Of a stretch of 64,000 bases of DNA, positions 1 to 64,000 are shown piece by piece. How positions within the stretch are numbered: position 1 is the stretch's first letter; each line of letters opens with the position of its first letter. Below the pieces are notes generated by a model. That model did no database searches, was not told the DNA's origin, and saw only the letters and a program-made list of their open reading frames with translations. Both the position numbers and the translations under genes were made by a program. The DNA is from Thiomicrorhabdus sp. Kp2. Lineage in GTDB: Bacteria; Pseudomonadota; Gammaproteobacteria; Thiomicrospirales; Thiomicrospiraceae. The DNA lies in contig NZ_ARWI01000001.1 in the NCBI RefSeq assembly GCF_000478585.1, positions 2,356,001 through 2,420,000 on the forward strand, in the 5' to 3' direction.

Positions 1-162
1 GTTGCGATTGCTTTAGAAAATGCTTTGCCTAATGACTGTGTACTCTTTTCACCCGCTTGTGCGAGTTTTGATCAATACACCAATTATGTTAAACGAGGAG
101 AGCACTTTATTGAGTTAGTGCATCAAGCTTGTAATGTGATTCGTGTAAATGAAAACGCCTAA
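1..162 (+). CDS. murD: UDP-N-acetylmuramoylalanine--D-glutamate ligase, C-terminal end (partial)
   Basis: Only the last 53 codons are in the window; frame 1 is open from base 1 to a TAA at 160-162. The segment reads like the end of MurD: a [10 protein letters not shown] stretch followed by a KRGEHF motif, which in this ligase family closes the C-terminal Mur ligase domain. MurD adds D-glutamate to the UDP-MurNAc-alanine precursor in the cytoplasm. Its position directly before ftsW and murG is the usual division/cell-wall cluster order. The fragment is short, so the call rests on this motif and the context. Confidence 0.85.
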
Positions 163-176
163 TCAACCTGTAATCT

Positions 177-188
177 ACCAGGCCTGGT
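177..188. repeat. ACCAGGCCTGGT palindrome, intergenic murD-ftsW
   Basis: Exact 12-bp copy, 14 bp counting the flanking T/A pair. No T-tract follows, so it is not an obvious terminator. Confidence 0.95.
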
Positions 189-243
189 AAAATCAAAATG
201 AACTTAATTGCTAAAATTAAAACGATCAAAATAAAATAAACCA

Positions 244-1491
244 ATGAAATCATTATTTCACACCTTAAAACAGCAAAACAAAACCTGGCCAATGGACTTT
301 TGGTTATTAGGCTTGGTTGTTATTTTGGCGGTAATGGGTTTAACCATGGTGGCCTCAAGTTCTGTTGCTATCAGTCAAAGCCGTTTTGGTAATCCTGACC
401 ACTATTTTTTTCGGCAACTTATGTCGATGGGATTAGGCGGTTTTGCCGCCTATATCTTCTTTCAAGTTCCGCTGGCGTTTTGGGAGAAACATCGCGGTAA
501 AATCTTTTTATTTGCCATTTTCCTGTTAGTTGCGGTATTGATTTTTGGGCGTGAAATAAACGGTAGTAAACGTTGGCTACCGCTGGTTGTTATGAATTTT
601 CAGCCATCGGAGTTTATGAAGCTTGCTATCGTGGTCTTTATGGCGGGCTATTTAGATAAACATGCCTCAGCGGTAAAAGAGGATTTTGGTGCGGTTATTC
701 GTTTGGCGTTACCGTTTGGTTTAATGGCGATTTTGCTGTTAATGGAACCAGATTACGGCAGTACCTTTGTTATAGCGGTGATTATTACGGGTATGTTATT
801 GATTGCAGGGGCGCCTTGGCGTTACTTTGTATTGACAGTTTTACCGATGGTCACCATTTTGGTCGCATTGGTCGTCACCTCAAAATACCGTATGGCGCGA
901 GTCAGTAGTTTCTTAGACCCTTGGCAAGACCCCTTTGGCGCAGGTTATCAATTAACTCAAGCTTTAATTGCCTCTGGAAGTGGCGAATGGTTTGGTGCAG
1001 GTTTGGGGGCAAGTGTACAAAAGCTTTTATACTTACCTGATGCGCACACTGACTTTTTATTCTCAATTTACGCCGAAGAGTTTGGTTTTATTGGTGTGGT
1101 GTTTTTGGTTGGGCTCTATTTGGCGATTTTGTATCGTCTATTCCGAATAGGTCGTAAAGGTATTGAAGCGAATCACTTTTTTGGCGGTATGGTCGCTTAC
1201 GGTATTGGTATTTGGATTATTTTGCAAGCGGGCATCAATATGGGGGTAAACCTCGGTGCCTTTCCTACCAAAGGGTTAACTCTGCCATTTATGAGTTATG
1301 GCGGTAGTAGTGTTTTATTGTTGAGTATCGCTTTGGCGGTGGTGTTTAGGGTTGATTATGAAACCCGTTTTTATCCACGAGAACCAAAAGAAGAGAAGAG
1401 TGAAGACGATGTTGACAGCAACCAAATAGAAAGCAAGCCTCGTAAACGCAGACGAGTTCAATCCGACTCACGCGGTGTTGCGGGAAGTTAG
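244..1491 (+). CDS. ftsW: Peptidoglycan glycosyltransferase / septal SEDS protein FtsW
   Basis: This 415-residue polytopic membrane protein belongs to the SEDS family, which polymerises lipid II at the division septum together with FtsI. Many hydrophobic segments are visible from residue 20 onward. Family motifs include FQPSEFMKLA near residues 119-128 and FMSYGGSS near 349-356. The C-terminal 40 residues are charged and rich in Lys/Arg, so they are probably a cytoplasmic tail. The gene lies between murD and murG, the canonical position, which favours FtsW over RodA. The chosen ATG has no clear Shine-Dalgarno sequence, but the N-terminus matches the family. Confidence 0.95.
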   Translation: MKSLFHTLKQQNKTWPMDFWLLGLVVILAVMGLTMVASSSVAISQSRFGNPDHYFFRQLMSMGLGGFAAYIFFQVPLAFWEKHRGKIFLFAIFLLVAVLIFGREINGSKRWLPLVVMNFQPSEFMKLAIVVFMAGYLDKHASAVKEDFGAVIRLALPFGLMAILLLMEPDYGSTFVIAVIITGMLLIAGAPWRYFVLTVLPMVTILVALVVTSKYRMARVSSFLDPWQDPFGAGYQLTQALIASGSGEWFGAGLGASVQKLLYLPDAHTDFLFSIYAEEFGFIGVVFLVGLYLAILYRLFRIGRKGIEANHFFGGMVAYGIGIWIILQAGINMGVNLGAFPTKGLTLPFMSYGGSSVLLLSIALAVVFRVDYETRFYPREPKEEKSEDDVDSNQIESKPRKRRRVQSDSRGVAGS

Positions 1492-1562
1492 CTTGGTTTT
1501 TCACTTCCACTTTCTAAAGTGATGATGACTTTAGATTTCTAAATAACAAACAGTAGACTTGT

Positions 1563-2639
1563 ATGACGCAGATAAAGAAAGTTTTAATCATGGCTGGCGG
1601 AACGGGTGGCCATGTTTTTCCAGGTATTGCTTTGGCAGAAGCCTTAAAAGCGAAAGGGGTTGATGTTTTTTGGTTGGGTACCGAAGGCGGTATGGAAGCC
1701 ACCTGGGTAAACAACGCACAAATCCCATTGTATAAAATCACCATTAAAGGTTTGAGAGGCAATGGCTTAAAAGGGTGGTTACAAGCCCCTGTTAATGTCA
1801 CAAAAGCGTGGTCGCAAGCCAAAAAAATCATGCAAGATATTCAACCCGATTTGGTGTTGGGTATGGGCGGTTTTGTTTGCGGGCCTGGAGGCTTGGCGGC
1901 AAAATCGTTGGGCATTCCATTAGTTCTTCATGAACAAAATGCGATTCCAGGATTAACCAATAAACTTTTAGCCCCATTGGCTCGATTAGTTATAACCGCT
2001 TTTCCGCAAAAGAAAATCACGGGTAAACAGGTTGTTAATATTGGTAACCCTGTTCGCGCTGGTTTAGAAGAGATTGAAGTAGTAGAAAATACTCAACCCT
2101 GTCATTTATTGGTATTGGGCGGGAGTAGAGGGGCATTGGCTTTAAATGAAATCTTGCCTAAAGCTTTGGCGTTAATGGATGAAACGATTCGCCCTGTGGT
2201 CAAACACCAAACAGGCGAGAAAACCTTAGAGCTAGCTCAAAAATCCTACGATGATGCTGGGATTCAGGCGGATGTGGTGCCTTTTATTGACAATATGTTG
2301 TTAGCCTATGCCAGTGCAGATATGTTGTTGTGTCGGTCTGGCGCGCTTACCGTGAGCGAACTAATGGCAAGTGCTCGACCAGCGATTATGGTGCCTTATC
2401 CTCATGCGGTGGATGACCATCAAACCGCTAATGCACAAGCCTTGGTGGATATGCATGGTGGCGAAATTATTCAACAAAAGAACTTAACACCAGAAGGGTT
2501 GGCTCAATCGCTAACCGTTTGGTGTGAACAGCCCGAAAAAAGGGTGGCAGCCTCTTTGAGTATTCGAGAGCGAGCGAAAACAGAAGCAACACAACAAATC
2601 GTTGAAAAATTGCTCGCTATTATGGCCACACCGCATTAA
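1563..2639 (+). CDS. murG: UDP-N-acetylglucosamine--N-acetylmuramyl-(pentapeptide) pyrophosphoryl-undecaprenol GlcNAc transferase
   Basis: MurG adds GlcNAc to lipid I to make lipid II on the inner face of the cytoplasmic membrane. The 358-residue length is normal. The glycine-rich loop GGTGGH is at residues 12-17 and a second, GGSRGA, lies near 186-191, as in GT28 enzymes. It follows ftsW by 71 bp in the usual cluster order, but murC does not follow. The next gene is an unrelated dehydrogenase, and murC lies almost 18 kb downstream. Confidence 0.96.
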   Translation: MTQIKKVLIMAGGTGGHVFPGIALAEALKAKGVDVFWLGTEGGMEATWVNNAQIPLYKITIKGLRGNGLKGWLQAPVNVTKAWSQAKKIMQDIQPDLVLGMGGFVCGPGGLAAKSLGIPLVLHEQNAIPGLTNKLLAPLARLVITAFPQKKITGKQVVNIGNPVRAGLEEIEVVENTQPCHLLVLGGSRGALALNEILPKALALMDETIRPVVKHQTGEKTLELAQKSYDDAGIQADVVPFIDNMLLAYASADMLLCRSGALTVSELMASARPAIMVPYPHAVDDHQTANAQALVDMHGGEIIQQKNLTPEGLAQSLTVWCEQPEKRVAASLSIRERAKTEATQQIVEKLLAIMATPH

Positions 2640-2674
2640 CAAAGTGTGACTAAAAAACAGATTTAGGGTAGAGA

Positions 2675-3454
2675 ATGAAAGGCTTAAAAGACAAACGTAT
2701 TTTAATTACTGGGGCTTCAAGTGGTATTGGTGCAGGTATGGCTAAAGTGCTTGCGCGTGAAGGCTGTAAATTGGTTTTACATTACAACCAGAATGTATCA
2801 GGTATTCAAAATACATTGCAAGAAGTGAAACAGCTTGGCGCTAAAGTCAAATTAGTAAAATGCGATTTTAAAGAACTTTCAAGTTTAAATGATTTTTTTA
2901 ACCAGGCCTGGTCACTTTATGATGGCCTTGACGGTTTAGTGAATAATGCAGGTATTGTGACCAAAAGCACCGCCTTAAAAGACCCTTTAGGTGAAAAGTT
3001 TGCCGAAACTCTGGCGGTGAATTTACAAGCGCCTTATCAACTCAGTACCGCATTTGCTAATGCGTGTATTAAAGCCAAACAACCTGGAGCGATTGTCAAT
3101 AATAGCAGTATTCATGGGCAGGCAACTTGCGAGTGGTTTTCGGCTTATGCAGCTTCTAAAATGGGGTTGGATGCAATAACCAAAGTTCAGGCGGTAGAGT
3201 GGGGGCAATATGGGATTCGTGTTAACGGTTTAGCGCCAGGTGTTGTACCTGTTGAACGCACTCATAAAATTTTAAATGACCCTGCTATGGCAAAAAAATG
3301 GACGGAACAGATGCCCGCTGGCCGTTACGGAACGGTGGAAGAGATGGGCGAAGCCACGGCCTATTTACTTTCAGATGCTACCCAGTGGATGACAGGATCG
3401 ATTTTAACGATTGATGGCGGACTGATTGCACGAGGCAATTATCCAGTACGTTAA
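2675..3454 (+). CDS. Short-chain dehydrogenase/reductase (SDR family), substrate unknown
   Basis: A 259-residue classical SDR. The N-terminal nucleotide-binding motif TGASSGIG is at residues 12-19, a NNAG motif follows, Ser144/145 lies in NNSSIHG, and the catalytic Tyr158 and Lys162 are in YAASK. The C-terminal IDGG is typical of the family. These residues show an active NAD(P)-dependent oxidoreductase but do not define the substrate; FabG-like or sugar dehydrogenase roles are both possible. A good Shine-Dalgarno sequence (AGGGTAGAG) precedes the ATG. The gene is 35 bp after murG, so it may be read from the cell-wall cluster although nothing links the functions. Confidence 0.85.
   Translation: MKGLKDKRILITGASSGIGAGMAKVLAREGCKLVLHYNQNVSGIQNTLQEVKQLGAKVKLVKCDFKELSSLNDFFNQAWSLYDGLDGLVNNAGIVTKSTALKDPLGEKFAETLAVNLQAPYQLSTAFANACIKAKQPGAIVNNSSIHGQATCEWFSAYAASKMGLDAITKVQAVEWGQYGIRVNGLAPGVVPVERTHKILNDPAMAKKWTEQMPAGRYGTVEEMGEATAYLLSDATQWMTGSILTIDGGLIARGNYPVR
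2901..2912. repeat. ACCAGGCCTGGT palindrome inside the SDR gene
   Basis: Exact copy in coding sequence, read in the frame that gives Asn-Gln-Ala-Trp. Confidence 0.95.
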
Positions 3455-3462
3455 ATCGTAAA

Positions 3463-3497
3463 GAAACACAAAGGCACGAAGGCTCGAAGTTTTTTAA
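3463..3497. repeat. CACGAAG-type heptad repeat ending in a T-tract
   Basis: Three degenerate units (CACAAAG, CACGAAG, CTCGAAG) spaced by about two bases run into TTTTTT. A related array in the opposite orientation lies at 6932-6966. Similar strings are scattered in intergenic DNA of many bacteria; the function is unknown. Confidence 0.6.
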
Positions 3498-3508
3498 TAT
3501 ATCGACCT

Positions 3509-3560
3509 TATAGAGCTTATGTATAGAGCTTATGTATAGATCTTATGTATAGGTTTTATT
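3509..3560. repeat. 13-bp tandem repeat, three units plus a decayed fourth
   Basis: TATAGAGCTTATG occurs at 3509-3521 and 3522-3534, then with one change at 3535-3547. A degraded unit follows to 3560. It is intergenic with no reading frame through it, and could vary in copy number between strains. Confidence 0.85.
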
Positions 3561-3628
3561 TTCATCGATTTACCTACAAATCAATTGGTGTTATGTTCTT
3601 TTAACTTAAATTAACTTGGCTAAACTCG

Positions 3629-3640
3629 ACCAGGCCTGGT
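3629..3640. repeat. ACCAGGCCTGGT palindrome, intergenic
   Basis: Exact copy between the SDR gene and the first chemoreceptor gene; flanking bases do not extend the palindrome. Confidence 0.95.
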
Positions 3641-3752
3641 TGGTTTTATCGTTAAAGTTTATTTTTATCTGCAAATTTTTGAATGAAACCTATTCAAATT
3701 CTCTTCTTTTCTCTGTGACTTTTTAGATTAAAGCATTTCCACAATCAATCAA

Positions 3753-3768
3753 TGGCATTTAAATTGCT
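3753..3768 (+). promoter_or_regulatory. Candidate sigma-54 (RpoN) promoter for the chemoreceptor gene
   Basis: TGGCATTTAAATTGCT has the GG of the -24 element and the GC of the -12 element exactly 12 bases apart, as the sigma-54 consensus requires. Transcription would start near 3779, about 27 bp before the ATG at 3806. RpoN control of motility genes is common in gammaproteobacteria. The call rests on sequence only. Confidence 0.6.
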
Positions 3769-3805
3769 AGTGTTCTTACATATGTCAAAAAACTGAAGAA
3801 ATAGT

Positions 3806-5836
3806 ATGAAAGACTGGTTACGAAAACTCACAATCAAACAGAAAATGCGTTTTGGATTCGGTGTAATCTGGGGCGTTCTAGCTATCATTACCATTCAAGC
3901 AGCGGTCAATCTTGCCGTTGTGCGATCGAATATGTCTGAGGTGGTTGAGAAACAGCAACCGATTGCGCTTGCCGCAAAACAATCTGCATTTTTATTAGAA
4001 AAAAGTATGAATGCCTTGAGTATGTATATTTTGATGAATGATGAAAATGTGCTGAAACTCTATGAGGATGGTCTTGCATCGGTCAAACAAAATATGGCTC
4101 AATCCAAAAAAGATTTACAAGAATTTGGTACAGAGCAAAAAGTTTTATTAGAAAAGTACCAGCAATTAGAAAAGCATATGTTGCAGTTAGATGCATTGGT
4201 ATTAGAAGTAAAGAGTTTTCAAAAAAGTCGAACGGCAAAATTTCCCGCTTTTAAATATGTAAACAACAATATGATGGCGATTGCTAATCAGGTTCAGCAG
4301 GTAATCTCTTCAATGATCAACTCTGAATTATCTGAGCTTTCTCAGGACAGAGAAGGGGTGATTGGAGATTTACTGAGTTTACAAAAGACCTGGTTAAATG
4401 TAACCAGTAGTTTACGGGGTTATATTGGTTTTAGAAGCCAGACTATGTCAGAAGCAACCGATAATTATTTAGATCTTTTTGAGCAAGTACTGCAGAAACT
4501 TCAAAACCAAAGAGCAGTAGAGCTTACCTTTGAAGAAGAGGAAGGATTAAGTGCTTTGGCGGCCCTTTATGAGTCTTACCGTGAACATTATATGGTGGTA
4601 AAAGGCATACATGGCGGTGAAAAATGGCGTATGGATGTGTGGTTTATGAATAATAAAATCCAACCCGTTTTTAATCAACTGGATGAGGAGTTAATCGCGA
4701 TTTCAGATTTGGCCGTCTCTGAAGTTGAAAGCATGAGTGAAAGTGTTTTACAGCTGAGTTTAAACAGTATTATTATCTTATTGTTACTCTCTTTTATTGG
4801 ACAGGTTGCGGGCATGTTGGTCTCAAGAAGGGTAACAGCTTCTGTGGTAAACCCTATACAAGAAATTTCAGCCGCGATGAAAGATATCTCTGAAGGAGAG
4901 GGGGATTTGACCCGAAGATTGCCTGTAAATAGCTCGGATGAGGTTGGCAAGCTGGCTGAACATTTCAACCTCTTTGTTGAACGGATTCATACCATGTTGT
5001 CTGAGGTGGCAAACACCATTAATCAACTGGAAGTCTCTTCTGGTGAATTATTAGGCATTACACAAAAGGCCAAAAGTGGTGCTCAACAGCAGTTATCCGC
5101 CACGGGCGGTTTGTCAGCATCGATGATTGATATGACAGAAAAATCAAAAAGTGTGGAAGATCACTCTCATAACACCTCTCGAGCCACTCAGGAAGCGGCA
5201 GATCGAGTCAAAAAAGGGGGCGAGATGGTTATTAGCACCGCTGATCAGATGCAGCAGTTATCAACAGGGATGGATGAAATGAACGCTTCCGTTAACCTCT
5301 TGAGAGAAGACAGCGAATCAATTGGTACAGTGGTCAATGTCATTCGAGAGATTGCTGAGCAAACCAATTTGCTCTCTTTAAATGCTGCGATTGAAGCGGC
5401 TCGTGCTGGTGAGCATGGTAGAGGGTTTGCCGTGGTTGCAGATGAAGTGAGAGGTTTGGCGCAGAGAACACAAGAATCAACCGTTGAAATTGAAAAAATC
5501 ATTGATAAAATTCGTACGGCTACCTTATCAACTGTCGAGGTCGTGCAGTCTGGACAAGGTGCTACAAAAGCCAGTTGTGAAGCGATTTCCAAAACAAAAG
5601 CGGCTTTACAACCTGTGATTATTTTAATGGAAGATATTAATCAGATGAGCCAACAGATGTCGAGTGCCGCTCATGCACAAAGCGTTTTAGCTCAAGAGAT
5701 TAATCAGAATATTAGTCAAATACATGATGTTACTGAAAGCGCCGCTCAAGGAGCTAATAGCACTGAACAAGCAGGCAATCATCTGCAACACTTGGCAGAT
5801 AAGTTAGAAGGCTTGGTGCATCAGTTTAAGATTTAA
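3806..5836 (+). CDS. Methyl-accepting chemotaxis protein
   Basis: A 676-residue inner-membrane chemoreceptor that signals to CheA/CheW. Transmembrane segment 1 lies near residues 17-39. A mainly helical periplasmic sensor of about 270 residues follows, with TM2 near 314-337. A HAMP domain (about 338-395) and the cytoplasmic signalling coiled coil come next. The conserved hairpin tip, containing [19 protein letters not shown] and [12 protein letters not shown], is near 510-555. The ligand cannot be read from the sensor region. The gene stands alone between a sigma-54-type promoter and a strong palindromic terminator, so it is probably monocistronic. Confidence 0.93.
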
Positions 5837-5873
5837 GAATTACTACAAATTAGATTTCATTAAAACCAATCCC

Positions 5874-5901
5874 AAAAAGCGACCAGGCCTGGTCGCTTTT
5901 T
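5874..5901 (+). terminator. Rho-independent terminator built on the ACCAGGCCTGGT palindrome
   Basis: A 28-bp uninterrupted palindrome centred on 5887/5888, with an A-run on the left arm and T-run on the right. The genome-wide 12-mer forms its centre at 5882-5893. It follows the chemoreceptor stop by 38 bp and should work in both directions. Confidence 0.85.
5882..5893. repeat. ACCAGGCCTGGT palindrome as terminator core
   Basis: Exact copy forming the centre of the terminator at 5874-5901. Confidence 0.95.
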
Positions 5902-5964
5902 TGTTTCTATGGTATTGGATTTCTTTTGGGGTTGATTAGATGTAAATCTGCATCTAAGAAACTA

Positions 5965-5970
5965 TATAAT
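5965..5970 (+). promoter_or_regulatory. Candidate -10 box of the lgt promoter
   Basis: TATAAT about 74 bp before the lgt start. No good -35 hexamer is seen at normal spacing, so the promoter call is tentative. Confidence 0.35.
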
Positions 5971-6043
5971 GCAAAGTAGATTTTTACTTGTCACCTAAAA
6001 CGTGACTTATTTTAAAATAACAAATTGAGTTTACAGTTATCTT

Positions 6044-6835
6044 ATGTGGTCTTACCCAAATATCGATCCCGTTGCCCTTGATTTAGGCTTTTTGCAAATT
6101 CATTGGTATGGCTTAATGTATTTAATCGCCTTTGCTGGCGGCTGGTTTTACGGCGTATATAGAGCGAGAAATATCGAGCCTTGGAATTCAGAAATGGTAG
6201 GCGACCTGCTGTTTTATGTCGCTATGGGCGTTATTCTAGGTGGACGAATTGGTTATATTCTGTTTTATGACCTCAGTCATTATCTTGAGCAACCTTTAGA
6301 TGTTTTTAAAGTCTGGCAAGGTGGAATGTCTTTTCATGGTGGTCTTTTAGGCGTAACGGTTGCCATGCTTCTGTTTGCTAGAAAAACTCAGCAAAGCTTG
6401 TTTCAAGTGGCAGACTTTGTTGCCCCGCTTATCCCTATTGGTTTGTTGACAGGTCGCATTGGTAACTTTATCAATGGCGAGCTTTGGGGAAAAACAACCG
6501 ACTCGTCTTTAGGTATGTGGGTTTACGATCCAATGATTCAGCAAACCATCCAAAAATACCCAACACAGCTTTTAGAAGCTCTGCTTGAAGGCGTTGTATT
6601 GTTTATTTTACTGGCCTGGTATGGAAGAAAACCGAGAGCACCAGGCGCTATTGCTGGAATGTTTTTAATTGGTTATGGGGTATTCCGATTCCTGGTTGAG
6701 TTTTGGCGAGTACCCGATGCTCAGCTGGGCTATCTTTTATGGAACTGGTTAACCATGGGGCAATTGCTGTCATTACCGATGGTGCTCATTGGGTTGTTGT
6801 TGGTTCTATACAAAAATAAGGGTAATCGTATTTAA
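6044..6835 (+). CDS. lgt: Prolipoprotein diacylglyceryl transferase
   Basis: Lgt transfers a diacylglyceryl group from phosphatidylglycerol to the lipobox cysteine of prolipoproteins, the first step of lipoprotein maturation in the inner membrane. The 263-residue protein is polytopic, with the signature GRIGNFINGELWGK near residues 137-150 and the HWYGLMY motif near the N-terminus. In many gammaproteobacteria lgt sits next to thyA, as here. One lipoprotein substrate encoded in this window is BamB. No strong Shine-Dalgarno sequence precedes the ATG, but the N-terminus aligns with the family. Confidence 0.95.
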   Translation: MWSYPNIDPVALDLGFLQIHWYGLMYLIAFAGGWFYGVYRARNIEPWNSEMVGDLLFYVAMGVILGGRIGYILFYDLSHYLEQPLDVFKVWQGGMSFHGGLLGVTVAMLLFARKTQQSLFQVADFVAPLIPIGLLTGRIGNFINGELWGKTTDSSLGMWVYDPMIQQTIQKYPTQLLEALLEGVVLFILLAWYGRKPRAPGAIAGMFLIGYGVFRFLVEFWRVPDAQLGYLLWNWLTMGQLLSLPMVLIGLLLVLYKNKGNRI

Positions 6836-6880
6836 TGAGAGCTTTGCTTGGGACGAGATAAAAACGAGAAAGAAGATTTG

Positions 6881-6890
6881 CCAGGCCTGG
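6881..6890. repeat. CCAGGCCTGG palindrome core, intergenic lgt-thyA
   Basis: Ten-bp core flanked by G and T instead of A and T, 46 bp after the lgt stop. Confidence 0.9.
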
Positions 6891-6931
6891 TAACTTTTTC
6901 GTATCGTTACTCACCGATACTGAGCTCTCTT

Positions 6932-6966
6932 AAAAACTTCGTGTCTTCGTGACTTCGTGGTTAATT
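6932..6966. repeat. CTTCGTG heptad repeat (inverse of the array at 3463-3497)
   Basis: Three CTTCGTG units spaced by two bases (6938-6960), preceded by TAAAAA. On the minus strand it reads CACGAAG units ending in a T-tract, the same organisation as at 3463. It lies just upstream of thyA. Confidence 0.65.
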
Positions 6967-6989
6967 TTAAAGAAAGAAGCGAAATAATT

Positions 6990-7823
6990 ATGCAGCAGTA
7001 TTTAGATTTATTAAGTCATATTTTGGAAAATGGAACCGATAAAGGCGATAGAACGGGTACGGGTACACGTTCTGTATTTGGTTATCAAATGCGATTTGAT
7101 TTACAACAAGGTTTTCCATTAGTCACCACAAAAAAACTACATATTCGCTCTATTGTGCATGAGTTATTGTGGTTTTTAACAGGTGATACCAATATCCAGT
7201 ATTTGAAAGATAATGGGGTTCGTATTTGGGATGAATGGGCGACCGAATCAGGTGATTTAGGGCCGCTTTATGGAAAGCAATGGGTCGCTTGGCAGAAGCC
7301 GAACGGTGAAACGATTAATCAAATTGCCGAAGTGGTTGAAACCCTTAAAAACAACCCTAATAGTCGCCGAATGATTGTGACCGCTTGGAACCCAGCAGAC
7401 TTGCCTGATGAATCTATTAGCCCTCAGCAAAATGTCGAAAATGGGCAAATGGCATTAGCGACCTGTCACGCCTTTTTTCAGTTTTACGTGGCTAATGGCA
7501 AGCTCTCCTGCCAGTTATACCAACGCAGTGCAGATACCTTTCTTGGTGTGCCATTCAATATTGCCAGTTATGCGCTATTAGTGCATATGATGGCTCAACA
7601 GACAGGCCTGGAAGTTGGTGAGTTTGTCTGGACTGGTGGCGATGTGCATCTCTATAACAATACCATTGAACAGGCAAAAGAGCAGTTAACTCGTGCGCCT
7701 TACCAACTGCCTAAATTAGTGATTAAACGTCAGCCTGAAACGATTTTTGACTACAAGTTTGAGGACTTTGAAATTGTGGGTTATGAATCTCATCCGCATA
7801 TTAAAGCCACGGTGTCCGTATGA
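6990..7823 (+). CDS. thyA: Thymidylate synthase
   Basis: ThyA methylates dUMP to dTMP using methylene-tetrahydrofolate, giving dihydrofolate for the following folA product. The ATG at 6990 gives MQQYLDLL, which matches the family start. A GTG at 6957 would add 11 residues of no family resemblance. The protein has 277 residues, slightly longer than the 264 of E. coli because of an insertion before the active site. The nucleophile is Cys159 in ATCHAFFQF, where many homologues have Pro instead of Thr. The stop overlaps the folA start by four bases, indicating translational coupling. Confidence 0.95.
7603..7611. repeat. CAGGCCTGG partial palindrome inside thyA
   Basis: Nine-base match (ACAGGCCTGGA context), read as Thr-Gly-Leu-Glu. 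It could be a decayed copy or chance. Confidence 0.6.
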
Positions 7824-8311
7824 AGATTGCAATGATTGCCGCTATGGCAAAAAACCGAGTGATTGGTTTAGATAATGACATGCCTTGGCATTTACCCGAT
7901 GATTTAAAGTTTTTTAAGGCGGTAACCACTGGAAAGCCCGTTATTATGGGAAGAAAAACCTTTGAATCGATTGGTTCTAAACCTTTACCTAACCGCCCAA
8001 ATTATGTCATTAGTCGCCAAATGGATTTGAATACTGAGGGAGTAAAGGTGTTTAGTTCTGTGGAAGCGGCACTATCTGAACTTTCTGAGGCTGAAGAAGT
8101 CATTATTATGGGGGGTGGCCAACTATATACCATGATGCTTCCTAAGGCGGATAAACTCTATCTAACATTAATTGATGCAGATATTGATGGTGATACCCAC
8201 TTTCCTGACTGGACTCGGTTGGCATGGAATGAGCTTGCAAGAGAGCATCATGCAAAAGATGAACGTCATGCGTATGAGTTTGATTTTGTTACCCTTGAAA
8301 AGGGGGAATAA
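7820..8311 (+). CDS. folA: Dihydrofolate reductase
   Basis: FolA reduces dihydrofolate to tetrahydrofolate with NADPH, completing the thymidylate cycle with the overlapping thyA. It has 163 residues, near the E. coli length of 159. Visible family motifs are MAKNRVIG at the N-terminus, the MPWHLPDD active-site segment with the catalytic Asp at 27/28, GRKTFESIG for NADPH binding and the GGGQLY loop. The ATG lies inside the thyA stop region (ATGA). Confidence 0.95.
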
Positions 8312-8436
8312 AAACTATTAGTTATTAGATAGTAAACTCTTATCACCTGAAGGAATCCTTTCCTCTAGAATGGCGTACACGAATAGAGAACAATAAAGTC
8401 ATTAACAATGAAGTAGGCTTTAAAAATGGAGTGTCT

Positions 8437-10917
8437 ATGTCAATTAAAACGAAGATGATTCTTGGAATCATTGGAACGCTTGTTTTATTGCTTTTGGGAA
8501 ACCTAGCAACGCAGTACCTTACTAATCAGACAAATAAAACCCTTTCAATTGTTATTGATGTCAATGGTGAAAAGTTGGCATTACTTAATCATCTTAAAAA
8601 CACCTCTGATAGACGAGAAATTCAACTCCTAAACTTAGTTCTCTTTGATGAAGATGAGGAGGGTTATGACGAAAAAATGGCAAAAGGCCGAGACGTTCTA
8701 AAAGAGACGGCGGACGACATATTTAAAATCTTTGAACGTTTAAATAAAATTGATTTAAATGCAGAAGAATCAAAAATATATGAAGAGTTAAAAGCAAACG
8801 TAGCGAGTGCAAACACTTCTTTTGGTAGTTTTATGACCGCAATTAATGAGGGTTTTAGGGATGAAGCGGTTGTTATTATGCAGGAAGAGTTTAGGCCAAA
8901 GTATCAATCTTTTGCTGATATTGTTGAGAAATTTAGAGATTATGAAATTACCCAAAACTCGCTAGCAATAGAGAATTTACACGCTGAACAGGAGCAAAGT
9001 TCCGTATACCTTTGGGGTGGTTTTGCTGTCATAGTTGTACTGTTTTCAATTATCGGTTTTTTGGTTATGCGCAGTTTGCTGAAGCCTATTACTGAGATGG
9101 AAAACACCATGCTTAAAATTGTTGAAACAGGTGAGTTGAAGCATCGTATCAAAGTGTATGGCAAGGATGAACTTGCAATTACTTCACAAGCAGTGAACGC
9201 TTTATTAGAAGATATTAGTCGTTCTGTTTTTTCCGTTAATGATGTTTTAAAAGATGTTTCAAAAGGTCAGTTTGACAGTGAAGTCTCCTTTGAATTAAAA
9301 GGGGATTTTATGCAAATGAAGAACGAAGTAAACAGCTCTGTGCACCAAATCCGTTCTGTCATGAATGTGATTGAAAAAACAGCGCAAAATTTCCGTGCAG
9401 GTGTTCTTGAGGTTGATAAAGATGACTCAATTCAGCTAGAAGGTAAGTTTGCGGATGTTCTATATGATTTAGAGCGTTCTGCGGTACTCATGAAATCGAG
9501 CGTTAACTCAATCGCTGAAACACTTAATTATCTATCGCATGGTGACTTCTCAGTAAGGTCAGAAGCAGATGTGCTTGGTGACTTTATTCCGTTAAAAGAG
9601 TCTTTAAACTTAACCTTAAATGATTTAGAAAGCTTTGTGGAAGAGGTGGCAAAAGTCCAAGCTTCTATTAGTGAAGGGGATCTGACTAAGATTGTAAGTG
9701 GAACCTATTCGGGGAAAATGGCGGTTTTAAAAGACTCATTGAATAGTTCAGTAAAAAATACGGCTGTGATGGTCGCGAAAGTCGAGGCGATAACGCAGTC
9801 CGTTGTGAGTGGTGTGCAGAATTTGGCTCAGGGTAACAGTGAGATTAGCAACCGAGTACAAGAGCAAGCCGCCGCTTTAGAAGAAACTTCAGCGTCAATG
9901 GAGGAGATGACAAGTGCGGTGCGTCAAAATGCAGATAACGCTTTTCAAGCCAAAGAAAAAACCACAGACGCTAGCCATCAGTTGGAAGCGGGTTTGGTGA
10001 CGATGCAAAAAGCACTTAACTCAATGTCGGAGATGTCAGCTGCGAGTCAGAAGATTAATGATATTACGACCTTAATTGATGGCATTGCTTTCCAGACAAA
10101 TCTATTGGCACTGAATGCGGCTGTAGAAGCAGCTCGTGCAGGAGAGCATGGACGAGGTTTTGCGGTTGTGGCAGGAGAGGTAAGGAATCTAGCAGGTAAA
10201 TCGGCAGAAGCGGCTGGTGAGATTAAACACCTAATAGAAAATAGTGTGAAAATCAGTGAAGAAAGTGGCTTGTATGTTGGTCAAACCAGTGAAGTCTTGA
10301 GTACAATCAATGCCACGATGCTTGAAGTGAGTGAGATGGTTGCGGACATCTCAGGAACCAGTGAAGAGCAAGCGAGAGGTGTTGAGCAGGTTAATAGTGC
10401 GGTAATGTCTATGGATGAGATGACACAGAAAAATGCCGCGATTGTGCAAACGGCCGCTGAATCAAGTAAAGCGCTACTAGACAATGCTGGTACCCTGCAA
10501 GAACAGGTGAGTTTATTTAATGTTGATAACGTGGTTTCACAGAGAATGGCTAAGTTAATCAACTCTAAAACGGCGAGTCAATTTGAGAAAATGATTGAGG
10601 CTCACTTGGCTTGGAAAGGTAAAATTCGCGCCTATGTTGAAGGTGTGGATATTGGTGTAACCTATGAGTCGGCGACTGACCATACCGCCTGTATCTTAGG
10701 CAAGTGGTACTATTCAGATGGTCAGGCCTTTATGCATATTCCTCAAATGGTTCAGCTAGGTGATGAGCATATGCAGATGCACCAAGGGATTAAAACGGTA
10801 ATGGATGCCAAGTCTATTAATGATATTGATACCGTTGAAGCTGGTCTTGCTGAGATTGATGTGCAGAGTGAAAAAGTGGTTGAACTGCTTTATCAGATAA
10901 TTGATCAGTTAGCTTAA
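8437..10917 (+). CDS. Methyl-accepting chemotaxis protein with C-terminal CZB (chemoreceptor zinc-binding) domain
   Basis: An 826-residue chemoreceptor. GGAG at 8428-8431 supports the ATG at 8437 over the GTG two codons earlier. TM1 is near residues 9-28, a helical periplasmic sensor follows, and TM2 is near 190-213. HAMP-like segments come next, then the signalling domain with [20 protein letters not shown] near 550. After the signalling helices a CZB domain runs from about 720 to the end, with His723, His749, Cys752 (CILGKWYY) and His778/His782 as likely zinc ligands. CZB domains are known to bind zinc with a 3His/1Cys set. The zinc importer genes lie directly downstream, which supports a zinc-related signal. 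Confidence 0.9.
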
Positions 10918-10946
10918 AAGATAAGAAGCTTTAAATCAGGGTGAAT

Positions 10947-10977
10947 AAAAAATAGAGGCGATAGGCCTCTATTTTTT
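10947..10977 (+). terminator. Rho-independent terminator of the CZB chemoreceptor gene
   Basis: Arms at 10947-10959 and 10965-10977 (core AGAGGC / GCCTCT), a five-base loop, and a T-run on the right arm. Confidence 0.85.
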
Positions 10978-10986
10978 TATTTGAAG

Positions 10987-11114
10987 CCTTTGCACGAGTC
11001 AAAGCTCGGTAAAAAAAGCTAAACTTATCCAAGTTGTTGCTGAAAGATGCAGTGAATAGTGAGAAATTCACTGCGTTTTTCTTATTTTTGTCTCGAGCAA
11101 CACTCGTGCAAAGG
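10987..11114. repeat. 128-bp segment bounded by 13-bp perfect inverted repeats, with an internal hairpin
   Basis: CCTTTGCACGAGT at 10987-10999 is repeated in inverse at 11102-11114, and part of the adjacent sequence (GCTCG) also matches. Inside, a 9-bp hairpin (11049-11057 with 11066-11074) is followed by a T-rich run, resembling a terminator on the plus strand. It lies between the convergent chemoreceptor and znuB genes. It could be a small mobile element of MITE type, a small RNA, or a long foldback terminator. Confidence 0.55.
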
Positions 11115-11125
11115 TTTTATTTAAG

Positions 11126-11926
11126 TTAATTATTTTCTTGAGGCTTTAATAAAAGCAGTAGAAAAAGGATTGTGGCGGTCATCACAATAGAAGGACCAGT
11201 AGGTAGGTCTACTTGGTAAGAGACTAAAAGCCCTGAAATAATCGACAAGCAACCAATGATAATGCTGTATACCAGCATCTGTTCAGGTGAGTTTGATAGC
11301 CTTCTGGCTGCAGCTGCGGGAATAATTAATAAAGAAGTCACTAATAATACGCCCACAATTTTCATCGAGAGTGCGATCATAAAAGCTAACAATAAAACAA
11401 AAAGAAGCTGAACTCTTTTGACGTTTACCCCTTCAACTTGTGCAAGTTCTGGATTAAGTGTGACATTGAGTAATGCCTGCCAATGTTGTGCATAAAATAA
11501 GAGTATTAGAAGACTGGTTAAGAATATTAAGCCTAAGTCGATTTCATTGATGCTTAAAATGTCGCCAAATAAATAGGCCATTAAATCTACTTGAATATTG
11601 TCTTGTAAACTAATCAAGATGAGTCCAAATGCCAAACTGCTGTGTGCAAGTATGCCTAATAAGGTGTCTGACGACAGTTGTTTAAAATGGCTTAGCCAAA
11701 ATATCATTGCCGCCACGAGCATTGAAATAACAATGACACTAAGTGTTAAATCCATTTCTAGAAAAAGACCAATACTAATACCAAGTAGCGCAGAATGCGC
11801 TAGGGTTGCGCCAAAGTAGGATTGGCGTTGCCAAACCATAAAAACGCCTAAAGGTGCAGAGATAATCGCTAGGCCAATACCACCAATAAGTGCATAGAAC
11901 ATGAAGTCAGGTAGCCAGTTCATCAT
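11126..11926 (-). CDS. znuB: Zinc ABC transporter, permease
   Basis: A 266-residue polytopic membrane protein of the ABC-3 permease family, with about eight hydrophobic segments. Visible family features include the GPSIVM stretch near the C-terminus and the GVLLVTSLLIIPAAAAR segment. It forms the transmembrane channel for Zn2+ with ZnuC as ATPase and ZnuA as periplasmic binding protein. Its start overlaps the znuC stop by four bases (ATGA), so the two are translationally coupled. Manganese or iron transport by a related system cannot be fully excluded, but the His-rich partners favour zinc. Confidence 0.92.
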   Translation of the reverse strand: MMNWLPDFMFYALIGGIGLAIISAPLGVFMVWQRQSYFGATLAHSALLGISIGLFLEMDLTLSVIVISMLVAAMIFWLSHFKQLSSDTLLGILAHSSLAFGLILISLQDNIQVDLMAYLFGDILSINEIDLGLIFLTSLLILLFYAQHWQALLNVTLNPELAQVEGVNVKRVQLLFVLLLAFMIALSMKIVGVLLVTSLLIIPAAAARRLSNSPEQMLVYSIIIGCLSIISGLLVSYQVDLPTGPSIVMTATILFLLLLLKPQENN

Positions 11927-12786
11927 AATGTTTTTCCATTGTTATTAGGCTCAGACTTTGCCGTAAGAGCAGTTTCTTGTTCATTATGATGGTGGTGGCC
12001 ATGAGTATGGTCGCAAGCATCATTATTATGATGATGTTCATAAAAGGCTAAGCTTTCAGAGAGATCACCGAATAGAGCCTGAAATTCTGATGATTTACTC
12101 ACGTTCTGTGGGTGTCCTGTGCAACACATATGTTGGTTTAGGCAGAGTACTTCATCGGTGTGTTTCATTACGATGTGTAGGTCGTGACTGACCATTAAAA
12201 TACCGCAGCCATACTCATGTCTAATTTTATTAATATAGTCGTAGATTTCAGTCTGCCCTTGCAAATCAACACCTTGGACAGGTTCGTCTAGTACTAATAA
12301 GTTGGGCTTTCTAATCAATGCACGAGCGAGTAGAATGCGCTGCATTTCTCCACCAGAGACTTTTTGGATAGGTTGATTTAATAGTTCGTTGATATCTAGA
12401 TCATGGGTGGTTTTTTCGATCAGTGTGTTAGAATGCGTGGCCTGAAAACGACCTCGAACAAGACTCTTTAAAAAATGGGTTTGTGGCAAGCCTAACTCTA
12501 AAAAGCGTTTAACGGTCATTGGTAGCGTTGGGTCAATTTGGATTTTTTGTGGCATAAAACCAATTTGTAAATTTGCTTGGCGAGTGACTAATCCTTGAGA
12601 TGGCTTGATTAAGCCAAGTAAAATTTTAAGTAAAGTCGATTTTCCTGCGCCATTAGGCCCAATTAACGTCACAATCTCTTTAGGAAAAATTTGTAACGAG
12701 ATTTGCTGTAAAACGCTGTTAGAACCAAACTGATGGGAGATGTTCTCTGCTTTAATCAGTGGTTTTTGGTTTTGTGAGAACTGCAC
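11923..12786 (-). CDS. znuC: Zinc ABC transporter, ATP-binding protein with His-rich tail
   Basis: A 287-residue ABC ATPase. Walker A GPNGAGKST is at residues 43-51, the signature SGGEMQR follows near 140, and Walker B LLVLDEP is near 165. The C-terminal tail holds a cluster of histidines (HHHNN... and HTHGHHHH, about residues 250-268). Such a tail is seen in some ZnuC proteins and may bind or sense zinc. It is first in the minus-strand znuCB operon, divergent from znuA across a 107-bp gap. Confidence 0.93.
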   Translation of the reverse strand: MQFSQNQKPLIKAENISHQFGSNSVLQQISLQIFPKEIVTLIGPNGAGKSTLLKILLGLIKPSQGLVTRQANLQIGFMPQKIQIDPTLPMTVKRFLELGLPQTHFLKSLVRGRFQATHSNTLIEKTTHDLDINELLNQPIQKVSGGEMQRILLARALIRKPNLLVLDEPVQGVDLQGQTEIYDYINKIRHEYGCGILMVSHDLHIVMKHTDEVLCLNQHMCCTGHPQNVSKSSEFQALFGDLSESLAFYEHHHNNDACDHTHGHHHHNEQETALTAKSEPNNNGKTL

Positions 12787-12830
12787 GATGACGAGAGCCT
12801 TTAATTATTGGGTAACACAGAGTGCGAATA

Positions 12831-12841
12831 ATATAGTATAT
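12831..12841. promoter_or_regulatory. Possible Zur operator between znuC and znuA
   Basis: ATATAGTATAT is an odd-centred perfect palindrome containing the TATANTATA core of enterobacterial Zur sites. It lies in the divergent znuCB/znuA promoter region, where Zur would be expected. The outer arms of the consensus are not conserved and the DNA is AT-rich, so this is a weak call. Confidence 0.35.
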
Positions 12842-12893
12842 AGCCTTAATTTAGCTTATATGAGCTTTAAAAGGATAAGGATGAATTAATGTT

Positions 12894-13964
12894 ATGAATA
12901 TTTTATCGAGTTTGAATCATAAAGTATTAAAAGAAGTACGAAAAGAATTAAAACGGCTTCTATTTGGAGAAAAAAGGCGTTTGGATTTATTTAAATCTTA
13001 TTCCTCTCTGATGGCTTTTTGTGCTCTGCCTTTATTGGGCTTCTCTCATTCAAGTTATGCAATTAATATTTCAACCTCAATTCCTCCTTTAGCAGGGATG
13101 ATTGCTCCTTTGCTCTCTGAAGAGGATCATTTGGAAGTAATTCTAAAACCTGGAGCAAGTCCGCATGGTTTTCAATTGAAACCTTCAGACCTAAAAACGC
13201 TTCAACAAAGTGATTTAGTTCTATGGGTGGGAAGTCCTGTTGATAGTTGGATGCAGAAACCATTATCTAATCTTAAAGGCAATGAATTATCTATACAGGC
13301 TTTGGTTGGTATTGAAGAGTTACCCATTAGACAGGGTGGTTTGTGGGAGAAAAAAGGGCATCAACATAAGCACTCTGAACATGCCGATGAACACGAAGAG
13401 CACGAACATGAAATTAGGATGGATGGTCACCTATGGGTGTCTGTTCATAATGCTCAGCGTTTAGTTCTAGCAGTGTCGAAACAGTTACAGTTATTGAAGC
13501 CTGAACAAGCTGGAGCCATAGAGCAAAGAACCCAGGCCTGGTTGTTACAATTGGCAGATACAGATCGACAAATCGTTAACCAACTACAACCCGTAAAAGA
13601 AGTTCCGTTTATGGTTTTGCATGACGCTTTTCAATATTTTGAACATCGTTATGACTTGAACGGTATTGGCTCTATCCAATTGAACCCATCTGTGTCACCA
13701 AGTCTTAAACGTGTGGCGGAATTGCGCGAAAAAATTAAGCAAGGTGATGTGCGTTGTGTGTTTAAAGAACCGCAATTTCCTGCCAAAAGAGTGTTGGCCG
13801 TAACCAAGGGGCTAGATGTGCAGGTGGGAAGTCTTGACCCAATTGGATTAGTTTCCAAAGATTATCAACAAAAAAATGATGCCGACTACTTGCCATATGA
13901 CGTTTTTCTTAAGCAGTTGGCGAATCAATTTTATGATTGTTTAGCGCGTCCATCAGCCCAATAA
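12894..13964 (+). CDS. znuA: Zinc ABC transporter, periplasmic zinc-binding protein
   Basis: ZnuA captures Zn2+ in the periplasm and hands it to ZnuBC. The protein has 356 residues with an unusually long N-region before the signal segment (hydrophobic core about residues 38-52, ending near SSYA). An AAGGATAAGGA sequence supports the ATG at 12894, but the ATG at 13011 would give a normal signal peptide and is an alternative. Family features are SIPPLAGMI, the zinc-ligand His in GASPHGF, a His/Glu-rich flexible loop near residues 152-174 and HLWVSVHNA. The P-loop gene follows 18 bp later. Confidence 0.92.
   Translation: MNILSSLNHKVLKEVRKELKRLLFGEKRRLDLFKSYSSLMAFCALPLLGFSHSSYAINISTSIPPLAGMIAPLLSEEDHLEVILKPGASPHGFQLKPSDLKTLQQSDLVLWVGSPVDSWMQKPLSNLKGNELSIQALVGIEELPIRQGGLWEKKGHQHKHSEHADEHEEHEHEIRMDGHLWVSVHNAQRLVLAVSKQLQLLKPEQAGAIEQRTQAWLLQLADTDRQIVNQLQPVKEVPFMVLHDAFQYFEHRYDLNGIGSIQLNPSVSPSLKRVAELREKIKQGDVRCVFKEPQFPAKRVLAVTKGLDVQVGSLDPIGLVSKDYQQKNDADYLPYDVFLKQLANQFYDCLARPSAQ
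13532..13542. repeat. CCAGGCCTGGT palindrome inside znuA
   Basis: Ten-bp core plus T, preceded by C. The frame gives Thr-Gln-Ala-Trp-Leu. Confidence 0.9.
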
Positions 13965-13982
13965 AATAAAGATTGATTCAGA

Positions 13983-14780
13983 ATGAATACACTTGAATCT
14001 CAAAATATTTTACTCATCGGTTTACCTGGTTCAGGTAAAAGCCGTGTAGCAGAGAGATTAAATAATCAGTTTGCTTGTTCAAAACTCACCGATGCGGATT
14101 TAATTCTAGAAAATCACCAAATTGAATTTACCAGGCCTGGATGTTTTGAGTGGCAAGATTTTATAAAAATGCCTAGTAACCATTCATCGTATGCGGTTTG
14201 GTGTGTGGTTGATATTCGCTCAATATTGCCAGGTGATGATTCTGCTTGGCTAAATACTCAACTACAGCGTTTATTAAAAATATCTGATGGCATCGTGTTT
14301 ACTTTCAGTGAAGAGAGTTCCCTAGATGACCAGGCCTGGTGGGGTAAATGGGTTGTACAGAATAGGCCAGAGAATTCATCCTTGCCTGTTGTGCGTATGT
14401 TAAATCATGCCTTGCCAGAAAGCTTTAACGGCTTTACTAAAACAAATGACACCCAAGCGAGCTCATTAGAAGCTCGGGGGAGTGTCAAGAATGTATCCGA
14501 AAAAATAGAATGTTTTCACTTTAAGTTAGAACGGATTGTGTTGGATCATCTGCTTATGGTGTTGGATAACGCTCGACAGAACTTAGGCATGAATATTACC
14601 CGAGTGGTAGGAACGTTAAAAACACTAGAGTATCAAAATCTAGTCACGATAGAGGGAACCCCGTATCGTTGGGATACCTTTGCGGCAGAGTCCGATGACC
14701 AACTTGGCCAGTTAACAATTAGTGGTGTAAACCTTGAGAAAGCTTGGTTGTCAGAAATGATTCAGGCTTGTAAGGCTTGA
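13983..14780 (+). CDS. P-loop protein with CobW-C-like tail, probably linked to zinc uptake
   Basis: I do not recognise this 265-residue protein with certainty. A Walker A motif GLPGSGKS lies at residues 13-20. The last 65 residues (VVGTLKTLEYQNLVTIEG, ... LTISGVNLEKAWLSEMIQAC) resemble the C-terminal domain of CobW/COG0523 metallochaperones. The CxCC metal motif of those GTPases is absent and the middle is poorly conserved. Cotranscription with znuA (18-bp gap) suggests a role in zinc allocation. Two copies of the genome-wide palindrome lie inside the gene, encoding TRPG and DQAW. A terminator follows. Confidence 0.5.
   Translation: MNTLESQNILLIGLPGSGKSRVAERLNNQFACSKLTDADLILENHQIEFTRPGCFEWQDFIKMPSNHSSYAVWCVVDIRSILPGDDSAWLNTQLQRLLKISDGIVFTFSEESSLDDQAWWGKWVVQNRPENSSLPVVRMLNHALPESFNGFTKTNDTQASSLEARGSVKNVSEKIECFHFKLERIVLDHLLMVLDNARQNLGMNITRVVGTLKTLEYQNLVTIEGTPYRWDTFAAESDDQLGQLTISGVNLEKAWLSEMIQACKA
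14130..14141. repeat. ACCAGGCCTGGA palindrome inside the P-loop gene
   Basis: Eleven of twelve bases match; the frame gives Thr-Arg-Pro-Gly. Confidence 0.9.
14329..14340. repeat. ACCAGGCCTGGT palindrome inside the P-loop gene
   Basis: Exact copy 199 bp after the preceding one, in another frame (Asp-Gln-Ala-Trp). Confidence 0.95.
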
Positions 14781-14790
14781 GTTACTAAGT

Positions 14791-14815
14791 AAACGTCTGC
14801 GTGACGTTTGTTTTT
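14791..14815 (+). terminator. Rho-independent terminator of the znuA operon
   Basis: AAACGTC (14791-14797) pairs with GACGTTT (14803-14809) around a five-base loop, followed by GTTTTT. Confidence 0.8.
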
Positions 14816-14839
14816 AGGTTAGGCATGGACATTTCGATA

Positions 14840-14867
14840 ATAACCCACTAAAATACTCTGATATTAT
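14840..14867 (+). promoter_or_regulatory. Candidate IscR box overlapping the suf promoter
   Basis: The 25-bp box at 14840-14864 has the type-1 IscR-like layout ATA..CC.ACTA...TACTC.GATAT. A TATTAT -10 element starts at its 23rd base (14862-14867). The iscR promoter in this window (55059-55086) carries a similar box in the identical register over TATTAT. IscR binding is an inference from this likeness. Confidence 0.6.
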
Positions 14868-14886
14868 AATTAGGCGATTTAGAATA

Positions 14887-16401
14887 ATGGCTAACGCAGA
14901 AAAAATAACCGAACTACAACCAGAACATGGCTCTGATGAAAGTCAATATCAAGAGATAAATGACTTACTTTCTAAAAATCAGCACTACAAAGAGGGTTTT
15001 GTAACAACCACTAGCGTTGAAACCTTTGCAAAAGGGTTAAATGAAGAGGTTGTACGTGCGATTTCAGCAAAAAAGAATGAACCAGATTGGATGCTTGATT
15101 TCCGTTTAAAAGCCTTTGCTTACTGGAAAACACTTGAAGAACCTCATTGGGCTAAAGCCGAATATACGCCTTTAGATTATCAGGATTACAGCTACTATTC
15201 TGCTCCAGAGTGCGGTTCATGCGCAGGTACTTGCAGTACCGATGATGAGCAAAGTAATGAAATTGACCCTGAAGTGGCAAAAGCCTTTGCTGAATTGGGT
15301 GTGCCTATTACGGGGGATGATGCCAATGTAGCCGTTGATGCTATTTTTGACTCTATTTCTGTCTCAACGACCAAACGCGAAGATTTAGCTGAATTAGGTA
15401 TTATTTTCTGCTCCTTTTCTGAAGCTGTTCAAGATTATCCCGAGATGGTGCAGAAATATATCGGTACCGTTGTGCCTCATCACGACAATTACTTTGCCGC
15501 ACTTAACTCCGCGGTAGCCTCTGATGGAACCTTTGTTTATATACCTGAAGGGGTTCGTTGTCCGATTGATTTATCGACCTATTTCCGTATTAACGAAGCA
15601 AAAACTGGGCAGTTTGAACGTACTATCTTAATTGCCGATAAAGGCAGTTATGTTAGTTATTTGGAAGGCTGTTCAGCGCCAGTGCGTGACACCTATCAAT
15701 TGCATGCCGCTGTGGTGGAAGTCATTGTGCATGAAGACGCTGAAGTAAAATACTCTACAGTGCAAAACTGGTATCCTGGCGATGAAGATTGTGAAGGCGG
15801 TATTTTAAACTTCGTAACCAAACGCGGTATTTGCGAAGGTAAAAACTCAAAGCTTTCATGGACACAAGCTGAAACAGGTTCGGCCATTACTTGGAAATAT
15901 CCAAGTTGTATCTTAAAGGGCGATAACTCGATTGGTGAATTCTACTCGGTTGCTTTAACCAACCGCAGACAGCAAGCCGACACCGGTACAAAAATGATTC
16001 ACATCGGTAAAAACACTCGAAGCACGATTATCTCTAAAGGGTTATCTGCGGGTAAAAGTGATAACACCTATCGTGGTCTAGTTAAAATTTTACCGAGTGC
16101 GGAAGGCGCAAGAAACTTTACCCAGTGTGATTCTATGCTGATTGGTGATCAGTGTGGAGCGCATACGTTTCCTTACATTGAAGTTGAGAACCCAACCGCG
16201 CAAATTGAGCATGAAGCGACCACTTCACGTATTGGTGAAGACCAGTTGTTCTATTGCAAGCAACGTGGAATCAGTGAACAAGATGCCATTTCAATGATTG
16301 TAAATGGCTTCTGTAAGGAGGTCTTTAGCGAATTACCGCTGGAGTTTGCTCAAGAAGCTGAAGAGTTACTGGCAATCAGTTTAGAAGGGTCTGTTGGTTA
16401 A
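14887..16401 (+). CDS. sufB: Fe-S cluster assembly scaffold subunit SufB
   Basis: SufB, with SufC and SufD, forms the scaffold that builds Fe-S clusters from persulfide supplied by SufS. The 504-residue length is typical. A Cys-rich segment CGSCAGTC is near residue 110, followed by conserved SufB stretches such as [19 protein letters not shown] and [14 protein letters not shown], and [23 protein letters not shown] near the C-terminus. It heads a sufBCDS operon behind a probable IscR-controlled promoter. sufA, sufE and sufU are not in the operon. Confidence 0.96.
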
Positions 16402-16471
16402 ATTGCTGAAGGGCAAATCCAATATTGACAGAACATATTACAAGAATTCATAAATAGAAAGTATTGATACC

Positions 16472-17230
16472 ATGTTATTAAAAGTAGAAAACCTACAAGC
16501 AGAAATTGATGATAAGCAGATCTTAAAAGGCCTTAACCTAGAGGTTAAACCCGGTGAAGTGCACGCAATTATGGGGCCTAATGGGGCGGGTAAAAGTACG
16601 CTGGCTAATGTGCTATCTGGTCGTGATGATTACGAAGTGACGGCAGGTAGTGTTGAGTTTGATGGCGAAGACTTGCTTGAATTGGATGCTGAAGAACGAG
16701 CTCGTAAAGGGTTGTTTTTAGCTTTTCAGTACCCTGTAGAAATTCCTGGTGTGAGTAATAAGTTATTTATGCAAACCGCCTTAAATGCCATTCGTGAAGA
16801 GCGTGGTTTACCTGCATTAGACATGTTTGATTTTGATGAGTTTGCAAAAGCGAAAATCGACCTGTTGGATATGCGTGCCGATTTGCTAGAACGTTCTGTT
16901 AATGTTGGTTTCTCTGGTGGTGAGAAAAAACGTAATGATATTTTTCAGATGGCGTTATTAGAACCAAAGCTTTGTATTCTTGATGAGACCGATTCAGGTT
17001 TAGATATTGATGCTTTACGTGTTGTGGCGAATGGTGTGAATGCTCTGCGCTCTGAAGAGAGAAGTTTTATTGTTGTGACTCACTATCAACGTTTATTGGA
17101 TTACATTAAACCTGATCATGTTCACGTTCTTTATAACGGCCGAATCGTTAAATCAGGTGGTTTTGAGTTAGTTCATGAGCTTGAAGAGAATGGTTACGAC
17201 GACATCATTCAACAAAATCAAAACAATTAA
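16472..17230 (+). CDS. sufC: Fe-S cluster assembly ATPase SufC
   Basis: The cytoplasmic ABC-type ATPase of the SufBCD complex; ATP binding drives the conformational change that exposes the cluster site. It has 252 residues with Walker A GPNGAGKS at 35-42, the signature FSGGEKKR near 147-154 and the SufC-specific Walker B ending LDETDSGLDIDAL. It lies 70 bp after sufB and just before sufD. The neighbours and the non-canonical DETDSGLD motif distinguish it from transporters. Confidence 0.96.
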   Translation: MLLKVENLQAEIDDKQILKGLNLEVKPGEVHAIMGPNGAGKSTLANVLSGRDDYEVTAGSVEFDGEDLLELDAEERARKGLFLAFQYPVEIPGVSNKLFMQTALNAIREERGLPALDMFDFDEFAKAKIDLLDMRADLLERSVNVGFSGGEKKRNDIFQMALLEPKLCILDETDSGLDIDALRVVANGVNALRSEERSFIVVTHYQRLLDYIKPDHVHVLYNGRIVKSGGFELVHELEENGYDDIIQQNQNN

Positions 17231-17249
17231 AACGAGAGCGGATAATTAC

Positions 17250-18587
17250 ATGCAAAGAAAAATCTCTCCCGTAGCCAAAAAAGCGGTTGAACATTATGTG
17301 GCTCAATCGGAGTTGCTGAATGCGACTTGTCAAAGTGCTTCTTTACAAAAAATTCGCCAACAAGCCCAACAATTGTTGAATGAGCAGGGTTTTCCTACGC
17401 AGCGAGATGAGGAGTGGCAATACACTCGTTTAACAGGTTTTGTACAAAACCATTTTGCTATGCAACCTGCGGTACCCGTTACGAGTCAACAAGTTCGTCA
17501 GTTTATGCCTGGTTTCCCAGTCACGATGGTGGTGTTTGTTGATGGCTGGTTTAGTGAATCGTTATCCGATGATTTAGAAGCTCTGCCAAAAGGTGTGATT
17601 TATGAATCTTTTAGAGATATTGAATCCATCGCTGGTAATGCTGAAGTGTTATTTGAAAGAGAAAAACAGATAACTAAAGAGCCATTTGGTGTTTTAAATA
17701 GTCTTTTGTTAGCGGATGGTTTTTATCTTCAGTTAGCTGCCAATGCTTATATGGAAATGCCATTTTTTGTTTTGCATATCCAGACACAAAAAAATCAAAT
17801 GAGCAATGTGCGTAATCGCGTTGAACTTGGCGAAAATGCAGAGTTAACTTTGGTTGAACGTTTTGTGTCTTTAGCCGAATTAACGGGCGAAACAGACAGT
17901 AGTGCCTGCACGAATGTTGTGACTGAAATTGAGATAGCTAAACAAGCGCGTTGTAAACAAATTGTGATGCAAGAGCAAAATGATAGCGCATTCTACTTCA
18001 ATAACCAGTTTATCTATCAAGCGGATAATAGCAGTTTTCATAGTTTTTATGGCGGTTTAGGTTCGCAGCTTTCGCGCCATCAAAATCATATTTTGATGAA
18101 TGGCGAATACATTGAAAGCCAGCAGAATAGCGCGTGTTTAGCTAAAGATAACCAAGTCGTTGACTCTCGTACAGATACCCAACATAACGATGTTTGGGGC
18201 ACTAGTCAGCAGTTGCATAAATATGTATTAACCGATCACGCTATTGGCGTTTTTAATGGGATGATTCGTGTTGATCAAAAGGCACAAAAGACCGATGGTC
18301 AAATGGATAACAAAAACCTATTGTTATCAAATCAAGCCAAAATGGACACCAAACCTCAGTTAGAGATTTATGCGGATGATGTAAAGTGTTCTCACGGTTC
18401 TGCATCAGGTCAGATTGATAAAAATCAAATCTTCTATTTGCAAGCTCGCGGGATTCGTCGTGCAGATGCGATTAAGATGATTACCCATGCCTTCTTGCTT
18501 GAACCTGCAGAAGACATTAGTAATGAGCAAATCCGACACTGGGTAACAGATCGTCTTTCAGCAGGCCTGGTAAAAATCCATCAGTAA
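17250..18587 (+). CDS. sufD: Fe-S cluster assembly protein SufD
   Basis: SufD pairs with SufB to hold the nascent cluster and is needed for iron entry. The frame is open from 17175, inside sufC, but the ATG at 17250 has a GAGAGCGGA Shine-Dalgarno-like stretch and gives a 445-residue protein of normal size. The C-terminal half carries the SufB/D beta-helix signatures, including DVKCSHGSASGQIDKNQIFYLQARGI. The gene follows sufC by 19 bp. Confidence 0.94.
   Translation: MQRKISPVAKKAVEHYVAQSELLNATCQSASLQKIRQQAQQLLNEQGFPTQRDEEWQYTRLTGFVQNHFAMQPAVPVTSQQVRQFMPGFPVTMVVFVDGWFSESLSDDLEALPKGVIYESFRDIESIAGNAEVLFEREKQITKEPFGVLNSLLLADGFYLQLAANAYMEMPFFVLHIQTQKNQMSNVRNRVELGENAELTLVERFVSLAELTGETDSSACTNVVTEIEIAKQARCKQIVMQEQNDSAFYFNNQFIYQADNSSFHSFYGGLGSQLSRHQNHILMNGEYIESQQNSACLAKDNQVVDSRTDTQHNDVWGTSQQLHKYVLTDHAIGVFNGMIRVDQKAQKTDGQMDNKNLLLSNQAKMDTKPQLEIYADDVKCSHGSASGQIDKNQIFYLQARGIRRADAIKMITHAFLLEPAEDISNEQIRHWVTDRLSAGLVKIHQ
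18562..18572. repeat. CAGGCCTGGTA partial palindrome inside sufD
   Basis: Nine-base core in a GCAGGCCTGGT context, nine codons before the sufD stop, read as Ala-Gly-Leu-Val. Confidence 0.75.
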
Positions 18588-18643
18588 TCAACAATTATCC
18601 TTTTATTTATTCACTGGTTTAAATAATGACTAACGGAACGAGT

Positions 18644-19873
18644 ATGTCAACAAACACTATCGACTTTGCAAAAGTACGAGCGCAGTTTCCAATCCTAAAC
18701 TTGGTTGAAAATGGACAACCGCTGGTTTATTTAGACAGTGGAGCGACATCACAAAAACCACAACGAGTGATTGATGCTTTAGAGCGCTATTACCGTGAAG
18801 AAAATGCAAATGTACATCGTGGTGTTTACGGTTTAAGTGAGCGGGCAACTGAAAAATATGAGGGCGCGCGTGAAACTTTAAGGGCCTTTTTAAACGCAAA
18901 AAGCACCAAAGAGATTGTTTTTGTTCGAGGAACCACTGAAGCAATTAATTTGGTTGCACAAAGCTGGGTTATGGAAAACCTGAAAGAGGGTGATGAAGTG
19001 ATTGTCACCGAGATGGAACACCACTCAAACATTGTCCCTTGGCAGCTTTTAAGAGATCGCATGGGGATTCGTCTTATCGTGTTACGCATGAACCAGAAAG
19101 GCGAAGTCTGCATGAATGCACTTAAAAGTCTGGTTTCTGAAAAAACCAAGTTGGTTTCAGTGACGCATATGTCAAATGCATTAGGCACCATAAACCCTGT
19201 AAAAGAGATGGCTGAAATCGCGCATTCTGTGGGTGCAAAAATTATGATTGATGGCGCGCAAGCGACTCCGCATATGCAGGTGGATGTGCAAGATTTAGAT
19301 TGTGATTTTTATGCGCTGTCTGGTCATAAAATGTATGGTCCAACAGGAATTGGTGTTTTGTATGCTAAAGAAGCTTTATTAGAAGCGATGCCACCTTATC
19401 AAGGTGGTGGAGATATGATTTACTCCGTGACCTTTGATAAAACAGAATACAACGTTTTGCCTTATAAGTTTGAAGCAGGAACCCCACATATCTCAGGTGC
19501 CATTGGCTTGGCTGCAGCGGTCGATTTTTTGAATGAAGTCGGTTTAGAAAATATCGCTAAGCATGAAGCAGAGCTATTGGCTTATGCGACTGAAAAATTA
19601 TCTGAAATTGATGGGTTACAAATTATTGGTCAAGCAGAGCATAAAGGTGGTGTCGTCTCTTTTGTAATTGAAGGTGTACATCCTCATGATATGGCAACAT
19701 TAATGGATCAAGATGGGATTGCAGTAAGGGCGAGCCATCATTGTGCGATGCCTGTTATGCAACACTTTAATGTACCAGCAACGATTCGTGCCTCATTTGG
19801 CGCTTATAATAACTTCGAAGATATTGACCGTTTAGTGGTTTCTATTCAAGAAGCTAAAGAGATGTTAATTTAA
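18644..19873 (+). CDS. sufS: Cysteine desulfurase SufS
   Basis: A class V PLP aminotransferase that removes sulfur from cysteine and passes it as persulfide to Fe-S assembly. The ATG at 18644 (409 residues) fits the family length and has GGAACGAG upstream; an in-frame ATG at 18626 would add six residues. PLP-binding Lys229 is in SGHKMYGP and the catalytic Cys367 in RASHHCAMP, both characteristic of SufS. It is the last suf gene, ahead of a palindromic terminator. SufE or SufU, normally required as sulfur acceptor, must be elsewhere. Confidence 0.96.
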   Translation: MSTNTIDFAKVRAQFPILNLVENGQPLVYLDSGATSQKPQRVIDALERYYREENANVHRGVYGLSERATEKYEGARETLRAFLNAKSTKEIVFVRGTTEAINLVAQSWVMENLKEGDEVIVTEMEHHSNIVPWQLLRDRMGIRLIVLRMNQKGEVCMNALKSLVSEKTKLVSVTHMSNALGTINPVKEMAEIAHSVGAKIMIDGAQATPHMQVDVQDLDCDFYALSGHKMYGPTGIGVLYAKEALLEAMPPYQGGGDMIYSVTFDKTEYNVLPYKFEAGTPHISGAIGLAAAVDFLNEVGLENIAKHEAELLAYATEKLSEIDGLQIIGQAEHKGGVVSFVIEGVHPHDMATLMDQDGIAVRASHHCAMPVMQHFNVPATIRASFGAYNNFEDIDRLVVSIQEAKEMLI

Positions 19874-19889
19874 ATTACTTGCACAGCCT

Positions 19890-19917
19890 AAGCTACCAGG
19901 CCTGGTAGCTTTTTAGA
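19890..19917 (+). terminator. suf operon terminator built on the ACCAGGCCTGGT palindrome
   Basis: A 22-bp perfect palindrome (19890-19911, arms AAGCTACCAGG / CCTGGTAGCTT) followed by more T residues. The genome-wide 12-mer forms the whole upper stem. Confidence 0.85.
19895..19906. repeat. ACCAGGCCTGGT palindrome as suf terminator core
   Basis: Exact copy at the centre of the suf terminator. Confidence 0.95.
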
Positions 19918-19981
19918 TGTATCAATCTTAATACACCCAATATTTTAAAATTTCATTTCTGTTTTCAGTATATTAGTGATT

Positions 19982-20326
19982 ATGAAATCAAATGAAACTA
20001 TCTCTCTTAGCTGGATTCGCATCGAGTTAATTCCGCTTCCAAACATGGATGAGGCTTATCCTCAAACGGTATTTTGGTGGAATCCCGAGTTAGGTCTCTT
20101 GGAGGGAGATGTCGGCTTAATCAAAAGTTTGATTAACAATGCTTTGTCTAATGGTGTGGTCGCAACTCAATCAAGTGGCACAGTCGAAATAACTAACCCA
20201 TATCAAAAACCAACCGAGTTAGCGGCTATTCTTGGTCAATTTTACTGGGTGATTCCTCAGCCCGTTTCAAAACCGTTTGAAAATATTGAGAATGCAGAGG
20301 GAATGACTTCTTCAACCATTCAATAA
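19982..20326 (+). CDS. Hypothetical protein
   Basis: A 114-residue protein (ATG at 19982; a GTG at 19976 would add two residues). I do not recognise a family. It has no signal peptide or membrane segment, starts with a beta-rich stretch (ISLSWIRIELIPLP) and contains paired aromatic motifs (VFWWNPE, GQFYWVIPQ). It is followed by a low-complexity Ser/Thr/Asn end. It stands alone between the suf terminator and murC with codon use like its neighbours, so it is probably a real gene, but the function is unknown. Confidence 0.6.
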   Translation: MKSNETISLSWIRIELIPLPNMDEAYPQTVFWWNPELGLLEGDVGLIKSLINNALSNGVVATQSSGTVEITNPYQKPTELAAILGQFYWVIPQPVSKPFENIENAEGMTSSTIQ

Positions 20327-20474
20327 TGTATTTTTAGATTCAATAACTTAAAAAGGTTGTCTTTTTTGCCAGTGAAAAAACCTTAATATTAAGAATAGAA
20401 ATTGGCGTTTGCATCAGTAAATCATTGTATGATATTGCCTATATTTAAAATTAATTTATGAAGTTGTCAACGCA

Positions 20475-21863
20475 ATGAAAGAACAAGTTAAACAGATTCA
20501 TTTTGTTGGAATCGGTGGTGTAGGTATGGCGGGTATTGCTGAGGTTTGTCTTAACCTTGGATATATTGTGTCTGGCTCTGATTTAAAACATAACCCGACA
20601 GTCGCGCGTTTAGAATCTTTAGGCGCACTGATTCAGCTAGGGCATGAAGCGGATCACGTTAAAAATACCGATGTGGTGGTGGTTTCTACCGCCATTGGAG
20701 CAGGTAATGCGGAAGTTGATTGGGCAAGAAGCACCCGTATCCCCGTTATTCCTCGTGCTGAAATGTTAGCTGAATTAATGAGAATGCGTTTTGGAATCGC
20801 GATTGCAGGAACCCACGGAAAAACCACAACAACCAGTCTTGCCGCCTCGGTACTGACACAAGGTGGGATTGATCCAACTTTTGTGATTGGTGGTAAATTG
20901 AACCAGGTCGGTTCTAATGCTCGCTTGGGTTCGAGTCGTTATTTAGTTGCCGAGGCGGATGAATCCGATGCTTCATTTTTACACCTTTCACCGATGATGT
21001 CGGTGGTTACCAATATTGATGAAGATCATATGGAAACCTATCAAGGTGATTACCAAAATTTAGAAAACACCTTTATCGAATTTATTCATCGTTTGCCATT
21101 TTATGGCATGGCGATTATGTGTATAGACGATGAGAATATTCAAAAGATTTTACCTAAACTATCCCGTAAAGTTTTGACCTATGGTTTTGCTGAAAATGCC
21201 GATATCAGAGCCATCAATGTTACTGCAAAAGGGTTGCAGATGCAGTTTCAGGTTCTGGTTGGCCGTGAACGTAGCTTTGATATTACGCTGAACCTACCTG
21301 GAAAACACAACGTATTAAATGCGCTTGCCGCAATTGCGATTGCTCTAAAGTTGGATGTTTCGGTAGAAGCGATTCAGCAGGCTTTAAATGAATTTGGTGG
21401 TGTAGGGCGACGTTTTGAGGTTTATCCTGAACGTGTTATTGGCAATCATACCGTAACTTTAGTGGATGATTATGGTCATCACCCAACAGAGCTTGAAGCG
21501 ACCATCTCGACGGCCAGAGACGCTTTTCCAGAAAAACGTTTGGTTTTAGTTTTTCAACCGCATCGTTACACCCGAACACGTGACTTGTTTGATGACTTTG
21601 TTCAAGCCTTAATGGGGCCTGATTTGGTGATTTTATTAGATGTTTATGCCGCTGGTGAAATGCCATTGCCAATGTTTGATTCAAAATCACTGCTTCAAGC
21701 CTTGAGGCTGCGTGGTGAACATGGCTTTTATGCTGACAGTTTAGAGCAGCTAGATGAAATCGCTAAAGATGTTTTGCATGATGATGATGTCGTTCTCGTT
21801 ATGGGAGCGGGTGATGTGGGGCAGGTCGCTAAAAACTGGCACTCAGTTGAGGAGCAGGTTTAA
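20475..21863 (+). CDS. murC: UDP-N-acetylmuramate--L-alanine ligase
   Basis: MurC adds L-alanine to UDP-MurNAc, the first step of the peptide stem of peptidoglycan. The protein has 462 residues: an N-terminal Rossmann motif GIGGVGMAG (12-20), the ATP-binding loop GTHGKTTTT (112-120) and a C-terminal Mur ligase domain with FQPHRYTRT. Its stop overlaps the ddlB ATG by one base. It opens the second part of the division cluster, separated by nearly 18 kb from murG, its usual upstream neighbour. Confidence 0.96.
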   Translation: MKEQVKQIHFVGIGGVGMAGIAEVCLNLGYIVSGSDLKHNPTVARLESLGALIQLGHEADHVKNTDVVVVSTAIGAGNAEVDWARSTRIPVIPRAEMLAELMRMRFGIAIAGTHGKTTTTSLAASVLTQGGIDPTFVIGGKLNQVGSNARLGSSRYLVAEADESDASFLHLSPMMSVVTNIDEDHMETYQGDYQNLENTFIEFIHRLPFYGMAIMCIDDENIQKILPKLSRKVLTYGFAENADIRAINVTAKGLQMQFQVLVGRERSFDITLNLPGKHNVLNALAAIAIALKLDVSVEAIQQALNEFGGVGRRFEVYPERVIGNHTVTLVDDYGHHPTELEATISTARDAFPEKRLVLVFQPHRYTRTRDLFDDFVQALMGPDLVILLDVYAAGEMPLPMFDSKSLLQALRLRGEHGFYADSLEQLDEIAKDVLHDDDVVLVMGAGDVGQVAKNWHSVEEQV

Positions 21864-22771
21864 TGAAGTTTGGAAAAGTGGCTGTATTAATGGGCGGTAA
21901 AGCGGCTGAGCGAGACGTTTCGTTAAGAAGTGGTGCTGCGGTTACTGAAGCTTTATTGGCTCAAGGCATTGATGCGGTTTCAGAAGATGTCACGCAACTA
22001 GAAGATTTACAGCGTATTGCTAAAGAGTACGATAGAGCGTTTATTGCCTTGCACGGTCGTTGGGGTGAAGATGGTGTGGTTCAAGCTGTTTTAGATGATT
22101 TAGGGTTACCTTATACAGGCAGTGGAATGACCGCGTCAGCTGTTGCCATGGATAAACTAAGAACCAAGTGGATGTGGATGGGAGCAGGCCTGCCAACTCC
22201 AGGATTCATCTGGGTCTCTGATTTGATGCCATTAGATATTGATGAGTTTGATTTACCATTTCCAGTCATTGTAAAACCATGCCATGAAGGTTCTAGTATT
22301 GGTATGCGTAAGGTCTATGACAAAGAGAGCTTGGTTGAAGCCGTCACTTACGCTCGTGAGTTTGACTCGGAAGTTTTGATTGAACAGTGGATTACCGGGC
22401 GTGAATATACTGGGGCGGTATTGAATAACCAGGCTTTGCCATTGATTCAGTTAAAAACCTCACATGATTTTTATGATTTTGATGCTAAATACAAATCAAA
22501 CGATACTCAATATATTTGCCCTTGTGGCCTTGATTCAGAAAGTGAAAGTGATATTCAAAATTTAGTTTTACAAGCCTTTCATGTGCTTGGTTCACAGGGA
22601 TGGGGGCGAGTGGATTTAATGTTGGATGAGGATGACCAGGCCTGGTTAATCGAGCTCAACTCGGTTCCTGGTATGACGGATCATAGTCTTGTTCCTATGG
22701 CTGCGAAGGTGGCTGGGATCAGTTTTGAAAATTTAGTTGTTGAAATTTTAAAAACAACCTTAAAGCGTTAA
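21863..22771 (+). CDS. ddlB: D-alanine--D-alanine ligase
   Basis: A 302-residue ATP-grasp enzyme that joins two D-alanines for the peptidoglycan stem. Family features are the N-terminal VLMGGKAAERDVSLRSG loop, LHGRWGEDG, the ATP-binding PVIVKPCHEGSSIGM stretch and the metal-binding LIELNSVPGMTDHSLVP near the end. It overlaps murC by one base and precedes ftsQ, the standard cluster order, which is why it is called ddlB rather than ddlA. Confidence 0.95.
   Translation: MKFGKVAVLMGGKAAERDVSLRSGAAVTEALLAQGIDAVSEDVTQLEDLQRIAKEYDRAFIALHGRWGEDGVVQAVLDDLGLPYTGSGMTASAVAMDKLRTKWMWMGAGLPTPGFIWVSDLMPLDIDEFDLPFPVIVKPCHEGSSIGMRKVYDKESLVEAVTYAREFDSEVLIEQWITGREYTGAVLNNQALPLIQLKTSHDFYDFDAKYKSNDTQYICPCGLDSESESDIQNLVLQAFHVLGSQGWGRVDLMLDEDDQAWLIELNSVPGMTDHSLVPMAAKVAGISFENLVVEILKTTLKR
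22184..22191. repeat. CAGGCCTG, decayed palindrome inside ddlB
   Basis: Eight-base centre only, in a GCAGGCCTGCC context. It may be chance; recorded because full copies are so frequent. Confidence 0.3.
22635..22646. repeat. ACCAGGCCTGGT palindrome inside ddlB
   Basis: Exact copy; the frame gives Asp-Asp-Gln-Ala-Trp-Leu just before the catalytic LIELNSVPG segment. Confidence 0.95.
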
Positions 22772-22801
22772 GCGGAATGATGTTTACAGGAGTAGATTAT
22801 T

Positions 22802-23500
22802 TTGTTTAGCGTAAAGCGCAGTCTGCAACTATTCATACTGTTTTTAGCATTGGTAACTCTTGTTTCTGTTGGCTGGCTGTCTACTCAGAAAGATTCTCCA
22901 CTCTATAAGCCTATAGAGAGTTACAAGCTGGTTTTACCGATTAAACAAGTGACAGAAGAAGAGATTGCTACGACTGTAAAGCCTTATTTAGGAGCATCGT
23001 TTTGGGATATCCCCTTAAATAAAATTCAAGCAGATTTGGTGCATTTAGATTGGGTGCAGTCAGCCCAGGTAAAACGTAAATGGCCAAATTTACTTTATAT
23101 TTCAATTAAAGAGCAAACTCCTGTTGCCCGCTGGGGGGATGCTGGACTAGTGAATCGTTCTGGTGAGGTGTTCTTTCCAGAATCAATAGAGGGCTTTACC
23201 AATCTGGTTGAGCTTGATGGAGAACTCGCCCAATCACAGCAGGTTTTGCGTAATCTAATTACCCTACAAAGTCAGTTTTTAAATTTAGATTTTATTATAA
23301 AATCCTTGAAATTATCCACAGATAATGTCTGGAGTATCGGCATCTTAGATGGCCCAAGTATTGTCTTAGATTCATTGAATTATGAGCATAAACTACAGCG
23401 TTTTATCAAAGCCTATCCAAAGCTCGATTCAGAGATGAGAAAATCAGCAGGAATTTATGATTTACGCTATAGTAATGGTTTTATAATTGCCAAGAAATGA
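22802..23500 (+). CDS. ftsQ: Cell division protein FtsQ
   Basis: A bitopic inner-membrane protein that links early and late divisome proteins through FtsB/FtsL. The 232-residue sequence has one N-terminal transmembrane segment (about 9-27), then a periplasmic POTRA domain starting with LPIKQVTEEEIATTV and a beta domain (VQSAQVKRKWPNLLYISIKEQ). It starts at a TTG preceded by AGGAG about ten bases upstream; no ATG gives a complete protein. Position between ddlB and ftsA is canonical. Confidence 0.92.
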   Translation: MFSVKRSLQLFILFLALVTLVSVGWLSTQKDSPLYKPIESYKLVLPIKQVTEEEIATTVKPYLGASFWDIPLNKIQADLVHLDWVQSAQVKRKWPNLLYISIKEQTPVARWGDAGLVNRSGEVFFPESIEGFTNLVELDGELAQSQQVLRNLITLQSQFLNLDFIIKSLKLSTDNVWSIGILDGPSIVLDSLNYEHKLQRFIKAYPKLDSEMRKSAGIYDLRYSNGFIIAKK

Positions 23501-23565
23501 ATCGTATTTAGCTTGGTTCAAGATTCAAATTTGATAGTGTGAAATGAGAAAAGGTAAAGCATAGC

Positions 23566-24813
23566 ATGGCGCGAAAACAACACTCCTCAAATACCGTAGT
23601 GGGTTTAGATATCGGTACTTCTAAAATTGCGGCAATCATCGGTAAAATCAAACCAGATGGCGAAATAGAAGTGGTGGGGATGGGAACTCATCCTTCAAGA
23701 GGACTCAAAAAGGGTGTTGTCGTCAATATCGATTCTACCGTTGAATCTATTCAACGTGCGATTGATGAAGCTGAAAGAATGTCGGGTTTTGAAGTGCATT
23801 CTGTTTACGTAGGTATTGCAGGAAGTCATATTAAGAGTTTTAACTCAAACGGTATGGTGGCTATTCGTAACCAAGATGTTCAGCCTGATGATATTGAACG
23901 TGTTATGGATGCTGCACAAACCATTGCCATTCCTGGTGATCAGCGTGTTCTACATATTCTTTCTCAAGAGTACATTATCGATAATCAAGGCGGTATCCGT
24001 GAGCCAATTGGTATGTCAGGTGTTCGTCTAGAAGCTAAGGTTCATATGGTTACTGGCTCTGTCAGTGCGGCACAAAATATCACCAAATGTGTCGAGCGTT
24101 GTAACTTAGGTGTCTCTGATATCATTCTAGAACAACTTGCTTCGAGTGAAGCGGTGCTTTCTGAAGATGAAAAAGAACTCGGTGTTTGTTTAGTTGATAT
24201 TGGTGGTGGAACAACGGATATTGCCGTGTTTCATAATGGCGCAATTCGCCATACTGCGGTTATTTCTGTTGCAGGCGATCAAGTTACCAATGATATTGCA
24301 GTTGCCTTACGTACACCAACACAAGCCGCCGAAGAGATTAAGCGTAAATACGCTTGTGCTTTACCTCAGTTAATTGATAAAGACGAAGAGATTGAGGTAG
24401 CCAGTGTGGGTGATCGCCCAGCGCGATGCCTTTCTCGTCGTACTTTAGTGGAAGTGATTGAGCCACGATATGAAGAGTTATTTCAACTGATTCAAGCAGA
24501 GCTACGCAGTGCGGGATTTGAAGATGTTTTGGCAGCAGGTATTGTTTTAACGGGTGGCAGTTCTCTGGTTGAAGGGGCAGTTGAGTTAGCAGAAGAAGTT
24601 TTTCATATGCCTGTAAGATTGGGTTATCCACAAGGTGTTCATGGCCTAAAAGATGAAGTCAATAGTCCGTCTTATGCAACAACGGTTGGTCTATTAATGC
24701 ACGCTCGAGACCATTTAGGTGGTGCAGTACCTGAGATAGCTGAACGCTCTAGCTTTTCGGATGCAGGTTCTGTCCTTGAAAGAATGAAAACGTGGTTTAG
24801 TAAAAGCTTTTAA
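23566..24813 (+). CDS. ftsA: Cell division protein FtsA
   Basis: An actin-like ATPase that tethers FtsZ polymers to the membrane. The protein has 415 residues, near the E. coli 420. Visible are the phosphate-binding VGLDIGTSKIAAIIG at the N-terminus, LVDIGGGTTDIAVF in the middle, VLTGGSSLVEG and a C-terminal amphipathic helix (VLERMKTWFSKSF) that serves as membrane anchor. The following gene is lpxC; ftsZ, which nearly always follows ftsA, is missing. Confidence 0.96.
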   Translation: MARKQHSSNTVVGLDIGTSKIAAIIGKIKPDGEIEVVGMGTHPSRGLKKGVVVNIDSTVESIQRAIDEAERMSGFEVHSVYVGIAGSHIKSFNSNGMVAIRNQDVQPDDIERVMDAAQTIAIPGDQRVLHILSQEYIIDNQGGIREPIGMSGVRLEAKVHMVTGSVSAAQNITKCVERCNLGVSDIILEQLASSEAVLSEDEKELGVCLVDIGGGTTDIAVFHNGAIRHTAVISVAGDQVTNDIAVALRTPTQAAEEIKRKYACALPQLIDKDEEIEVASVGDRPARCLSRRTLVEVIEPRYEELFQLIQAELRSAGFEDVLAAGIVLTGGSSLVEGAVELAEEVFHMPVRLGYPQGVHGLKDEVNSPSYATTVGLLMHARDHLGGAVPEIAERSSFSDAGSVLERMKTWFSKSF

Positions 24814-24875
24814 GCATTAATTGTACGGATTACATATCTAAGTAAATTTCGGTCTAAATTTTGCGGTGTGTTCTA

Positions 24876-24884
24876 TGCTAGAAT
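24876..24884 (+). promoter_or_regulatory. Candidate extended -10 promoter for lpxC
   Basis: TGCTAGAAT fits an extended -10 (TGnTANAAT). It lies about 105 bp before the lpxC start, in the gap where ftsZ would be expected. The -35 region is poor. Confidence 0.4.
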
Positions 24885-24990
24885 GCACGGCGTTATAAGA
24901 GATGGATATTTTGCTTTGTAAGTAGACAATCCTTTAAATTCGCAGTATTGAAAACATAGTATAAAATCCACATTAGAAAATGAGTTTCCC

Positions 24991-25917
24991 TTGAATCAAA
25001 GAACACTTGCCAACAAAATTAAGGCCAAAGGTATTGGCTTACACACGGGTCATGAATCAGTCATGACTTTGCGTCCAGCCCCTGTGAACACTGGAATTGT
25101 CTTTAGACGTGTCGATTGCACGCCAGAAGTTGAATTCAGAGTGTCACCTGAGATTGTTGGTGAGACTATGTTATGTACGACCATTGTTAACTCTGATGGT
25201 GAGAAGAAAATAAAAATAGCGACCATTGAGCATTTAATGTCGGCTCTGGCGGGTGTTGGAATTGATAATGTGTATATTGATATCACTTCGGATGAAGTGC
25301 CAATAATGGACGGTAGTTCATCCCATTTTATCTTTTTATTGCAGTCGGCGGGTATTCAAATTCAAGACGTACCTAAAAAGTTCGTAAAAATATTAAAGCC
25401 TATTCGAGTTGAAAATGAAAAAGGTGGTTCTGCTGAGTTTAAACCGTATGAAGGTTATCGTTTAAATTTCTCAATTGATTTTGAACACCCAGCATTCCAA
25501 GAGACAGCTGAAAAAATGACTTTAGAATTTTCATCAACAGCCTATTTTAAAGAAGTGAGCCGTGCACGTACCTTTGGTTTTATGAAAGATATGGAGACGT
25601 TACGAGCACGAAATCTAGGGTTGGGAGCGAGTTTAAAAAATGCGATTGGTCTTGATGAGAAAGGTGTAATGAATATCGAAGGCCTTCGAGATAAAGATGA
25701 GTTTGTACGGCATAAAATTTTAGATGCAGTAGGTGATTTATACATGCTGGGGCATCCTATTGTGGGTGAGTTTACCGCTCATAAGTCTGGGCATGCATTA
25801 AACAATCAATTATTAAGAGCTTTATTAGAGCAACCTGAAGCTTATGAATTGGTAGAGTACTCTGATGAAGGTGGAAAACCACCTGTGAGGTATGGTAGTA
25901 GTAAGGTTCTACTTTAG
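24991..25917 (+). CDS. lpxC: UDP-3-O-acyl-N-acetylglucosamine deacetylase
   Basis: LpxC is the zinc-dependent committed step of lipid A synthesis. The 308-residue protein starts at a TTG giving MNQRTLANKIKAKGIGLHTG, which aligns with the family; the upstream in-frame ATG option ends at once in a stop. Zinc and catalytic residues are visible: His81 in EHLMSA, and His241 and Asp245 in HKILDAVGD. HKSGHALN near the C-terminus holds the general acid/base His. Position after ftsA is normal only if ftsZ is ignored. Confidence 0.95.
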   Translation: MNQRTLANKIKAKGIGLHTGHESVMTLRPAPVNTGIVFRRVDCTPEVEFRVSPEIVGETMLCTTIVNSDGEKKIKIATIEHLMSALAGVGIDNVYIDITSDEVPIMDGSSSHFIFLLQSAGIQIQDVPKKFVKILKPIRVENEKGGSAEFKPYEGYRLNFSIDFEHPAFQETAEKMTLEFSSTAYFKEVSRARTFGFMKDMETLRARNLGLGASLKNAIGLDEKGVMNIEGLRDKDEFVRHKILDAVGDLYMLGHPIVGEFTAHKSGHALNNQLLRALLEQPEAYELVEYSDEGGKPPVRYGSSKVLL

Positions 25918-25935
25918 TGCCAAATTAACTATTAG

Positions 25936-25967
25936 AAAAAACGCCCTAGTCATGGGCGTTTTTTTTT
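25936..25967. terminator. Bidirectional terminator between convergent lpxC and dciA
   Basis: A-run plus CGCCC (left arm) pairs with GGGCG plus T-run, around a seven-base loop at 25947-25953. The dciA stop codon (25946-25948, minus strand) lies at the top of the hairpin, so the gene ends inside its own terminator. Confidence 0.9.
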
Positions 25968-26422
25968 GCACGTAAACTGAGTGATTTAAGAGCTTCACTG
26001 AGGCCTTTTGATTTAACGGATTGACTGATTTGTAGCATCTCTTCAGCATCTTGATTGCTGGGTGGCGTGACAATTTTTTTGGTACGAACAGGATCAGGTG
26101 ATTGTGGTAAGACATGAACCTTTACATTTCTGAGTTCTAAGTGTGGAAAGTGCTCTTGGTAGATGCCCAGCAAATTGGGTTCATAAAAGCGCAATTGTGT
26201 TGCCCAAATACTTTCATCAAGTTGCAATAGTAGCGTATTTTTTTCAAAGCTCACGCCAACCAAATGAGGTTGAAGTTCTGTCGGTAAGCTATCCTGTCCC
26301 ACCTCTAGAAGAGCTTGGAAAAGCTGTGCGTCTGCCAGTAAGTTTTTTAGCGCACCTTGTGCTTGATTTAAGAGAGGTTTCATACTGTTAGTATTTGGTT
26401 TTATGTTAGAATATTCGCTCAT
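25946..26422 (-). CDS. dciA: DUF721 protein, probable replicative helicase loader DciA
   Basis: A small basic protein (158 residues from the ATG at 26422; a TTG at 26446 could add eight). It has the DUF721 pattern MKPLLNQAQGALKNLL, followed by a beta-rich domain (LVGVSFEKNTLLLQLDESIWATQLRF). DciA loads DnaB in bacteria lacking DnaC. In Pseudomonas the same gene lies between lpxC and secA, as here but with orientation to be compared. The Lys/Arg-rich C-terminal tail is typical. The call depends on family resemblance and location. Confidence 0.8.
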   Translation of the reverse strand: MSEYSNIKPNTNSMKPLLNQAQGALKNLLADAQLFQALLEVGQDSLPTELQPHLVGVSFEKNTLLLQLDESIWATQLRFYEPNLLGIYQEHFPHLELRNVKVHVLPQSPDPVRTKKIVTPPSNQDAEEMLQISQSVKSKGLSEALKSLSLRAKKNAHD

Positions 26423-26444
26423 TTTACCGCAATAATGATTGTAC

Positions 26445-26466
26445 AAAACCCCAAAAATTGGGGTTT
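26445..26466. other. Hairpin in the divergent dciA / secA leader
   Basis: AAACCCC (26446-26452) pairs perfectly with GGGGTTT (26460-26466). It lies upstream of both genes and has only a weak T-run, so it could be an attenuator or a leader structure. Confidence 0.4.
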
Positions 26467-26506
26467 AGCGTAAAATGATGCAGAATCAAATTTGTGATTC
26501 GCCCGC

Positions 26507-26536
26507 TTGACAGCTTATGTCATCTATTGTTAGCAC
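26507..26536 (+). promoter_or_regulatory. Candidate secA promoter
   Basis: A perfect TTGACA (26507-26512) is followed 18 bases later by TAGCAC, a poor -10. Only the -35 is convincing. Confidence 0.4.
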
Positions 26537-26563
26537 TATTTTTTAATTGGAATGAACATTTAA

Positions 26564-29281
26564 ATGGCCTTAAATATCTTTACAAAACTCTTTGGTAGTC
26601 GAAACGAACGCATGCTTAAACAGTATCGTAAAGTGACTCAATCAATTAATGCATTAGAAGAAGAATATGAAGCATTAACAGACGAAGAGTTGCAACAGAA
26701 AACCCAAGAATTTAAACAGTTTCTTGAAGATGGTAACACCTTAGATGACATTCTTCCGCAAGCTTTTGCGGTTGTGCGTGAAGCAGGTAAACGTGTTTTT
26801 GGAATGCGTCATTATGATGTGCAGATGATTGGTGGTATGGCTCTTAATGATGGGCGTATTGCTGAGATGCGAACGGGTGAAGGTAAAACCTTGGTGGCAA
26901 CTCTTCCTGTTTATTTAAATGCGCTGAAAGGTGAGGGTGTTCATGTTATTACCGTAAATGACTACCTCGCTAAACGTGATGCTGAACAGATGGGGCAGTT
27001 ATATAGTTTTTTAGGGTTAAGTACCGGTGTGATTTTAAGCGGCCAATCTCAACAAGAGAAACAAGCCGCTTATGCTCAAGATATTACTTATGGAACGAAT
27101 AACGAATTCGGTTTTGATTATCTGCGTGACAATATGGCAATTTTCTCAGCTGAAAAAGTCATGCGTGGTCAACATTTTGCCGTCATTGATGAGGTTGACT
27201 CAATTTTGATTGATGAGGCTCGTACACCTTTGATTATTTCAGGGCCATCTGAAGATAAATCGGAGCTATACAAAAAAATTAACCCATTAGTTGCACACCT
27301 TGAACAGGGTGAAGAAGATCTAGAGACCAAAACCTCTTCGGGTGACTTTACGATTGATGAAAAATCAAAGCAAGTCTATTTAACGGATGATGGACATGCC
27401 AAAGTCGAAGCAATGATGGCCGAGCAAGGACTGCTTGAAGAAGGTGATAGCCTTTATGATGCGGCTCACATCGGTTTAATGATTCATGTGAATGCGGCTC
27501 TAAGAGCCAATTTACTGTTTGAAAAGAACCGTGATTACATTGTTGAAAATGATGAAGTTGTCATTATCGATGAGTTTACAGGTCGTAAAATGGAAGGGCG
27601 TCGCTGGAGTGAAGGTTTACACCAAGCGGTTGAGGCGAAAGAGGGTGTTAAGATTCAACAAGAGAGTCAAACATTTGCTTCAATTACTTTCCAGAACTAC
27701 TTCCGTCAATATGAAAAATTATCTGGTATGACGGGGACAGCGGACACTGAAGCGGGTGAGTTTTTATCCACCTATAATCTTGAAGTTGTCGTTATCCCAC
27801 CAAATAAAACACCAACAAGAATCGATTTACCTGACTTGGTCTTTTTGGATATGGAAGGGAAATTTCATGCCATTGTTAGAGATATTGCTGAAACACATAA
27901 ATCACAACAGCCTGTATTGGTGGGTACCGCTTCAATTGAAATGTCGGAGCTTTTATCGCGTTTTCTAACACAAGAAAATGTGCCACATAATGTTTTGAAT
28001 GCCAAACAACATGAAAAAGAAGCGTCTATTATTGCTAATGCTGGGCGTCCAGGTGCCGTTACGATTGCTACCAATATGGCAGGGCGTGGTACTGATATTG
28101 TATTAGGCGGTAATTTAGAACTTGAACTAGCTGAATTGAACAATCCTAGTGAGGAAAAAGTTAAGCAAGTAACAGCAGATTGGAAAAAACGCCATGATGA
28201 GGTGTTGAGTTTTGGCGGTTTAAAAGTGATTGGTTCAGAACGACATGAATCAAGACGTATTGATAACCAGTTACGTGGTCGTTCTGGGCGTCAGGGTGAT
28301 GTGGGAACCACACGTTTTTATCTCTCTTTAGATGACGATTTGATGCGTCGTTTTGCTTCTGAAAAAGTAAAATCTATGATGAAACGTTTAGGTATGACTT
28401 CTGATGAAGCGATTGAGCATAAGATGGTCACTAAGTCGATTGAGCGAGCTCAAAAGCAAGTTGAACGTATGCATCAAGATGAGCGTGCAAACTTACTTAA
28501 ATTTGATGATATTTCTAATCAACAGCGTAAAGTGGTTTATCAACAGCGTAACGAGTTAATGGAAGCTGAAGAGGTTTCTGATGTAGTTGATAGTTTGCGT
28601 GAACAAGTCGTTGAACAACTTGTTGCGATGTATATCCCTAAAGGCTCTTTGGAAGAACAGTGGGATATTCCAGGAGTCGAAAAAGCCATCGCCGAAGAGT
28701 TAGGCGCACAGTTTTCAATTCAAACTTGGTTAGATGAAGATAAAAATCTGTATGAAGAAAAATTGGTTGAACGTATCGTGGCTGAATTGGCTACTTTATA
28801 CCAAGCCAAAATGGCTGTTGTTGATCCTGCCACACGTCATCATTTCGAAAAAGAAGTATTGTTGAGAACGATTGATAGACAGTGGCGTGAACATTTGTCA
28901 GAAATGGATTATTTACGTCGTGGTATTCACTTACGCGGTTATGCACAAAAAGACCCTTTCCAAGAGTACCGTCGTGAATCTTCTGAGATGTTCCACAACT
29001 TCTTGCAAGAAGTGACTTTTGAAACGGTTAAGGTACTTTCTTTAGTGCAAATTGAAGGGTCACAAGATGTGGCTGATTTTGATGAGCAAACAGAAAAAGA
29101 ACGCCCACACAATTTAGATGCGACACATCCATCGGCAGATGGCTTATCTGATGATAATCAAGAGGTTGAAGTTGAGGCGGACTCTACCTTCAAAAGAGAA
29201 GCACCAAAAGTAGGACGAAATGATCCATGTCCTTGTGGTTCGGGTAAAAAATATAAACAATGTTGTGGAAAATTAAGTTAA
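26564..29281 (+). CDS. secA: Preprotein translocase ATPase SecA
   Basis: SecA pushes preproteins through SecYEG using ATP. It is full length (905 residues). Walker A MRTGEGKT is at residues 102-109, the DEAD-like segment [16 protein letters not shown] follows, and the second nucleotide-binding fold has [11 protein letters not shown] and [10 protein letters not shown]. The C-terminal zinc-binding SEC-C motif has Cys889, Cys891, Cys900 and Cys901 and binds SecB and lipids. No secM-like gene precedes it; the upstream gene is the divergent dciA. Confidence 0.97.
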
Positions 29282-29326
29282 TCCACAGTATGCTAAATTG
29301 ATTTTATAATCTCTCAAAAGCATTAT

Positions 29327-29358
29327 AAAAGCCCACCGTTAGGTGGGTTTTGTTTTTC
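29327..29358 (+). terminator. secA terminator
   Basis: CCCACC (29332-29337) pairs with GGTGGG (29342-29347) around GTTA, with A-run before and T-rich run after. Confidence 0.85.
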
Positions 29359-29401
29359 CCTAATAGATAATAAAGATAAGTAAGGGTTTTAAGGAATTTT
29401 T

Positions 29402-30613
29402 ATGAAAATAGATACGCTAGAGTTTCATCCTATTGCGGGTGTGTATTTAGGTTCTTGTGCAGCAAAAATTAAAAAGAATGGTTCAACCGATTTAGTGGTT
29501 TTTGAGTTGGCTGAAGGTTCTATTACTGCAGCCACATTTACTCAAAATGCCTTTTGTGCAGCGCCAGTTACATTGGCAAAAAACCATCTAAAAATGGCAC
29601 AGCCTAGAGCTCTGTTGATAAATGCGGGTAATGCCAATGCTGGAACAGGTGAGCGCGGCCTACAAGATGCTAAACAGACCTGTGAATGGCTTGCGAATGA
29701 GTTAGGTTGTGATGCCGAGCAAGTTTTACCTTTTTCAACAGGGGTAATCGGTGAAAACATTCCGATGGAAAAATTTCAAGCGGGAATTCCTTTAGCTTTA
29801 TCAAATTTATCGATCACAGGTTGGCAGGATGCTTGTAAAGGTATTATGACGACAGATTTAGTACCTAAGTCGGTAAGTAAAGTTGTTGATATTGATGGAC
29901 ATTCAGTGACCATTACGGGCATTTCAAAAGGATCAGGAATGATTCATCCGAATATGGCGACTATGTTAGGTTTTGTGGCAACGGATGCAAAAATCAATCA
30001 GGCCTGTTTACAGCAGTGTTTATCGGATGCGGTTAATTTGTCGTTTAACCGAATCACAGTTGACGGTGATACCTCCACAAATGATGCTTGCACATTAACG
30101 GCAACTCAACAAGTCGATATGCCAGAAATTAATTCGGTGGAGTCTTCTGCTTACAAAGCATTTGCGACTGAAATTAATCAAGTAATGACCGATTTAGCAC
30201 AGATGATTGTGCGTGATGGAGAAGGTGCGACTAAGTTTGTAAGTGTTATTGTTGAAGGCGGTGCGTCACAAGCCGAATGTTTGAAGGTTGCACATGCTGT
30301 TGCTTTATCACCGTTGGTTAAGACAGCGTTATTTGCCTCAGATCCAAACTGGGGTCGTATTTTAGCGGCAGTGGGTAGAGCGGGTGTTGATTCACTGGAT
30401 GTGAATGCACTTAAAATCTATTTAGGGGATGTTTGCATTGTCGAAAATGGTGGTCGTGCAATCTCTTACACTGAAGAAGCTGGCAAAGCGGTTATGAATC
30501 AAACAGATATTGATATTTTGATTCAGTTAAATCGTGGTGATGCTTCTGAGACGGTTTGGACAACCGACTTTTCATATGATTATGTGAAAATTAATGCTGA
30601 GTATCGTTCTTAA
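29402..30613 (+). CDS. argJ: Glutamate N-acetyltransferase / amino-acid acetyltransferase ArgJ
   Basis: ArgJ recycles the acetyl group from N-acetylornithine to glutamate in arginine synthesis; bifunctional forms also make N-acetylglutamate from acetyl-CoA. The 403-residue precursor is cleaved into two chains before the nucleophile Thr187 in the NMATMLGF motif. KGSGMIHPNMATM and DPNWGRILAAVGRAG are family signatures. AAGGAA precedes the ATG. The window also encodes ArgA, so ArgJ may only need the recycling activity here. Confidence 0.95.
   Translation: MKIDTLEFHPIAGVYLGSCAAKIKKNGSTDLVVFELAEGSITAATFTQNAFCAAPVTLAKNHLKMAQPRALLINAGNANAGTGERGLQDAKQTCEWLANELGCDAEQVLPFSTGVIGENIPMEKFQAGIPLALSNLSITGWQDACKGIMTTDLVPKSVSKVVDIDGHSVTITGISKGSGMIHPNMATMLGFVATDAKINQACLQQCLSDAVNLSFNRITVDGDTSTNDACTLTATQQVDMPEINSVESSAYKAFATEINQVMTDLAQMIVRDGEGATKFVSVIVEGGASQAECLKVAHAVALSPLVKTALFASDPNWGRILAAVGRAGVDSLDVNALKIYLGDVCIVENGGRAISYTEEAGKAVMNQTDIDILIQLNRGDASETVWTTDFSYDYVKINAEYRS
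29999..30006. repeat. CAGGCCTG, decayed palindrome inside argJ
   Basis: Eight-base centre only (TCAGGCCTGT context); may be chance. Confidence 0.25.
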
Positions 30614-30664
30614 TGACAAGTGACCAGTTATAGCCATTTAGTTTGATTATTGGTTATTTCAAGC

Positions 30665-30703
30665 AAAAGCCCCAAATAAGAAGCTCTTATTTGGGGTTTT
30701 TTA
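30665..30703. terminator. Terminator between convergent argJ and hisC
   Basis: An 11-bp stem (30670-30680 with 30686-30696, core CCCCAAATAAG) around a five-base loop, with T-run on the plus strand. It mainly serves argJ; a weaker T-rich stretch follows on the minus strand. Confidence 0.85.
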
Positions 30704-30744
30704 TGAGGTACTATTTATTAGATCGGTTTTGTTGAATCACTTTT

Positions 30745-31803
30745 TTAAGTAACGATTTCACTTAGCGCTTTACATAAAGCTTGGTTTTCATCATTGTTAC
30801 CAATCGTGATGCGTAAGTACTCATTGATACGAGGTTTATTGAAGTAGCGCACAATAATCGATTTTTCACGCAGTTTAGCGGCAATCTCTTCGGCATTGAA
30901 GTTTTTATGACTGGCGAAGACAAAGTTTGCCTTAGAGGGGATTACCTCAAACCCGAGTTTTTGTAGATGAGAAACCAGTTCTTCACGCGTTTCAATGATT
31001 GCTTTGCAACTATTCTGAAAGGCGCTCTCATCGTCAAACGAAGCAACAGCTCCATAGATTGCCATACGATCTAAAGGGTAGGAGTTAAAGCTGTTTTTAA
31101 CACGCTCTAACCCTTCAATAAGGTCGGGATGACCCACCGCAAAACCGACGCGTAAACCAGCTAGAGAACGAGATTTAGATAAGGTTTGTGTTACCAATAA
31201 GTTTGGATATTGGTTTACTAAGGTAATCGCACTTTGACCACCAAAATCGATATAAGCTTCATCAATAACGACCACTTGGTTAGGGTGATTTATAAGCAAC
31301 TCTTCAATTTGGGTTAGTTCTAAAAGACGGCCTGTGGGCGCATTTGGATTGGGAAAGATAATTGCCCCACACTCTTGCTGATAGTGATTAATATCTATCG
31401 CAAAATCGTCTGTTAAAGGGATTTCTTTAAAATCAATACCATATAAACCACAATATACAGGGTAAAAGCTGTATGTGATGTCAGGAAATAGTAAGGGTTT
31501 GTCGTGTTTTAAAAGCGCTTGAAAGGCGTGCGCCAGAACTTCGTCAGAGCCGTTACCCACAAAGACCTGATTCGCCTGTAAACCATGATATTTAGCAATA
31601 CGTTGTTTTAATAGATCCGCATTTGGGTCAGGGTAGAGTTTTAGCTTATCATCGGCAACTTCTCTAATGACTTGTAAAACACGATCAGAAGGTGGGTATG
31701 GATTCTCATTGGTATTAAGCTTGATTAAGTTGCTCACCTTTGGCTGTTCACCTGGAACGTAAGGGGTTAAGTTGTGAACTAACGAACTCCAAAATTGACT
31801 CAT
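30745..31803 (-). CDS. hisC: Histidinol-phosphate aminotransferase
   Basis: HisC converts imidazole-acetol phosphate to histidinol phosphate with glutamate as amino donor. The 352-residue class II PLP aminotransferase has [11 protein letters not shown] near the N-terminus, the [11 protein letters not shown] motif, [10 protein letters not shown] and the PLP-binding Lys210 in [10 protein letters not shown]. The gene stands alone on the minus strand, divergent from the MutT-ThiE gene, and no other his biosynthesis gene is nearby. Specificity is by family likeness. Confidence 0.92.
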
Positions 31804-31880
31804 GGGATAGACTCTTAAAATTAAAAACGGTTTACTATGATATAAGGTGATTTTATTTCAAAGTATTTTACCTTAAAGTT

Positions 31881-31892
31881 ACCAGGCCTGGT
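31881..31892. repeat. ACCAGGCCTGGT palindrome between hisC and mutT-thiE
   Basis: Exact copy within an imperfect palindrome of about 22 bp (31876-31897) in the divergent promoter region. It has nearly the same arms as the copy at 39465-39486. Confidence 0.95.
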
Positions 31893-31973
31893 AATTTAGC
31901 CTGTAAGAAATCTTAATATTCACTCTTTAGAGTTTTAGAGTTTCTATTGTCATAAATAAGGAAGAGAGTAAGC

Positions 31974-32936
31974 GTGTTAGAAACCAAAAATAAAATAAAT
32001 TCTTATATTGATATTGCTGTGGGTGTGCTTAAACAAGACGATAAGGTTTGTCTAAGTTTGAGACAAAAACATCAAAGTCATGCCAATCATTGGGAGTTTC
32101 CTGGTGGAAAGGTTGAAGAGGGTGAAAGTATAATTGAAGCTTTACAGCGAGAATTTTTTGAAGAGTTGGCTATTCAAACAAAGGGTTGGCAAAAACTCAT
32201 TGAAATTCCCTGGCATTACGAAAAGGTTTCAGTACGTTTGCATGTTTATCAAACTGAGCAATTTAGGGGTAAACCAACAGGTAATGAAGGGCAAAGAGTT
32301 GAATGGTTTGCTGTAAATGAGCTTTCAAATTTGGAGTTTCCTAAAGCCAATAAAGGGATTGTTACGGCTTTACAATTGTCAGACAGCTATATGATTACAG
32401 GTCAGTTTGTGAATGCTCAAGAGGCGTTACAAAAGCTGACTAATGCCTTGGATAGCGGGGTTCGTTTTTGTCAGTTGAGAGCTAAAGGGTTATCTGAAGA
32501 GGCTTTTTTAGAGATTGCAAAACCCGCCATTAAACAGTGCCAGCACTATGGTGCTAAAATTTTATTGAATGGTAAAGTGACGCTATTAGAGACCTTTCCA
32601 GATGCCGATGGCATTCAGCTGGCTTCCAATGAAATTGATGCGTTTAATGAACGCCCCATAGCAAAAGACAAAATACTGGGGGTTTCAACTCACACGGATA
32701 ACGATATTTCTCAAGCTTTAAAGTTGGATGCCGATTTTATTTTACTGTCGCCAGTGAAAGAGACTACTTCTCACCCAGAAGTGCCAGGAATTGGCTGGTC
32801 AAATTTTGCAGATAAAGTAAAGGATATTCCAATCCCTGTTTTTGCTCTGGGTGGTATGAAGCCAGAAGATATTGACGTTGCTAAACAAAATGGTGGACAA
32901 GGAATTGCAGCGATTTCTGGTTTTTGGCCAAGCTGA
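31974..32936 (+). CDS. Nudix (MutT-like) hydrolase fused to a ThiE/TenI-like domain
   Basis: A 320-residue two-domain protein starting at GTG, preceded by GGAAGAG. Residues 10-135 are a Nudix hydrolase with the full Nudix box (GGKVEEGES...REFFEELA, about 44-66), like MutT, which removes 8-oxo-dGTP. Residues about 137-320 match thiamine phosphate synthase/TenI TIM barrels (QLRAKGL, LLNG, GVSTH, LSPVKETTSHP, GGM). This fusion occurs next to secA/argJ in other gammaproteobacteria. Whether the ThiE half makes thiamine phosphate or is a degenerate TenI-like domain cannot be told from the sequence. Confidence 0.88.
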   Translation: MLETKNKINSYIDIAVGVLKQDDKVCLSLRQKHQSHANHWEFPGGKVEEGESIIEALQREFFEELAIQTKGWQKLIEIPWHYEKVSVRLHVYQTEQFRGKPTGNEGQRVEWFAVNELSNLEFPKANKGIVTALQLSDSYMITGQFVNAQEALQKLTNALDSGVRFCQLRAKGLSEEAFLEIAKPAIKQCQHYGAKILLNGKVTLLETFPDADGIQLASNEIDAFNERPIAKDKILGVSTHTDNDISQALKLDADFILLSPVKETTSHPEVPGIGWSNFADKVKDIPIPVFALGGMKPEDIDVAKQNGGQGIAAISGFWPS

Positions 32937-32963
32937 TTGTTTGGCTGTGTTTGATTTTTGTTT

Positions 32964-33581
32964 TTAAGTTTCTGTTGAAAATGGTTCAAGCTTGGAAAGA
33001 ACGCTCTGTTCTAATGTTTCAAGCGAGCCACTATTATCAATAATAGAGTCAGCGTATTGCAGTCTCTCTTGTCTAGTGGCTTGTTGTGCAATAATCTTTT
33101 CGATTAATGCGCGGTCATTGCCATCTCTTTGTACAGCGCGTTGTATTTGTTGTTCAATAGAGCAATCAACCACCCAAATTTCATCTATATAACCAGGCCT
33201 GGTAGTTTGTTTTTTGATGGATTCAATTAAAAGCGGGATGGCAACAACGATATGTGTTGGTTTGGCTTTCCTATACTCGGTAATTTTTTGAAGCGTTTTC
33301 TCTAGAATAAGTGGGTGGAGAATCGATTCTAACGCTTGTTTTGCGCTTGCTTCATTGAAGATGATTTTTCTTAGAAGTGCTCGGTTAAGTGTACCATCCG
33401 TATTGAGGCATTTTTCGCCAAAACACTCCACAACCTGTTGGAGTCCTTTGGAATGCGGCTCTACAACTTCGCGGGATAGTTGATCGGTATCGATTATAGG
33501 GATATTGTGCTTTTCTAATAGCGCTGTAACGGTGCTTTTTCCTGCGCCAATACCACCTGTAAGTCCAATCACTTTAGTCAT
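32964..33581 (-). CDS. coaE: Dephospho-CoA kinase
   Basis: CoaE phosphorylates dephospho-CoA, the last step of coenzyme A synthesis. The 205-residue protein has the P-loop GGIGAGKST at residues 9-17, DTDQLSREVV just after, and IPLLIES in the lid region. It is convergent with the MutT-ThiE gene with a 27-bp gap and no visible terminator. One copy of the genome-wide palindrome lies inside, encoding Thr-Arg-Pro-Gly. Confidence 0.94.
   Translation of the reverse strand: MTKVIGLTGGIGAGKSTVTALLEKHNIPIIDTDQLSREVVEPHSKGLQQVVECFGEKCLNTDGTLNRALLRKIIFNEASAKQALESILHPLILEKTLQKITEYRKAKPTHIVVAIPLLIESIKKQTTRPGYIDEIWVVDCSIEQQIQRAVQRDGNDRALIEKIIAQQATRQERLQYADSIIDNSGSLETLEQSVLSKLEPFSTET
33192..33203. repeat. 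ACCAGGCCTGGT palindrome inside coaE
   Basis: Exact copy; in the minus-strand gene it gives Thr-Arg-Pro-Gly. Confidence 0.95.
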
Positions 33582-33648
33582 ATTCGTTGTTATTCACTAT
33601 GGTTTATCTAGCTGTTTGTGTAAGTTCGTTGTAGATTGACTATCCCAC

Positions 33649-35883
33649 TTACATTGAAATGGGTTTCTGAGCAATGGCGGATGGTTTTCCGAGTAAGTAC
33701 CCTTGAATGTGTGTGGCACCAGCATCAGCCGCTTTTTGTAACATCTCTTGGTCTTCAATGCCTTCCATAATTAAATCGTAGCCAGAGTTTATAATCATCT
33801 CAGCCGTAGTTTCAATAATATTACGTGTTTTGATATCGGGGCTTAACAGAGCTTGGGTCATTGTCATATCAAACTTAATAATATCAACGGGCATATGTGC
33901 TAAATAACGGATAGATGAGTAACCACTGCCAAAATCATCGAGGGCAATTAAAAATCCATCGGCACGTAAATTATTAAGTACTTTTTGAGCATATTCCATA
34001 TGGTCAATTAAGCTGTTTTCAGTAATCTCTAGAACTATTTTGTAGTCTTTCAAAAAAGGTTTAATAGATTTAAACAGTTTTGGAAAGCTGGGTTGCAGCA
34101 GGGTTTTGCCTGAGATATTAATAGAGAGTCCTGTTCCTGTTGGAATCTCACCTCGTTTAAAGGCGCCATGAATTTGTTTAATCACTTGATTATCAAGTTC
34201 AAATTCTAATCTGCGGCGGTCAACAACAGAAAAGATATCATTGGGAACAATAAGTTGATCATCTTGTTTGATGCGAATAAGGGATTCATAGTAAATAGAT
34301 TGATCAAGCAACGACTGAATAGGTTGATAATGCATTTGAATCCCTTTTCCTGTATGAATCGCTTCAACAATGGTGTTCACAAGGCTGTTGGAAACAAGAG
34401 AGAGAGATTCATTTTCAAAGCTAGAGTGATAACATTGAATTTTTTCATTTAGGGACTGCTTAGCCTTATACATTGCCATGTCAGCTTGTTTGGGTAATAA
34501 ACTAATATCATTACTTAAATCTTCTAAGGTACTGCTTACACCAACGCTAAAGCTTAAATGTTCTTTAATACCAATGCTGGGAAAAGGCGCTTGCTCCAAA
34601 GAAACTAGGCAAGCTTGAGCAATCATCATAGTTTCTTCGTGGGTTTTATTTTGCAATAGCACCGCAAACTCATCTCCACCAATACGATAAACAGGGCAGT
34701 CGATAGGTAGTGTTTGCTGAATGGTGATGGCTGAGAGCTTAATGACCTCATCCCCAACTTCATGACCATAGGTATCATTTAACGCTTTAAAAAAGTCACA
34801 ATCAAAGAGCATGAACGTGATGGGGCTGGGGTTTTGAATATATTCATAAACCACTTCATTCCATGCTTCATCAAAAGCACGACGGTTATAGATGTTAGTT
34901 AACACATCTCTACGCGCCTGTTCCCAAACGGTTTGGTTTTGACGGTCTAGTTCATTTTGAGTATTTTGTAAATCTCTATGATAATCGTGAATGGTGTTTT
35001 TTAATTCTTCGAATTCTTTTAAAAAAAACATCTCTTTGGGGAGTGGATGAATTTTTTTAGGTTGGTTTTTTAAACGCTGTAGGTACTCCGAGATAACATA
35101 CAAGGGTTTATAGATTGTTAAATTAAACAGGAATGTTATCAATAAACTAATAATAATCATTAGCACAATGAGTTCGATAATAAAGTCCTGAATCAGTTGC
35201 CATAAGTAGTCACTGACAGGGTTAGAAGTGGGCTGATAAGAGAGGTGTGTCATAATCTCATCAAAAGGAAACTCTCCTGTTCCATTAACACGAAGTGAAG
35301 ATTTATCGACGCTGTAAAATGTATTTTGGCTCAATAGAAAGGGTAGAAATTCGATTGAAATTCCTACATAGCCAATAACCTCTTCCGAGCCTCTTAATTT
35401 GACTTCCTGGAAAAAGTTTAGATACATTTCTAAATTGTTTTTCAGGATGACTTTCGGCTCTGTATCCGTTAATTTTTCGGGTAATAAAAATTGTAATTGT
35501 GTATTTGGAGATGCGGGCATAAGCAGTTCTGAATTGGATTTATAGAGCTCTAGTGAATTATAGTAGGGTTTGAAATAACCGCTCTCTTTAAGACGTTCGT
35601 CATGCCAAAAGAAGTAATAACTAGGGTCGTTGAACTGCTGGTGAACCTCATCCCATTCGGTAATAGCATTGGCTTGTTTTTTAATGTTATTTAAAGCGTT
35701 ATAGATAGCCTTCTCAAGCTCATGCTCGGCTTCGAGTTTTGATTGTTTTTGCACGGTTTCTCGAATCTTTTCACCTTCTCGGTAGAGGGTTAAATCAACA
35801 AAAAGTAGAACTAATGCAGAAATAATAAGGAAGAATGCAAAGTAAAAACGAATGGACTTTATGAGAGATTTAGGGGGGTTCAA
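33649..35883 (-). CDS. Membrane sensor with GGDEF and EAL domains (cyclic di-GMP turnover)
   Basis: A 744-residue signalling protein. TM1 is near residues 12-30. An extracytoplasmic domain follows with AITEWDEVHQQFND, which suggests CHASE4, then TM2 near 235-258. The GGDEF domain has an intact RIGGDEF motif near 400-406. The EAL domain has ESLIR (near 533), NISG, EITEN, DDFGSGYSS, IKFD and a QGYLLGKP motif, so both diguanylate cyclase and phosphodiesterase residues look intact. It starts 12 bp after the alpha/beta hydrolase gene and is probably cotranscribed with it. The signal sensed is unknown. Confidence 0.9.
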   Translation of the reverse strand: MNPPKSLIKSIRFYFAFFLIISALVLLFVDLTLYREGEKIRETVQKQSKLEAEHELEKAIYNALNNIKKQANAITEWDEVHQQFNDPSYYFFWHDERLKESGYFKPYYNSLELYKSNSELLMPASPNTQLQFLLPEKLTDTEPKVILKNNLEMYLNFFQEVKLRGSEEVIGYVGISIEFLPFLLSQNTFYSVDKSSLRVNGTGEFPFDEIMTHLSYQPTSNPVSDYLWQLIQDFIIELIVLMIIISLLITFLFNLTIYKPLYVISEYLQRLKNQPKKIHPLPKEMFFLKEFEELKNTIHDYHRDLQNTQNELDRQNQTVWEQARRDVLTNIYNRRAFDEAWNEVVYEYIQNPSPITFMLFDCDFFKALNDTYGHEVGDEVIKLSAITIQQTLPIDCPVYRIGGDEFAVLLQNKTHEETMMIAQACLVSLEQAPFPSIGIKEHLSFSVGVSSTLEDLSNDISLLPKQADMAMYKAKQSLNEKIQCYHSSFENESLSLVSNSLVNTIVEAIHTGKGIQMHYQPIQSLLDQSIYYESLIRIKQDDQLIVPNDIFSVVDRRRLEFELDNQVIKQIHGAFKRGEIPTGTGLSINISGKTLLQPSFPKLFKSIKPFLKDYKIVLEITENSLIDHMEYAQKVLNNLRADGFLIALDDFGSGYSSIRYLAHMPVDIIKFDMTMTQALLSPDIKTRNIIETTAEMIINSGYDLIMEGIEDQEMLQKAADAGATHIQGYLLGKPSAIAQKPISM

Positions 35884-35895
35884 GAATTTATCATC

Positions 35896-36789
35896 CTATT
35901 TACTAGAGATTTCTTTAACGATTTCAACTAGACGGTCTTGTAAATCAAATTCATGTTCACTTGAAAAAAAGTGGTTGGCGCCATCCACAATAATTAAGTT
36001 CGTACCTGTATGTTTAATTTCATCAAGCCAGTTTTTACCAACACTTAAATAGCGTTTGTCGGCACTACCCATAATGGTATAACTTGGAATTTGTAATCTA
36101 TTTAAGCTATTTAGAACGTATTCTCTGTCAAGTTTCATATAGGAAAGATAGCTTTCTGTGGTGGCAAAATAGTTGTTTTTGCAAAATAAAAAACTGTATT
36201 TATTGGGACGGTTTTGGTTTTTACTGAGCAAATCTTTCGCTAAAACGATTTCATTTTCTAGCGTGCCGAGCTCTTTACCCTTTAAATAAAATAAACTCGT
36301 AAATACCGCCCCTGTAATGTTTGTCTGCGGTTTAGTGTTGAGATACTCTAGAAGTTCTTGGCTGCCACTGGAATGCCCAACTAATATAATTTTTTGATGT
36401 CCTTGACTCATTAACCAATCAACCCAGGACTGAATTTCATCCACATCGGTTTCTAGTGTGTGTGTATGGATTGAGTTACATTTAATGGAGTTTTGTCGTT
36501 TGTTAATACCTAGAGTCAGGGTTGGCGCAAGAGTAGTAAAGCCTTCATCTTGAAGTGATTTACTCATTGCTACAACCGTATGAAACTTGTTCGTTGTTAA
36601 AAAACCGTGAATGATAAGAACGGCAGGTTTTGTTGTTTCACCTTTAAAGTAGTCTGCCTCGGCATGGATTTCTGAATTATTCAGTTTATGACTAACGGTT
36701 GCAGCCTGACTCTCTATGGCAAAAGAGAGAAGAATAGTGATAAAGATGAGCGGTATCAAAATTGAGCGTTTAGTGTTTACACTATCCAT
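35896..36789 (-). CDS. Secreted alpha/beta hydrolase
   Basis: A 297-residue protein with an N-terminal signal segment (about residues 9-29, ending near ESQA), so it should be exported. The alpha/beta hydrolase fold shows IIHGFLTT as oxyanion region, the nucleophile Ser140 in GHSSG, an acidic residue near GSADKR and His273 in GANHFF. The substrate is not apparent; esterase or lipase activity is likely. It is the first gene of a probable two-gene unit with the GGDEF/EAL sensor. Confidence 0.82.
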   Translation of the reverse strand: MDSVNTKRSILIPLIFITILLSFAIESQAATVSHKLNNSEIHAEADYFKGETTKPAVLIIHGFLTTNKFHTVVAMSKSLQDEGFTTLAPTLTLGINKRQNSIKCNSIHTHTLETDVDEIQSWVDWLMSQGHQKIILVGHSSGSQELLEYLNTKPQTNITGAVFTSLFYLKGKELGTLENEIVLAKDLLSKNQNRPNKYSFLFCKNNYFATTESYLSYMKLDREYVLNSLNRLQIPSYTIMGSADKRYLSVGKNWLDEIKHTGTNLIIVDGANHFFSSEHEFDLQDRLVEIVKEISSK

Positions 36790-37119
36790 AATATTTTAGA
36801 TTTTAACCATTGTATTCGTTCAGGAATGAAAGTAATAAGTTGTTATTATAATTTATTGCACCAATGGTTGCTAATAAGCAAAACACCCAGTTAGCATAAG
36901 GTTAGCAAATAATGACTAAGAGTCAAACGAAAATTAAATACATAAACCGTTAGACGGTGCTGTTTCACATAGTGAATGTATATTAAATTTTGAATTATTA
37001 ATTTGTTTTATTTCTTGGTCGTTAAAGATGTATCGCAGCCCTCAAACTTTGGCGCATTTGCTACAAAAACGTTAGAATGTTGGCTATTTAATTAGTAATA
37101 CAAAATACGAGAGTTCTTT
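36790..37119. other. 330-bp divergent promoter region, no gene seen
   Basis: AT-rich, between the hydrolase (minus) and the amidotransferase (plus). No open frame of note and no copy of the palindrome. A promoter candidate for the plus-strand gene lies at 37049-37078; I see nothing else I can support. Confidence 0.6.
37049..37078 (+). promoter_or_regulatory. Candidate promoter of the amidotransferase gene
   Basis: TTGGCG (37049-37054) and TAGAAT (37073-37078) with an 18-base spacer, 42 bp before the start codon. Confidence 0.45.
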
Positions 37120-38943
37120 ATGTGTGGGATTTGTGGTGAAATTTATTGGGATGGACAGCGAGCTTCTGAAAAAACGCTTACACCTATGTTAGATGCCATG
37201 CAAAAACGTGGGCCAGATGATGAAGGCGTTTGGTTAAATGGTCATGTGGGACTGGGTCATCGACGTTTAGCGATTATTGATCTCTCATCTGCGGGGCATC
37301 AACCGATGCAAGATGATGCATTAACCTTAGTGTTTAATGGTTGTATTTATAATTATGAGTCATTAAAGGTTGAGCTTGAAGAACTTGGACAGACATTTGT
37401 CTCTCATTCCGATACCGAGGTTATTCTCAAAGCCTATCGCCAATGGGGAATGGATTGCGTTTCACGATTTGAAGGTATGTTTGCGTTTGCCATTTGGGAT
37501 GATGAGCAACATCAACTGTTATTAGCGCGAGATCGAATGGGGATTAAACCGCTTTATTATGCTCCTGTTGAAGGTGGGGTAAGGTTCGCTTCGAATACTC
37601 AAGCTTTGTTAGAAACCGACGGCATTAATACTGACATTGATCCAGTTGGTCTTCACCATCAATTGACTTTACATGCCGTTATTCCTGCACCTCACACTAT
37701 TTTAAAAGGCATTAAAAAATTAGAACCTGGTCACTGGTTAATTGTGAACCCTGATGGACAAATGTATAAAAAATGTTTTTGGCATTTAGAGGCAAAACGT
37801 CCTAAAACGCTCAATGGGTTACCTGCACCTAAAACCGAAAAAGAGTGGATCGATGCTGTTCATGCTTCGTTAAAAGAAGCGGTTCATAAGCGGTTAACGG
37901 CCTCTGATGTGCCTGTGGGGGTTTTACTGTCTGGTGGTTTAGATTCCAGCTTGCTGGTGGCGATGTTAGCGGAAGCGGGGGTTGAAAAGGTTAAAACCTT
38001 TTCAATCGGTTTTGAAGATGCCCCAGAAGAGAAGGGAAATGAGTTTGAATTTTCTGACTTAGTGGTTAAGCGTTATAAAACTGATCATAAAAAATATTTA
38101 ATTTCTAACGAGGAGGTTTTACCTCGGTTGCATGAAGCAATTGAAGCAATGTCAGAACCTATGGTTGGACAAGATGCGGTTGCGTTTTATCTACTCTCTG
38201 AACAGGTCTCAAAGGATGTCAAAGTGGTGATGTCTGGTCAGGGGGCTGATGAGGTGTTTGGCGGGTATTTCTGGTATGCCAAAATGGCTGAAGCGGCTAC
38301 AAATAAGGATCTAACCAACCCAAAACAAGCTGTTGCCTCCTTTGCACCTCACTATTTTGACCGTTCGCATCAAGAGTGGTTGGAGGTTGTTAATCCTAAA
38401 TACCATATTCATGATGTGACTTCAGACTATGTTGGTGACCGACTGACTGAAGAGGGAGCAGACACCTTTTTAGACCAAGTTTTACGTTTTGATGTCACAA
38501 CGTTAATTGTAGATGACCCCGTAAAACGGGTTGATAACATGACGATGGCTTGGGGATTAGAGGCTCGAGTTCCTTTTCTAGATCATAAATTGGTTGAAGT
38601 AGCGATGGCGGCTCCTGATGAGTTAAAGCTCAAAAACGATGGAAAGTATATTCTTAAACAAATTGGGCGAGGTCTTGTGCCTGATGAGATCATCGATCGA
38701 CCAAAAGTGGCCTTTCCAATGCCTGCCTTGAAGTATGTTCGAGGAGATTTTTTTGAATATATGAAAGCGTTATTAACTTCTCCGCAAGCCAAGGCGCGAG
38801 GCATCTTTAATCAGCAAAAACTGGCCGAGCTTTTGGCAAATCCAGAAGCAGAAAATGCTTTTACAGCGATTCAGGGCAGTAAATTATGGCATGCCGCTTT
38901 GCTTGAGTTTTGGTTGCAGAAGCATGTAGATAAAACAATTTAA
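37120..38943 (+). CDS. Asparagine-synthetase-like amidotransferase, probably N-acetylglutaminylglutamine amide-forming
   Basis: A 607-residue class II glutamine amidotransferase with catalytic Cys2 (MCGICGEI), RGPDDEG and a C-terminal synthetase domain (LLSGGLDSSLL). Several stretches match the N-acetylglutaminylglutamine amidotransferase subfamily better than AsnB: VFNGCIYNYESLK, LHHQLTLHAVIPAPHTILKGIKKL, RPKVAFPMPALKYVRG and the end GSKLWHAALLEFWLQKH. That enzyme makes the osmolyte NAGGN amide together with an ATP-grasp partner, which is not adjacent here. Plain asparagine synthetase remains the alternative. Confidence 0.75.
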   Translation: MCGICGEIYWDGQRASEKTLTPMLDAMQKRGPDDEGVWLNGHVGLGHRRLAIIDLSSAGHQPMQDDALTLVFNGCIYNYESLKVELEELGQTFVSHSDTEVILKAYRQWGMDCVSRFEGMFAFAIWDDEQHQLLLARDRMGIKPLYYAPVEGGVRFASNTQALLETDGINTDIDPVGLHHQLTLHAVIPAPHTILKGIKKLEPGHWLIVNPDGQMYKKCFWHLEAKRPKTLNGLPAPKTEKEWIDAVHASLKEAVHKRLTASDVPVGVLLSGGLDSSLLVAMLAEAGVEKVKTFSIGFEDAPEEKGNEFEFSDLVVKRYKTDHKKYLISNEEVLPRLHEAIEAMSEPMVGQDAVAFYLLSEQVSKDVKVVMSGQGADEVFGGYFWYAKMAEAATNKDLTNPKQAVASFAPHYFDRSHQEWLEVVNPKYHIHDVTSDYVGDRLTEEGADTFLDQVLRFDVTTLIVDDPVKRVDNMTMAWGLEARVPFLDHKLVEVAMAAPDELKLKNDGKYILKQIGRGLVPDEIIDRPKVAFPMPALKYVRGDFFEYMKALLTSPQAKARGIFNQQKLAELLANPEAENAFTAIQGSKLWHAALLEFWLQKHVDKTI

Positions 38944-39022
38944 TCTACCACTAAGAAAATCTATATTTTTTTGTGATAACCTAGTAAACTACTCTGGATT
39001 TAAAATTATTAAGGAATGAACC

Positions 39023-39376
39023 ATGGAAAACCAAGATCCTATTGTAAAAGAGACTTTAGAGCGTATTCATAGTCAAGTGACGAATAACCCTGTTGTTTTA
39101 TACATGAAAGGCACACCACAAATGCCATCTTGTGGTTTTTCAAGCCGTGCAGCACAGGCGGTGGCTGAAACAGGTGAAAAGTTTGCTTTTGTGAATATTT
39201 TGGCTGATGCAACTATTTTTGAACATCTACCTAAATATCAGGATTGGCCGACTTTCCCTCAGTTATATATTGACGGTGAATTACAAGGTGGATGTGATAT
39301 TACCCTTGAGCTTGCAGAATCAGGCGAGTTGAAAAAAATGATGGCAGATGCAAACGCTAAACATGAAGCGAAATAA
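39023..39376 (+). CDS. grxD: Monothiol glutaredoxin (Grx4 / GrxD)
   Basis: A 117-residue CGFS-type glutaredoxin. The active-site Cys37 is in PSCGFSS, and glutathione-binding features WPTFPQLYIDGE and GGCDI follow. Such proteins bind a [2Fe-2S] cluster with glutathione and carry it to acceptor proteins, which fits the Suf and IscA genes elsewhere in the window. AAGGAATGAACC before the ATG serves as ribosome binding site. The gene stop lies within the stem of the first of two hairpins. Confidence 0.95.
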   Translation: MENQDPIVKETLERIHSQVTNNPVVLYMKGTPQMPSCGFSSRAAQAVAETGEKFAFVNILADATIFEHLPKYQDWPTFPQLYIDGELQGGCDITLELAESGELKKMMADANAKHEAK

Positions 39377-39394
39377 CGAAAAACGTTATTTTTG
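39371..39394 (+). terminator. First hairpin after grxD
   Basis: AAATAACG (39371-39378) pairs with CGTTATTT (39384-39391) and is followed by T residues. The grxD TAA stop lies in the left arm. Confidence 0.6.
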
Positions 39395-39409
39395 TGTTTA
39401 CAACACTGT

Positions 39410-39438
39410 AAAAAAGGCGCTTTGATAGCGCCTTTTTT
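39410..39438. terminator. Strong terminator after grxD
   Basis: A-run plus GGCGCT pairs with AGCGCC plus T-run, around a five-base loop. It should work in both directions between convergent grxD and rnt. Confidence 0.9.
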
Positions 39439-39464
39439 GCATAAAATTTCTTGGAATCTGTTTA

Positions 39465-39486
39465 AAGTTACCAGGCCTGGTAACTT
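39465..39486. repeat. 22-bp perfect palindrome containing ACCAGGCCTGGT, between grxD and rnt
   Basis: The 12-mer is at 39470-39481 with arms extended by AAGTT / AACTT. It is 22 bp from the rnt stop on the minus strand but lacks a T-run, so a terminator role is possible but not clear. Confidence 0.93.
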
Positions 39487-39507
39487 AATGCGTTTTATTA
39501 AAAAACA

Positions 39508-40122
39508 CTATTCTGTGGCGTCAATTGGCCATTGATTAACAATTTCACAAAATAAGTCTGCGGTTTTTTCTGTGTCATACACCGCAGAGTGTGCTTGTTG
39601 GTTGTCCCAATGCATGCCAGCACAAACGGCGGCTTTTGCTAAAACGGTTTGACCATAAGCCAAGCCAGCAAGAGAAACGGTATCAAAAGTACTAAACTCA
39701 TGAAATGGTGACTTTATTTTGCAACGTTCTGCCGCTTTTTGGACAAAGTTCAAATCAAAAAAAGCATTGTGACCAACTAAAATAGCACGAGTACAGCCCG
39801 TTGCTTTTATTTGCTGTTGAATGGGCGCGAATAATTCATTTAATGCGCGTTTTTCATTCATAGCATTTCTAAAAGGGTGATAGGGGTCTTCCATGCCAAT
39901 AAACTTCAATGCACTCTCTTCAAGATTTGCGCCTTCAAATGGCAATATATTTCGATCAATAGTCTGATCCCGAATGAGCAATCCATTCTCATCCATTTTT
40001 AAGGTGACTACGGCCATTTCTAACAGGGCATCGGTATTGGCATTAAAACCCGCTGTTTCAACATCAACAACAACAGGTAAGAAACCGCGAAAACGGTCTT
40101 TGATTTGAGTCACTTTGCTCAT
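39508..40122 (-). CDS. rnt: Ribonuclease T
   Basis: A 204-residue DEDD-family 3' exonuclease that trims the CCA end of tRNA and matures other stable RNAs. The first acidic pair is Asp20 and Glu22 in [10 protein letters not shown]. The second motif [10 protein letters not shown] and a C-terminal [14 protein letters not shown] with the His/Asp pair are intact. The resemblance to E. coli RNase T is close over the N-terminal [23 protein letters not shown] region. It precedes grxD in convergent orientation, an arrangement also seen in E. coli. Confidence 0.94.
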
Positions 40123-40142
40123 GAGTTCACTTTAGCTGTGTT

Positions 40143-41429
40143 TTACAGCGATTTGACAAGCACTTTGGATTGTCGTTGAAAATTATATAGGGATTGTTTT
40201 TGATTGGGTAATGCTGAGATATCAGCCAGATAAAATCCGTGTTCGATAAACCAATGATGGGTATGAGTTGTGAGTAAAAATAACTGTTTTATTTTTTTAT
40301 CGATTGCACTGATTTCAATCGCTTTAAGTAGCTCACTGCCGAGTTCTTGTCCTTGATATTCTGGATGCACAGCAAGGCAAGCTAATTCAGCCATATTATC
40401 GTCATTTTCATACAGAGCCGCACAACCTATAATCATTTGATCTCGTTCAATGACAACAAATTTGTTGATTTCTAACTCCAATCTTTCTCTGGAACGTTTT
40501 ACTAAGATGCCTTCTTGTTCCAAAGGTTCAATTAAACCGAGTATGCCACCTACATCTTCAATGTTTGCAGAACGAAGTTGATGGTATCGGTCACTGAATA
40601 TAAGCGTACCAGAACCATCACGAGAGAAAAGTTCAAGTAATAAAGCGCTTGGATTGTTTTGGTCCATTAAATGAACACGTTTAACTTTATGGTTGGTGTA
40701 TGAGATCTGCTTCAATAATAACACTTGCTCATTGTTTGCAGGAGCTTGCATAATGGTTGTTAGCTGTGGAATGCTAACCTGCTTTGGTAAGTGAGCTAAT
40801 TGCTCTGCTGAGCCATACACCATCAATTTGTCAGCATGAATCGCGCTCGCTATTTCACAGGCCTGTTCAAGGGTATTTAAGTTAAAGACTTCACCAGTAA
40901 GTGAGTAGGCGATAGGGGTTAATAATGCAACCTGCCCTGATTCTAAACAGTCAGAAATGGCTTGGTGTCGAATTTTCCGTAACTTACCCGTATGTTGAAA
41001 ATCTATACCATCAATAACGCCTTTTGGTTGAGCGATTACCCAATTACCCGAAACTAAAGTAGGAGGGTTTGGTTGCAAGCAGTTTGCTTGGCTAAATGTT
41101 GCTTCAAGCTGGCTGCGTAAAAGTCCGATAGTTTGCTGAAATACAGGAATTAACTCAGTAGGGGTGATTCTGAATTGATGGTGCAATTTCCAGTCAATTC
41201 CTGCATGGGTAAAGGCTTGGTCTAACTGTGGCGATGCTCCCATCACTAATACAATTTTTAAGCCTAAGTTGTAGAGAAGACCAATGTCTTGGGATAGTTG
41301 TGAGGTAGAATCTTTAGACGCCAAAAATTCTCCTGGTAAATAGATAACACAGGTTTTTCCACGGTGTTGTTCTATATAACGTGAGGATTGTCTTAATGTA
41401 TTAATAAAATCTAATTCAGATTGCTGCAT
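40143..41429 (-). CDS. argA: Amino-acid N-acetyltransferase (N-acetylglutamate synthase)
   Basis: ArgA acetylates glutamate from acetyl-CoA, the first step of arginine synthesis. The 428-residue protein has an amino acid kinase-like domain (residues 1 to about 290) that binds arginine for feedback control. A C-terminal GNAT domain follows, with CLAVHPEYQGQELGSELL as acetyl-CoA binding motif. It is upstream of rnt by 20 bp on the minus strand. Because argJ is also present, glutamate acetylation may be redundant. Confidence 0.93.
   Translation of the reverse strand: MQQSELDFINTLRQSSRYIEQHRGKTCVIYLPGEFLASKDSTSQLSQDIGLLYNLGLKIVLVMGASPQLDQAFTHAGIDWKLHHQFRITPTELIPVFQQTIGLLRSQLEATFSQANCLQPNPPTLVSGNWVIAQPKGVIDGIDFQHTGKLRKIRHQAISDCLESGQVALLTPIAYSLTGEVFNLNTLEQACEIASAIHADKLMVYGSAEQLAHLPKQVSIPQLTTIMQAPANNEQVLLLKQISYTNHKVKRVHLMDQNNPSALLLELFSRDGSGTLIFSDRYHQLRSANIEDVGGILGLIEPLEQEGILVKRSRERLELEINKFVVIERDQMIIGCAALYENDDNMAELACLAVHPEYQGQELGSELLKAIEISAIDKKIKQLFLLTTHTHHWFIEHGFYLADISALPNQKQSLYNFQRQSKVLVKSL
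40858..40865. repeat. CAGGCCTG, decayed palindrome inside argA
   Basis: Eight-base centre only (ACAGGCCTGT, itself a 10-bp palindrome); may be chance. Confidence 0.25.
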
Positions 41430-41528
41430 GAATGTGCGAAAATAAGTCTAATAATTTACTAAGTATAACAGTCTCAAGGGTAAAGTCTAAAGCGCAAATT
41501 GCTTTACACCCTTTAAAAGGAGTTTTTA

Positions 41529-43388
41529 ATGCCGCAATATCGTTCAAAAACCAGTACTCACGGTCGTAATATGGCAGGTGCTCGTGCACTTTGGCGTGCA
41601 ACAGGGATGGGCACAGAAGATTTTGGTAAGCCAATCATTGCTGTGGCCAACTCGTTTACCCAGTTTGTACCTGGACATGTACATTTAAAAGATATGGGGC
41701 AATTAGTGGCTCGAGTCATTGAAGAGGCTGGTGGCGTGGCTAAAGAGTTTAATACCATTGCGGTAGATGACGGAATTGCCATGGGGCATGACGGTATGCT
41801 GTATTCATTGCCTTCGCGTGATTTGATAGCAGACTCTGTCGAATATATGTGTAATGCACACTGTGCAGATGCTTTAGTCTGTATCTCAAATTGCGACAAA
41901 ATTACTCCAGGCATGATGATGGCGGCTATGCGTTTGAATATTCCAACCATCTTTGTTACTGGCGGCCCAATGGAATCAGGTAAAACGGTTCTTGGTGGTG
42001 AAGGGATTAAACTAGATTTGGTTGATGCGATGGTTATGGCCGCCGATGATTCTTGCTCTGACAGCGATGTGAATGAGGTTGAGATTTCAGCCTGTCCAAC
42101 GTGCGGTTCTTGTTCGGGCATGTTTACTGCAAACTCAATGAACTGTCTAGCGGAAGCTTTAGGTATCGCTCTACCAGGTAATGGAACAACCTTAGCGACT
42201 CATGCTGACCGTAAAAATTTATTTGTCGAAGCGGGGCGTCGTATTGTTGAGATTACCAAGCAGTACTATGAACAGGATGATGATCGTGTATTACCGCGTT
42301 CAATTGCAACTTATGAGGCTTTTCAAAATGCAATGGCATTAGACGTTGCAATGGGAGGCTCAACCAATACTGTATTGCATCTATTGGCGATCGCCCATGA
42401 AGCAAAAGTTGAATTTACTATGCAAGATATGGATGAAATTTCTCGTAAGGTTCCTTGTTTAGTAAAGGTTGCACCAAACTCTAAAACTTATCATATGGAG
42501 GATGTTCATCGCGCTGGTGGTATTATGCGAATTTTGGGCGAACTGGAGCGTGGTGGACTAATTAATACAGATGTACACACGGTGCACGCTTCAACGATGG
42601 GGGCTGCAATTGATTTGTGGGATATTAGCCGTAATGAAGATGAAGCGATAGAGACTTTCTTTAGAGCTGCACCAGGCAATATTCGTACTACAGAAGCGTT
42701 TAGTCAGTCCAAACGTTGGAAAACGGTTGATACAGACCCTGAGAATGGTTGTATTCGTTCAATGGAGCACGCCTACACACAAGATGGTGGTTTAGCCGTA
42801 TTACACGGAAATATTGCACTTGACGGTTGTATCGTAAAGACCGCAGGTGTCGATGAATCCATCTTTAAGTTTTCAGGAAAAGCGAAGATTTACGAGAGTC
42901 AAGATGCGGCTGTTGCTGGCATCTTAGGTGATGACGTGAAATCAGGTGATGTCGTTTTAATTCGTTATGAAGGGCCAAAAGGCGGTCCTGGTATGCAAGA
43001 GATGCTCTACCCAACAAGTTACTTAAAATCTAAAGGTCTAGGTAAAGAGTGTGCCTTATTAACAGACGGACGTTTCTCGGGAGGGACATCTGGTTTATCA
43101 ATAGGACACTGCTCTCCAGAAGCAGCAGAGGGTGGCAATATAGGCTTGGTGCAGGAAGGTGATATCATTGAAATTGATATTCCAAATCGTACAATCAATG
43201 CATTGGTTTCAGATGAAGAGTTTGATATTCGTAGAGAAACTATGGAAGCAAAAGGTGCATCACATGCTTGGAAGCCAGAGATGCCAAGAGAACGTAAAGT
43301 ATCTTCGGCATTAAGAGCATATGCAGCTATGACAACAAGTGCAGCATATGGTGCTGTAAGAAATGTAGAACAAATTGAACGTAAATAA
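41529..43388 (+). CDS. ilvD: Dihydroxy-acid dehydratase
   Basis: IlvD dehydrates dihydroxy acids in valine, isoleucine and leucine synthesis using an Fe-S cluster. The 619-residue length is typical of the E. coli-type enzyme. Cluster cysteines are in [12 protein letters not shown] and [11 protein letters not shown], and [14 protein letters not shown] and [14 protein letters not shown] are family signatures. AAAGGAG precedes the ATG. Its Fe-S requirement links it to Suf, and it feeds LeuA encoded at 49760. Confidence 0.96.
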
Positions 43389-43408
43389 AACTTCTTGGAG
43401 AAATTAAT

Positions 43409-43810
43409 ATGTTTGCAGATAAACTTACTCAAGCCCAGCGTCAAGTAGTATTTGATTTAGCCGTAAATTTAGCGGCTGCAGATAATGATGTTTCTGATGA
43501 AGAAGTTCAGTATCTTAAGGACTTTAGTAGTGCTTATGGTATAGATTATGATTTAGATAAAAGTAGCTTAAATATTGATGATGCGATTACTTTGTTAGAT
43601 AGCAAGTCATCTCGAATTATTACACTACAAGAGCTTATTAAACTATCTTATAAAGATGGTCACTTTGGTGATGAAGAGCAAGACAGAGTTTTTTTGATTG
43701 CCCAAAAAATGGGTTTAAATGATCCTGAGTTAATGCTACGTATTGAAAAATGGGTTCGTCAAGGGTTTGATTGGATTTATGAGGGAGAGATGATGATTGA
43801 GGGGTCATGA
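43409..43810 (+). CDS. TerB-like (tellurite resistance) domain protein
   Basis: A 133-residue soluble, helical protein with the TerB/DjlA-like pattern of paired acidic motifs: AAADNDVSDEEVQYLKDF near residues 25-42 and KDGHFGDEEQDRVFLIA near 85-101. These acidic clusters may bind metal ions. The domain occurs in many stress or membrane-linked proteins, and the molecular role is unclear. It lies 20 bp after ilvD and may be cotranscribed. No other ter genes are present, so tellurite resistance is not implied. Confidence 0.8.
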   Translation: MFADKLTQAQRQVVFDLAVNLAAADNDVSDEEVQYLKDFSSAYGIDYDLDKSSLNIDDAITLLDSKSSRIITLQELIKLSYKDGHFGDEEQDRVFLIAQKMGLNDPELMLRIEKWVRQGFDWIYEGEMMIEGS

Positions 43811-43840
43811 CTGATTGTCATATAAAGCTTCAGTAGTACC

Positions 43841-43868
43841 AAAAGCCGATGTAAAAGTCGGTTTTTTT
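43841..43868 (+). terminator. Terminator after the ilvD-TerB unit
   Basis: GCCGA (43845-43849) pairs with TCGGT (43858-43862), extended by A/T pairs, and is followed by a T-run. Confidence 0.7.
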
Positions 43869-43948
43869 ATCTCTGCGTGTTTAATTTTTTACAATGTTTC
43901 GCTAATTGGGTGAAGAGTTTAGTGAAAAAATTTGGTGAAATAAGGCAT

Positions 43949-43974
43949 AAAAAAACCCAGCAAAGCTGGGTTTT
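43949..43974 (-). terminator. sox operon terminator
   Basis: A ten-bp stem (43952-43961 with 43965-43974, core AACCCAGC) around an AAA loop. On the minus strand it is followed by a seven-T run, so it ends soxXYZA. Confidence 0.9.
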
Positions 43975-43995
43975 AAAATTTGAATATTATTCAAA

Positions 43996-44826
43996 TTATT
44001 CGCGGTAACCAGGTCCATTGATTTCCAAACCGTTTGAAACATAAGCTTGGAAGAACTCTAGGTTGCTGTATTCAGTACCTTGAGCTTTAAATGGGTTGGC
44101 ACGCATATTTTTGTTACAACCTTCATAACGACGGTGTAATGTTCCTAAAGCCTGCCACTTAGCACGGAAAACCGGGAAGTGAGTCGTATGACCTAGGTTA
44201 GGAGATAAAATATTAGAACGCGCTTTGCGTCCAGAGTTATAAGTGTGACATTTCGCACATGATAACCCTAATTGTCCACGAGGCTCGATGTAGATTGCAC
44301 GACCAGCTTCATAAGCTTTGCGAGCACCTTCGCTTTCAATTTTGACATTGATCTTTTGACCGCGTGCATTGTAAGCTAGATAAGCACTAACTTGCGCTAG
44401 AGTGCCTTTCTTAAGTTTATATGGTTTAAGACCTGCATCTGTACGACATTTATTGATAGCAGCTTCTAGAGTTACTACCTTGTTCGTAGCATCATCAAAG
44501 TATGGGTATTGAACACGTACTTTAGATACATCAGAACCAAAACATTTTTCAAATACAGCTTGGTCTTTATTCCACGCAGCTTCACCAGCATCAATGGCAT
44601 CTAAATAAGGAGGGAATTCTTCTGCTGCTTCCCACTGAGCAAATTTATCGGCATCATAAATATATGCGCCATTAATATATTCTTCAGGTGCAATTTTTGG
44701 ATTTTTTGCTTTGAAGAAATCAACGATTTGTTGGCGATCCATCTCAGGATCAACAGCCAATGCCGATGTTGAAGCGGCACCTACTGTCACACCTAAAGAT
44801 AAGGCGATTAGTAGTGTTTTTTTCAT
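43996..44826 (-). CDS. soxA: Sulfur oxidation c-type cytochrome SoxA
   Basis: SoxAX is the periplasmic cytochrome that attaches thiosulfate to the SoxY carrier cysteine. The 276-residue precursor has a clear signal peptide ending at SALA (residue 24). A single haem site CAKCH is at 190-194, with the conserved catalytic Cys237 in RRYEGCNKN. Only one CxxCH is present, so this is a mono-haem SoxA; Cys95 and Cys127 stand where some homologues have a second haem or disulfide. A strong GGAGGA precedes the start. It is the last gene of soxXYZA. Confidence 0.95.
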   Translation of the reverse strand: MKKTLLIALSLGVTVGAASTSALAVDPEMDRQQIVDFFKAKNPKIAPEEYINGAYIYDADKFAQWEAAEEFPPYLDAIDAGEAAWNKDQAVFEKCFGSDVSKVRVQYPYFDDATNKVVTLEAAINKCRTDAGLKPYKLKKGTLAQVSAYLAYNARGQKINVKIESEGARKAYEAGRAIYIEPRGQLGLSCAKCHTYNSGRKARSNILSPNLGHTTHFPVFRAKWQALGTLHRRYEGCNKNMRANPFKAQGTEYSNLEFFQAYVSNGLEINGPGYRE

Positions 44827-44921
44827 TCCAATCCTCCGTCCGAGAGCTCTGTATATTTCTAATTATTATTATTTTAGGATTGGCATTAGTCATATCAGAC
44901 TAATGCCAGGGTAGGAAACTA

Positions 44922-45233
44922 TTATTTTAATTTAATAGAATCAGTCCCTTTTTCACCAGTGTTGTCAGTTAACGATACAGTAACTTCATCACCAGCGTTA
45001 GCTTTAACTTGAACAGCCATGTATGGGTTAGCAGAAACTGCACCAGACCACTGAGCATCAACTGCAGGAGTACCGTTTACAGAAACTTGAACCATATCAA
45101 TGTACTTAGCTGGATAAGGCTTACCAGTTTTTTTGTTCATACGAACACCAGATTCCATAGGGTGCTTGATTAGAGCTTTAACTTCAGCTACGCCACCTTT
45201 TGATTTACCACGCATTCTAATTTTAATAGACAT
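44922..45233 (-). CDS. soxZ: Thiosulfate oxidation carrier complex protein SoxZ
   Basis: SoxZ is the structural partner of SoxY in the periplasmic SoxYZ carrier. The 103-residue protein has no signal peptide of its own and no cysteine, as expected because it is exported together with Tat-substrate SoxY. It has the KHPMESG motif and the beta-sandwich pattern of the family. AAGGAA precedes the ATG. It sits between soxY and soxA. Confidence 0.95.
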   Translation of the reverse strand: MSIKIRMRGKSKGGVAEVKALIKHPMESGVRMNKKTGKPYPAKYIDMVQVSVNGTPAVDAQWSGAVSANPYMAVQVKANAGDEVTVSLTDNTGEKGTDSIKLK

Positions 45234-45289
45234 GTTATTTCCTTTTAATAATTTGTTTCGTTGTAGAAATTAAGTAATTTCAGTGGGGA

Positions 45290-45757
45290 TTAACCACCAC
45301 AACCACCGATTGTTACTTTAACTTCTTGTTCAGCTTTAAGTAGTTTCCCACCAGCTTTAACAACGGCAATAACATTCATCGTTTGACCCATTTTGATACG
45401 TGTAGAAACGTAACCAATTGCACCAGCAGCGAAAGTGTATTCACATACTAAAGGCATTGGGTTTTTGCTTGCCATGATAGCGATAGATTCAACACCATCG
45501 ATACCTGAAGCGTCAACTGTAACAGGTGTTACAGCACCGTTTTCTGCAATTGCAGGTGCTTTAAGTTTGATGTCACCAGAATCAGCAGTGCTTGTAGAAC
45601 CAAACACGCTATTTAGTGCATCGTCAGTAGTCTTAGCACTGAATGCTTTTGAGTTCCAGTCAGCTAATACTGAGCTAGGTGTTAGAAGACCAGCGTTTAC
45701 AGCTACAGCTGCAACACCAGTTGCTAGAGTACCTTTAAGGAAAGATCTACGTTTCAT
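45290..45757 (-). CDS. soxY: Thiosulfate oxidation carrier protein SoxY
   Basis: SoxY carries sulfur intermediates covalently on the cysteine of its C-terminal swinging arm. The 155-residue precursor begins with a twin-arginine signal (RRSFLKG at 3-9, cleavage near SVLA) and ends exactly in IGGCGG, the carrier motif. It follows soxX by 34 bp in the operon. These two features make the assignment safe. Confidence 0.97.
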   Translation of the reverse strand: MKRRSFLKGTLATGVAAVAVNAGLLTPSSVLADWNSKAFSAKTTDDALNSVFGSTSTADSGDIKLKAPAIAENGAVTPVTVDASGIDGVESIAIMASKNPMPLVCEYTFAAGAIGYVSTRIKMGQTMNVIAVVKAGGKLLKAEQEVKVTIGGCGG

Positions 45758-45791
45758 AAGGTTTTAAACTCCCGGTTAGGTTTAATAAAAA

Positions 45792-46172
45792 TTATAGAGT
45801 ATAGATGTAATCAACAATTTTGCTGATTTCACTATCTGACAAGATACCATTGTGCCCGAAAGCAGGCATCATGCTGTTAGGCACAGTCTGAGTTTCAGCT
45901 TTACCCCATACTTTGTCGTATAGCTTTTGCTTATCTGGGTAACGAAGTTTCATCGCGATTAAAGCAGGACCAATGTTACCTGGCATAGCACCTTCGCCAG
46001 CCATGTGACACGCTAGACAGTTACCTTTTGATCGGCTGTATGCTAGCTTTTTTCCTTCTTCAACCGTAGATGCGCCTTTATCAGCTGCTTGAACAGCAGA
46101 AATTGGTGCAGCAACTACCGCAGTTGAAATAGCTAAAGCAGTCAACAGTTGCTTCATTTTAGAATTCATCAT
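45792..46172 (-). CDS. soxX: Sulfur oxidation c-type cytochrome SoxX
   Basis: SoxX is the mono-haem partner of SoxA. The 126-residue precursor has a signal peptide ending near AVQA. The haem site CLACH is at residues 52-56, the conserved GNIGPAL segment follows and the likely axial Met is 101 or 102 in SMMPAFG. GGAGGAG lies just before the ATG, the strongest ribosome binding site in the operon. It is the first gene of soxXYZA. soxB and soxCD are not in the window, as in related sulfur oxidisers where sox loci are split. Confidence 0.95.
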   Translation of the reverse strand: MMNSKMKQLLTALAISTAVVAAPISAVQAADKGASTVEEGKKLAYSRSKGNCLACHMAGEGAMPGNIGPALIAMKLRYPDKQKLYDKVWGKAETQTVPNSMMPAFGHNGILSDSEISKIVDYIYTL

Positions 46173-46201
46173 TCTTCTCCTCCAAAAGTGTCTTTCGACG
46201 T

Positions 46202-46236
46202 TCCCATTATATGTTGGGATTTTTTTATATGAACAA
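46202..46236 (-). promoter_or_regulatory. Candidate sox promoter with overlapping hairpin
   Basis: On the minus strand a perfect TATAAT (46206-46211) lies 34 bp before soxX, with TTGTTC (46231-46236) 19 bases upstream. A 5-bp inverted repeat TCCCA/TGGGA (46202-46206 and 46215-46219) brackets the -10 and might be an operator. Confidence 0.5.
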
Positions 46237-46353
46237 AAGAGATTGCTCTTTGTGGTGTTAGCTTACTCAGTTACTTAATAAACGCAAGGTTTTTGGGGAA
46301 TGATTGCGATAGTATTATTTAATCAATGTTAAATAAATTTTTATGGCAAATTG

Positions 46354-47832
46354 TTATTCTTGCTCTTTATCGTTATTATTCAACAACTTGCTGTTTTGGT
46401 TTTTAAATAGGGTGATTTGTTTCTCAATATTTTGGTCATTGTTTGTTTTGGCGGCAAGGGCTTGTTTTAGGAAATACTTACTTCGTTCTGGGTTTCCACT
46501 CTCCAGATAGGCTTTGGCTAAATTGAAATAAGCTTCAGCTTTCTGTTCTTTTTTCGCAAAAAATTCTGAAAGCTCGATGTATAAGTTGTATTTATATAAC
46601 AAATATTGCTCAGCATTGATCAATATATTTTTAGCGTCTATGTCTTTATTGAGCTTCCTTAGTAATCGACTGTAGTAGATAGGAAGCGATTCATTGTCTG
46701 GATGAAGTTCTATTTTAAGTGCTATCTGCTTATTTACATTTGAAAGGTTTTTAATACTTATAGGCTCGTCTTGTTTGATTAAGCTTTGTATCAGTGCTGA
46801 CATATATATGGGGTTAGAATTTGTATAGGCGAGTGTGTATAAACAATCTGGTGCTTTGTTGTGGTTTTCAGTGTGCTCAAGTGTTTTTTCATAGCAGGCC
46901 TGGTTTTCATGATGGCTGTGTGAGTGGTTCTTTTTATACTCAGTGTGACTGTTGTTTAAGAGTTTAATTCTTTTCTGAATTAAGTTTAATTGACTCTGTG
47001 GTTTTGCTTTGTTGTTTGGTTTGAGGTTTTGTGCACGATTTTCTGCTTCTGCAAGTCTATTTTCTGATACGGGGTGTGTTCTCAGTATTTCAGGTACTTT
47101 AATTGTATCGAGTTGGCTCTCTTTTGAAAGGCGTGCAAAGAAACTGCCCATGGCATGTGGGTTGTAACCCGTATTGTAGAGCAGGGTGATGCCTATAGCA
47201 TCTGCTTCTGATTCATGTTGCCTGGAGTTTTTTAATTGTTGCTGTAAGTTATATCCCATGCCTCCCATAAGTGCAGCCATTCCTGCTGAAGGGTCTTGGG
47301 TGCCTATTAATATGGCAGCAATAAGTGTGGCAATGGTACTGATTCCGCCCTGTGTGCTTGAGTATTCGTATCTTCTTGATAGATGATTTTGAGTGACGTG
47401 GGATATTTCGTGGGCAATAACCGCTGCCAGTTCATCTTCAGTTTCACAAGCTAAAATAAGTCCTGTATGGATACCTATTACACCGTCAGGGCCAGCAAAA
47501 GCATTAATGCTTGAATCATCAATAATATAAAAAGAGTAGTTGCGATTATTGCCCGTATAGCTTGCTAGTTTGTGGCCAAGCTCTCTAATGTAGTCATTGG
47601 TGTCCAAATCATTGAGTAGTTTATAGTGTGTGTGGAGAGCAGAGGTGAATGCTCTTCCAAGATTTTGTTCTGTTTCAGTGTCGTATTCAACAAGGTCAGG
47701 AGCGCCCAAATCAGGAAGAGTGTTTGCATGGGTTAGATTTGAATGGCAGAGGGTTAGTAATAAACAGATTAGGCTAAACCGTATTAAGTCATATGGTTTT
47801 GGTTGTTTATTTACTTGATTAGAAGTCTTCAT
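46354..47832 (-). CDS. Periplasmic M48 metalloprotease with TPR domain, BepA-like
   Basis: A 492-residue protein with an N-terminal signal segment (about 17-36). An M48 peptidase domain carries HEISH (His141, Glu142, His145) and the downstream ESEADAIG glutamate, and a C-terminal TPR region holds about four helical repeats. BepA of E. coli assists assembly or disposal of outer-membrane proteins such as LptD. The His-rich insertion near residues 300-312 is unusual. It lies between the sox operon and tusA without a functional link that I can see. Confidence 0.87.
   Translation of the reverse strand: MKTSNQVNKQPKPYDLIRFSLICLLLTLCHSNLTHANTLPDLGAPDLVEYDTETEQNLGRAFTSALHTHYKLLNDLDTNDYIRELGHKLASYTGNNRNYSFYIIDDSSINAFAGPDGVIGIHTGLILACETEDELAAVIAHEISHVTQNHLSRRYEYSSTQGGISTIATLIAAILIGTQDPSAGMAALMGGMGYNLQQQLKNSRQHESEADAIGITLLYNTGYNPHAMGSFFARLSKESQLDTIKVPEILRTHPVSENRLAEAENRAQNLKPNNKAKPQSQLNLIQKRIKLLNNSHTEYKKNHSHSHHENQACYEKTLEHTENHNKAPDCLYTLAYTNSNPIYMSALIQSLIKQDEPISIKNLSNVNKQIALKIELHPDNESLPIYYSRLLRKLNKDIDAKNILINAEQYLLYKYNLYIELSEFFAKKEQKAEAYFNLAKAYLESGNPERSKYFLKQALAAKTNNDQNIEKQITLFKNQNSKLLNNNDKEQE
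46895..46905. repeat. CAGGCCTGGTT partial palindrome inside the M48 protease gene
   Basis: Nine-base core in a GCAGGCCTGGT context. The minus-strand gene reads Asn-Gln-Ala-Cys, one base from the Gln-Ala-Trp version. Confidence 0.7.
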
Positions 47833-47924
47833 TAAATACGTTATCTTTTTAAATTATTGAATTACATTTGGTTATTATATTGAAGAAGTGTGTCTATAAA
47901 AAGAATAGTCAAGGTATTGTAAGT

Positions 47925-48137
47925 ATGCAGTTAAATTTGGTTGGGTTGGTATGTCCAATGCCCATTATTAAGTTAAAGAAATATTTGGCAGAAAACAGCG
48001 GTAAAAAGATTGATGTTGTTTTAGAAATTAGTGATAAGTCAGGTTTAAGGGATATTCCAGCCTTTTGTCAACAAGCTGGTTTAATGTGTGAGTTACTTGG
48101 CGAGAACCCGAATATAAAATTCAGAATTAAGGGTTAA
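47925..48137 (+). CDS. tusA: TusA family sulfurtransferase
   Basis: A 70-residue cytoplasmic sulfur carrier with the signature CPMPIIKLKK, whose first Cys carries the persulfide. The frame is open from 47868, but the ATG at 47925 gives the normal TusA length and start (MQLNLVGLVCPMP). In sulfur oxidisers TusA-like proteins hand sulfane sulfur between DsrE-type proteins and oxidation enzymes. The gene is eight bases upstream of dsrE2 and near soxXYZA, so a role in sulfur oxidation is more likely than tRNA thiolation. Confidence 0.88.
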   Translation: MQLNLVGLVCPMPIIKLKKYLAENSGKKIDVVLEISDKSGLRDIPAFCQQAGLMCELLGENPNIKFRIKG

Positions 48138-48144
48138 TTTAAGT

Positions 48145-48669
48145 ATGGAATTAGAAGTACCTACAAAGAGTAATCTTAGTATTATTCATTCAAAGGGAAC
48201 CCTTGATTGGGCTTATCCTACCTTTATATTGGCCAGTACGGCTGCGGCAATGGATAAAGATGTTCAATTGTTTTTTACATTCTACGGTTTAAAAGCGGTT
48301 CTAAAATCGACCGATTCGTTAAAAGTTTCTCCATTAGGAAACCCAGGAATGGTTATTAGAAGTCCTGTTGGGCCCGAATGGCTGACTAATATCGATTTTA
48401 ATCAGGTGTTACCAGGCCTGGTATGGACATTACCAGGAATGAGTCTATTAGCGACTTGGGGATTTAAGAAAACACTTTTACAGCAAGGGCAGGTACCGAT
48501 AGAGGAATTGCGAGATCTTTGTATTGAGCTGGGCGTTAATATGACGGCTTGTCAAATGACGATGGAGATGATGGGGCATCAAGAGAGTGATTTTATCGAT
48601 GGAATAGGTTTTGCCGGTGCCGCAACGTATTTTGCAAACACTTCTGAGAGCCAGAGTCTATATGTGTAG
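48145..48669 (+). CDS. DsrE2-like sulfur transfer protein (DsrE/DsrF-like family)
   Basis: A 174-residue protein of the DsrE2 type, with the conserved ACQMTMEMMG motif (Cys136) and a second Cys126. The N-terminal SKGTLDWAYPTFILASTAAAM is a family hallmark. These proteins are often membrane-associated, and a hydrophobic stretch near 90-104 agrees. They work with TusA and rhodanese to pass sulfur in the cytoplasm. The start is eight bases after tusA, giving a two-gene operon. One exact palindrome copy lies inside (Pro-Gly-Leu-Val). Confidence 0.88.
   Translation: MELEVPTKSNLSIIHSKGTLDWAYPTFILASTAAAMDKDVQLFFTFYGLKAVLKSTDSLKVSPLGNPGMVIRSPVGPEWLTNIDFNQVLPGLVWTLPGMSLLATWGFKKTLLQQGQVPIEELRDLCIELGVNMTACQMTMEMMGHQESDFIDGIGFAGAATYFANTSESQSLYV
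48411..48422. repeat. ACCAGGCCTGGT palindrome inside dsrE2
   Basis: Exact copy; the frame gives Leu-Pro-Gly-Leu-Val. Confidence 0.95.
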
Positions 48670-48774
48670 GTTTTTATAGTAAGTGAAATGGTAAGTACAA
48701 CCCAGGGTTTAGTTTAGATAAATACTTTGCTTTGCGGATTAGATTAATTGTTAGAATAGTCAAAATGAAGATTT

Positions 48775-48786
48775 ACCAGGCCTGGT
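48775..48786. repeat. ACCAGGCCTGGT palindrome upstream of pssA
   Basis: Exact copy in the 177-bp gap between dsrE2 and pssA, 61 bp before the pssA start. Confidence 0.95.
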
Positions 48787-48846
48787 TATTATCAAATTAC
48801 AGTGCTTGGTTTAGAAAAAAACATCGCTAATTTAGAGAAAGAGAAT

Positions 48847-49701
48847 ATGAAAGGGTTTGAAAGAGGTATTTATTTACTACCAAATTTAATGACAACAGCG
48901 GCTTTATTTGCGGGTTTTTATGCAGTAATAGCAGGTATACAAGGTCATTTTGAGTTGGGAGCCATTGCGATTTTAATTGCAATGGTTTTTGATGGTTTAG
49001 ATGGCCGAATCGCCCGAATGACGAACTCTTGCAGTGCTTTTGGTGCAGAGTACGACAGTCTAGCAGATATGATTTCTTTTGGTCTTGCGCCCGCCATTCT
49101 TATCTTTCAATGGGCGCTAATGGACTTTGGTAAGTTAGGTTGGTTAGTTGCGTTTATTTACACGGTTGCAGCGGCTTTAAGGTTGGCGCGTTTTAATACC
49201 CAGGTTGGTACTGCAGATAAAAGATACTTTCAAGGCTTGCCAAGCCCAGCTGCAGCGGCATTGTTAGCGGGGTTGATTTGGGTTGTTGAAAGTAATCAAA
49301 TTGATTTGGCTATTACCCCTGTGGTTGCTTTGGTGTTAACCGTGTTTGCAGGGTTGATGATGGTGAGTAATACACGATTCAGCTCATTTAAAGAATTGAA
49401 TTTAAAAGATAAAGTACCCTTTGTAACATTGTTGATTGTGGTTTTGGTTTTTGTAGTGATCACAATCAAACCCGCTATGATTCTATTTATTATTTTTCTA
49501 TCTTATGCCGTTTCAGGTCCGATAATTACTTTATTGACTTTAAAGAAAACGAGAGCGATGAGAAAAGCACATAAAACAGATGAGCCAGAGCAAAGTGAAG
49601 TGCTAAAAGAAAAAGTAGCAGATTACGATGGTAAGTCCGATGAAGAAACACGCAATGAATCAGAAAACAATCTCTCTGAAATGGAAGACAAGAAGTCATA
49701 A
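48847..49701 (+). CDS. pssA: CDP-diacylglycerol--serine O-phosphatidyltransferase
   Basis: Makes phosphatidylserine from CDP-diacylglycerol and serine in the inner membrane. The ATG at 48847 has AGAGAAAGAG upstream and is preferred over the TTG at 48802. The 284-residue polytopic protein has the full CDP-alcohol phosphatidyltransferase motif DG..AR(8)G...D...D from Asp52 to Asp74. It is therefore the Gram-positive/alpha-beta type rather than the E. coli phospholipase-D type. The C-terminal 40 residues are acidic and hydrophilic. The next gene is leuA, an order common in proteobacteria (ilvC-psd-pssA-leuA). Confidence 0.93.
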   Translation: MKGFERGIYLLPNLMTTAALFAGFYAVIAGIQGHFELGAIAILIAMVFDGLDGRIARMTNSCSAFGAEYDSLADMISFGLAPAILIFQWALMDFGKLGWLVAFIYTVAAALRLARFNTQVGTADKRYFQGLPSPAAAALLAGLIWVVESNQIDLAITPVVALVLTVFAGLMMVSNTRFSSFKELNLKDKVPFVTLLIVVLVFVVITIKPAMILFIIFLSYAVSGPIITLLTLKKTRAMRKAHKTDEPEQSEVLKEKVADYDGKSDEETRNESENNLSEMEDKKS

Positions 49702-49759
49702 ATTTTCGCAGCTTTAAATTAAGTTATTTAAAACAATATACAAAAATATTACTGGATAA

Positions 49760-51310
49760 ATGAACATGAAAGACCATTTAGTTATCTTTGATACGACACT
49801 TCGTGATGGTGAGCAAAGTCCTGGCGCATCAATGACCAAAGAAGAGAAGATTCGAATTGCAAAACAGTTGGAGAAGCTTCAGGTTGATGTGATTGAAGCT
49901 GGATTTCCAGCTGCGAGTGAAGGTGATTTTGAAGCGGTTCAGGCCGTTGCGTCGGTAGTTAAAGATAGTACGATTTGTGGTTTGGCTCGCGCTGTTGAAC
50001 ACGATATTAGACGAGCTGGTGAAGCGATTAAACCCGCTAATTCAGGTCGCATACATACGTTTATAGCAACGTCTCCAATACATATGGAGAAAAAATTACG
50101 CATGTCTCCAGATGAAGTTGTTGATCGTGCCGTTTGGGCGGTTAAGATGGCTCGAAACTACACGGATGATATTGAATTCTCTCCTGAAGATGCAGGGCGT
50201 TCTGATGTCGATTTTTTATGTCGAGTAATTGAAGCCGTTATTGATGCGGGAGCAACGACTATCAATATTCCAGATACCGTTGGTTACAATGTTCCACACC
50301 AGTTTGGTAATTTATTTAAGCAGCTTATTGAGCGTATTCCCAATTCCGATAAAGCGATATTTTCAGCGCACTGCCATAACGATTTAGGCTTGGCAGCTGC
50401 AAACTCTTTAGCCGCCGTTAGAAATGGCGCAAGGCAAGTTGAGTGTACCATTAACGGATTGGGCGAACGTGCTGGAAATACCGCACTTGAAGAAGTTGTG
50501 ATGGCGGTTAAAACTCGACAAGATATTTTTGAAGTTGATACGCGTATTAACACACGCGAGATATTAGCGGCCTCAAGACTGGTCTCTAATATTACTGGTT
50601 TTGCAGTACAGCCTAATAAGGCGATTGTGGGTGCAAACGCCTTTGCACATGAATCGGGGATTCATCAAGATGGCGTACTAAAACATCGCGAAACCTATGA
50701 AATTATGCGTGCTGAAGATGTTGGCTGGAGTACCAATAAAATGGTTATGGGGAAACACTCAGGCCGTAACGCCTTCAAGACACGCCTTGATGAGCTTGGA
50801 ATCGACTTTGAAACTGAACAAGAGTTGAACGAGGCTTTTGTTCGATTTAAAGAGTTGGCAGATAGAAAGCATGAAATTTACGATGAAGATTTACAGTCTT
50901 TAGTGACGGATAATAATACTCAGCGTGTTGAAAATGAATCTTATCGCTTAATTTCCATTAAAGCATCCACAGAAACGGGTGAGAGTCCTCAAGCAGAAGT
51001 GACTCTGTGGATGAAGGGAGATGAAGCCAGTGCTTTAGCAACAGGTAGTGGTGTGGTGGATGCCACTTTTAAAGCGATTGAATCTCTTGTTGAGTCAGGT
51101 TCATCTCTGCAGTTATATTCAGTCAGTAATGTGACAAATGGAACAGATTCATTGGGCGAGACTTCTGTGCGCCTTGAAAAGGGCGGACGTATTGTTAATG
51201 GTCAGGGGTCTGATACCGATATCGTTACGGCCTCGGCTAAGGCTTATATAAATGCGTTAAATAAACTTGCAGTGGATGTCGATAAAGCGCATCCACAAGC
51301 GCCAGTTTGA
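49760..51310 (+). CDS. leuA: 2-isopropylmalate synthase
   Basis: LeuA condenses acetyl-CoA with 2-oxoisovalerate, the first step of leucine synthesis. The 516-residue protein has [16 protein letters not shown] at the start, the metal-binding [18 protein letters not shown], the [13 protein letters not shown] motif and a C-terminal regulatory domain that normally binds leucine. Two ATGs are close together (49760 and 49766); GGAT upstream fits either. The final 15 residues are variable. With ilvD it belongs to branched-chain amino acid synthesis. Confidence 0.96.
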
Positions 51311-51332
51311 TTTGTTTGGTTTGTGATAACGG

Positions 51333-51923
51333 ATGTCAAAAATACAATTTTCAAATAACTTATTTTCTCAAATAGGTGGTTCAAACTGGGTTACCAGGCC
51401 TGGTTACTTTGATATAGAGACAAAGCCATTAAATAATGGAGAGACCTTGGGTAATAATCAAAATGAACCCTTTTTAGACTCAATTGATAATCAAGTTGAT
51501 CTATTGGAAGAAAAGAATCTTCTTGTTGAAGAGCCGTTGTTTCAATCTAAGGTACAGGCTCAGACTGTTACCTCTGTGGTTGTTTTAGGAGCTGGCTTGG
51601 AGAGTGTTTGGCAAAATGATGAATCTTTGGCATGGCAACTTTGGCAGAATATTATGAAGGCCTTTGACTGGGATGAAACGCAAGTTGTGTTTTTTGATAC
51701 CGAGTTGTTGGTCACTGAAGATGCTGTTTTTTCTACCATGGAAGAAGTTATTGATTTAGGTGTCGAATGGGTGTTAACGATGGATGAGGAGCATGAAATT
51801 TCTGAGCAGCTTTCTGAAGGTGTCCAAGTCGTTTCAGTGCCAGAATTTGAATTGATGCTGTCTGACCCTTATGCAAAACAAAGTTTTTATCACTCTGTTG
51901 TCTCTTTAAATCGTTGTATTTAA
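51333..51923 (+). CDS. HolD-like protein, possible DNA polymerase III psi subunit
   Basis: A 196-residue acidic protein. Its two ends resemble HolD: an N-terminal helix plus GGSNWVTRPGYF, like the LGITQW..RRPG segment of E. coli psi, and a C-terminal VSVPEFELMLSDPYAKQSFY, like VASPALTDLRANPTARAALW. The middle VVVLGAGLES and FDWDETQVVFF fit the same fold. It lies 27 bp before rimI, the gene that also follows holD in E. coli. The protein is about 60 residues longer than E. coli psi because of a low-complexity insert. The call is a likeness, not proof. Confidence 0.55.
   Translation: MSKIQFSNNLFSQIGGSNWVTRPGYFDIETKPLNNGETLGNNQNEPFLDSIDNQVDLLEEKNLLVEEPLFQSKVQAQTVTSVVVLGAGLESVWQNDESLAWQLWQNIMKAFDWDETQVVFFDTELLVTEDAVFSTMEEVIDLGVEWVLTMDEEHEISEQLSEGVQVVSVPEFELMLSDPYAKQSFYHSVVSLNRCI
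51393..51404. repeat. ACCAGGCCTGGT palindrome inside the HolD-like gene
   Basis: Exact copy; it encodes Thr-Arg-Pro-Gly, the very residues that resemble the conserved RPG of HolD. Confidence 0.95.
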
Positions 51924-51950
51924 GTCAAGAAGCTAACAAGATTACGTATC

Positions 51951-52442
51951 ATGTCAAATCTTTCCTGTTTTAATTACTTACGTTTAATGGATGAGTCCGA
52001 TTTACATCAGGTTTATGAGATTGAGCAAAAATCCTATGATTTTCCTTGGACACTTAATGGTTTTGAGAAGAGTTTAGACCAAGGGTTGAACTATGTGTTT
52101 TGTGATATCGATAATCGAATGTTGGGCTATTGTTGTATTCTTCCAGTTCTAGATGAGGCACATATTCTTAATATTTGTGTTGCGCCAAGCTTTCAAAGAA
52201 AAGGGGTTGCTAAGCAAGCCTTTTTAAGTATTCTTGATGGTTTAAAGAACCGTGATTTTAAAGTGGTTCTTTTAGAGGTAAGAGAGTCAAATTACCCTGC
52301 TCAATCTCTATATAAACAATTGGGTTTTACTGAGGATGGTGTGCGAAAGGGCTATTATCGATCTCAAGCCTGGGATGATGAAACACAAAGTTTGATTGAA
52401 GAAAAAGAAGATGCGATTTTGATGTCTTTTTCTATTGATTAG
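51951..52442 (+). CDS. rimI: Ribosomal protein S18 alanine N-acetyltransferase RimI
   Basis: A 163-residue GNAT acetyltransferase. The acetyl-CoA binding motif CVAPSFQRKGVAKQAFL is near residues 79-95, followed by LEVRESNYPAQSLYKQLGF, a RimI hallmark. RimI acetylates the N-terminal alanine of ribosomal protein S18. It follows the HolD-like gene by 27 bp, the same order as holD-rimI in E. coli. Confidence 0.9.
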   Translation: MSNLSCFNYLRLMDESDLHQVYEIEQKSYDFPWTLNGFEKSLDQGLNYVFCDIDNRMLGYCCILPVLDEAHILNICVAPSFQRKGVAKQAFLSILDGLKNRDFKVVLLEVRESNYPAQSLYKQLGFTEDGVRKGYYRSQAWDDETQSLIEEKEDAILMSFSID

Positions 52443-52445
52443 ATG

Positions 52446-52480
52446 GCTTTGCTAATGGTGATTTAGTACGTTAGCAAAGC
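52446..52480. terminator. Hairpin between convergent rimI and suhB
   Basis: A ten-bp perfect stem, GCTTTGCTAA (52446-52455) with TTAGCAAAGC (52471-52480), loop of 15 bases. No T-run follows, so it may block transcription only weakly or protect the mRNA ends. Confidence 0.5.
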
Positions 52481-52497
52481 ACGTTAATAATAGGTGT

Positions 52498-53307
52498 TTA
52501 TTTCCTTAGTTCAGCAGGAATTGTTTTTGCTAGAGTTTGAGCCATCTCTTTATAGAGCTTTGGGTTTGCAGCTAAGATATTGCCATGTTTTAAGAAATTC
52601 TCTCCGCCTGTAAAATCCGTTGCCAAACCACCCGCTTCAGTAATGATTAATGCGCCAGCAGCTATATCCCAAGGTTTCAAATTAAACTCCCAAAACCCAT
52701 CTACTCGACCACAGGCCACATAGGCTAAATCAAGAGCTGCAGAACCCGCACGGCGAACGCCCGCTGTTGTGCTAATAAATTCTTTTAAACTTGCCATGTA
52801 AACATCTAAATAACTGAAGTCATGGTATGGGAAACCTGTCGCTAAGAGTGCGTTATCCAATGTTTTTTGCTCAGAGATGCGAATGCGACGGTTATTAATA
52901 AATGCGCCACTGCCGCGGCTTGCTGTAAACATCTCGTCGCGAACGGGATCAAAAATGGCCGCATGCTGGACTTTACCTTTGACTTCGACAGCAATAGAAA
53001 CGGAAAACTGCGGAAATTGATGCAGAAAGTTGGTTGTGCCGTCCAAAGGGTCGATAATCCATCGTGTATCGGATTTTTTTCCTTTTTGACCAGATGCACC
53101 ACTTTCTTCTGCCAGAATCTCATGGTCTGGATAGTACTTTTTAATGGTTTGGATAATCGTGTTTTCAGCTTCTTTGTCCACTTCGCTAACATAGTCGTTT
53201 TTACCCTTATGCTCAACGTTAAGTTGGTCAATTCGATCAAGGTGATGAAGTATGTTGCCGCCTGCAGCTCTGGCGGCTTGAGTGGCGATATTTAGAAGTG
53301 GATGCAT
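52498..53307 (-). CDS. suhB: Inositol-1-monophosphatase / SuhB
   Basis: A 269-residue Mg2+-dependent phosphatase. The metal site is EESGASG, DPLDGTTNF and, near the C-terminus, WDIAAGALIITEAGG. In E. coli SuhB also takes part in the rRNA antitermination complex. The gene is divergent from trmJ, which is also the E. coli arrangement (suhB next to trmJ and the isc genes), so the name is well supported by context. Confidence 0.94.
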   Translation of the reverse strand: MHPLLNIATQAARAAGGNILHHLDRIDQLNVEHKGKNDYVSEVDKEAENTIIQTIKKYYPDHEILAEESGASGQKGKKSDTRWIIDPLDGTTNFLHQFPQFSVSIAVEVKGKVQHAAIFDPVRDEMFTASRGSGAFINNRRIRISEQKTLDNALLATGFPYHDFSYLDVYMASLKEFISTTAGVRRAGSAALDLAYVACGRVDGFWEFNLKPWDIAAGALIITEAGGLATDFTGGENFLKHGNILAANPKLYKEMAQTLAKTIPAELRK

Positions 53308-53417
53308 GTTGTGCCTTTAGTTTTTATGTGTTGGTGATGTTTAAATTGTAATGAACGGGTAGAATACACGTTTATCAAAATAAATTTTAATGAAAAGATT
53401 ATAAACGGAAAAGAAAA

Positions 53418-54233
53418 ATGATTGAAGATTACCGTCTTGATCCAGGATTGGCGAAAATTAGAATTGTGCTTATTGAAACTTCACACCCTGGAAATATTGG
53501 CGGAATTGCACGTGCCATGAAAAATATGGGGCTAAGTCAGTTAGTTTTGGTTAACCCTAAGGAGTTTCCAAGCCAGGTCGCATCAGCAAGAGCATCGAGT
53601 GCTACTGATGTTTTAAATGATGCAAAGGTTGTTGCAACTTTGGATGAAGCATTGTTGGGTACCAAGTTGGTGGTAGGGGCAAGTGCCAGGCTACGAAAGG
53701 TGTCTTGGCCTCAGCTTGATGTTAGAGAAACTGCTAAGCTTGCTCTTGAAACTGTTGACGAGGGAGAGGTGGCTCTTGTTTTTGGTCGAGAGGACTCGGG
53801 TTTAAGTAATGCAGAAATGGATAAGTGTCATTATCTAGCTCATATTCCAACCAACCCAACTTATAGCTCATTAAATATTGGAGCGGCAGTTCAGGTCTTT
53901 GCTTATGAGTGTTTAATGGCCACTCAAATTGAGTCTGTTCACCGAAAAGGTTATCGTCATAAATTGGCGAGTACGGAGCAATTGGAGGGCTTTTATGATC
54001 ATTTATTTCTTGCTTTACAAGATATCGATTTTTTAGATCCTGATAAAAATGCACGTTTTATGCGAAGAATGCGTCGTTTGTTTAACCGCTCTCAATTGGA
54101 TGTTAAAGAAATTGATATCTTAAGGGGAATTTTAACCGCCGCTCAAAGGCAGTCACCTAAATACAATGAGCGATTAGAGGAAGTCAACACAATATCGCCA
54201 ACACTTTTACAGGAGAACACGGACAGTGTTTAA
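53418..54233 (+). CDS. trmJ: tRNA (cytidine/uridine-2'-O-)-methyltransferase TrmJ
   Basis: TrmJ methylates the 2'-OH of tRNA residue 32. The 271-residue SPOUT protein has the N-terminal [19 protein letters not shown] and the knot motifs [13 protein letters not shown] and [23 protein letters not shown]. The stop lies eight bases inside cysE, so the two are coupled. Order suhB, trmJ, cysE, iscR is shared with many gammaproteobacteria. Confidence 0.95.
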
Positions 54234-55011
54234 GAGATTGAGATCAGATATTAATTGTGTTTTTGATCGTGATCCAGCGGCTCGAAATACGTTTGAGGTG
54301 TTAACGACTTATCCTGGGTTGCATGCCATTCTATGGTATCGACTTGCTCACTGGTTTTGGAAGATTAACTTTAAGTGGTTGGCTCGATTTATCTCAGGTT
54401 TTGCACGATGGTTTACTGGGATTGAAATTCACCCAGCGGCTAAAATTGGTGAACGTTTTTTTATTGATCATGGTATGGGTGTTGTGATTGGTGAGACTGC
54501 GGAAATTGGTGATGATTGTACTTTGTATCATGGTGTTACACTCGGCGGTACATCATGGAAAAAGGGTAAGCGTCACCCTACTTTAGGTAATGGTGTGGTT
54601 GTGGGTGCAGGCGCTAAAGTTCTTGGGCCTATTGAGATTGGCGATGGTGCAAGGGTTGGTTCTAACGCAGTTGTTATTAAACCTGTTGGTAAGGGCGAAA
54701 CCGTTGTTGGTATTCCTGGGCGAGTGGTCAAACAACAAGCAGATGATGTAAAGGTCAAAAGAGCCAAGATGGCAGAAAAAATTGGTTTTGATGCTTATGG
54801 TGTGGGCCAAGAAATGGCTGACCCTGTTGAAAAAGCGATTTATAGTTTACTGGATCATATTCAGGTTCAAGATGAAAAGCTAGAAAAGCTTGCCGCCTCT
54901 TTGGCAGCAATGGGTGGTGAGTCAATCGATATTGATCTACCAGGCCTGGACGATGCCGTTCTTGAACCAAGTGATCCGAGTCAGGCTGCTCATTTAAAGA
55001 AGAGAAGTTGA
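54226..55011 (+). CDS. cysE: Serine O-acetyltransferase
   Basis: CysE makes O-acetylserine, the acceptor for sulfide in cysteine synthesis, and thus supplies cysteine to SufS. The 261-residue protein starts at a GTG with AGGAG ten bases upstream. The N-terminal helical region ends near IHPAAKIGE. The left-handed beta-helix then carries [30 protein letters not shown] and [22 protein letters not shown]. The C-terminal 60 residues are an acidic, less conserved extension. The gene lies directly before iscR, a common arrangement linking cysteine to Fe-S synthesis. Confidence 0.95.
54939..54950. repeat. ACCAGGCCTGGA palindrome inside cysE
   Basis: Eleven of twelve bases match; the frame gives Leu-Pro-Gly-Leu-Asp in the variable C-terminal tail. 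Confidence 0.9.
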
Positions 55012-55058
55012 TTGCTTTTTTGGTGTTCAATCGTTTTGAATGAATGAAATGGATATTA

Positions 55059-55086
55059 AATCTTGAGTTAATTACTTGGTTATTAT
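55059..55086 (+). promoter_or_regulatory. Candidate IscR autoregulatory box and iscR promoter
   Basis: A type-1 IscR-like box (55059-55083, pattern CTTGAG...TTACTTGGTTAT) overlaps the -10 TATTAT at 55081-55086. It matches the suf box at 14840-14864 at 13 of 25 positions, with the -10 at the same offset. Autorepression by [2Fe-2S] IscR is the expected role. Confidence 0.65.
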
Positions 55087-55122
55087 AAAATCCTAATACT
55101 TCTTTACTTGGATTTTACTTTT

Positions 55123-55554
55123 ATGAAATTAACATCTAAAGGTCGTTATGCTGTCACAGCAATGATTGATATCGCCTTAAATCAAGATAAGGGGGCGATT
55201 ACTCTATCGCTTATTTCTGAACGACAAGGCATCTCTTTATCGTATTTAGAGCAATTGTTTGCTAAGTTGAAAAAAGCCGATTTGGTTACCAGCGCTCGCG
55301 GACCTGGCGGTGGGTATCGTTTAAGTGGTTCTCCAAGTGAGATTTCAATCAGTGAAATTATTCGAGCGGTAGATGAGTCAGTTGACGCCCGTAAGTGTGG
55401 TGGTAAAGCAAATTGTCATGGCGGTGATGAGTGTTTGTCGCACGAGTTGTGGAGTGAATTAAGCTCAACAATTGACAGTTTCTTGAAAAGTATTACACTT
55501 CAGAATGTAATTGATAAAAAACAATCCAATGTAAAAGAAATTGCATTTGGTTAA
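55123..55554 (+). CDS. iscR: Fe-S cluster-dependent transcriptional regulator IscR
   Basis: An Rrf2-family repressor/activator that senses Fe-S status. The ATG at 55123 gives 143 residues starting MKLTSKGRYAVTAM, as in the family; the TTG at 55108 would add five. The cluster ligands Cys92, Cys98, Cys104 and His107 fall at the same numbers as in E. coli IscR, so a functional [2Fe-2S] sensor is likely. iscS, iscU, hscBA and fdx do not follow; only iscA does. The suf operon at 14887 is the probable regulatory target. Confidence 0.96.
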   Translation: MKLTSKGRYAVTAMIDIALNQDKGAITLSLISERQGISLSYLEQLFAKLKKADLVTSARGPGGGYRLSGSPSEISISEIIRAVDESVDARKCGGKANCHGGDECLSHELWSELSSTIDSFLKSITLQNVIDKKQSNVKEIAFG

Positions 55555-55574
55555 TAACCTAATTAGGAATGAAT

Positions 55575-55901
55575 ATGGCTGTAACACTAACTGAATCTGC
55601 ATCAAACCGAGTTAAGACTATGATTGATAAACGAGGTCACGGTATTGGTTTACGTGTGGCGACTAAAGTAAGTGGTTGTGCTGGTTTTTCTTATGTGGTT
55701 GATTATGCGGATGAGATAAAAGATGGCGATCAAGTTTTTGAAAGTTTTGGAACTAAGGTTGTGGTGGATGCCAAAAGTTTAGAAAACATTGACGGTATGG
55801 AAATTGATTACGTTCAAGAAAGTTTATTGAATGAGGGGTTTGATTTTAAAAACCCTAAAGTTAAGGATAGTTGTGGTTGTGGTGAATCCTTCACTGTTTA
55901 A
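55575..55901 (+). CDS. iscA: A-type Fe-S carrier protein IscA
   Basis: A 108-residue A-type carrier. Cys35, Cys100 and Cys102 (SGCAGFSY and SCGCGESF) are the cluster or iron ligands. The C-terminal GFDFKNPKVKDSCGCGESF is close to E. coli IscA rather than ErpA or SufA. AGGA at 55565-55568 fits the ATG at 55575 better than the one at 55569. It lies 20 bp after iscR, where iscS would normally stand, so the intervening isc genes have been lost or moved. Confidence 0.93.
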   Translation: MAVTLTESASNRVKTMIDKRGHGIGLRVATKVSGCAGFSYVVDYADEIKDGDQVFESFGTKVVVDAKSLENIDGMEIDYVQESLLNEGFDFKNPKVKDSCGCGESFTV

Positions 55902-55930
55902 CTGGTAATACTATATTTTGACAAAAGTAG

Positions 55931-55957
55931 CCCCGGCATTTGACCGGGGTTTTGTTT
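55931..55957 (+). terminator. iscRA terminator
   Basis: CCCCGG (55931-55936) pairs with CCGGGG (55944-55949) around a seven-base loop and is followed by a T-rich run. Confidence 0.88.
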
Positions 55958-56018
55958 TTCTGCAGCTTTAGCTAATTGTTGTTAAAATATGCCGATTAAA
56001 ATTTAAAGGACTTCTGAG

Positions 56019-56441
56019 ATGGAAAAAACGTTCTCAATTATTAAGCCAGATGCCGTGTCTAGAAACTTGATTGGAAAAATAACCCAGCGTTTTGAAGATA
56101 ATGGTTTACGTATTATTGCATCTAAAATGAAACAGTTAACGCTGGATGAAGCAGAACGATTTTACGCAGAACACAAAGGCAGAGAATTTTACGAACCTTT
56201 GATTACTTATATGACTTCGGCACCTGTTATTGTTCAAGTTTTAGAAGGTGAGAGCGCTATAGCTAAAAACCGCCAAATTATGGGTGTTACTGATCCTAGT
56301 AAAGCGGAAAAGGGTACAATTCGTGCTGATTTTGCTATTTCAGTCCGCGAAAACTCTGTTCATGGCTCGGATTCCCCAGAAAGTGCGGCAAGAGAAATTG
56401 ATTTCTTTTTTTCAGAAAATGAAATTTGTCCAAGAGCTTAA
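56019..56441 (+). CDS. ndk: Nucleoside diphosphate kinase
   Basis: Ndk balances nucleoside triphosphate pools by phosphate transfer through a phosphohistidine. The 140-residue protein has [10 protein letters not shown] at the N-terminus and the active-site His115 in [14 protein letters not shown] precedes the ATG. In E. coli the same gene starts the ndk-rlmN-rodZ-ispG-hisS-yfgM-bamB-der order that continues here. Confidence 0.97.
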
Positions 56442-56456
56442 TAGTTGTAACCTAAA

Positions 56457-57602
56457 ATGAATCAAACTCAAAGTAACGCCACAATCCCTAATGTAACGTC
56501 TTCAGAAAAAATTGATCTGTTGGGGATGGATAGACAAGCAATGGAAGAGTTTTTTGCTTCGATTGATGAAAAACCTTTTCGTGCTGGCCAAGTAATGAAG
56601 TGGATACACCAGTTTGGTGTAAGCGATTTTGAAGAGATGACAAATCTCAGTAAAGCGCTCAGAGAGAAGCTCATTAGGGTTGCGCAAGTACGCACACCTA
56701 AAATTGTGGCTGAACAAGTTTCGGATGATGGAACGATTAAATGGCTTTTAGAAGTGGATAATCATAACTCTGTAGAGACCGTTTTTATTCCCGAAAAAAA
56801 CCGTGGTACGCTCTGTATCTCTTCACAGGTAGGATGTGCTTTAGAGTGTAGTTTTTGTTCTACAGGTCAGCAAGGGTTTAATCGTAACCTTGAGAATTGG
56901 GAGATTATTGCCCAAATGTGGGTGGCGAACAAAGCATTAGGCTGTAAACCCAAAGAAGAACGTCGAATCTCAAACGTTGTGTTTATGGGGATGGGAGAGC
57001 CACTCTTAAATGTGACGCATACTTTTCCAGTCGCTCGCATATTAATGGATGACTTTGCTTATGGCTTGTCAAAAAGGCGTGTCACAATAAGTACGGCTGG
57101 TGTTGTTCCTGCTATAGACAAAATTAAAGAAGAAGTCGATGTTAGCCTTGCAATTTCATTGCACGCACCGAATAATGCTCTTCGCGACATATTAGTCCCT
57201 ATCAATGAAAAGTATCCACTAGAAGTATTGATGCCAAGCCTACATCGTTATGTAGAAGGTGGTCACAGTAAAAAACATGTTACTGTTGAATATGTGATGT
57301 TGGATCAAATTAACGACAGGGTTGAGCATGCAAAGCAGCTTGTTAAACTGCTTGGTGATTTACCGTGTAAAGTCAACTTAATCCCTTTCAATCCATTTCC
57401 AAATACGGACTATAAACGTTCTTCAAATAATGCCATTCATAAGTTTAGAGCGATATTGGAAGAAGGTGGTTTAAATGTTACGGTGAGAAAAACTCGAGGC
57501 GATGATATCGATGCGGCTTGTGGACAGTTGGCGGGTAAGGTGTCAGATAGAACAAAACGAACACAGCATAGAATAGAGTTTGCTGGCAAGTCCTTAAATT
57601 AA
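56457..57602 (+). CDS. rlmN: Dual-specificity 23S rRNA / tRNA (adenine-C2)-methyltransferase RlmN
   Basis: A 381-residue radical SAM enzyme that methylates A2503 of 23S rRNA and A37 of some tRNAs. The [4Fe-4S] cysteines are Cys127, Cys131 and Cys134 (CALECSFC), and the mechanistic C-terminal cysteine is in DAACGQLAG. SFCSTGQQGFNRNL and VFMGMGEPLLN are family motifs. It starts 15 bp after ndk. The Fe-S requirement is another link to Suf and IscA. Confidence 0.96.
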   Translation: MNQTQSNATIPNVTSSEKIDLLGMDRQAMEEFFASIDEKPFRAGQVMKWIHQFGVSDFEEMTNLSKALREKLIRVAQVRTPKIVAEQVSDDGTIKWLLEVDNHNSVETVFIPEKNRGTLCISSQVGCALECSFCSTGQQGFNRNLENWEIIAQMWVANKALGCKPKEERRISNVVFMGMGEPLLNVTHTFPVARILMDDFAYGLSKRRVTISTAGVVPAIDKIKEEVDVSLAISLHAPNNALRDILVPINEKYPLEVLMPSLHRYVEGGHSKKHVTVEYVMLDQINDRVEHAKQLVKLLGDLPCKVNLIPFNPFPNTDYKRSSNNAIHKFRAILEEGGLNVTVRKTRGDDIDAACGQLAGKVSDRTKRTQHRIEFAGKSLN

Positions 57603-57628
57603 ATGGTTTAACCAGGCAGGAATAGATA

Positions 57629-58096
57629 ATGACCGATACCGTTGAAGATTCAAATGCTCAATTATCCGAATTACTTGCTCTTGGGCGTGAACAAAAGAAT
57701 CTCTCTATTGATGAGGCGGCAGAAAAGCTAAATTTATCTTGCAAACAATTAGAAAAGCTTGAAAGCGGTGATTTGAATTTACAAAGTTTATCGACCTTTG
57801 AGCGTGGTTATCTGAGGAACTACGCTTCTTTAGTTGATGTTAATCTAGACGAGTTTGAAATATATTTTCCACATGGAATTAATGTGGGTTCTGAGTTGCA
57901 ATCGATACAGCGTGATGGTTTTAAAACAACAAAACCCATTATGAGTCGATTATGGGTAAAAATAACGTTATTTATCTCCATTGTCGTTTTGATTGTGTGG
58001 TTCCTGTCCTCATTAGGTATTGATTTGTCACAAGTCGATTTAAACAAAACATTAGAACAAGCAACAGAGATTACTTTACCTAATCCGATACAGTAA
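57629..58096 (+). CDS. rodZ: Short RodZ-like cytoskeletal protein
   Basis: RodZ anchors MreB to the membrane and supports rod shape. This version has 155 residues. An N-terminal Xre-type HTH domain (about 11-75, with LSIDEAAEKLNLS and LQSLSTFERGYLRNYASLV) is followed by one transmembrane segment near 110-130. Only about 25 periplasmic residues remain. The C-terminal beta domain of E. coli RodZ (337 residues) is missing. There is no frameshift visible and the reading frame ends cleanly before hisS, so the short form is probably genuine. Position between rlmN and hisS supports the name. Confidence 0.8.
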   Translation: MTDTVEDSNAQLSELLALGREQKNLSIDEAAEKLNLSCKQLEKLESGDLNLQSLSTFERGYLRNYASLVDVNLDEFEIYFPHGINVGSELQSIQRDGFKTTKPIMSRLWVKITLFISIVVLIVWFLSSLGIDLSQVDLNKTLEQATEITLPNPIQ

Positions 58097-58141
58097 TTTT
58101 CAATACCCATTAATATATAAGATTTAAGAGAAAAAGAGACA

Positions 58142-59425
58142 ATGGCAAATCAAATTTCAGCAATCAGAGGAATGAATGACATATATGGTGCGGATGCAAA
58201 CGCCTTTGATTACTTAATTAAAACCGCTGAAAAAACTCTACAACAATATGGCTTTAACTCAATTCGTTTGCCTATTGTTGAAAAAACCGAATTATTTGCT
58301 CGTTCAATTGGTGAAGTAACCGACATTGTTGAAAAAGAGATGTATACCTTTTCGGACCGAAATGGTGAAAGTTTAACCTTACGTCCAGAAGGTACCGCAG
58401 GTTGCGTACGAGCAATTGTCCAAAACGGTCTAGCTCATAACCAAATCCAAAAACTCTATTACACTGGGCCTATGTTCCGTTACGAGCGTCCACAAAAAGG
58501 GCGTTATAGGCAGTTTCACCAGTTTGGTGTTGAAGTATTTGGTTTAGCTTCGGCTGATGTAGATGCGGAGCTGATTGTTTTAACGGCTCGTTTATGGGAA
58601 CAGTTGGGGCTAGAAAACCTCGAACTACAAATTAACTCTTTAGGAAGTCAAGAAGCAAGAGAAAACTATCGTAATACATTGGTTTCTTATCTGTCTCAGC
58701 ATAAAGATAAGCTTGATGAAGATAGTCTTAGACGTCTAGAGACTAATCCGTTACGGATTTTAGATACTAAAAATCCCGATATGAAAACGTTGGTTGATGG
58801 AGCTCCAAAATTAATCGATCACCTTGATGATGAATCAAAAGCCCATTTTGAAACGGTAAAATCACATCTTGATGATATTGGCATTGCTTATGTTGTTAAT
58901 CCAAACTTGGTGAGAGGTCTAGATTACTATAATCGCACTGTTTTTGAGTGGGTAACAACAGAGCTAGGGGCGCAAGGGACGGTTTGTGCGGGTGGACGCT
59001 ACGATGGTTTGGTTGAACAGATTGGTGGAAAATCCGTTCCAGCTGTGGGTTTTGCTATGGGAATTGAACGTTTAGTGGCTTTGTTAATGGATAAAGAGCT
59101 TGTTCCAGTCGTTGGTGAAGCAGATTTGTTTATTGTGGCGGCAGGAGAAAAAGCTTCAAGACCAGGCCTGGTAATTTCTGAAATGATTCGTGATGCCTTT
59201 CCAGCATTAAATGTACAGATGAATTGCGGAGGCGGTAGCTTTAAAAGTCAGTTTAAAAAAGCGGATAAATCTGGAGCTAGCTACGCAATCGTTATGGGAG
59301 AACAAGAGATTGATGAGCAAGTGGTTGCGGTTAAACCTCTTCGTTCAGAAGGTGAACAGCAAATTATTAAATGGACTGAGTTAACCACTTACTTGCGTAC
59401 ACTTTTCACTGATAGTAAACATTAA
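58142..59425 (+). CDS. hisS: Histidine--tRNA ligase
   Basis: A 427-residue class II aminoacyl-tRNA synthetase. Motif 2 is in [21 protein letters not shown], the histidine-specific segment is [12 protein letters not shown], and motif 3 ends in GFAMGIERL. The C-terminal anticodon-binding domain includes one exact palindrome copy (59161-59172, Arg-Pro-Gly-Leu-Val). ispG, which separates rodZ and hisS in E. coli, is absent; the gap is 45 bp. Confidence 0.97.
59161..59172. repeat. ACCAGGCCTGGT palindrome inside hisS
   Basis: Exact copy; the frame gives Arg-Pro-Gly-Leu-Val in the anticodon-binding domain. Confidence 0.95.
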
Positions 59426-59482
59426 ATAAAACAAAAATCACACATAATTTTATATAAGCAAACTGATAAGGGTTTATAACAA

Positions 59483-60124
59483 ATGAGTCGTTACGAAACT
59501 GAAGAAGAACAAATCGAAGCATTTAAAAGCTGGTGGAATAAAAACGGAACTAAGCTACTATCTGCTATTTTAGTTGTTGTGTTAGCTTTTTCTGGTTGGC
59601 GTTATTGGACGAACACTCAATATGTTGAAGCGGCTAATTCTTCTTCAATGTATGAGTTATTACAGGCGAGTATGCAACAAGGTAACTTTGGTGAAGTGTC
59701 CCGTGAAGCTTTGAAGTTAATTCAAGAAGAGCCTAAGAGCCCATACGCTTCAGGAGCTGCGTTATTGTATGCAACTTATAGTCTAGAGAAAGGCAATTCA
59801 GCGGAAGCAATTGAGCATTTAAACTGGGTTGTTAAAAATGCCCCCGATTTAGCTTTAAAAGTTACGGCACAGACTCGATTAGCAAGAGTGTATATTGATG
59901 AAGAAAAATATACTGAAGCAGAAGCACAATTAGCACAGCTGAATGCTTTAAACATAGAAGGTGCTGCTAAAGGCAGTGTTGATTATATTTCTGGTATGTT
60001 AGCGCTACAGCAAAAAGATTCTGAAAAAGCATATTCTGCATTTTCTGCAGTCGTAGCTAATCCAGAAACAGAAAAGAACTTATTGGGTCTAGCTCAAATT
60101 CAGTTAGATGATTTGGCAAAGTAA
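59483..60124 (+). CDS. yfgM: YfgM family protein, ancillary SecYEG translocon subunit
   Basis: A 213-residue protein with one N-terminal transmembrane segment (about 23-42). A periplasmic TPR-like helical domain follows (SPYASGAALLYATYSLEKGN, LKVTAQTRLARVYIDEEKY). In E. coli YfgM binds SecYEG and PpiD and hands exported proteins to chaperones. The N-terminal YETEEEQIEAFKSWWNKNG is characteristic. It starts 57 bp after hisS and is followed by bamB, the conserved order. Confidence 0.93.
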   Translation: MSRYETEEEQIEAFKSWWNKNGTKLLSAILVVVLAFSGWRYWTNTQYVEAANSSSMYELLQASMQQGNFGEVSREALKLIQEEPKSPYASGAALLYATYSLEKGNSAEAIEHLNWVVKNAPDLALKVTAQTRLARVYIDEEKYTEAEAQLAQLNALNIEGAAKGSVDYISGMLALQQKDSEKAYSAFSAVVANPETEKNLLGLAQIQLDDLAK

Positions 60125-60151
60125 CCCCTAAATAATGAATTGGTAACCAGA

Positions 60152-61477
60152 ATGAATAAACATTTTACTCTTCTTGCAGCATTTACGACTTGTTTAGGTC
60201 TACTTGGTGGCTGTTCTTCAACTAAGCCTATAGTAGAACCTTACATGGCACCAATGGAGTCAGATTATTCTCTGCATAAAAACTGGCAAGTAAAGTTAGA
60301 AAGTATGCCTAACAGAGACTCTGAAGGTTTATTTTTTGCAGAGGATGAGAGTCGAGTTTATGTCGCAACTGAAACGGGTCATTTGGTTTCATTGAAAAAA
60401 AGCAATACTTCGCGTTGGATGGATCAAATTGATTGGCAAGTTAAGCTAGACTCTCCTATTGTGTCTGGGCCAACGAAAGATGGTGATGATTTATTAGTCG
60501 GGACTTCAAAAGGGCAATTGATTTCTTTTTCGGCCAAAACAGGTGATTATCTTTGGCAAACTCAACTTTCTAGTGAGGTTATGAGTCGAGCTGTTGTAGC
60601 GGACCTCAAAATTTTTACTAGGACGGTTGACGGTAAGCTTTATGCTCTAAATGCAAAAGATGGCAAAGTGGAATGGGTTGTCGAGCATCAGATGCCAAAC
60701 CTTTCTCTGCGAGGCTCTCCTGAAGTTGTTTATGATGATGGTAAAATTTTTATTGGTTGGGAGTCAGGGTCTGTACAAGCGCTTTCAGCTAAATCGGGGG
60801 CTTTACTTTGGGAAAACCGTATAGCGGTTCCAAGTGGAAGAACGGATTTAGAGCGCATGGTTGATATTCAATCTAAGCTCGTTATGAAAGATAACAGACT
60901 TTTTGTATTAGGATTTCATGGTAAGTTTGCATCTATCAACCCTGAAAATGGCAATTTTTATTTTGTAAAAGATATTTCTGGTTACAGGGATTTTGTGGTT
61001 GATGATAGAGCCGTCTATATTGTGGATGAAGACGATATTTTATATGGTTTTGATTTAACCAATGGGGTTAATTTATGGAAGCAAAATGCATTTAAAAATC
61101 GTTTAGTAGGTGATTTATCTCTATTTGCTGATGATATTTTAGTGGTTGATGGTTGGGGTTATCTACATTGGCTAAATAAAATACAGGGTATTGAAATTGC
61201 CCGCGCCAAACACAGTAATGAGTATGGTGATGGAAACCGAATTTTGAGGGTTTATTCCGAAGGTAAAAACGCTTATTTACTTGATGATGAGGGCGTTATT
61301 ACAAGTTATGATGTTACACCTTCTAATCTTAAATTATTTAAAGAGCAATATAATCCACAATCAACTGAATTAGAGCCTGGTACGACTGGTTCTGATGCTG
61401 ATAATTCAACAAAAAATGCCAATGAAGAAAGTGATTCTTGGTGGAATTTTAAACTGTCAAATTTATGGCCGTTTTAG
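60152..61477 (+). CDS. bamB: Outer membrane protein assembly lipoprotein BamB
   Basis: BamB is the beta-propeller lipoprotein of the BAM complex that inserts outer-membrane proteins. The ATG at 60152 gives a lipoprotein signal with lipobox LLGGC (lipidated Cys near residue 22); the frame extends to a TTG at 60140. The 441-residue protein shows repeated PQQ-like blades (for example GLFFAEDESRVYVAT, SFSAKTGDYLWQT, ALNAKDGKVEW). The C-terminal 40 residues are an extra hydrophilic tail rich in Asn/Ser. It is a substrate of the Lgt encoded at 6044. Confidence 0.94.
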   Translation: MNKHFTLLAAFTTCLGLLGGCSSTKPIVEPYMAPMESDYSLHKNWQVKLESMPNRDSEGLFFAEDESRVYVATETGHLVSLKKSNTSRWMDQIDWQVKLDSPIVSGPTKDGDDLLVGTSKGQLISFSAKTGDYLWQTQLSSEVMSRAVVADLKIFTRTVDGKLYALNAKDGKVEWVVEHQMPNLSLRGSPEVVYDDGKIFIGWESGSVQALSAKSGALLWENRIAVPSGRTDLERMVDIQSKLVMKDNRLFVLGFHGKFASINPENGNFYFVKDISGYRDFVVDDRAVYIVDEDDILYGFDLTNGVNLWKQNAFKNRLVGDLSLFADDILVVDGWGYLHWLNKIQGIEIARAKHSNEYGDGNRILRVYSEGKNAYLLDDEGVITSYDVTPSNLKLFKEQYNPQSTELEPGTTGSDADNSTKNANEESDSWWNFKLSNLWPF

Positions 61478-61490
61478 GTAAATAAAATAA

Positions 61491-62921
61491 ATGAGTAAAC
61501 CTGTAATCGCTCTTGTTGGGCGCCCAAATGTAGGTAAATCTACGCTTTTTAATCGTTTGACACGTTCGAGAGATGCGATTGTGGCAGACTATCCTGGGTT
61601 AACCCGTGATAGACAGTATGGTACAGGGCGTGTTGGTAAGGTGCCATACATCGTTGTTGATACAGGTGGCCTAAGCGGAGAGATTGAAGGTGTTGATCCT
61701 CTTATGGCGGATCAGGTAAGAGCTGCTTTGGAAGAGGCCGATGCCATTCTTTTCTTAGTTGACGGTCGTCAAGGGCTTGTTCCCGCTGATGAACTTATTG
61801 CGAATTACATTAGACAGTTTGATAAACCTGTTCAAGTGTTGGTGAATAAATCAGAAGGTCGTGATTATACAATGGCGACTTCAGATTTTTTTCAGCTCGG
61901 ATTAGGTGAGCCTTATGCCATTTCGTCGGCACACGGTGATAATGTTGCCGTTGCGGTTGACCATATTTTGTCTTTTCTTCCTGAAAAAGAGGATGAGGAT
62001 GAGTTTGATTTGGATGAACACCCAGGGGTGAGAGTGGCTGTTGTTGGGCGTCCAAATGTGGGTAAGTCAACGTTAATTAACCGAATGATTGGTGAAGACC
62101 GTGTTGTTGCATTTGATATGCCAGGCACTACTCGAGATAGTATCTTTGTTCCATTTGAGCGTAATGGAAAACCTTATACCTTAATTGATACGGCTGGTAT
62201 CCGTAGACGTAAGAATATTAAAGAAAAAATTGAAAAATTCAGTATTGTTAAAGCGATTGAAGCGATGGAAGATTCTCATGTAGTTATTCTTCTTATTGAT
62301 GGTTCTGAAGGTTTAACGGATCAAGATTTAACCTTACTTGGTTTAGCCATTGAATCAGGTCGTGGCTTAGTCATTGCCGTAAATAAATGGGATAATTTAT
62401 CTACTGAGCAAAAAGAGTGGGTTAAGAATGAATTGAGTTTCCGTATTCAGTTTGCGGACTATGCAAAACAACATCTTATTTCCGCTCTTCATGGAACAGG
62501 TGTTGGTGATCTGTTTAAAACCATTGATGCGGTTCATTTAGCTGCTTTTAAACGTGTATCCACCTCTGATTTAAACCGAGTGTTGGAACAAGCTGTTCTT
62601 GACCATCAACCGCCACTTATTTCAGGACGTCGTGTCAAACTGCGTTATGCTCATTTGGGCGGTTTAAACCCACCAAGAGTTATCGTTCATGGTACTCAGG
62701 TGGATAAACTGCCCGCAGCTTACACTAAGTATTTAGTGAATGTATTCCGTAAGGCGTTTAAATGGGTTGGTACACCGGTTACGGTTGAATACAAAGTAAC
62801 GCAAAACCCGTTTGAAGGCCGTAAAAATAAATTAAGTTCTCGCTTGTCTGCTAAATCAGAAAAATCTGATATGAAAGCGAAACTTAAGAAAAAGAAAAAA
62901 ACTCAAAAACGTCGTACTTAA
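61491..62921 (+). CDS. der: GTPase Der (EngA)
   Basis: An essential ribosome-assembly GTPase with two tandem G domains. The P-loops GRPNVGKST are at residues 8-16 and near 185-193, each followed by DxxG (DTGG and DTAG), NKSE/NKWD and a switch region. A C-terminal KH-like domain comes next. The 476-residue length is typical. The C-terminal tail is rich in lysine (about 15 in the last 25 residues), as is common for rRNA binding. It closes the conserved ndk-to-der block. Confidence 0.97.
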   Translation: MSKPVIALVGRPNVGKSTLFNRLTRSRDAIVADYPGLTRDRQYGTGRVGKVPYIVVDTGGLSGEIEGVDPLMADQVRAALEEADAILFLVDGRQGLVPADELIANYIRQFDKPVQVLVNKSEGRDYTMATSDFFQLGLGEPYAISSAHGDNVAVAVDHILSFLPEKEDEDEFDLDEHPGVRVAVVGRPNVGKSTLINRMIGEDRVVAFDMPGTTRDSIFVPFERNGKPYTLIDTAGIRRRKNIKEKIEKFSIVKAIEAMEDSHVVILLIDGSEGLTDQDLTLLGLAIESGRGLVIAVNKWDNLSTEQKEWVKNELSFRIQFADYAKQHLISALHGTGVGDLFKTIDAVHLAAFKRVSTSDLNRVLEQAVLDHQPPLISGRRVKLRYAHLGGLNPPRVIVHGTQVDKLPAAYTKYLVNVFRKAFKWVGTPVTVEYKVTQNPFEGRKNKLSSRLSAKSEKSDMKAKLKKKKKTQKRRT

Positions 62922-62937
62922 GTAAAAATTTAAAATT

Positions 62938-62966
62938 GATAAACAGTGGCTATTTCATTGTTTATC
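62938..62966 (+). terminator. Weak hairpin after der
   Basis: GATAAACA (62938-62945) pairs with TGTTTATC (62959-62966) with a 13-base loop; the downstream run is only moderately T-rich. Confidence 0.35.
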
Positions 62967-63033
62967 CATACTATTTTCTATTTTAGGCGTTACCATTTTC
63001 AGTCCCCAAAACATTAAGAGTTGAATTAATACC

Positions 63034-64000
63034 ATGAGTCCAAACCCGACGAAACGTATTCGCGAAATCCCTTATAACTACACCTCATTCTCTGATAAAG
63101 AGATTGTTTTAAGGTTTTTGGGGGAGTCGTGTTGGACAACCATAGAGTCGTTACGCCAAACTCGTAATACAGGGCGATCAGCTCGCATGCTTTTTGAGGT
63201 TTTAGGGGATATGTGGGTTATTAGTCGTAACCCTTATATTCAAGATGATTTGATTCAAAATCCTAAACGTCGTGAAGCGTTAATTCAAGCGCTGCATCAC
63301 CGTCTTAAAGAAGTTGAAAAACGTTTGAATGGCAATGAAGTGGCGGCTGACCTGCTGAATTCTACGGCCAAAGCGGTAGAAGAGTTTGCTGCTTGGTTTC
63401 CAAAACAAGTGGTATTGCGTCATAAGGTATTAAAACGTTTAAAAAAATGTACTCGTGAAGACAATATCGATTTTGGTGGTTTAGCCCGTGTATCTCATGC
63501 GACGGATGCGACTGACTGGCGTGTAGAATTACCTTTAGTGGTGCTAACACCAGATTCTGAGCAAGAAACTATCGAGATGGTTCAAGCATGTATTGATCTT
63601 GAGCTAACTATTATCCCGCGTGGTGGAGGTACTGGTTATACGGGTGGAGCGATTCCTTTACATGAAGCAACTGCAGTAATCAATACTGAAAAACTTGAGT
63701 TTATGAGTTTGGTTGAGCAGGTTGAATTACCGATGATTGGTAAAGTCCCCACTGTTCGAACGGGAGCAGGGGTTGTCACTCGAAGAGTCTCTGAACAGGC
63801 TGAACGTTTTGGATATGTTTTTGCCGTAGATCCAACCTCTCAAGATGCTTCAACGATTGGTGGCAATATCTCTATGAATGCGGGTGGTAAAAAAGCCGTT
63901 TTATGGGGAACTACCTTGGATAACCTAGCGTCATGGAGAATGGTGACACCTGATGCAAAATGGTTAGAAGTTGAGCGTATCAACCATAATTTAGGTAAGT
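63034..64000 (+). CDS. FAD-linked dehydrogenase with N-terminal DUF3683 (partial)
   Basis: The frame is open from the ATG at 63034 to the end of the window (322 codons, no stop). The first 140 residues match the DUF3683 region found at the start of very long FAD/Fe-S oxidoreductases of the GlcD/D-lactate dehydrogenase family. From about residue 165 an FAD-binding PCMH-type domain begins, with [26 protein letters not shown] and [23 protein letters not shown]. Full-length relatives exceed 1200 residues and add Fe-S domains, so most of the gene lies outside. The substrate is probably a 2-hydroxy acid but is not shown by the sequence. Confidence 0.85.

Follow-up and report, generated by a model that had tools for sequence, protein, structure and literature searches.

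Iterated palindromic sites in the window

The window, the whole 64-kb stretch of DNA analysed here, contains 14 exact copies of the 12-bp palindrome ACCAGGCCTGGT, as compared with a mean of 0.00 in 100 dinucleotide shuffles. Intergenic copies lie at 177–188 (upstream of ftsW), 3629–3640, 5882–5893, 19895–19906, 31881–31892 (between divergent genes), 39470–39481 (between convergent genes, within AAGTTACCAGGCCTGGTAACTT) and 48775–48786; those at 5882 (AAAAAGCGACCAGGCCTGGTCGCTTTTTT) and 19895 each sit in a longer dyad, with a T-run after it. The other exact copies lie within coding sequences, namely an SDR-family gene (2901–2912) and the open reading frames 13983–14780 (14329–14340), 21863–22771 (22635–22646), 32964–33581 (33192–33203), 48145–48669 (48411–48422), 51333–51923 (51393–51404) and 58142–59425 (59161–59172). 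For the 10-bp core CCAGGCCTGG, 18 occurrences compare with 0.02 expected: the 14 exact copies plus 6881–6890 in the lgt/thyA gap, 13532–13541 in a ZnuA-like gene, 14131–14140 in ORF 13983–14780 and 54940–54949 in ORF 54226–55011. A 9-bp core is found in thyA (7603–7611), in a sufD-like gene (18562–18570) and in ORF 46354–47832 (46895–46903). A sequence-only reading had listed these sites, and every one is present; a single start, given as 13533, was one base off.

The sites are strongly conserved. Over the 15 kb compared with Thiomicrorhabdus sp. Milos-T2, where background identity is 70%, 6 of 9 core sites are kept, versus 56 of 602 GC-matched 8-mers (p = 6e-5). The exact copies at 177, 2901 and 14329 are retained, as are the core at 6881 and the 8-bp core at 13532 and 14131, while those at 3629, 5882 and 7603 are not.

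Genome-wide abundance and an invariant core

The whole 2.73-Mb genome carries 557 copies of ACCAGGCCTGGT and none of the reversed control, a number in the range of hundreds to thousands seen for the known uptake sequences, DUS of Neisseriaceae and USS of Pasteurellaceae. In 464 kb sampled, 110 sites were found against 0.06 expected under a third-order Markov model. The enrichment thus extends beyond the window and beyond base composition, and the earlier view that neither one mobile element nor one regulon underlies the motif is borne out.

Within the motif, the 8-bp core CAGGCCTG is near-invariant. Among 56 one-mismatch copies of the 12-mer, 54 deviate at the outer two positions, and the 8-bp core shows no one-mismatch excess (166 seen on the two strands together, versus 241 expected). 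In known uptake sequences, copies with one mismatch are in large excess, according to PMC3630211 and PMC1939737; this trait, typical of DUS and USS and not strictly defining, is here confined to the outer two positions.

The 12-mers are spread fairly evenly (variance/mean 0.63 per 20 kb; interval CV 0.78), and the 8-bp cores are near Poisson (variance/mean 1.15, counts per 20 kb). We also considered motif-poor stretches as foreign islands. Two stretches of genome G000, 17 and 14 kb long, lack the 12-mer but each contain 6 core 8-mers, therefore no islands are shown.

Placement, flanks and symmetry

The 110 sampled sites were placed relative to gene calls made in this analysis. Intergenic DNA, 11% of bases, holds 58 of them (p = 1e-26). 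Convergent gaps are densest, with 16 sites in 9.6 kb versus 6 in 11.7 kb of divergent gaps (p = 0.01), and 23 of 35 copies in tandem gaps lie nearer the upstream stop. Among eleven per-genome tests on placement, two (G061 and G006) fell short of p 0.05. The 51 in-gene copies occur in each of the three reading frames (24, 22 and 5 copies), therefore no single encoded peptide accounts for the motif, and we rejected a peptide or codon cause.

Additional dyad symmetry, at +1 to +3 and +6, is seen in the intergenic copies. Together with the intergenic location of half of the copies and the position of most tandem-gap copies nearer the upstream stop, this symmetry would suit a transcription-terminator stem that has been copied around the genome, as would the TTTT found near 30 of 58 intergenic copies. 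However, TTTT also lies near 17 of 50 in-gene copies, so its intergenic excess is modest; 51 of the 110 copies sit inside genes in all frames, and terminators need no single fixed sequence. A role mainly as terminator stem is therefore very improbable. A flank of the form A(A/G)nTT is also present on in-gene copies, where it comes without significant extra symmetry, and it thus seems to be part of the DNA signal.

Lineage restriction and dialects

The motif is lineage-specific. Of the 62 genomes of the family, 27 have 84–718 copies of ACCAGGCCTGGT, and a search at the level of the order returned the same 62 genomes; elsewhere in the class, each of 365 genomes sampled has at most 5. Six motif-poor relatives carry dialects in its place (whole-genome counts): ACCGGCCGGT, with 1025 copies in G027; AACAGGCCGGGT, with 482 in G023 (242 on the plus and 240 on the minus strand) and 275 in G036; and CCCARCCTGGYAG, with 314, 331 and 376 in the Hydrogenovibrio-like genomes G007, G008 and G013. 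Both AACAGGCCGGGT and CCCARCCTGGYAG are non-palindromic, with an A/T tract adjoining the core, and GGCC is absent from the dialect of the three Hydrogenovibrio-like genomes. The half-site CCTG or CCGG, with a T tract a few bases on, recurs in most of the sampled consensi; that of G021 lacks it. Dialects that differ between species have also been published for DUS and USS (PMC3630211 and PMC12616744).

Pairing of sites differs among dialects. In G036, at least six head-to-head pairs 22–25 bp apart were read from the sites listed, and the G023 sample has two; this is the inverted-pair arrangement described for DUS. Pairs of the Hydrogenovibrio type are few or mixed, with one head-to-head and one tail-to-tail in G008, two tail-to-tail in G013 and none in G007, whose strands are also unequally used (178/136, p = 0.02). 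Overall, the intergenic excess and the inverted-pair or terminator placement resemble those of DUS and USS.

No clear motif emerged in samples of G031 (200 kb), G050 (160 kb) and G025 (140 kb), nor in 60-kb samples of G029, G042 and G030. Faint signals remain in these samples: in several, TACCGGCA reaches about twice its expected count (22 versus 9.7 in G031; 12 versus 4.6 in G029), and ACCGGCCGGT occurs 15 times in each of G029 and G031, with controls at 3 and 2.

Methylation, repair and chromosome organisation

Highly iterated palindromes with alternates in relatives are also known as HIP1 and alternate HIPs in cyanobacteria, as set out in part of PMC4390886. A comparable explanation here holds that a DNA methyltransferase reads the palindrome and that methylation-linked mismatch repair makes and keeps the sites. 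The near-invariant core, its lack of a mismatch halo, the palindromic form in most motif-rich genomes, a dialect change that resembles the alternate HIPs in that account (PMC4390886) and a C5 methyltransferase in G000 are all consistent with it. A C5 methyltransferase, however, has no match in 18 of the 27 motif-rich genomes, two of these 18 (G048 and G057) being only 83–86% complete; this speaks against the C5 form of the model and excluded the C5 type as a universal partner. The one in G000 adjoins a weak restriction-enzyme match and so perhaps belongs to a restriction-modification system. Moreover, unlike the HIPs, which are palindromic in their alternates too, two dialect groups here (AACAGGCCGGGT and CCCARCCTGGYAG) are not palindromes, and one lacks GGCC. 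Masked counts show no enrichment of GGCC or CCWGG outside the motif, and we discarded a methylation or repair bias at either. A/T flanks and an intergenic bias are seen for the motif here. The HIP1 analogy offered by the sequence-only reading is thus less apt, and we regard a HIP1-like origin as quite unlikely. A Dcm/Vsr-type repair bias, in which CCAGG-CCTGG would be two Dcm sites back to back, has only the coincidence of sequence in its favour and is already contradicted: CCAGG and CCTGG are slightly depleted outside the motif (O/E 0.80–0.89), and the dialects ACCGGCCGGT and AACAGGCCGGGT contain no CCWGG.

The palindrome may instead be bound by a chromosome-organising protein or another abundant DNA-binding dimer, with protein and sites co-evolving and no link to uptake. 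The strict palindromic core, the fairly even spread of the 12-mer and the strong conservation against Milos-T2 fit this explanation, and so does a mild orientation bias. In G008, whose chromosome starts at a dnaA-like gene, the sites listed for the first 43% include 64 of the 182 on the plus strand (p = 0.04); in G007, those listed for the first 47% of the main contig include 64 of 178 (p = 0.003). This bias, however, is far from all-or-none, and samples of related genomes have no clear motif (G031, G050 and G025) or a non-palindromic one. Known chromosome-organising sites (matS, KOPS, parS) are few or strongly polar. A strongly polar motif of the Chi or KOPS kind is not supported in G008, where a mild bias is possible, and ACCAGGCCTGGT, being palindromic in its own genome, cannot be polar. 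A binding site of this kind is on balance unlikely.

Competence genes

ComEC, part of the competence machinery that hosts of DUS and USS possess, was found in 56 of 62 family genomes and in 26 of the 27 that are motif-rich; it is also present in G025 and G031, whose samples have no clear motif, and therefore does not discriminate. Genes with a pilin N-methylation domain occur in 14 of 14 genomes examined; these genes include type II secretion pseudopilins. The search lists three such genes each in G008, G013 and G056, which narrows the candidates if the receptor has this domain. The minor pilins aligned, from one N_methyl family, look acidic by eye and occur in G025 and G031 as well; motif-rich and motif-poor genomes were not told apart by this alignment. 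The family models were of no use as a route to the receptor: ComP_DUS (PF16732) had no match over the cut-off in 62 genomes, and GspH/FimT (PF12019) matched in 3 of 60, none of them motif-rich. Judged from gene sizes and order, the GspH matches lie in an apparent type II secretion cluster.

A putative self-DNA uptake signal

Taken together, we consider it probable, at roughly 0.6, that ACCAGGCCTGGT is this lineage's tag for self-DNA, a DNA-uptake-sequence-like signal whose core is mostly palindromic and which would add a third family to those with such signals. The receptor in Neisseria is a minor type IV pilin. By analogy, a DNA receptor, presumably a pilin, displayed on the cell surface as part of the competence machinery would prefer DNA with the core CAGGCCTG with outer GT and the A(A/G)nTT flank; released DNA bearing the tag would be taken up preferentially and recombined back into the genome, and the tag would thereby accumulate across it. 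Gaps between genes would be the easiest places for the tag to settle, where it may partly double as a transcription-terminator stem. As receptor specificity drifts, the genomic tag would drift with it, yielding dialects of which some are palindromic, with two half-sites face to face, and some have one half altered.

The sequence-only reading had placed DNA uptake sequences among the closest analogies, rightly in our view. Like the motif here, DUS combine at least hundreds of copies, dialects with a common inner part, intergenic placement and inverted pairs at gene ends, and simDUS/kingDUS in Simonsiella provide a form with overlapping dyads (1294 occurrences), according to PMC3630211. The motif differs from DUS in sequence, lineage, lower copy number, mostly perfect palindromy, a core without a one-mismatch halo and the lack of a ComP family match. 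With USS it shares a core with A/T tracts, dialects and terminator pairs, as presented in part of PMC12616744; its core is unrelated, and its A/T tract lies directly beside the core, on both sides in most palindromic dialects.

More tentatively, the signal family may have evolved independently in chemolithoautotrophs, with a receptor acting as a symmetric pair on the palindromic core; the family would then preserve how palindromic and one-sided dialects pass into each other, so that co-evolution of receptor and signal could be traced stepwise. The literature searched holds no description of the motif in sulfur-oxidising gammaproteobacteria, in agreement with the earlier reading, and no uptake experiment in these genera is among the matches listed.

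Beside those of Neisseria and Haemophilus, the motif seems to be a third, so far unrecognised instance of self-marking DNA uptake signals, in hosts that oxidise sulfur and hydrogen. Should it not serve uptake, none of the element types tested here would explain well why a strict 8-bp core is repeated hundreds of times. If it does, such signals would not be peculiar to those two families, and this small family, with four sequence dialects counted, provides a natural experiment in which a receptor and hundreds of sites change together. As a practical lead, tagged DNA might ease the transformation of these autotrophs.

The palindrome is abundant across the genome and restricted to the family

The window carries 14 exact copies of the 12-bp palindrome ACCAGGCCTGGT and 18 of its inner 10-mer, and AGGCCT was seen there 30 times against about 10 expected. 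The whole genome of strain Kp2 (G000; one contig, 2,725,706 bases) contains 557 sites of ACCAGGCCTGGT and none of the reversed control. In a 464-kb sample, comprised of the window and 20 stretches of 20 kb, 110 copies were found versus 0.06 expected under a third-order Markov model. Additionally, GGGCCC outside the motif is strongly depleted in this sample (6 seen versus 37 expected), perhaps as a restriction-modification footprint. The motif reaches 84–718 copies in 27 of the 62 family genomes (seven genera, G000 included; the order comprises the same 62), which we call rich, and 0–38 in the remainder. Each of 365 class genomes outside the family, drawn as 369 with four family members left out, has at most 5 copies.

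Core, flanks and placement of the sites

The inner 8 bp, CAGGCCTG, are near-invariant: among 56 one-mismatch copies of the 12-mer in the 464 kb, the mismatch falls on one of the two outermost bases of a half in 54 and is internal in 2. The 214 sites of CAGGCCTG carry GT on both sides (110), one side (69) or neither (35), which by our own estimate roughly follows the expectation for independent halves. Beyond ACCAGGCCTGGT, each flank reads A, A/G, any base, T, T.

Based on our own ORF-and-codon gene calls, 58 of the 110 sampled copies are intergenic, 51 lie in genes and 1 at an edge, while intergenic sequence makes up 11% of bases (p 1e-26). Specifically, there are 16 copies across 9.6 kb of convergent gaps, 35 across 29.6 kb of tandem gaps and 6 across 11.7 kb of divergent gaps, with one further intergenic copy at a stretch end; the density differs between convergent and divergent gaps (p 0.01). 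The in-gene copies have the same flank as the overall set. The intergenic copies show extra mirror symmetry, above expectation, at +1, +2, +3 and +6, so some of them look as if they double as RNA hairpins.

Spacing in G000 is even to random (interval CV 0.78, first 100 sites), and core counts per 20 kb are near Poisson. The relative Thiomicrorhabdus sp. Milos-T2 has 9 copies of ACCAGGCCTGGT in 22 kb, and retains 6 of 9 core sites over the window's first 15 kb (70% identity), compared with 56 of 602 GC-matched 8-mers.

Motif-poor relatives carry dialects

Sampling of motif-poor genomes revealed replacement motifs, which were then counted genome-wide. ACCGGCCGGT occurs 1025 times in G027 and at most 15 times in other genomes (15 in both G029 and G031), where reversed controls reach 19. 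The non-palindromic AACAGGCCGGGT is present on the two strands at 242 + 240 copies in G023 and 137 + 138 in G036 (no other genome exceeds 8), and the likewise non-palindromic CCCARCCTGGYAG at 314, 331 and 376 copies in the Hydrogenovibrio-like genomes G007, G008 and G013 (at most 1 elsewhere). In these two forms, one half retains a long arm with a terminal T tract, seen as CCTGTTGAGTTTT and CCTGGCAGATTTT, and the other half is short. A variable AACAGGCCTGTT-like form appears in G024 and G046 (samples of 60 and 20 kb only). Among the ACCAGGCCTGGT genomes, the sequence after the final GGT differs in small samples, being AAnTT in G000, CAA in G021, TAAATTT in G061 and GGnTTT in G005.

Intergenic copies are in excess in G027 (13/23), G023 (16/23), G008 (8/9), G013 (5/7, two of three stretches), G021 (6/10), G049 (4/10), G005 (4/5) and G024 (8/20, p 0.045), and the excess is not significant in G061 (2/5) and G006 (4/7).

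No clear motif was found in samples of G031 (200 kb), G050 (160 kb) and G025 (140 kb). TACCGGCA is about twofold above expectation in several genomes lacking a clear motif; the mild excess of TACCGGCA or ACCGGCCGGT in G029, G031 and other motif-poor relatives may reflect a faint, degenerate or decayed dialect, or chance.

Other repeats were also observed. In one stretch of G007 (L046, C1:1-20000), most of the k-mer signal comes from a unit that occurs about 28 times and probably belongs to a CRISPR or another array, and GGGGTAAGGCGAGAAA-type k-mers, possibly CRISPR repeats, occur in 4–6 copies in stretches of G013 and G007 (L048, L087-L088).

Competence, pilin and methyltransferase genes

Of the 62 genomes, 56 have a ComEC match, among them 26 of the 27 rich genomes as well as G025 and G031; G050, which is 99% complete, has none. 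Stretches of G050, the genome with neither a ComEC match nor a clear tag, contain head-to-tail CTAACTG-type repeats. Genes with a pilin-type N-terminus, comprising pilins and type II secretion pseudopilins, are present in all 14 genomes examined, with just 3 each in G008, G013 and G056. ComP_DUS had no match over the cut-off in the 62 genomes. We also observed a pilin-like family (L155, L163, L166 and others) bearing CPDTDGDGxENR after the N-methylation segment, whose scanned members match no Pfam family over the cut-off except N_methyl.

C5 methyltransferases gave no match in 18 of the 27 rich genomes. The one in G000 (L178:1686-3714; C1 ~1,919,700-1,921,700), whose N-terminal part is excisionase-like, adjoins a weak type II restriction-enzyme match and lies next to gltD.

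Comparison with known uptake sequences

Among the matches listed in the open-licence PMC literature, no paper describes such a motif in Thiomicrospiraceae, which is not proof of novelty; the papers checked include two on Hydrogenovibrio, PMC6501319 and PMC6797543. Uptake sequences normally have abundant one-mismatch relics, according to PMC3630211 and PMC1939737; unlike them, the CAGGCCTG core shows no excess of one-mismatch copies. Additionally, the non-palindromic forms are mildly biased in strand and in position in G007 and in G008, whose main contig (2,491,293 bases) begins at a dnaA-like gene. Because of the missing core mismatch excess, these biases and a receptor search that gave no ComP_DUS match, we do not class ACCAGGCCTGGT as a member alongside the DNA uptake sequences (DUS) of Neisseriaceae and the uptake signal sequences (USS) of Pasteurellaceae.

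The nearest precedent for the palindrome is the overlapping simDUS/kingDUS dyads of Simonsiella, which PMC3630211 takes to hint at recognition by a dimer. The motif is abundant, confined to one lineage, and varies in dialects that share a half-site; its non-palindromic forms carry A/T tracts and are spread almost equally over the two strands, and copies form head-to-head pairs and tend to sit at gene ends. In combination, these features match DUS and USS as described in PMC3630211 and PMC12616744, and by this analogy ACCAGGCCTGGT probably works like an uptake sequence, a reading to which we give a probability of about 0.6.
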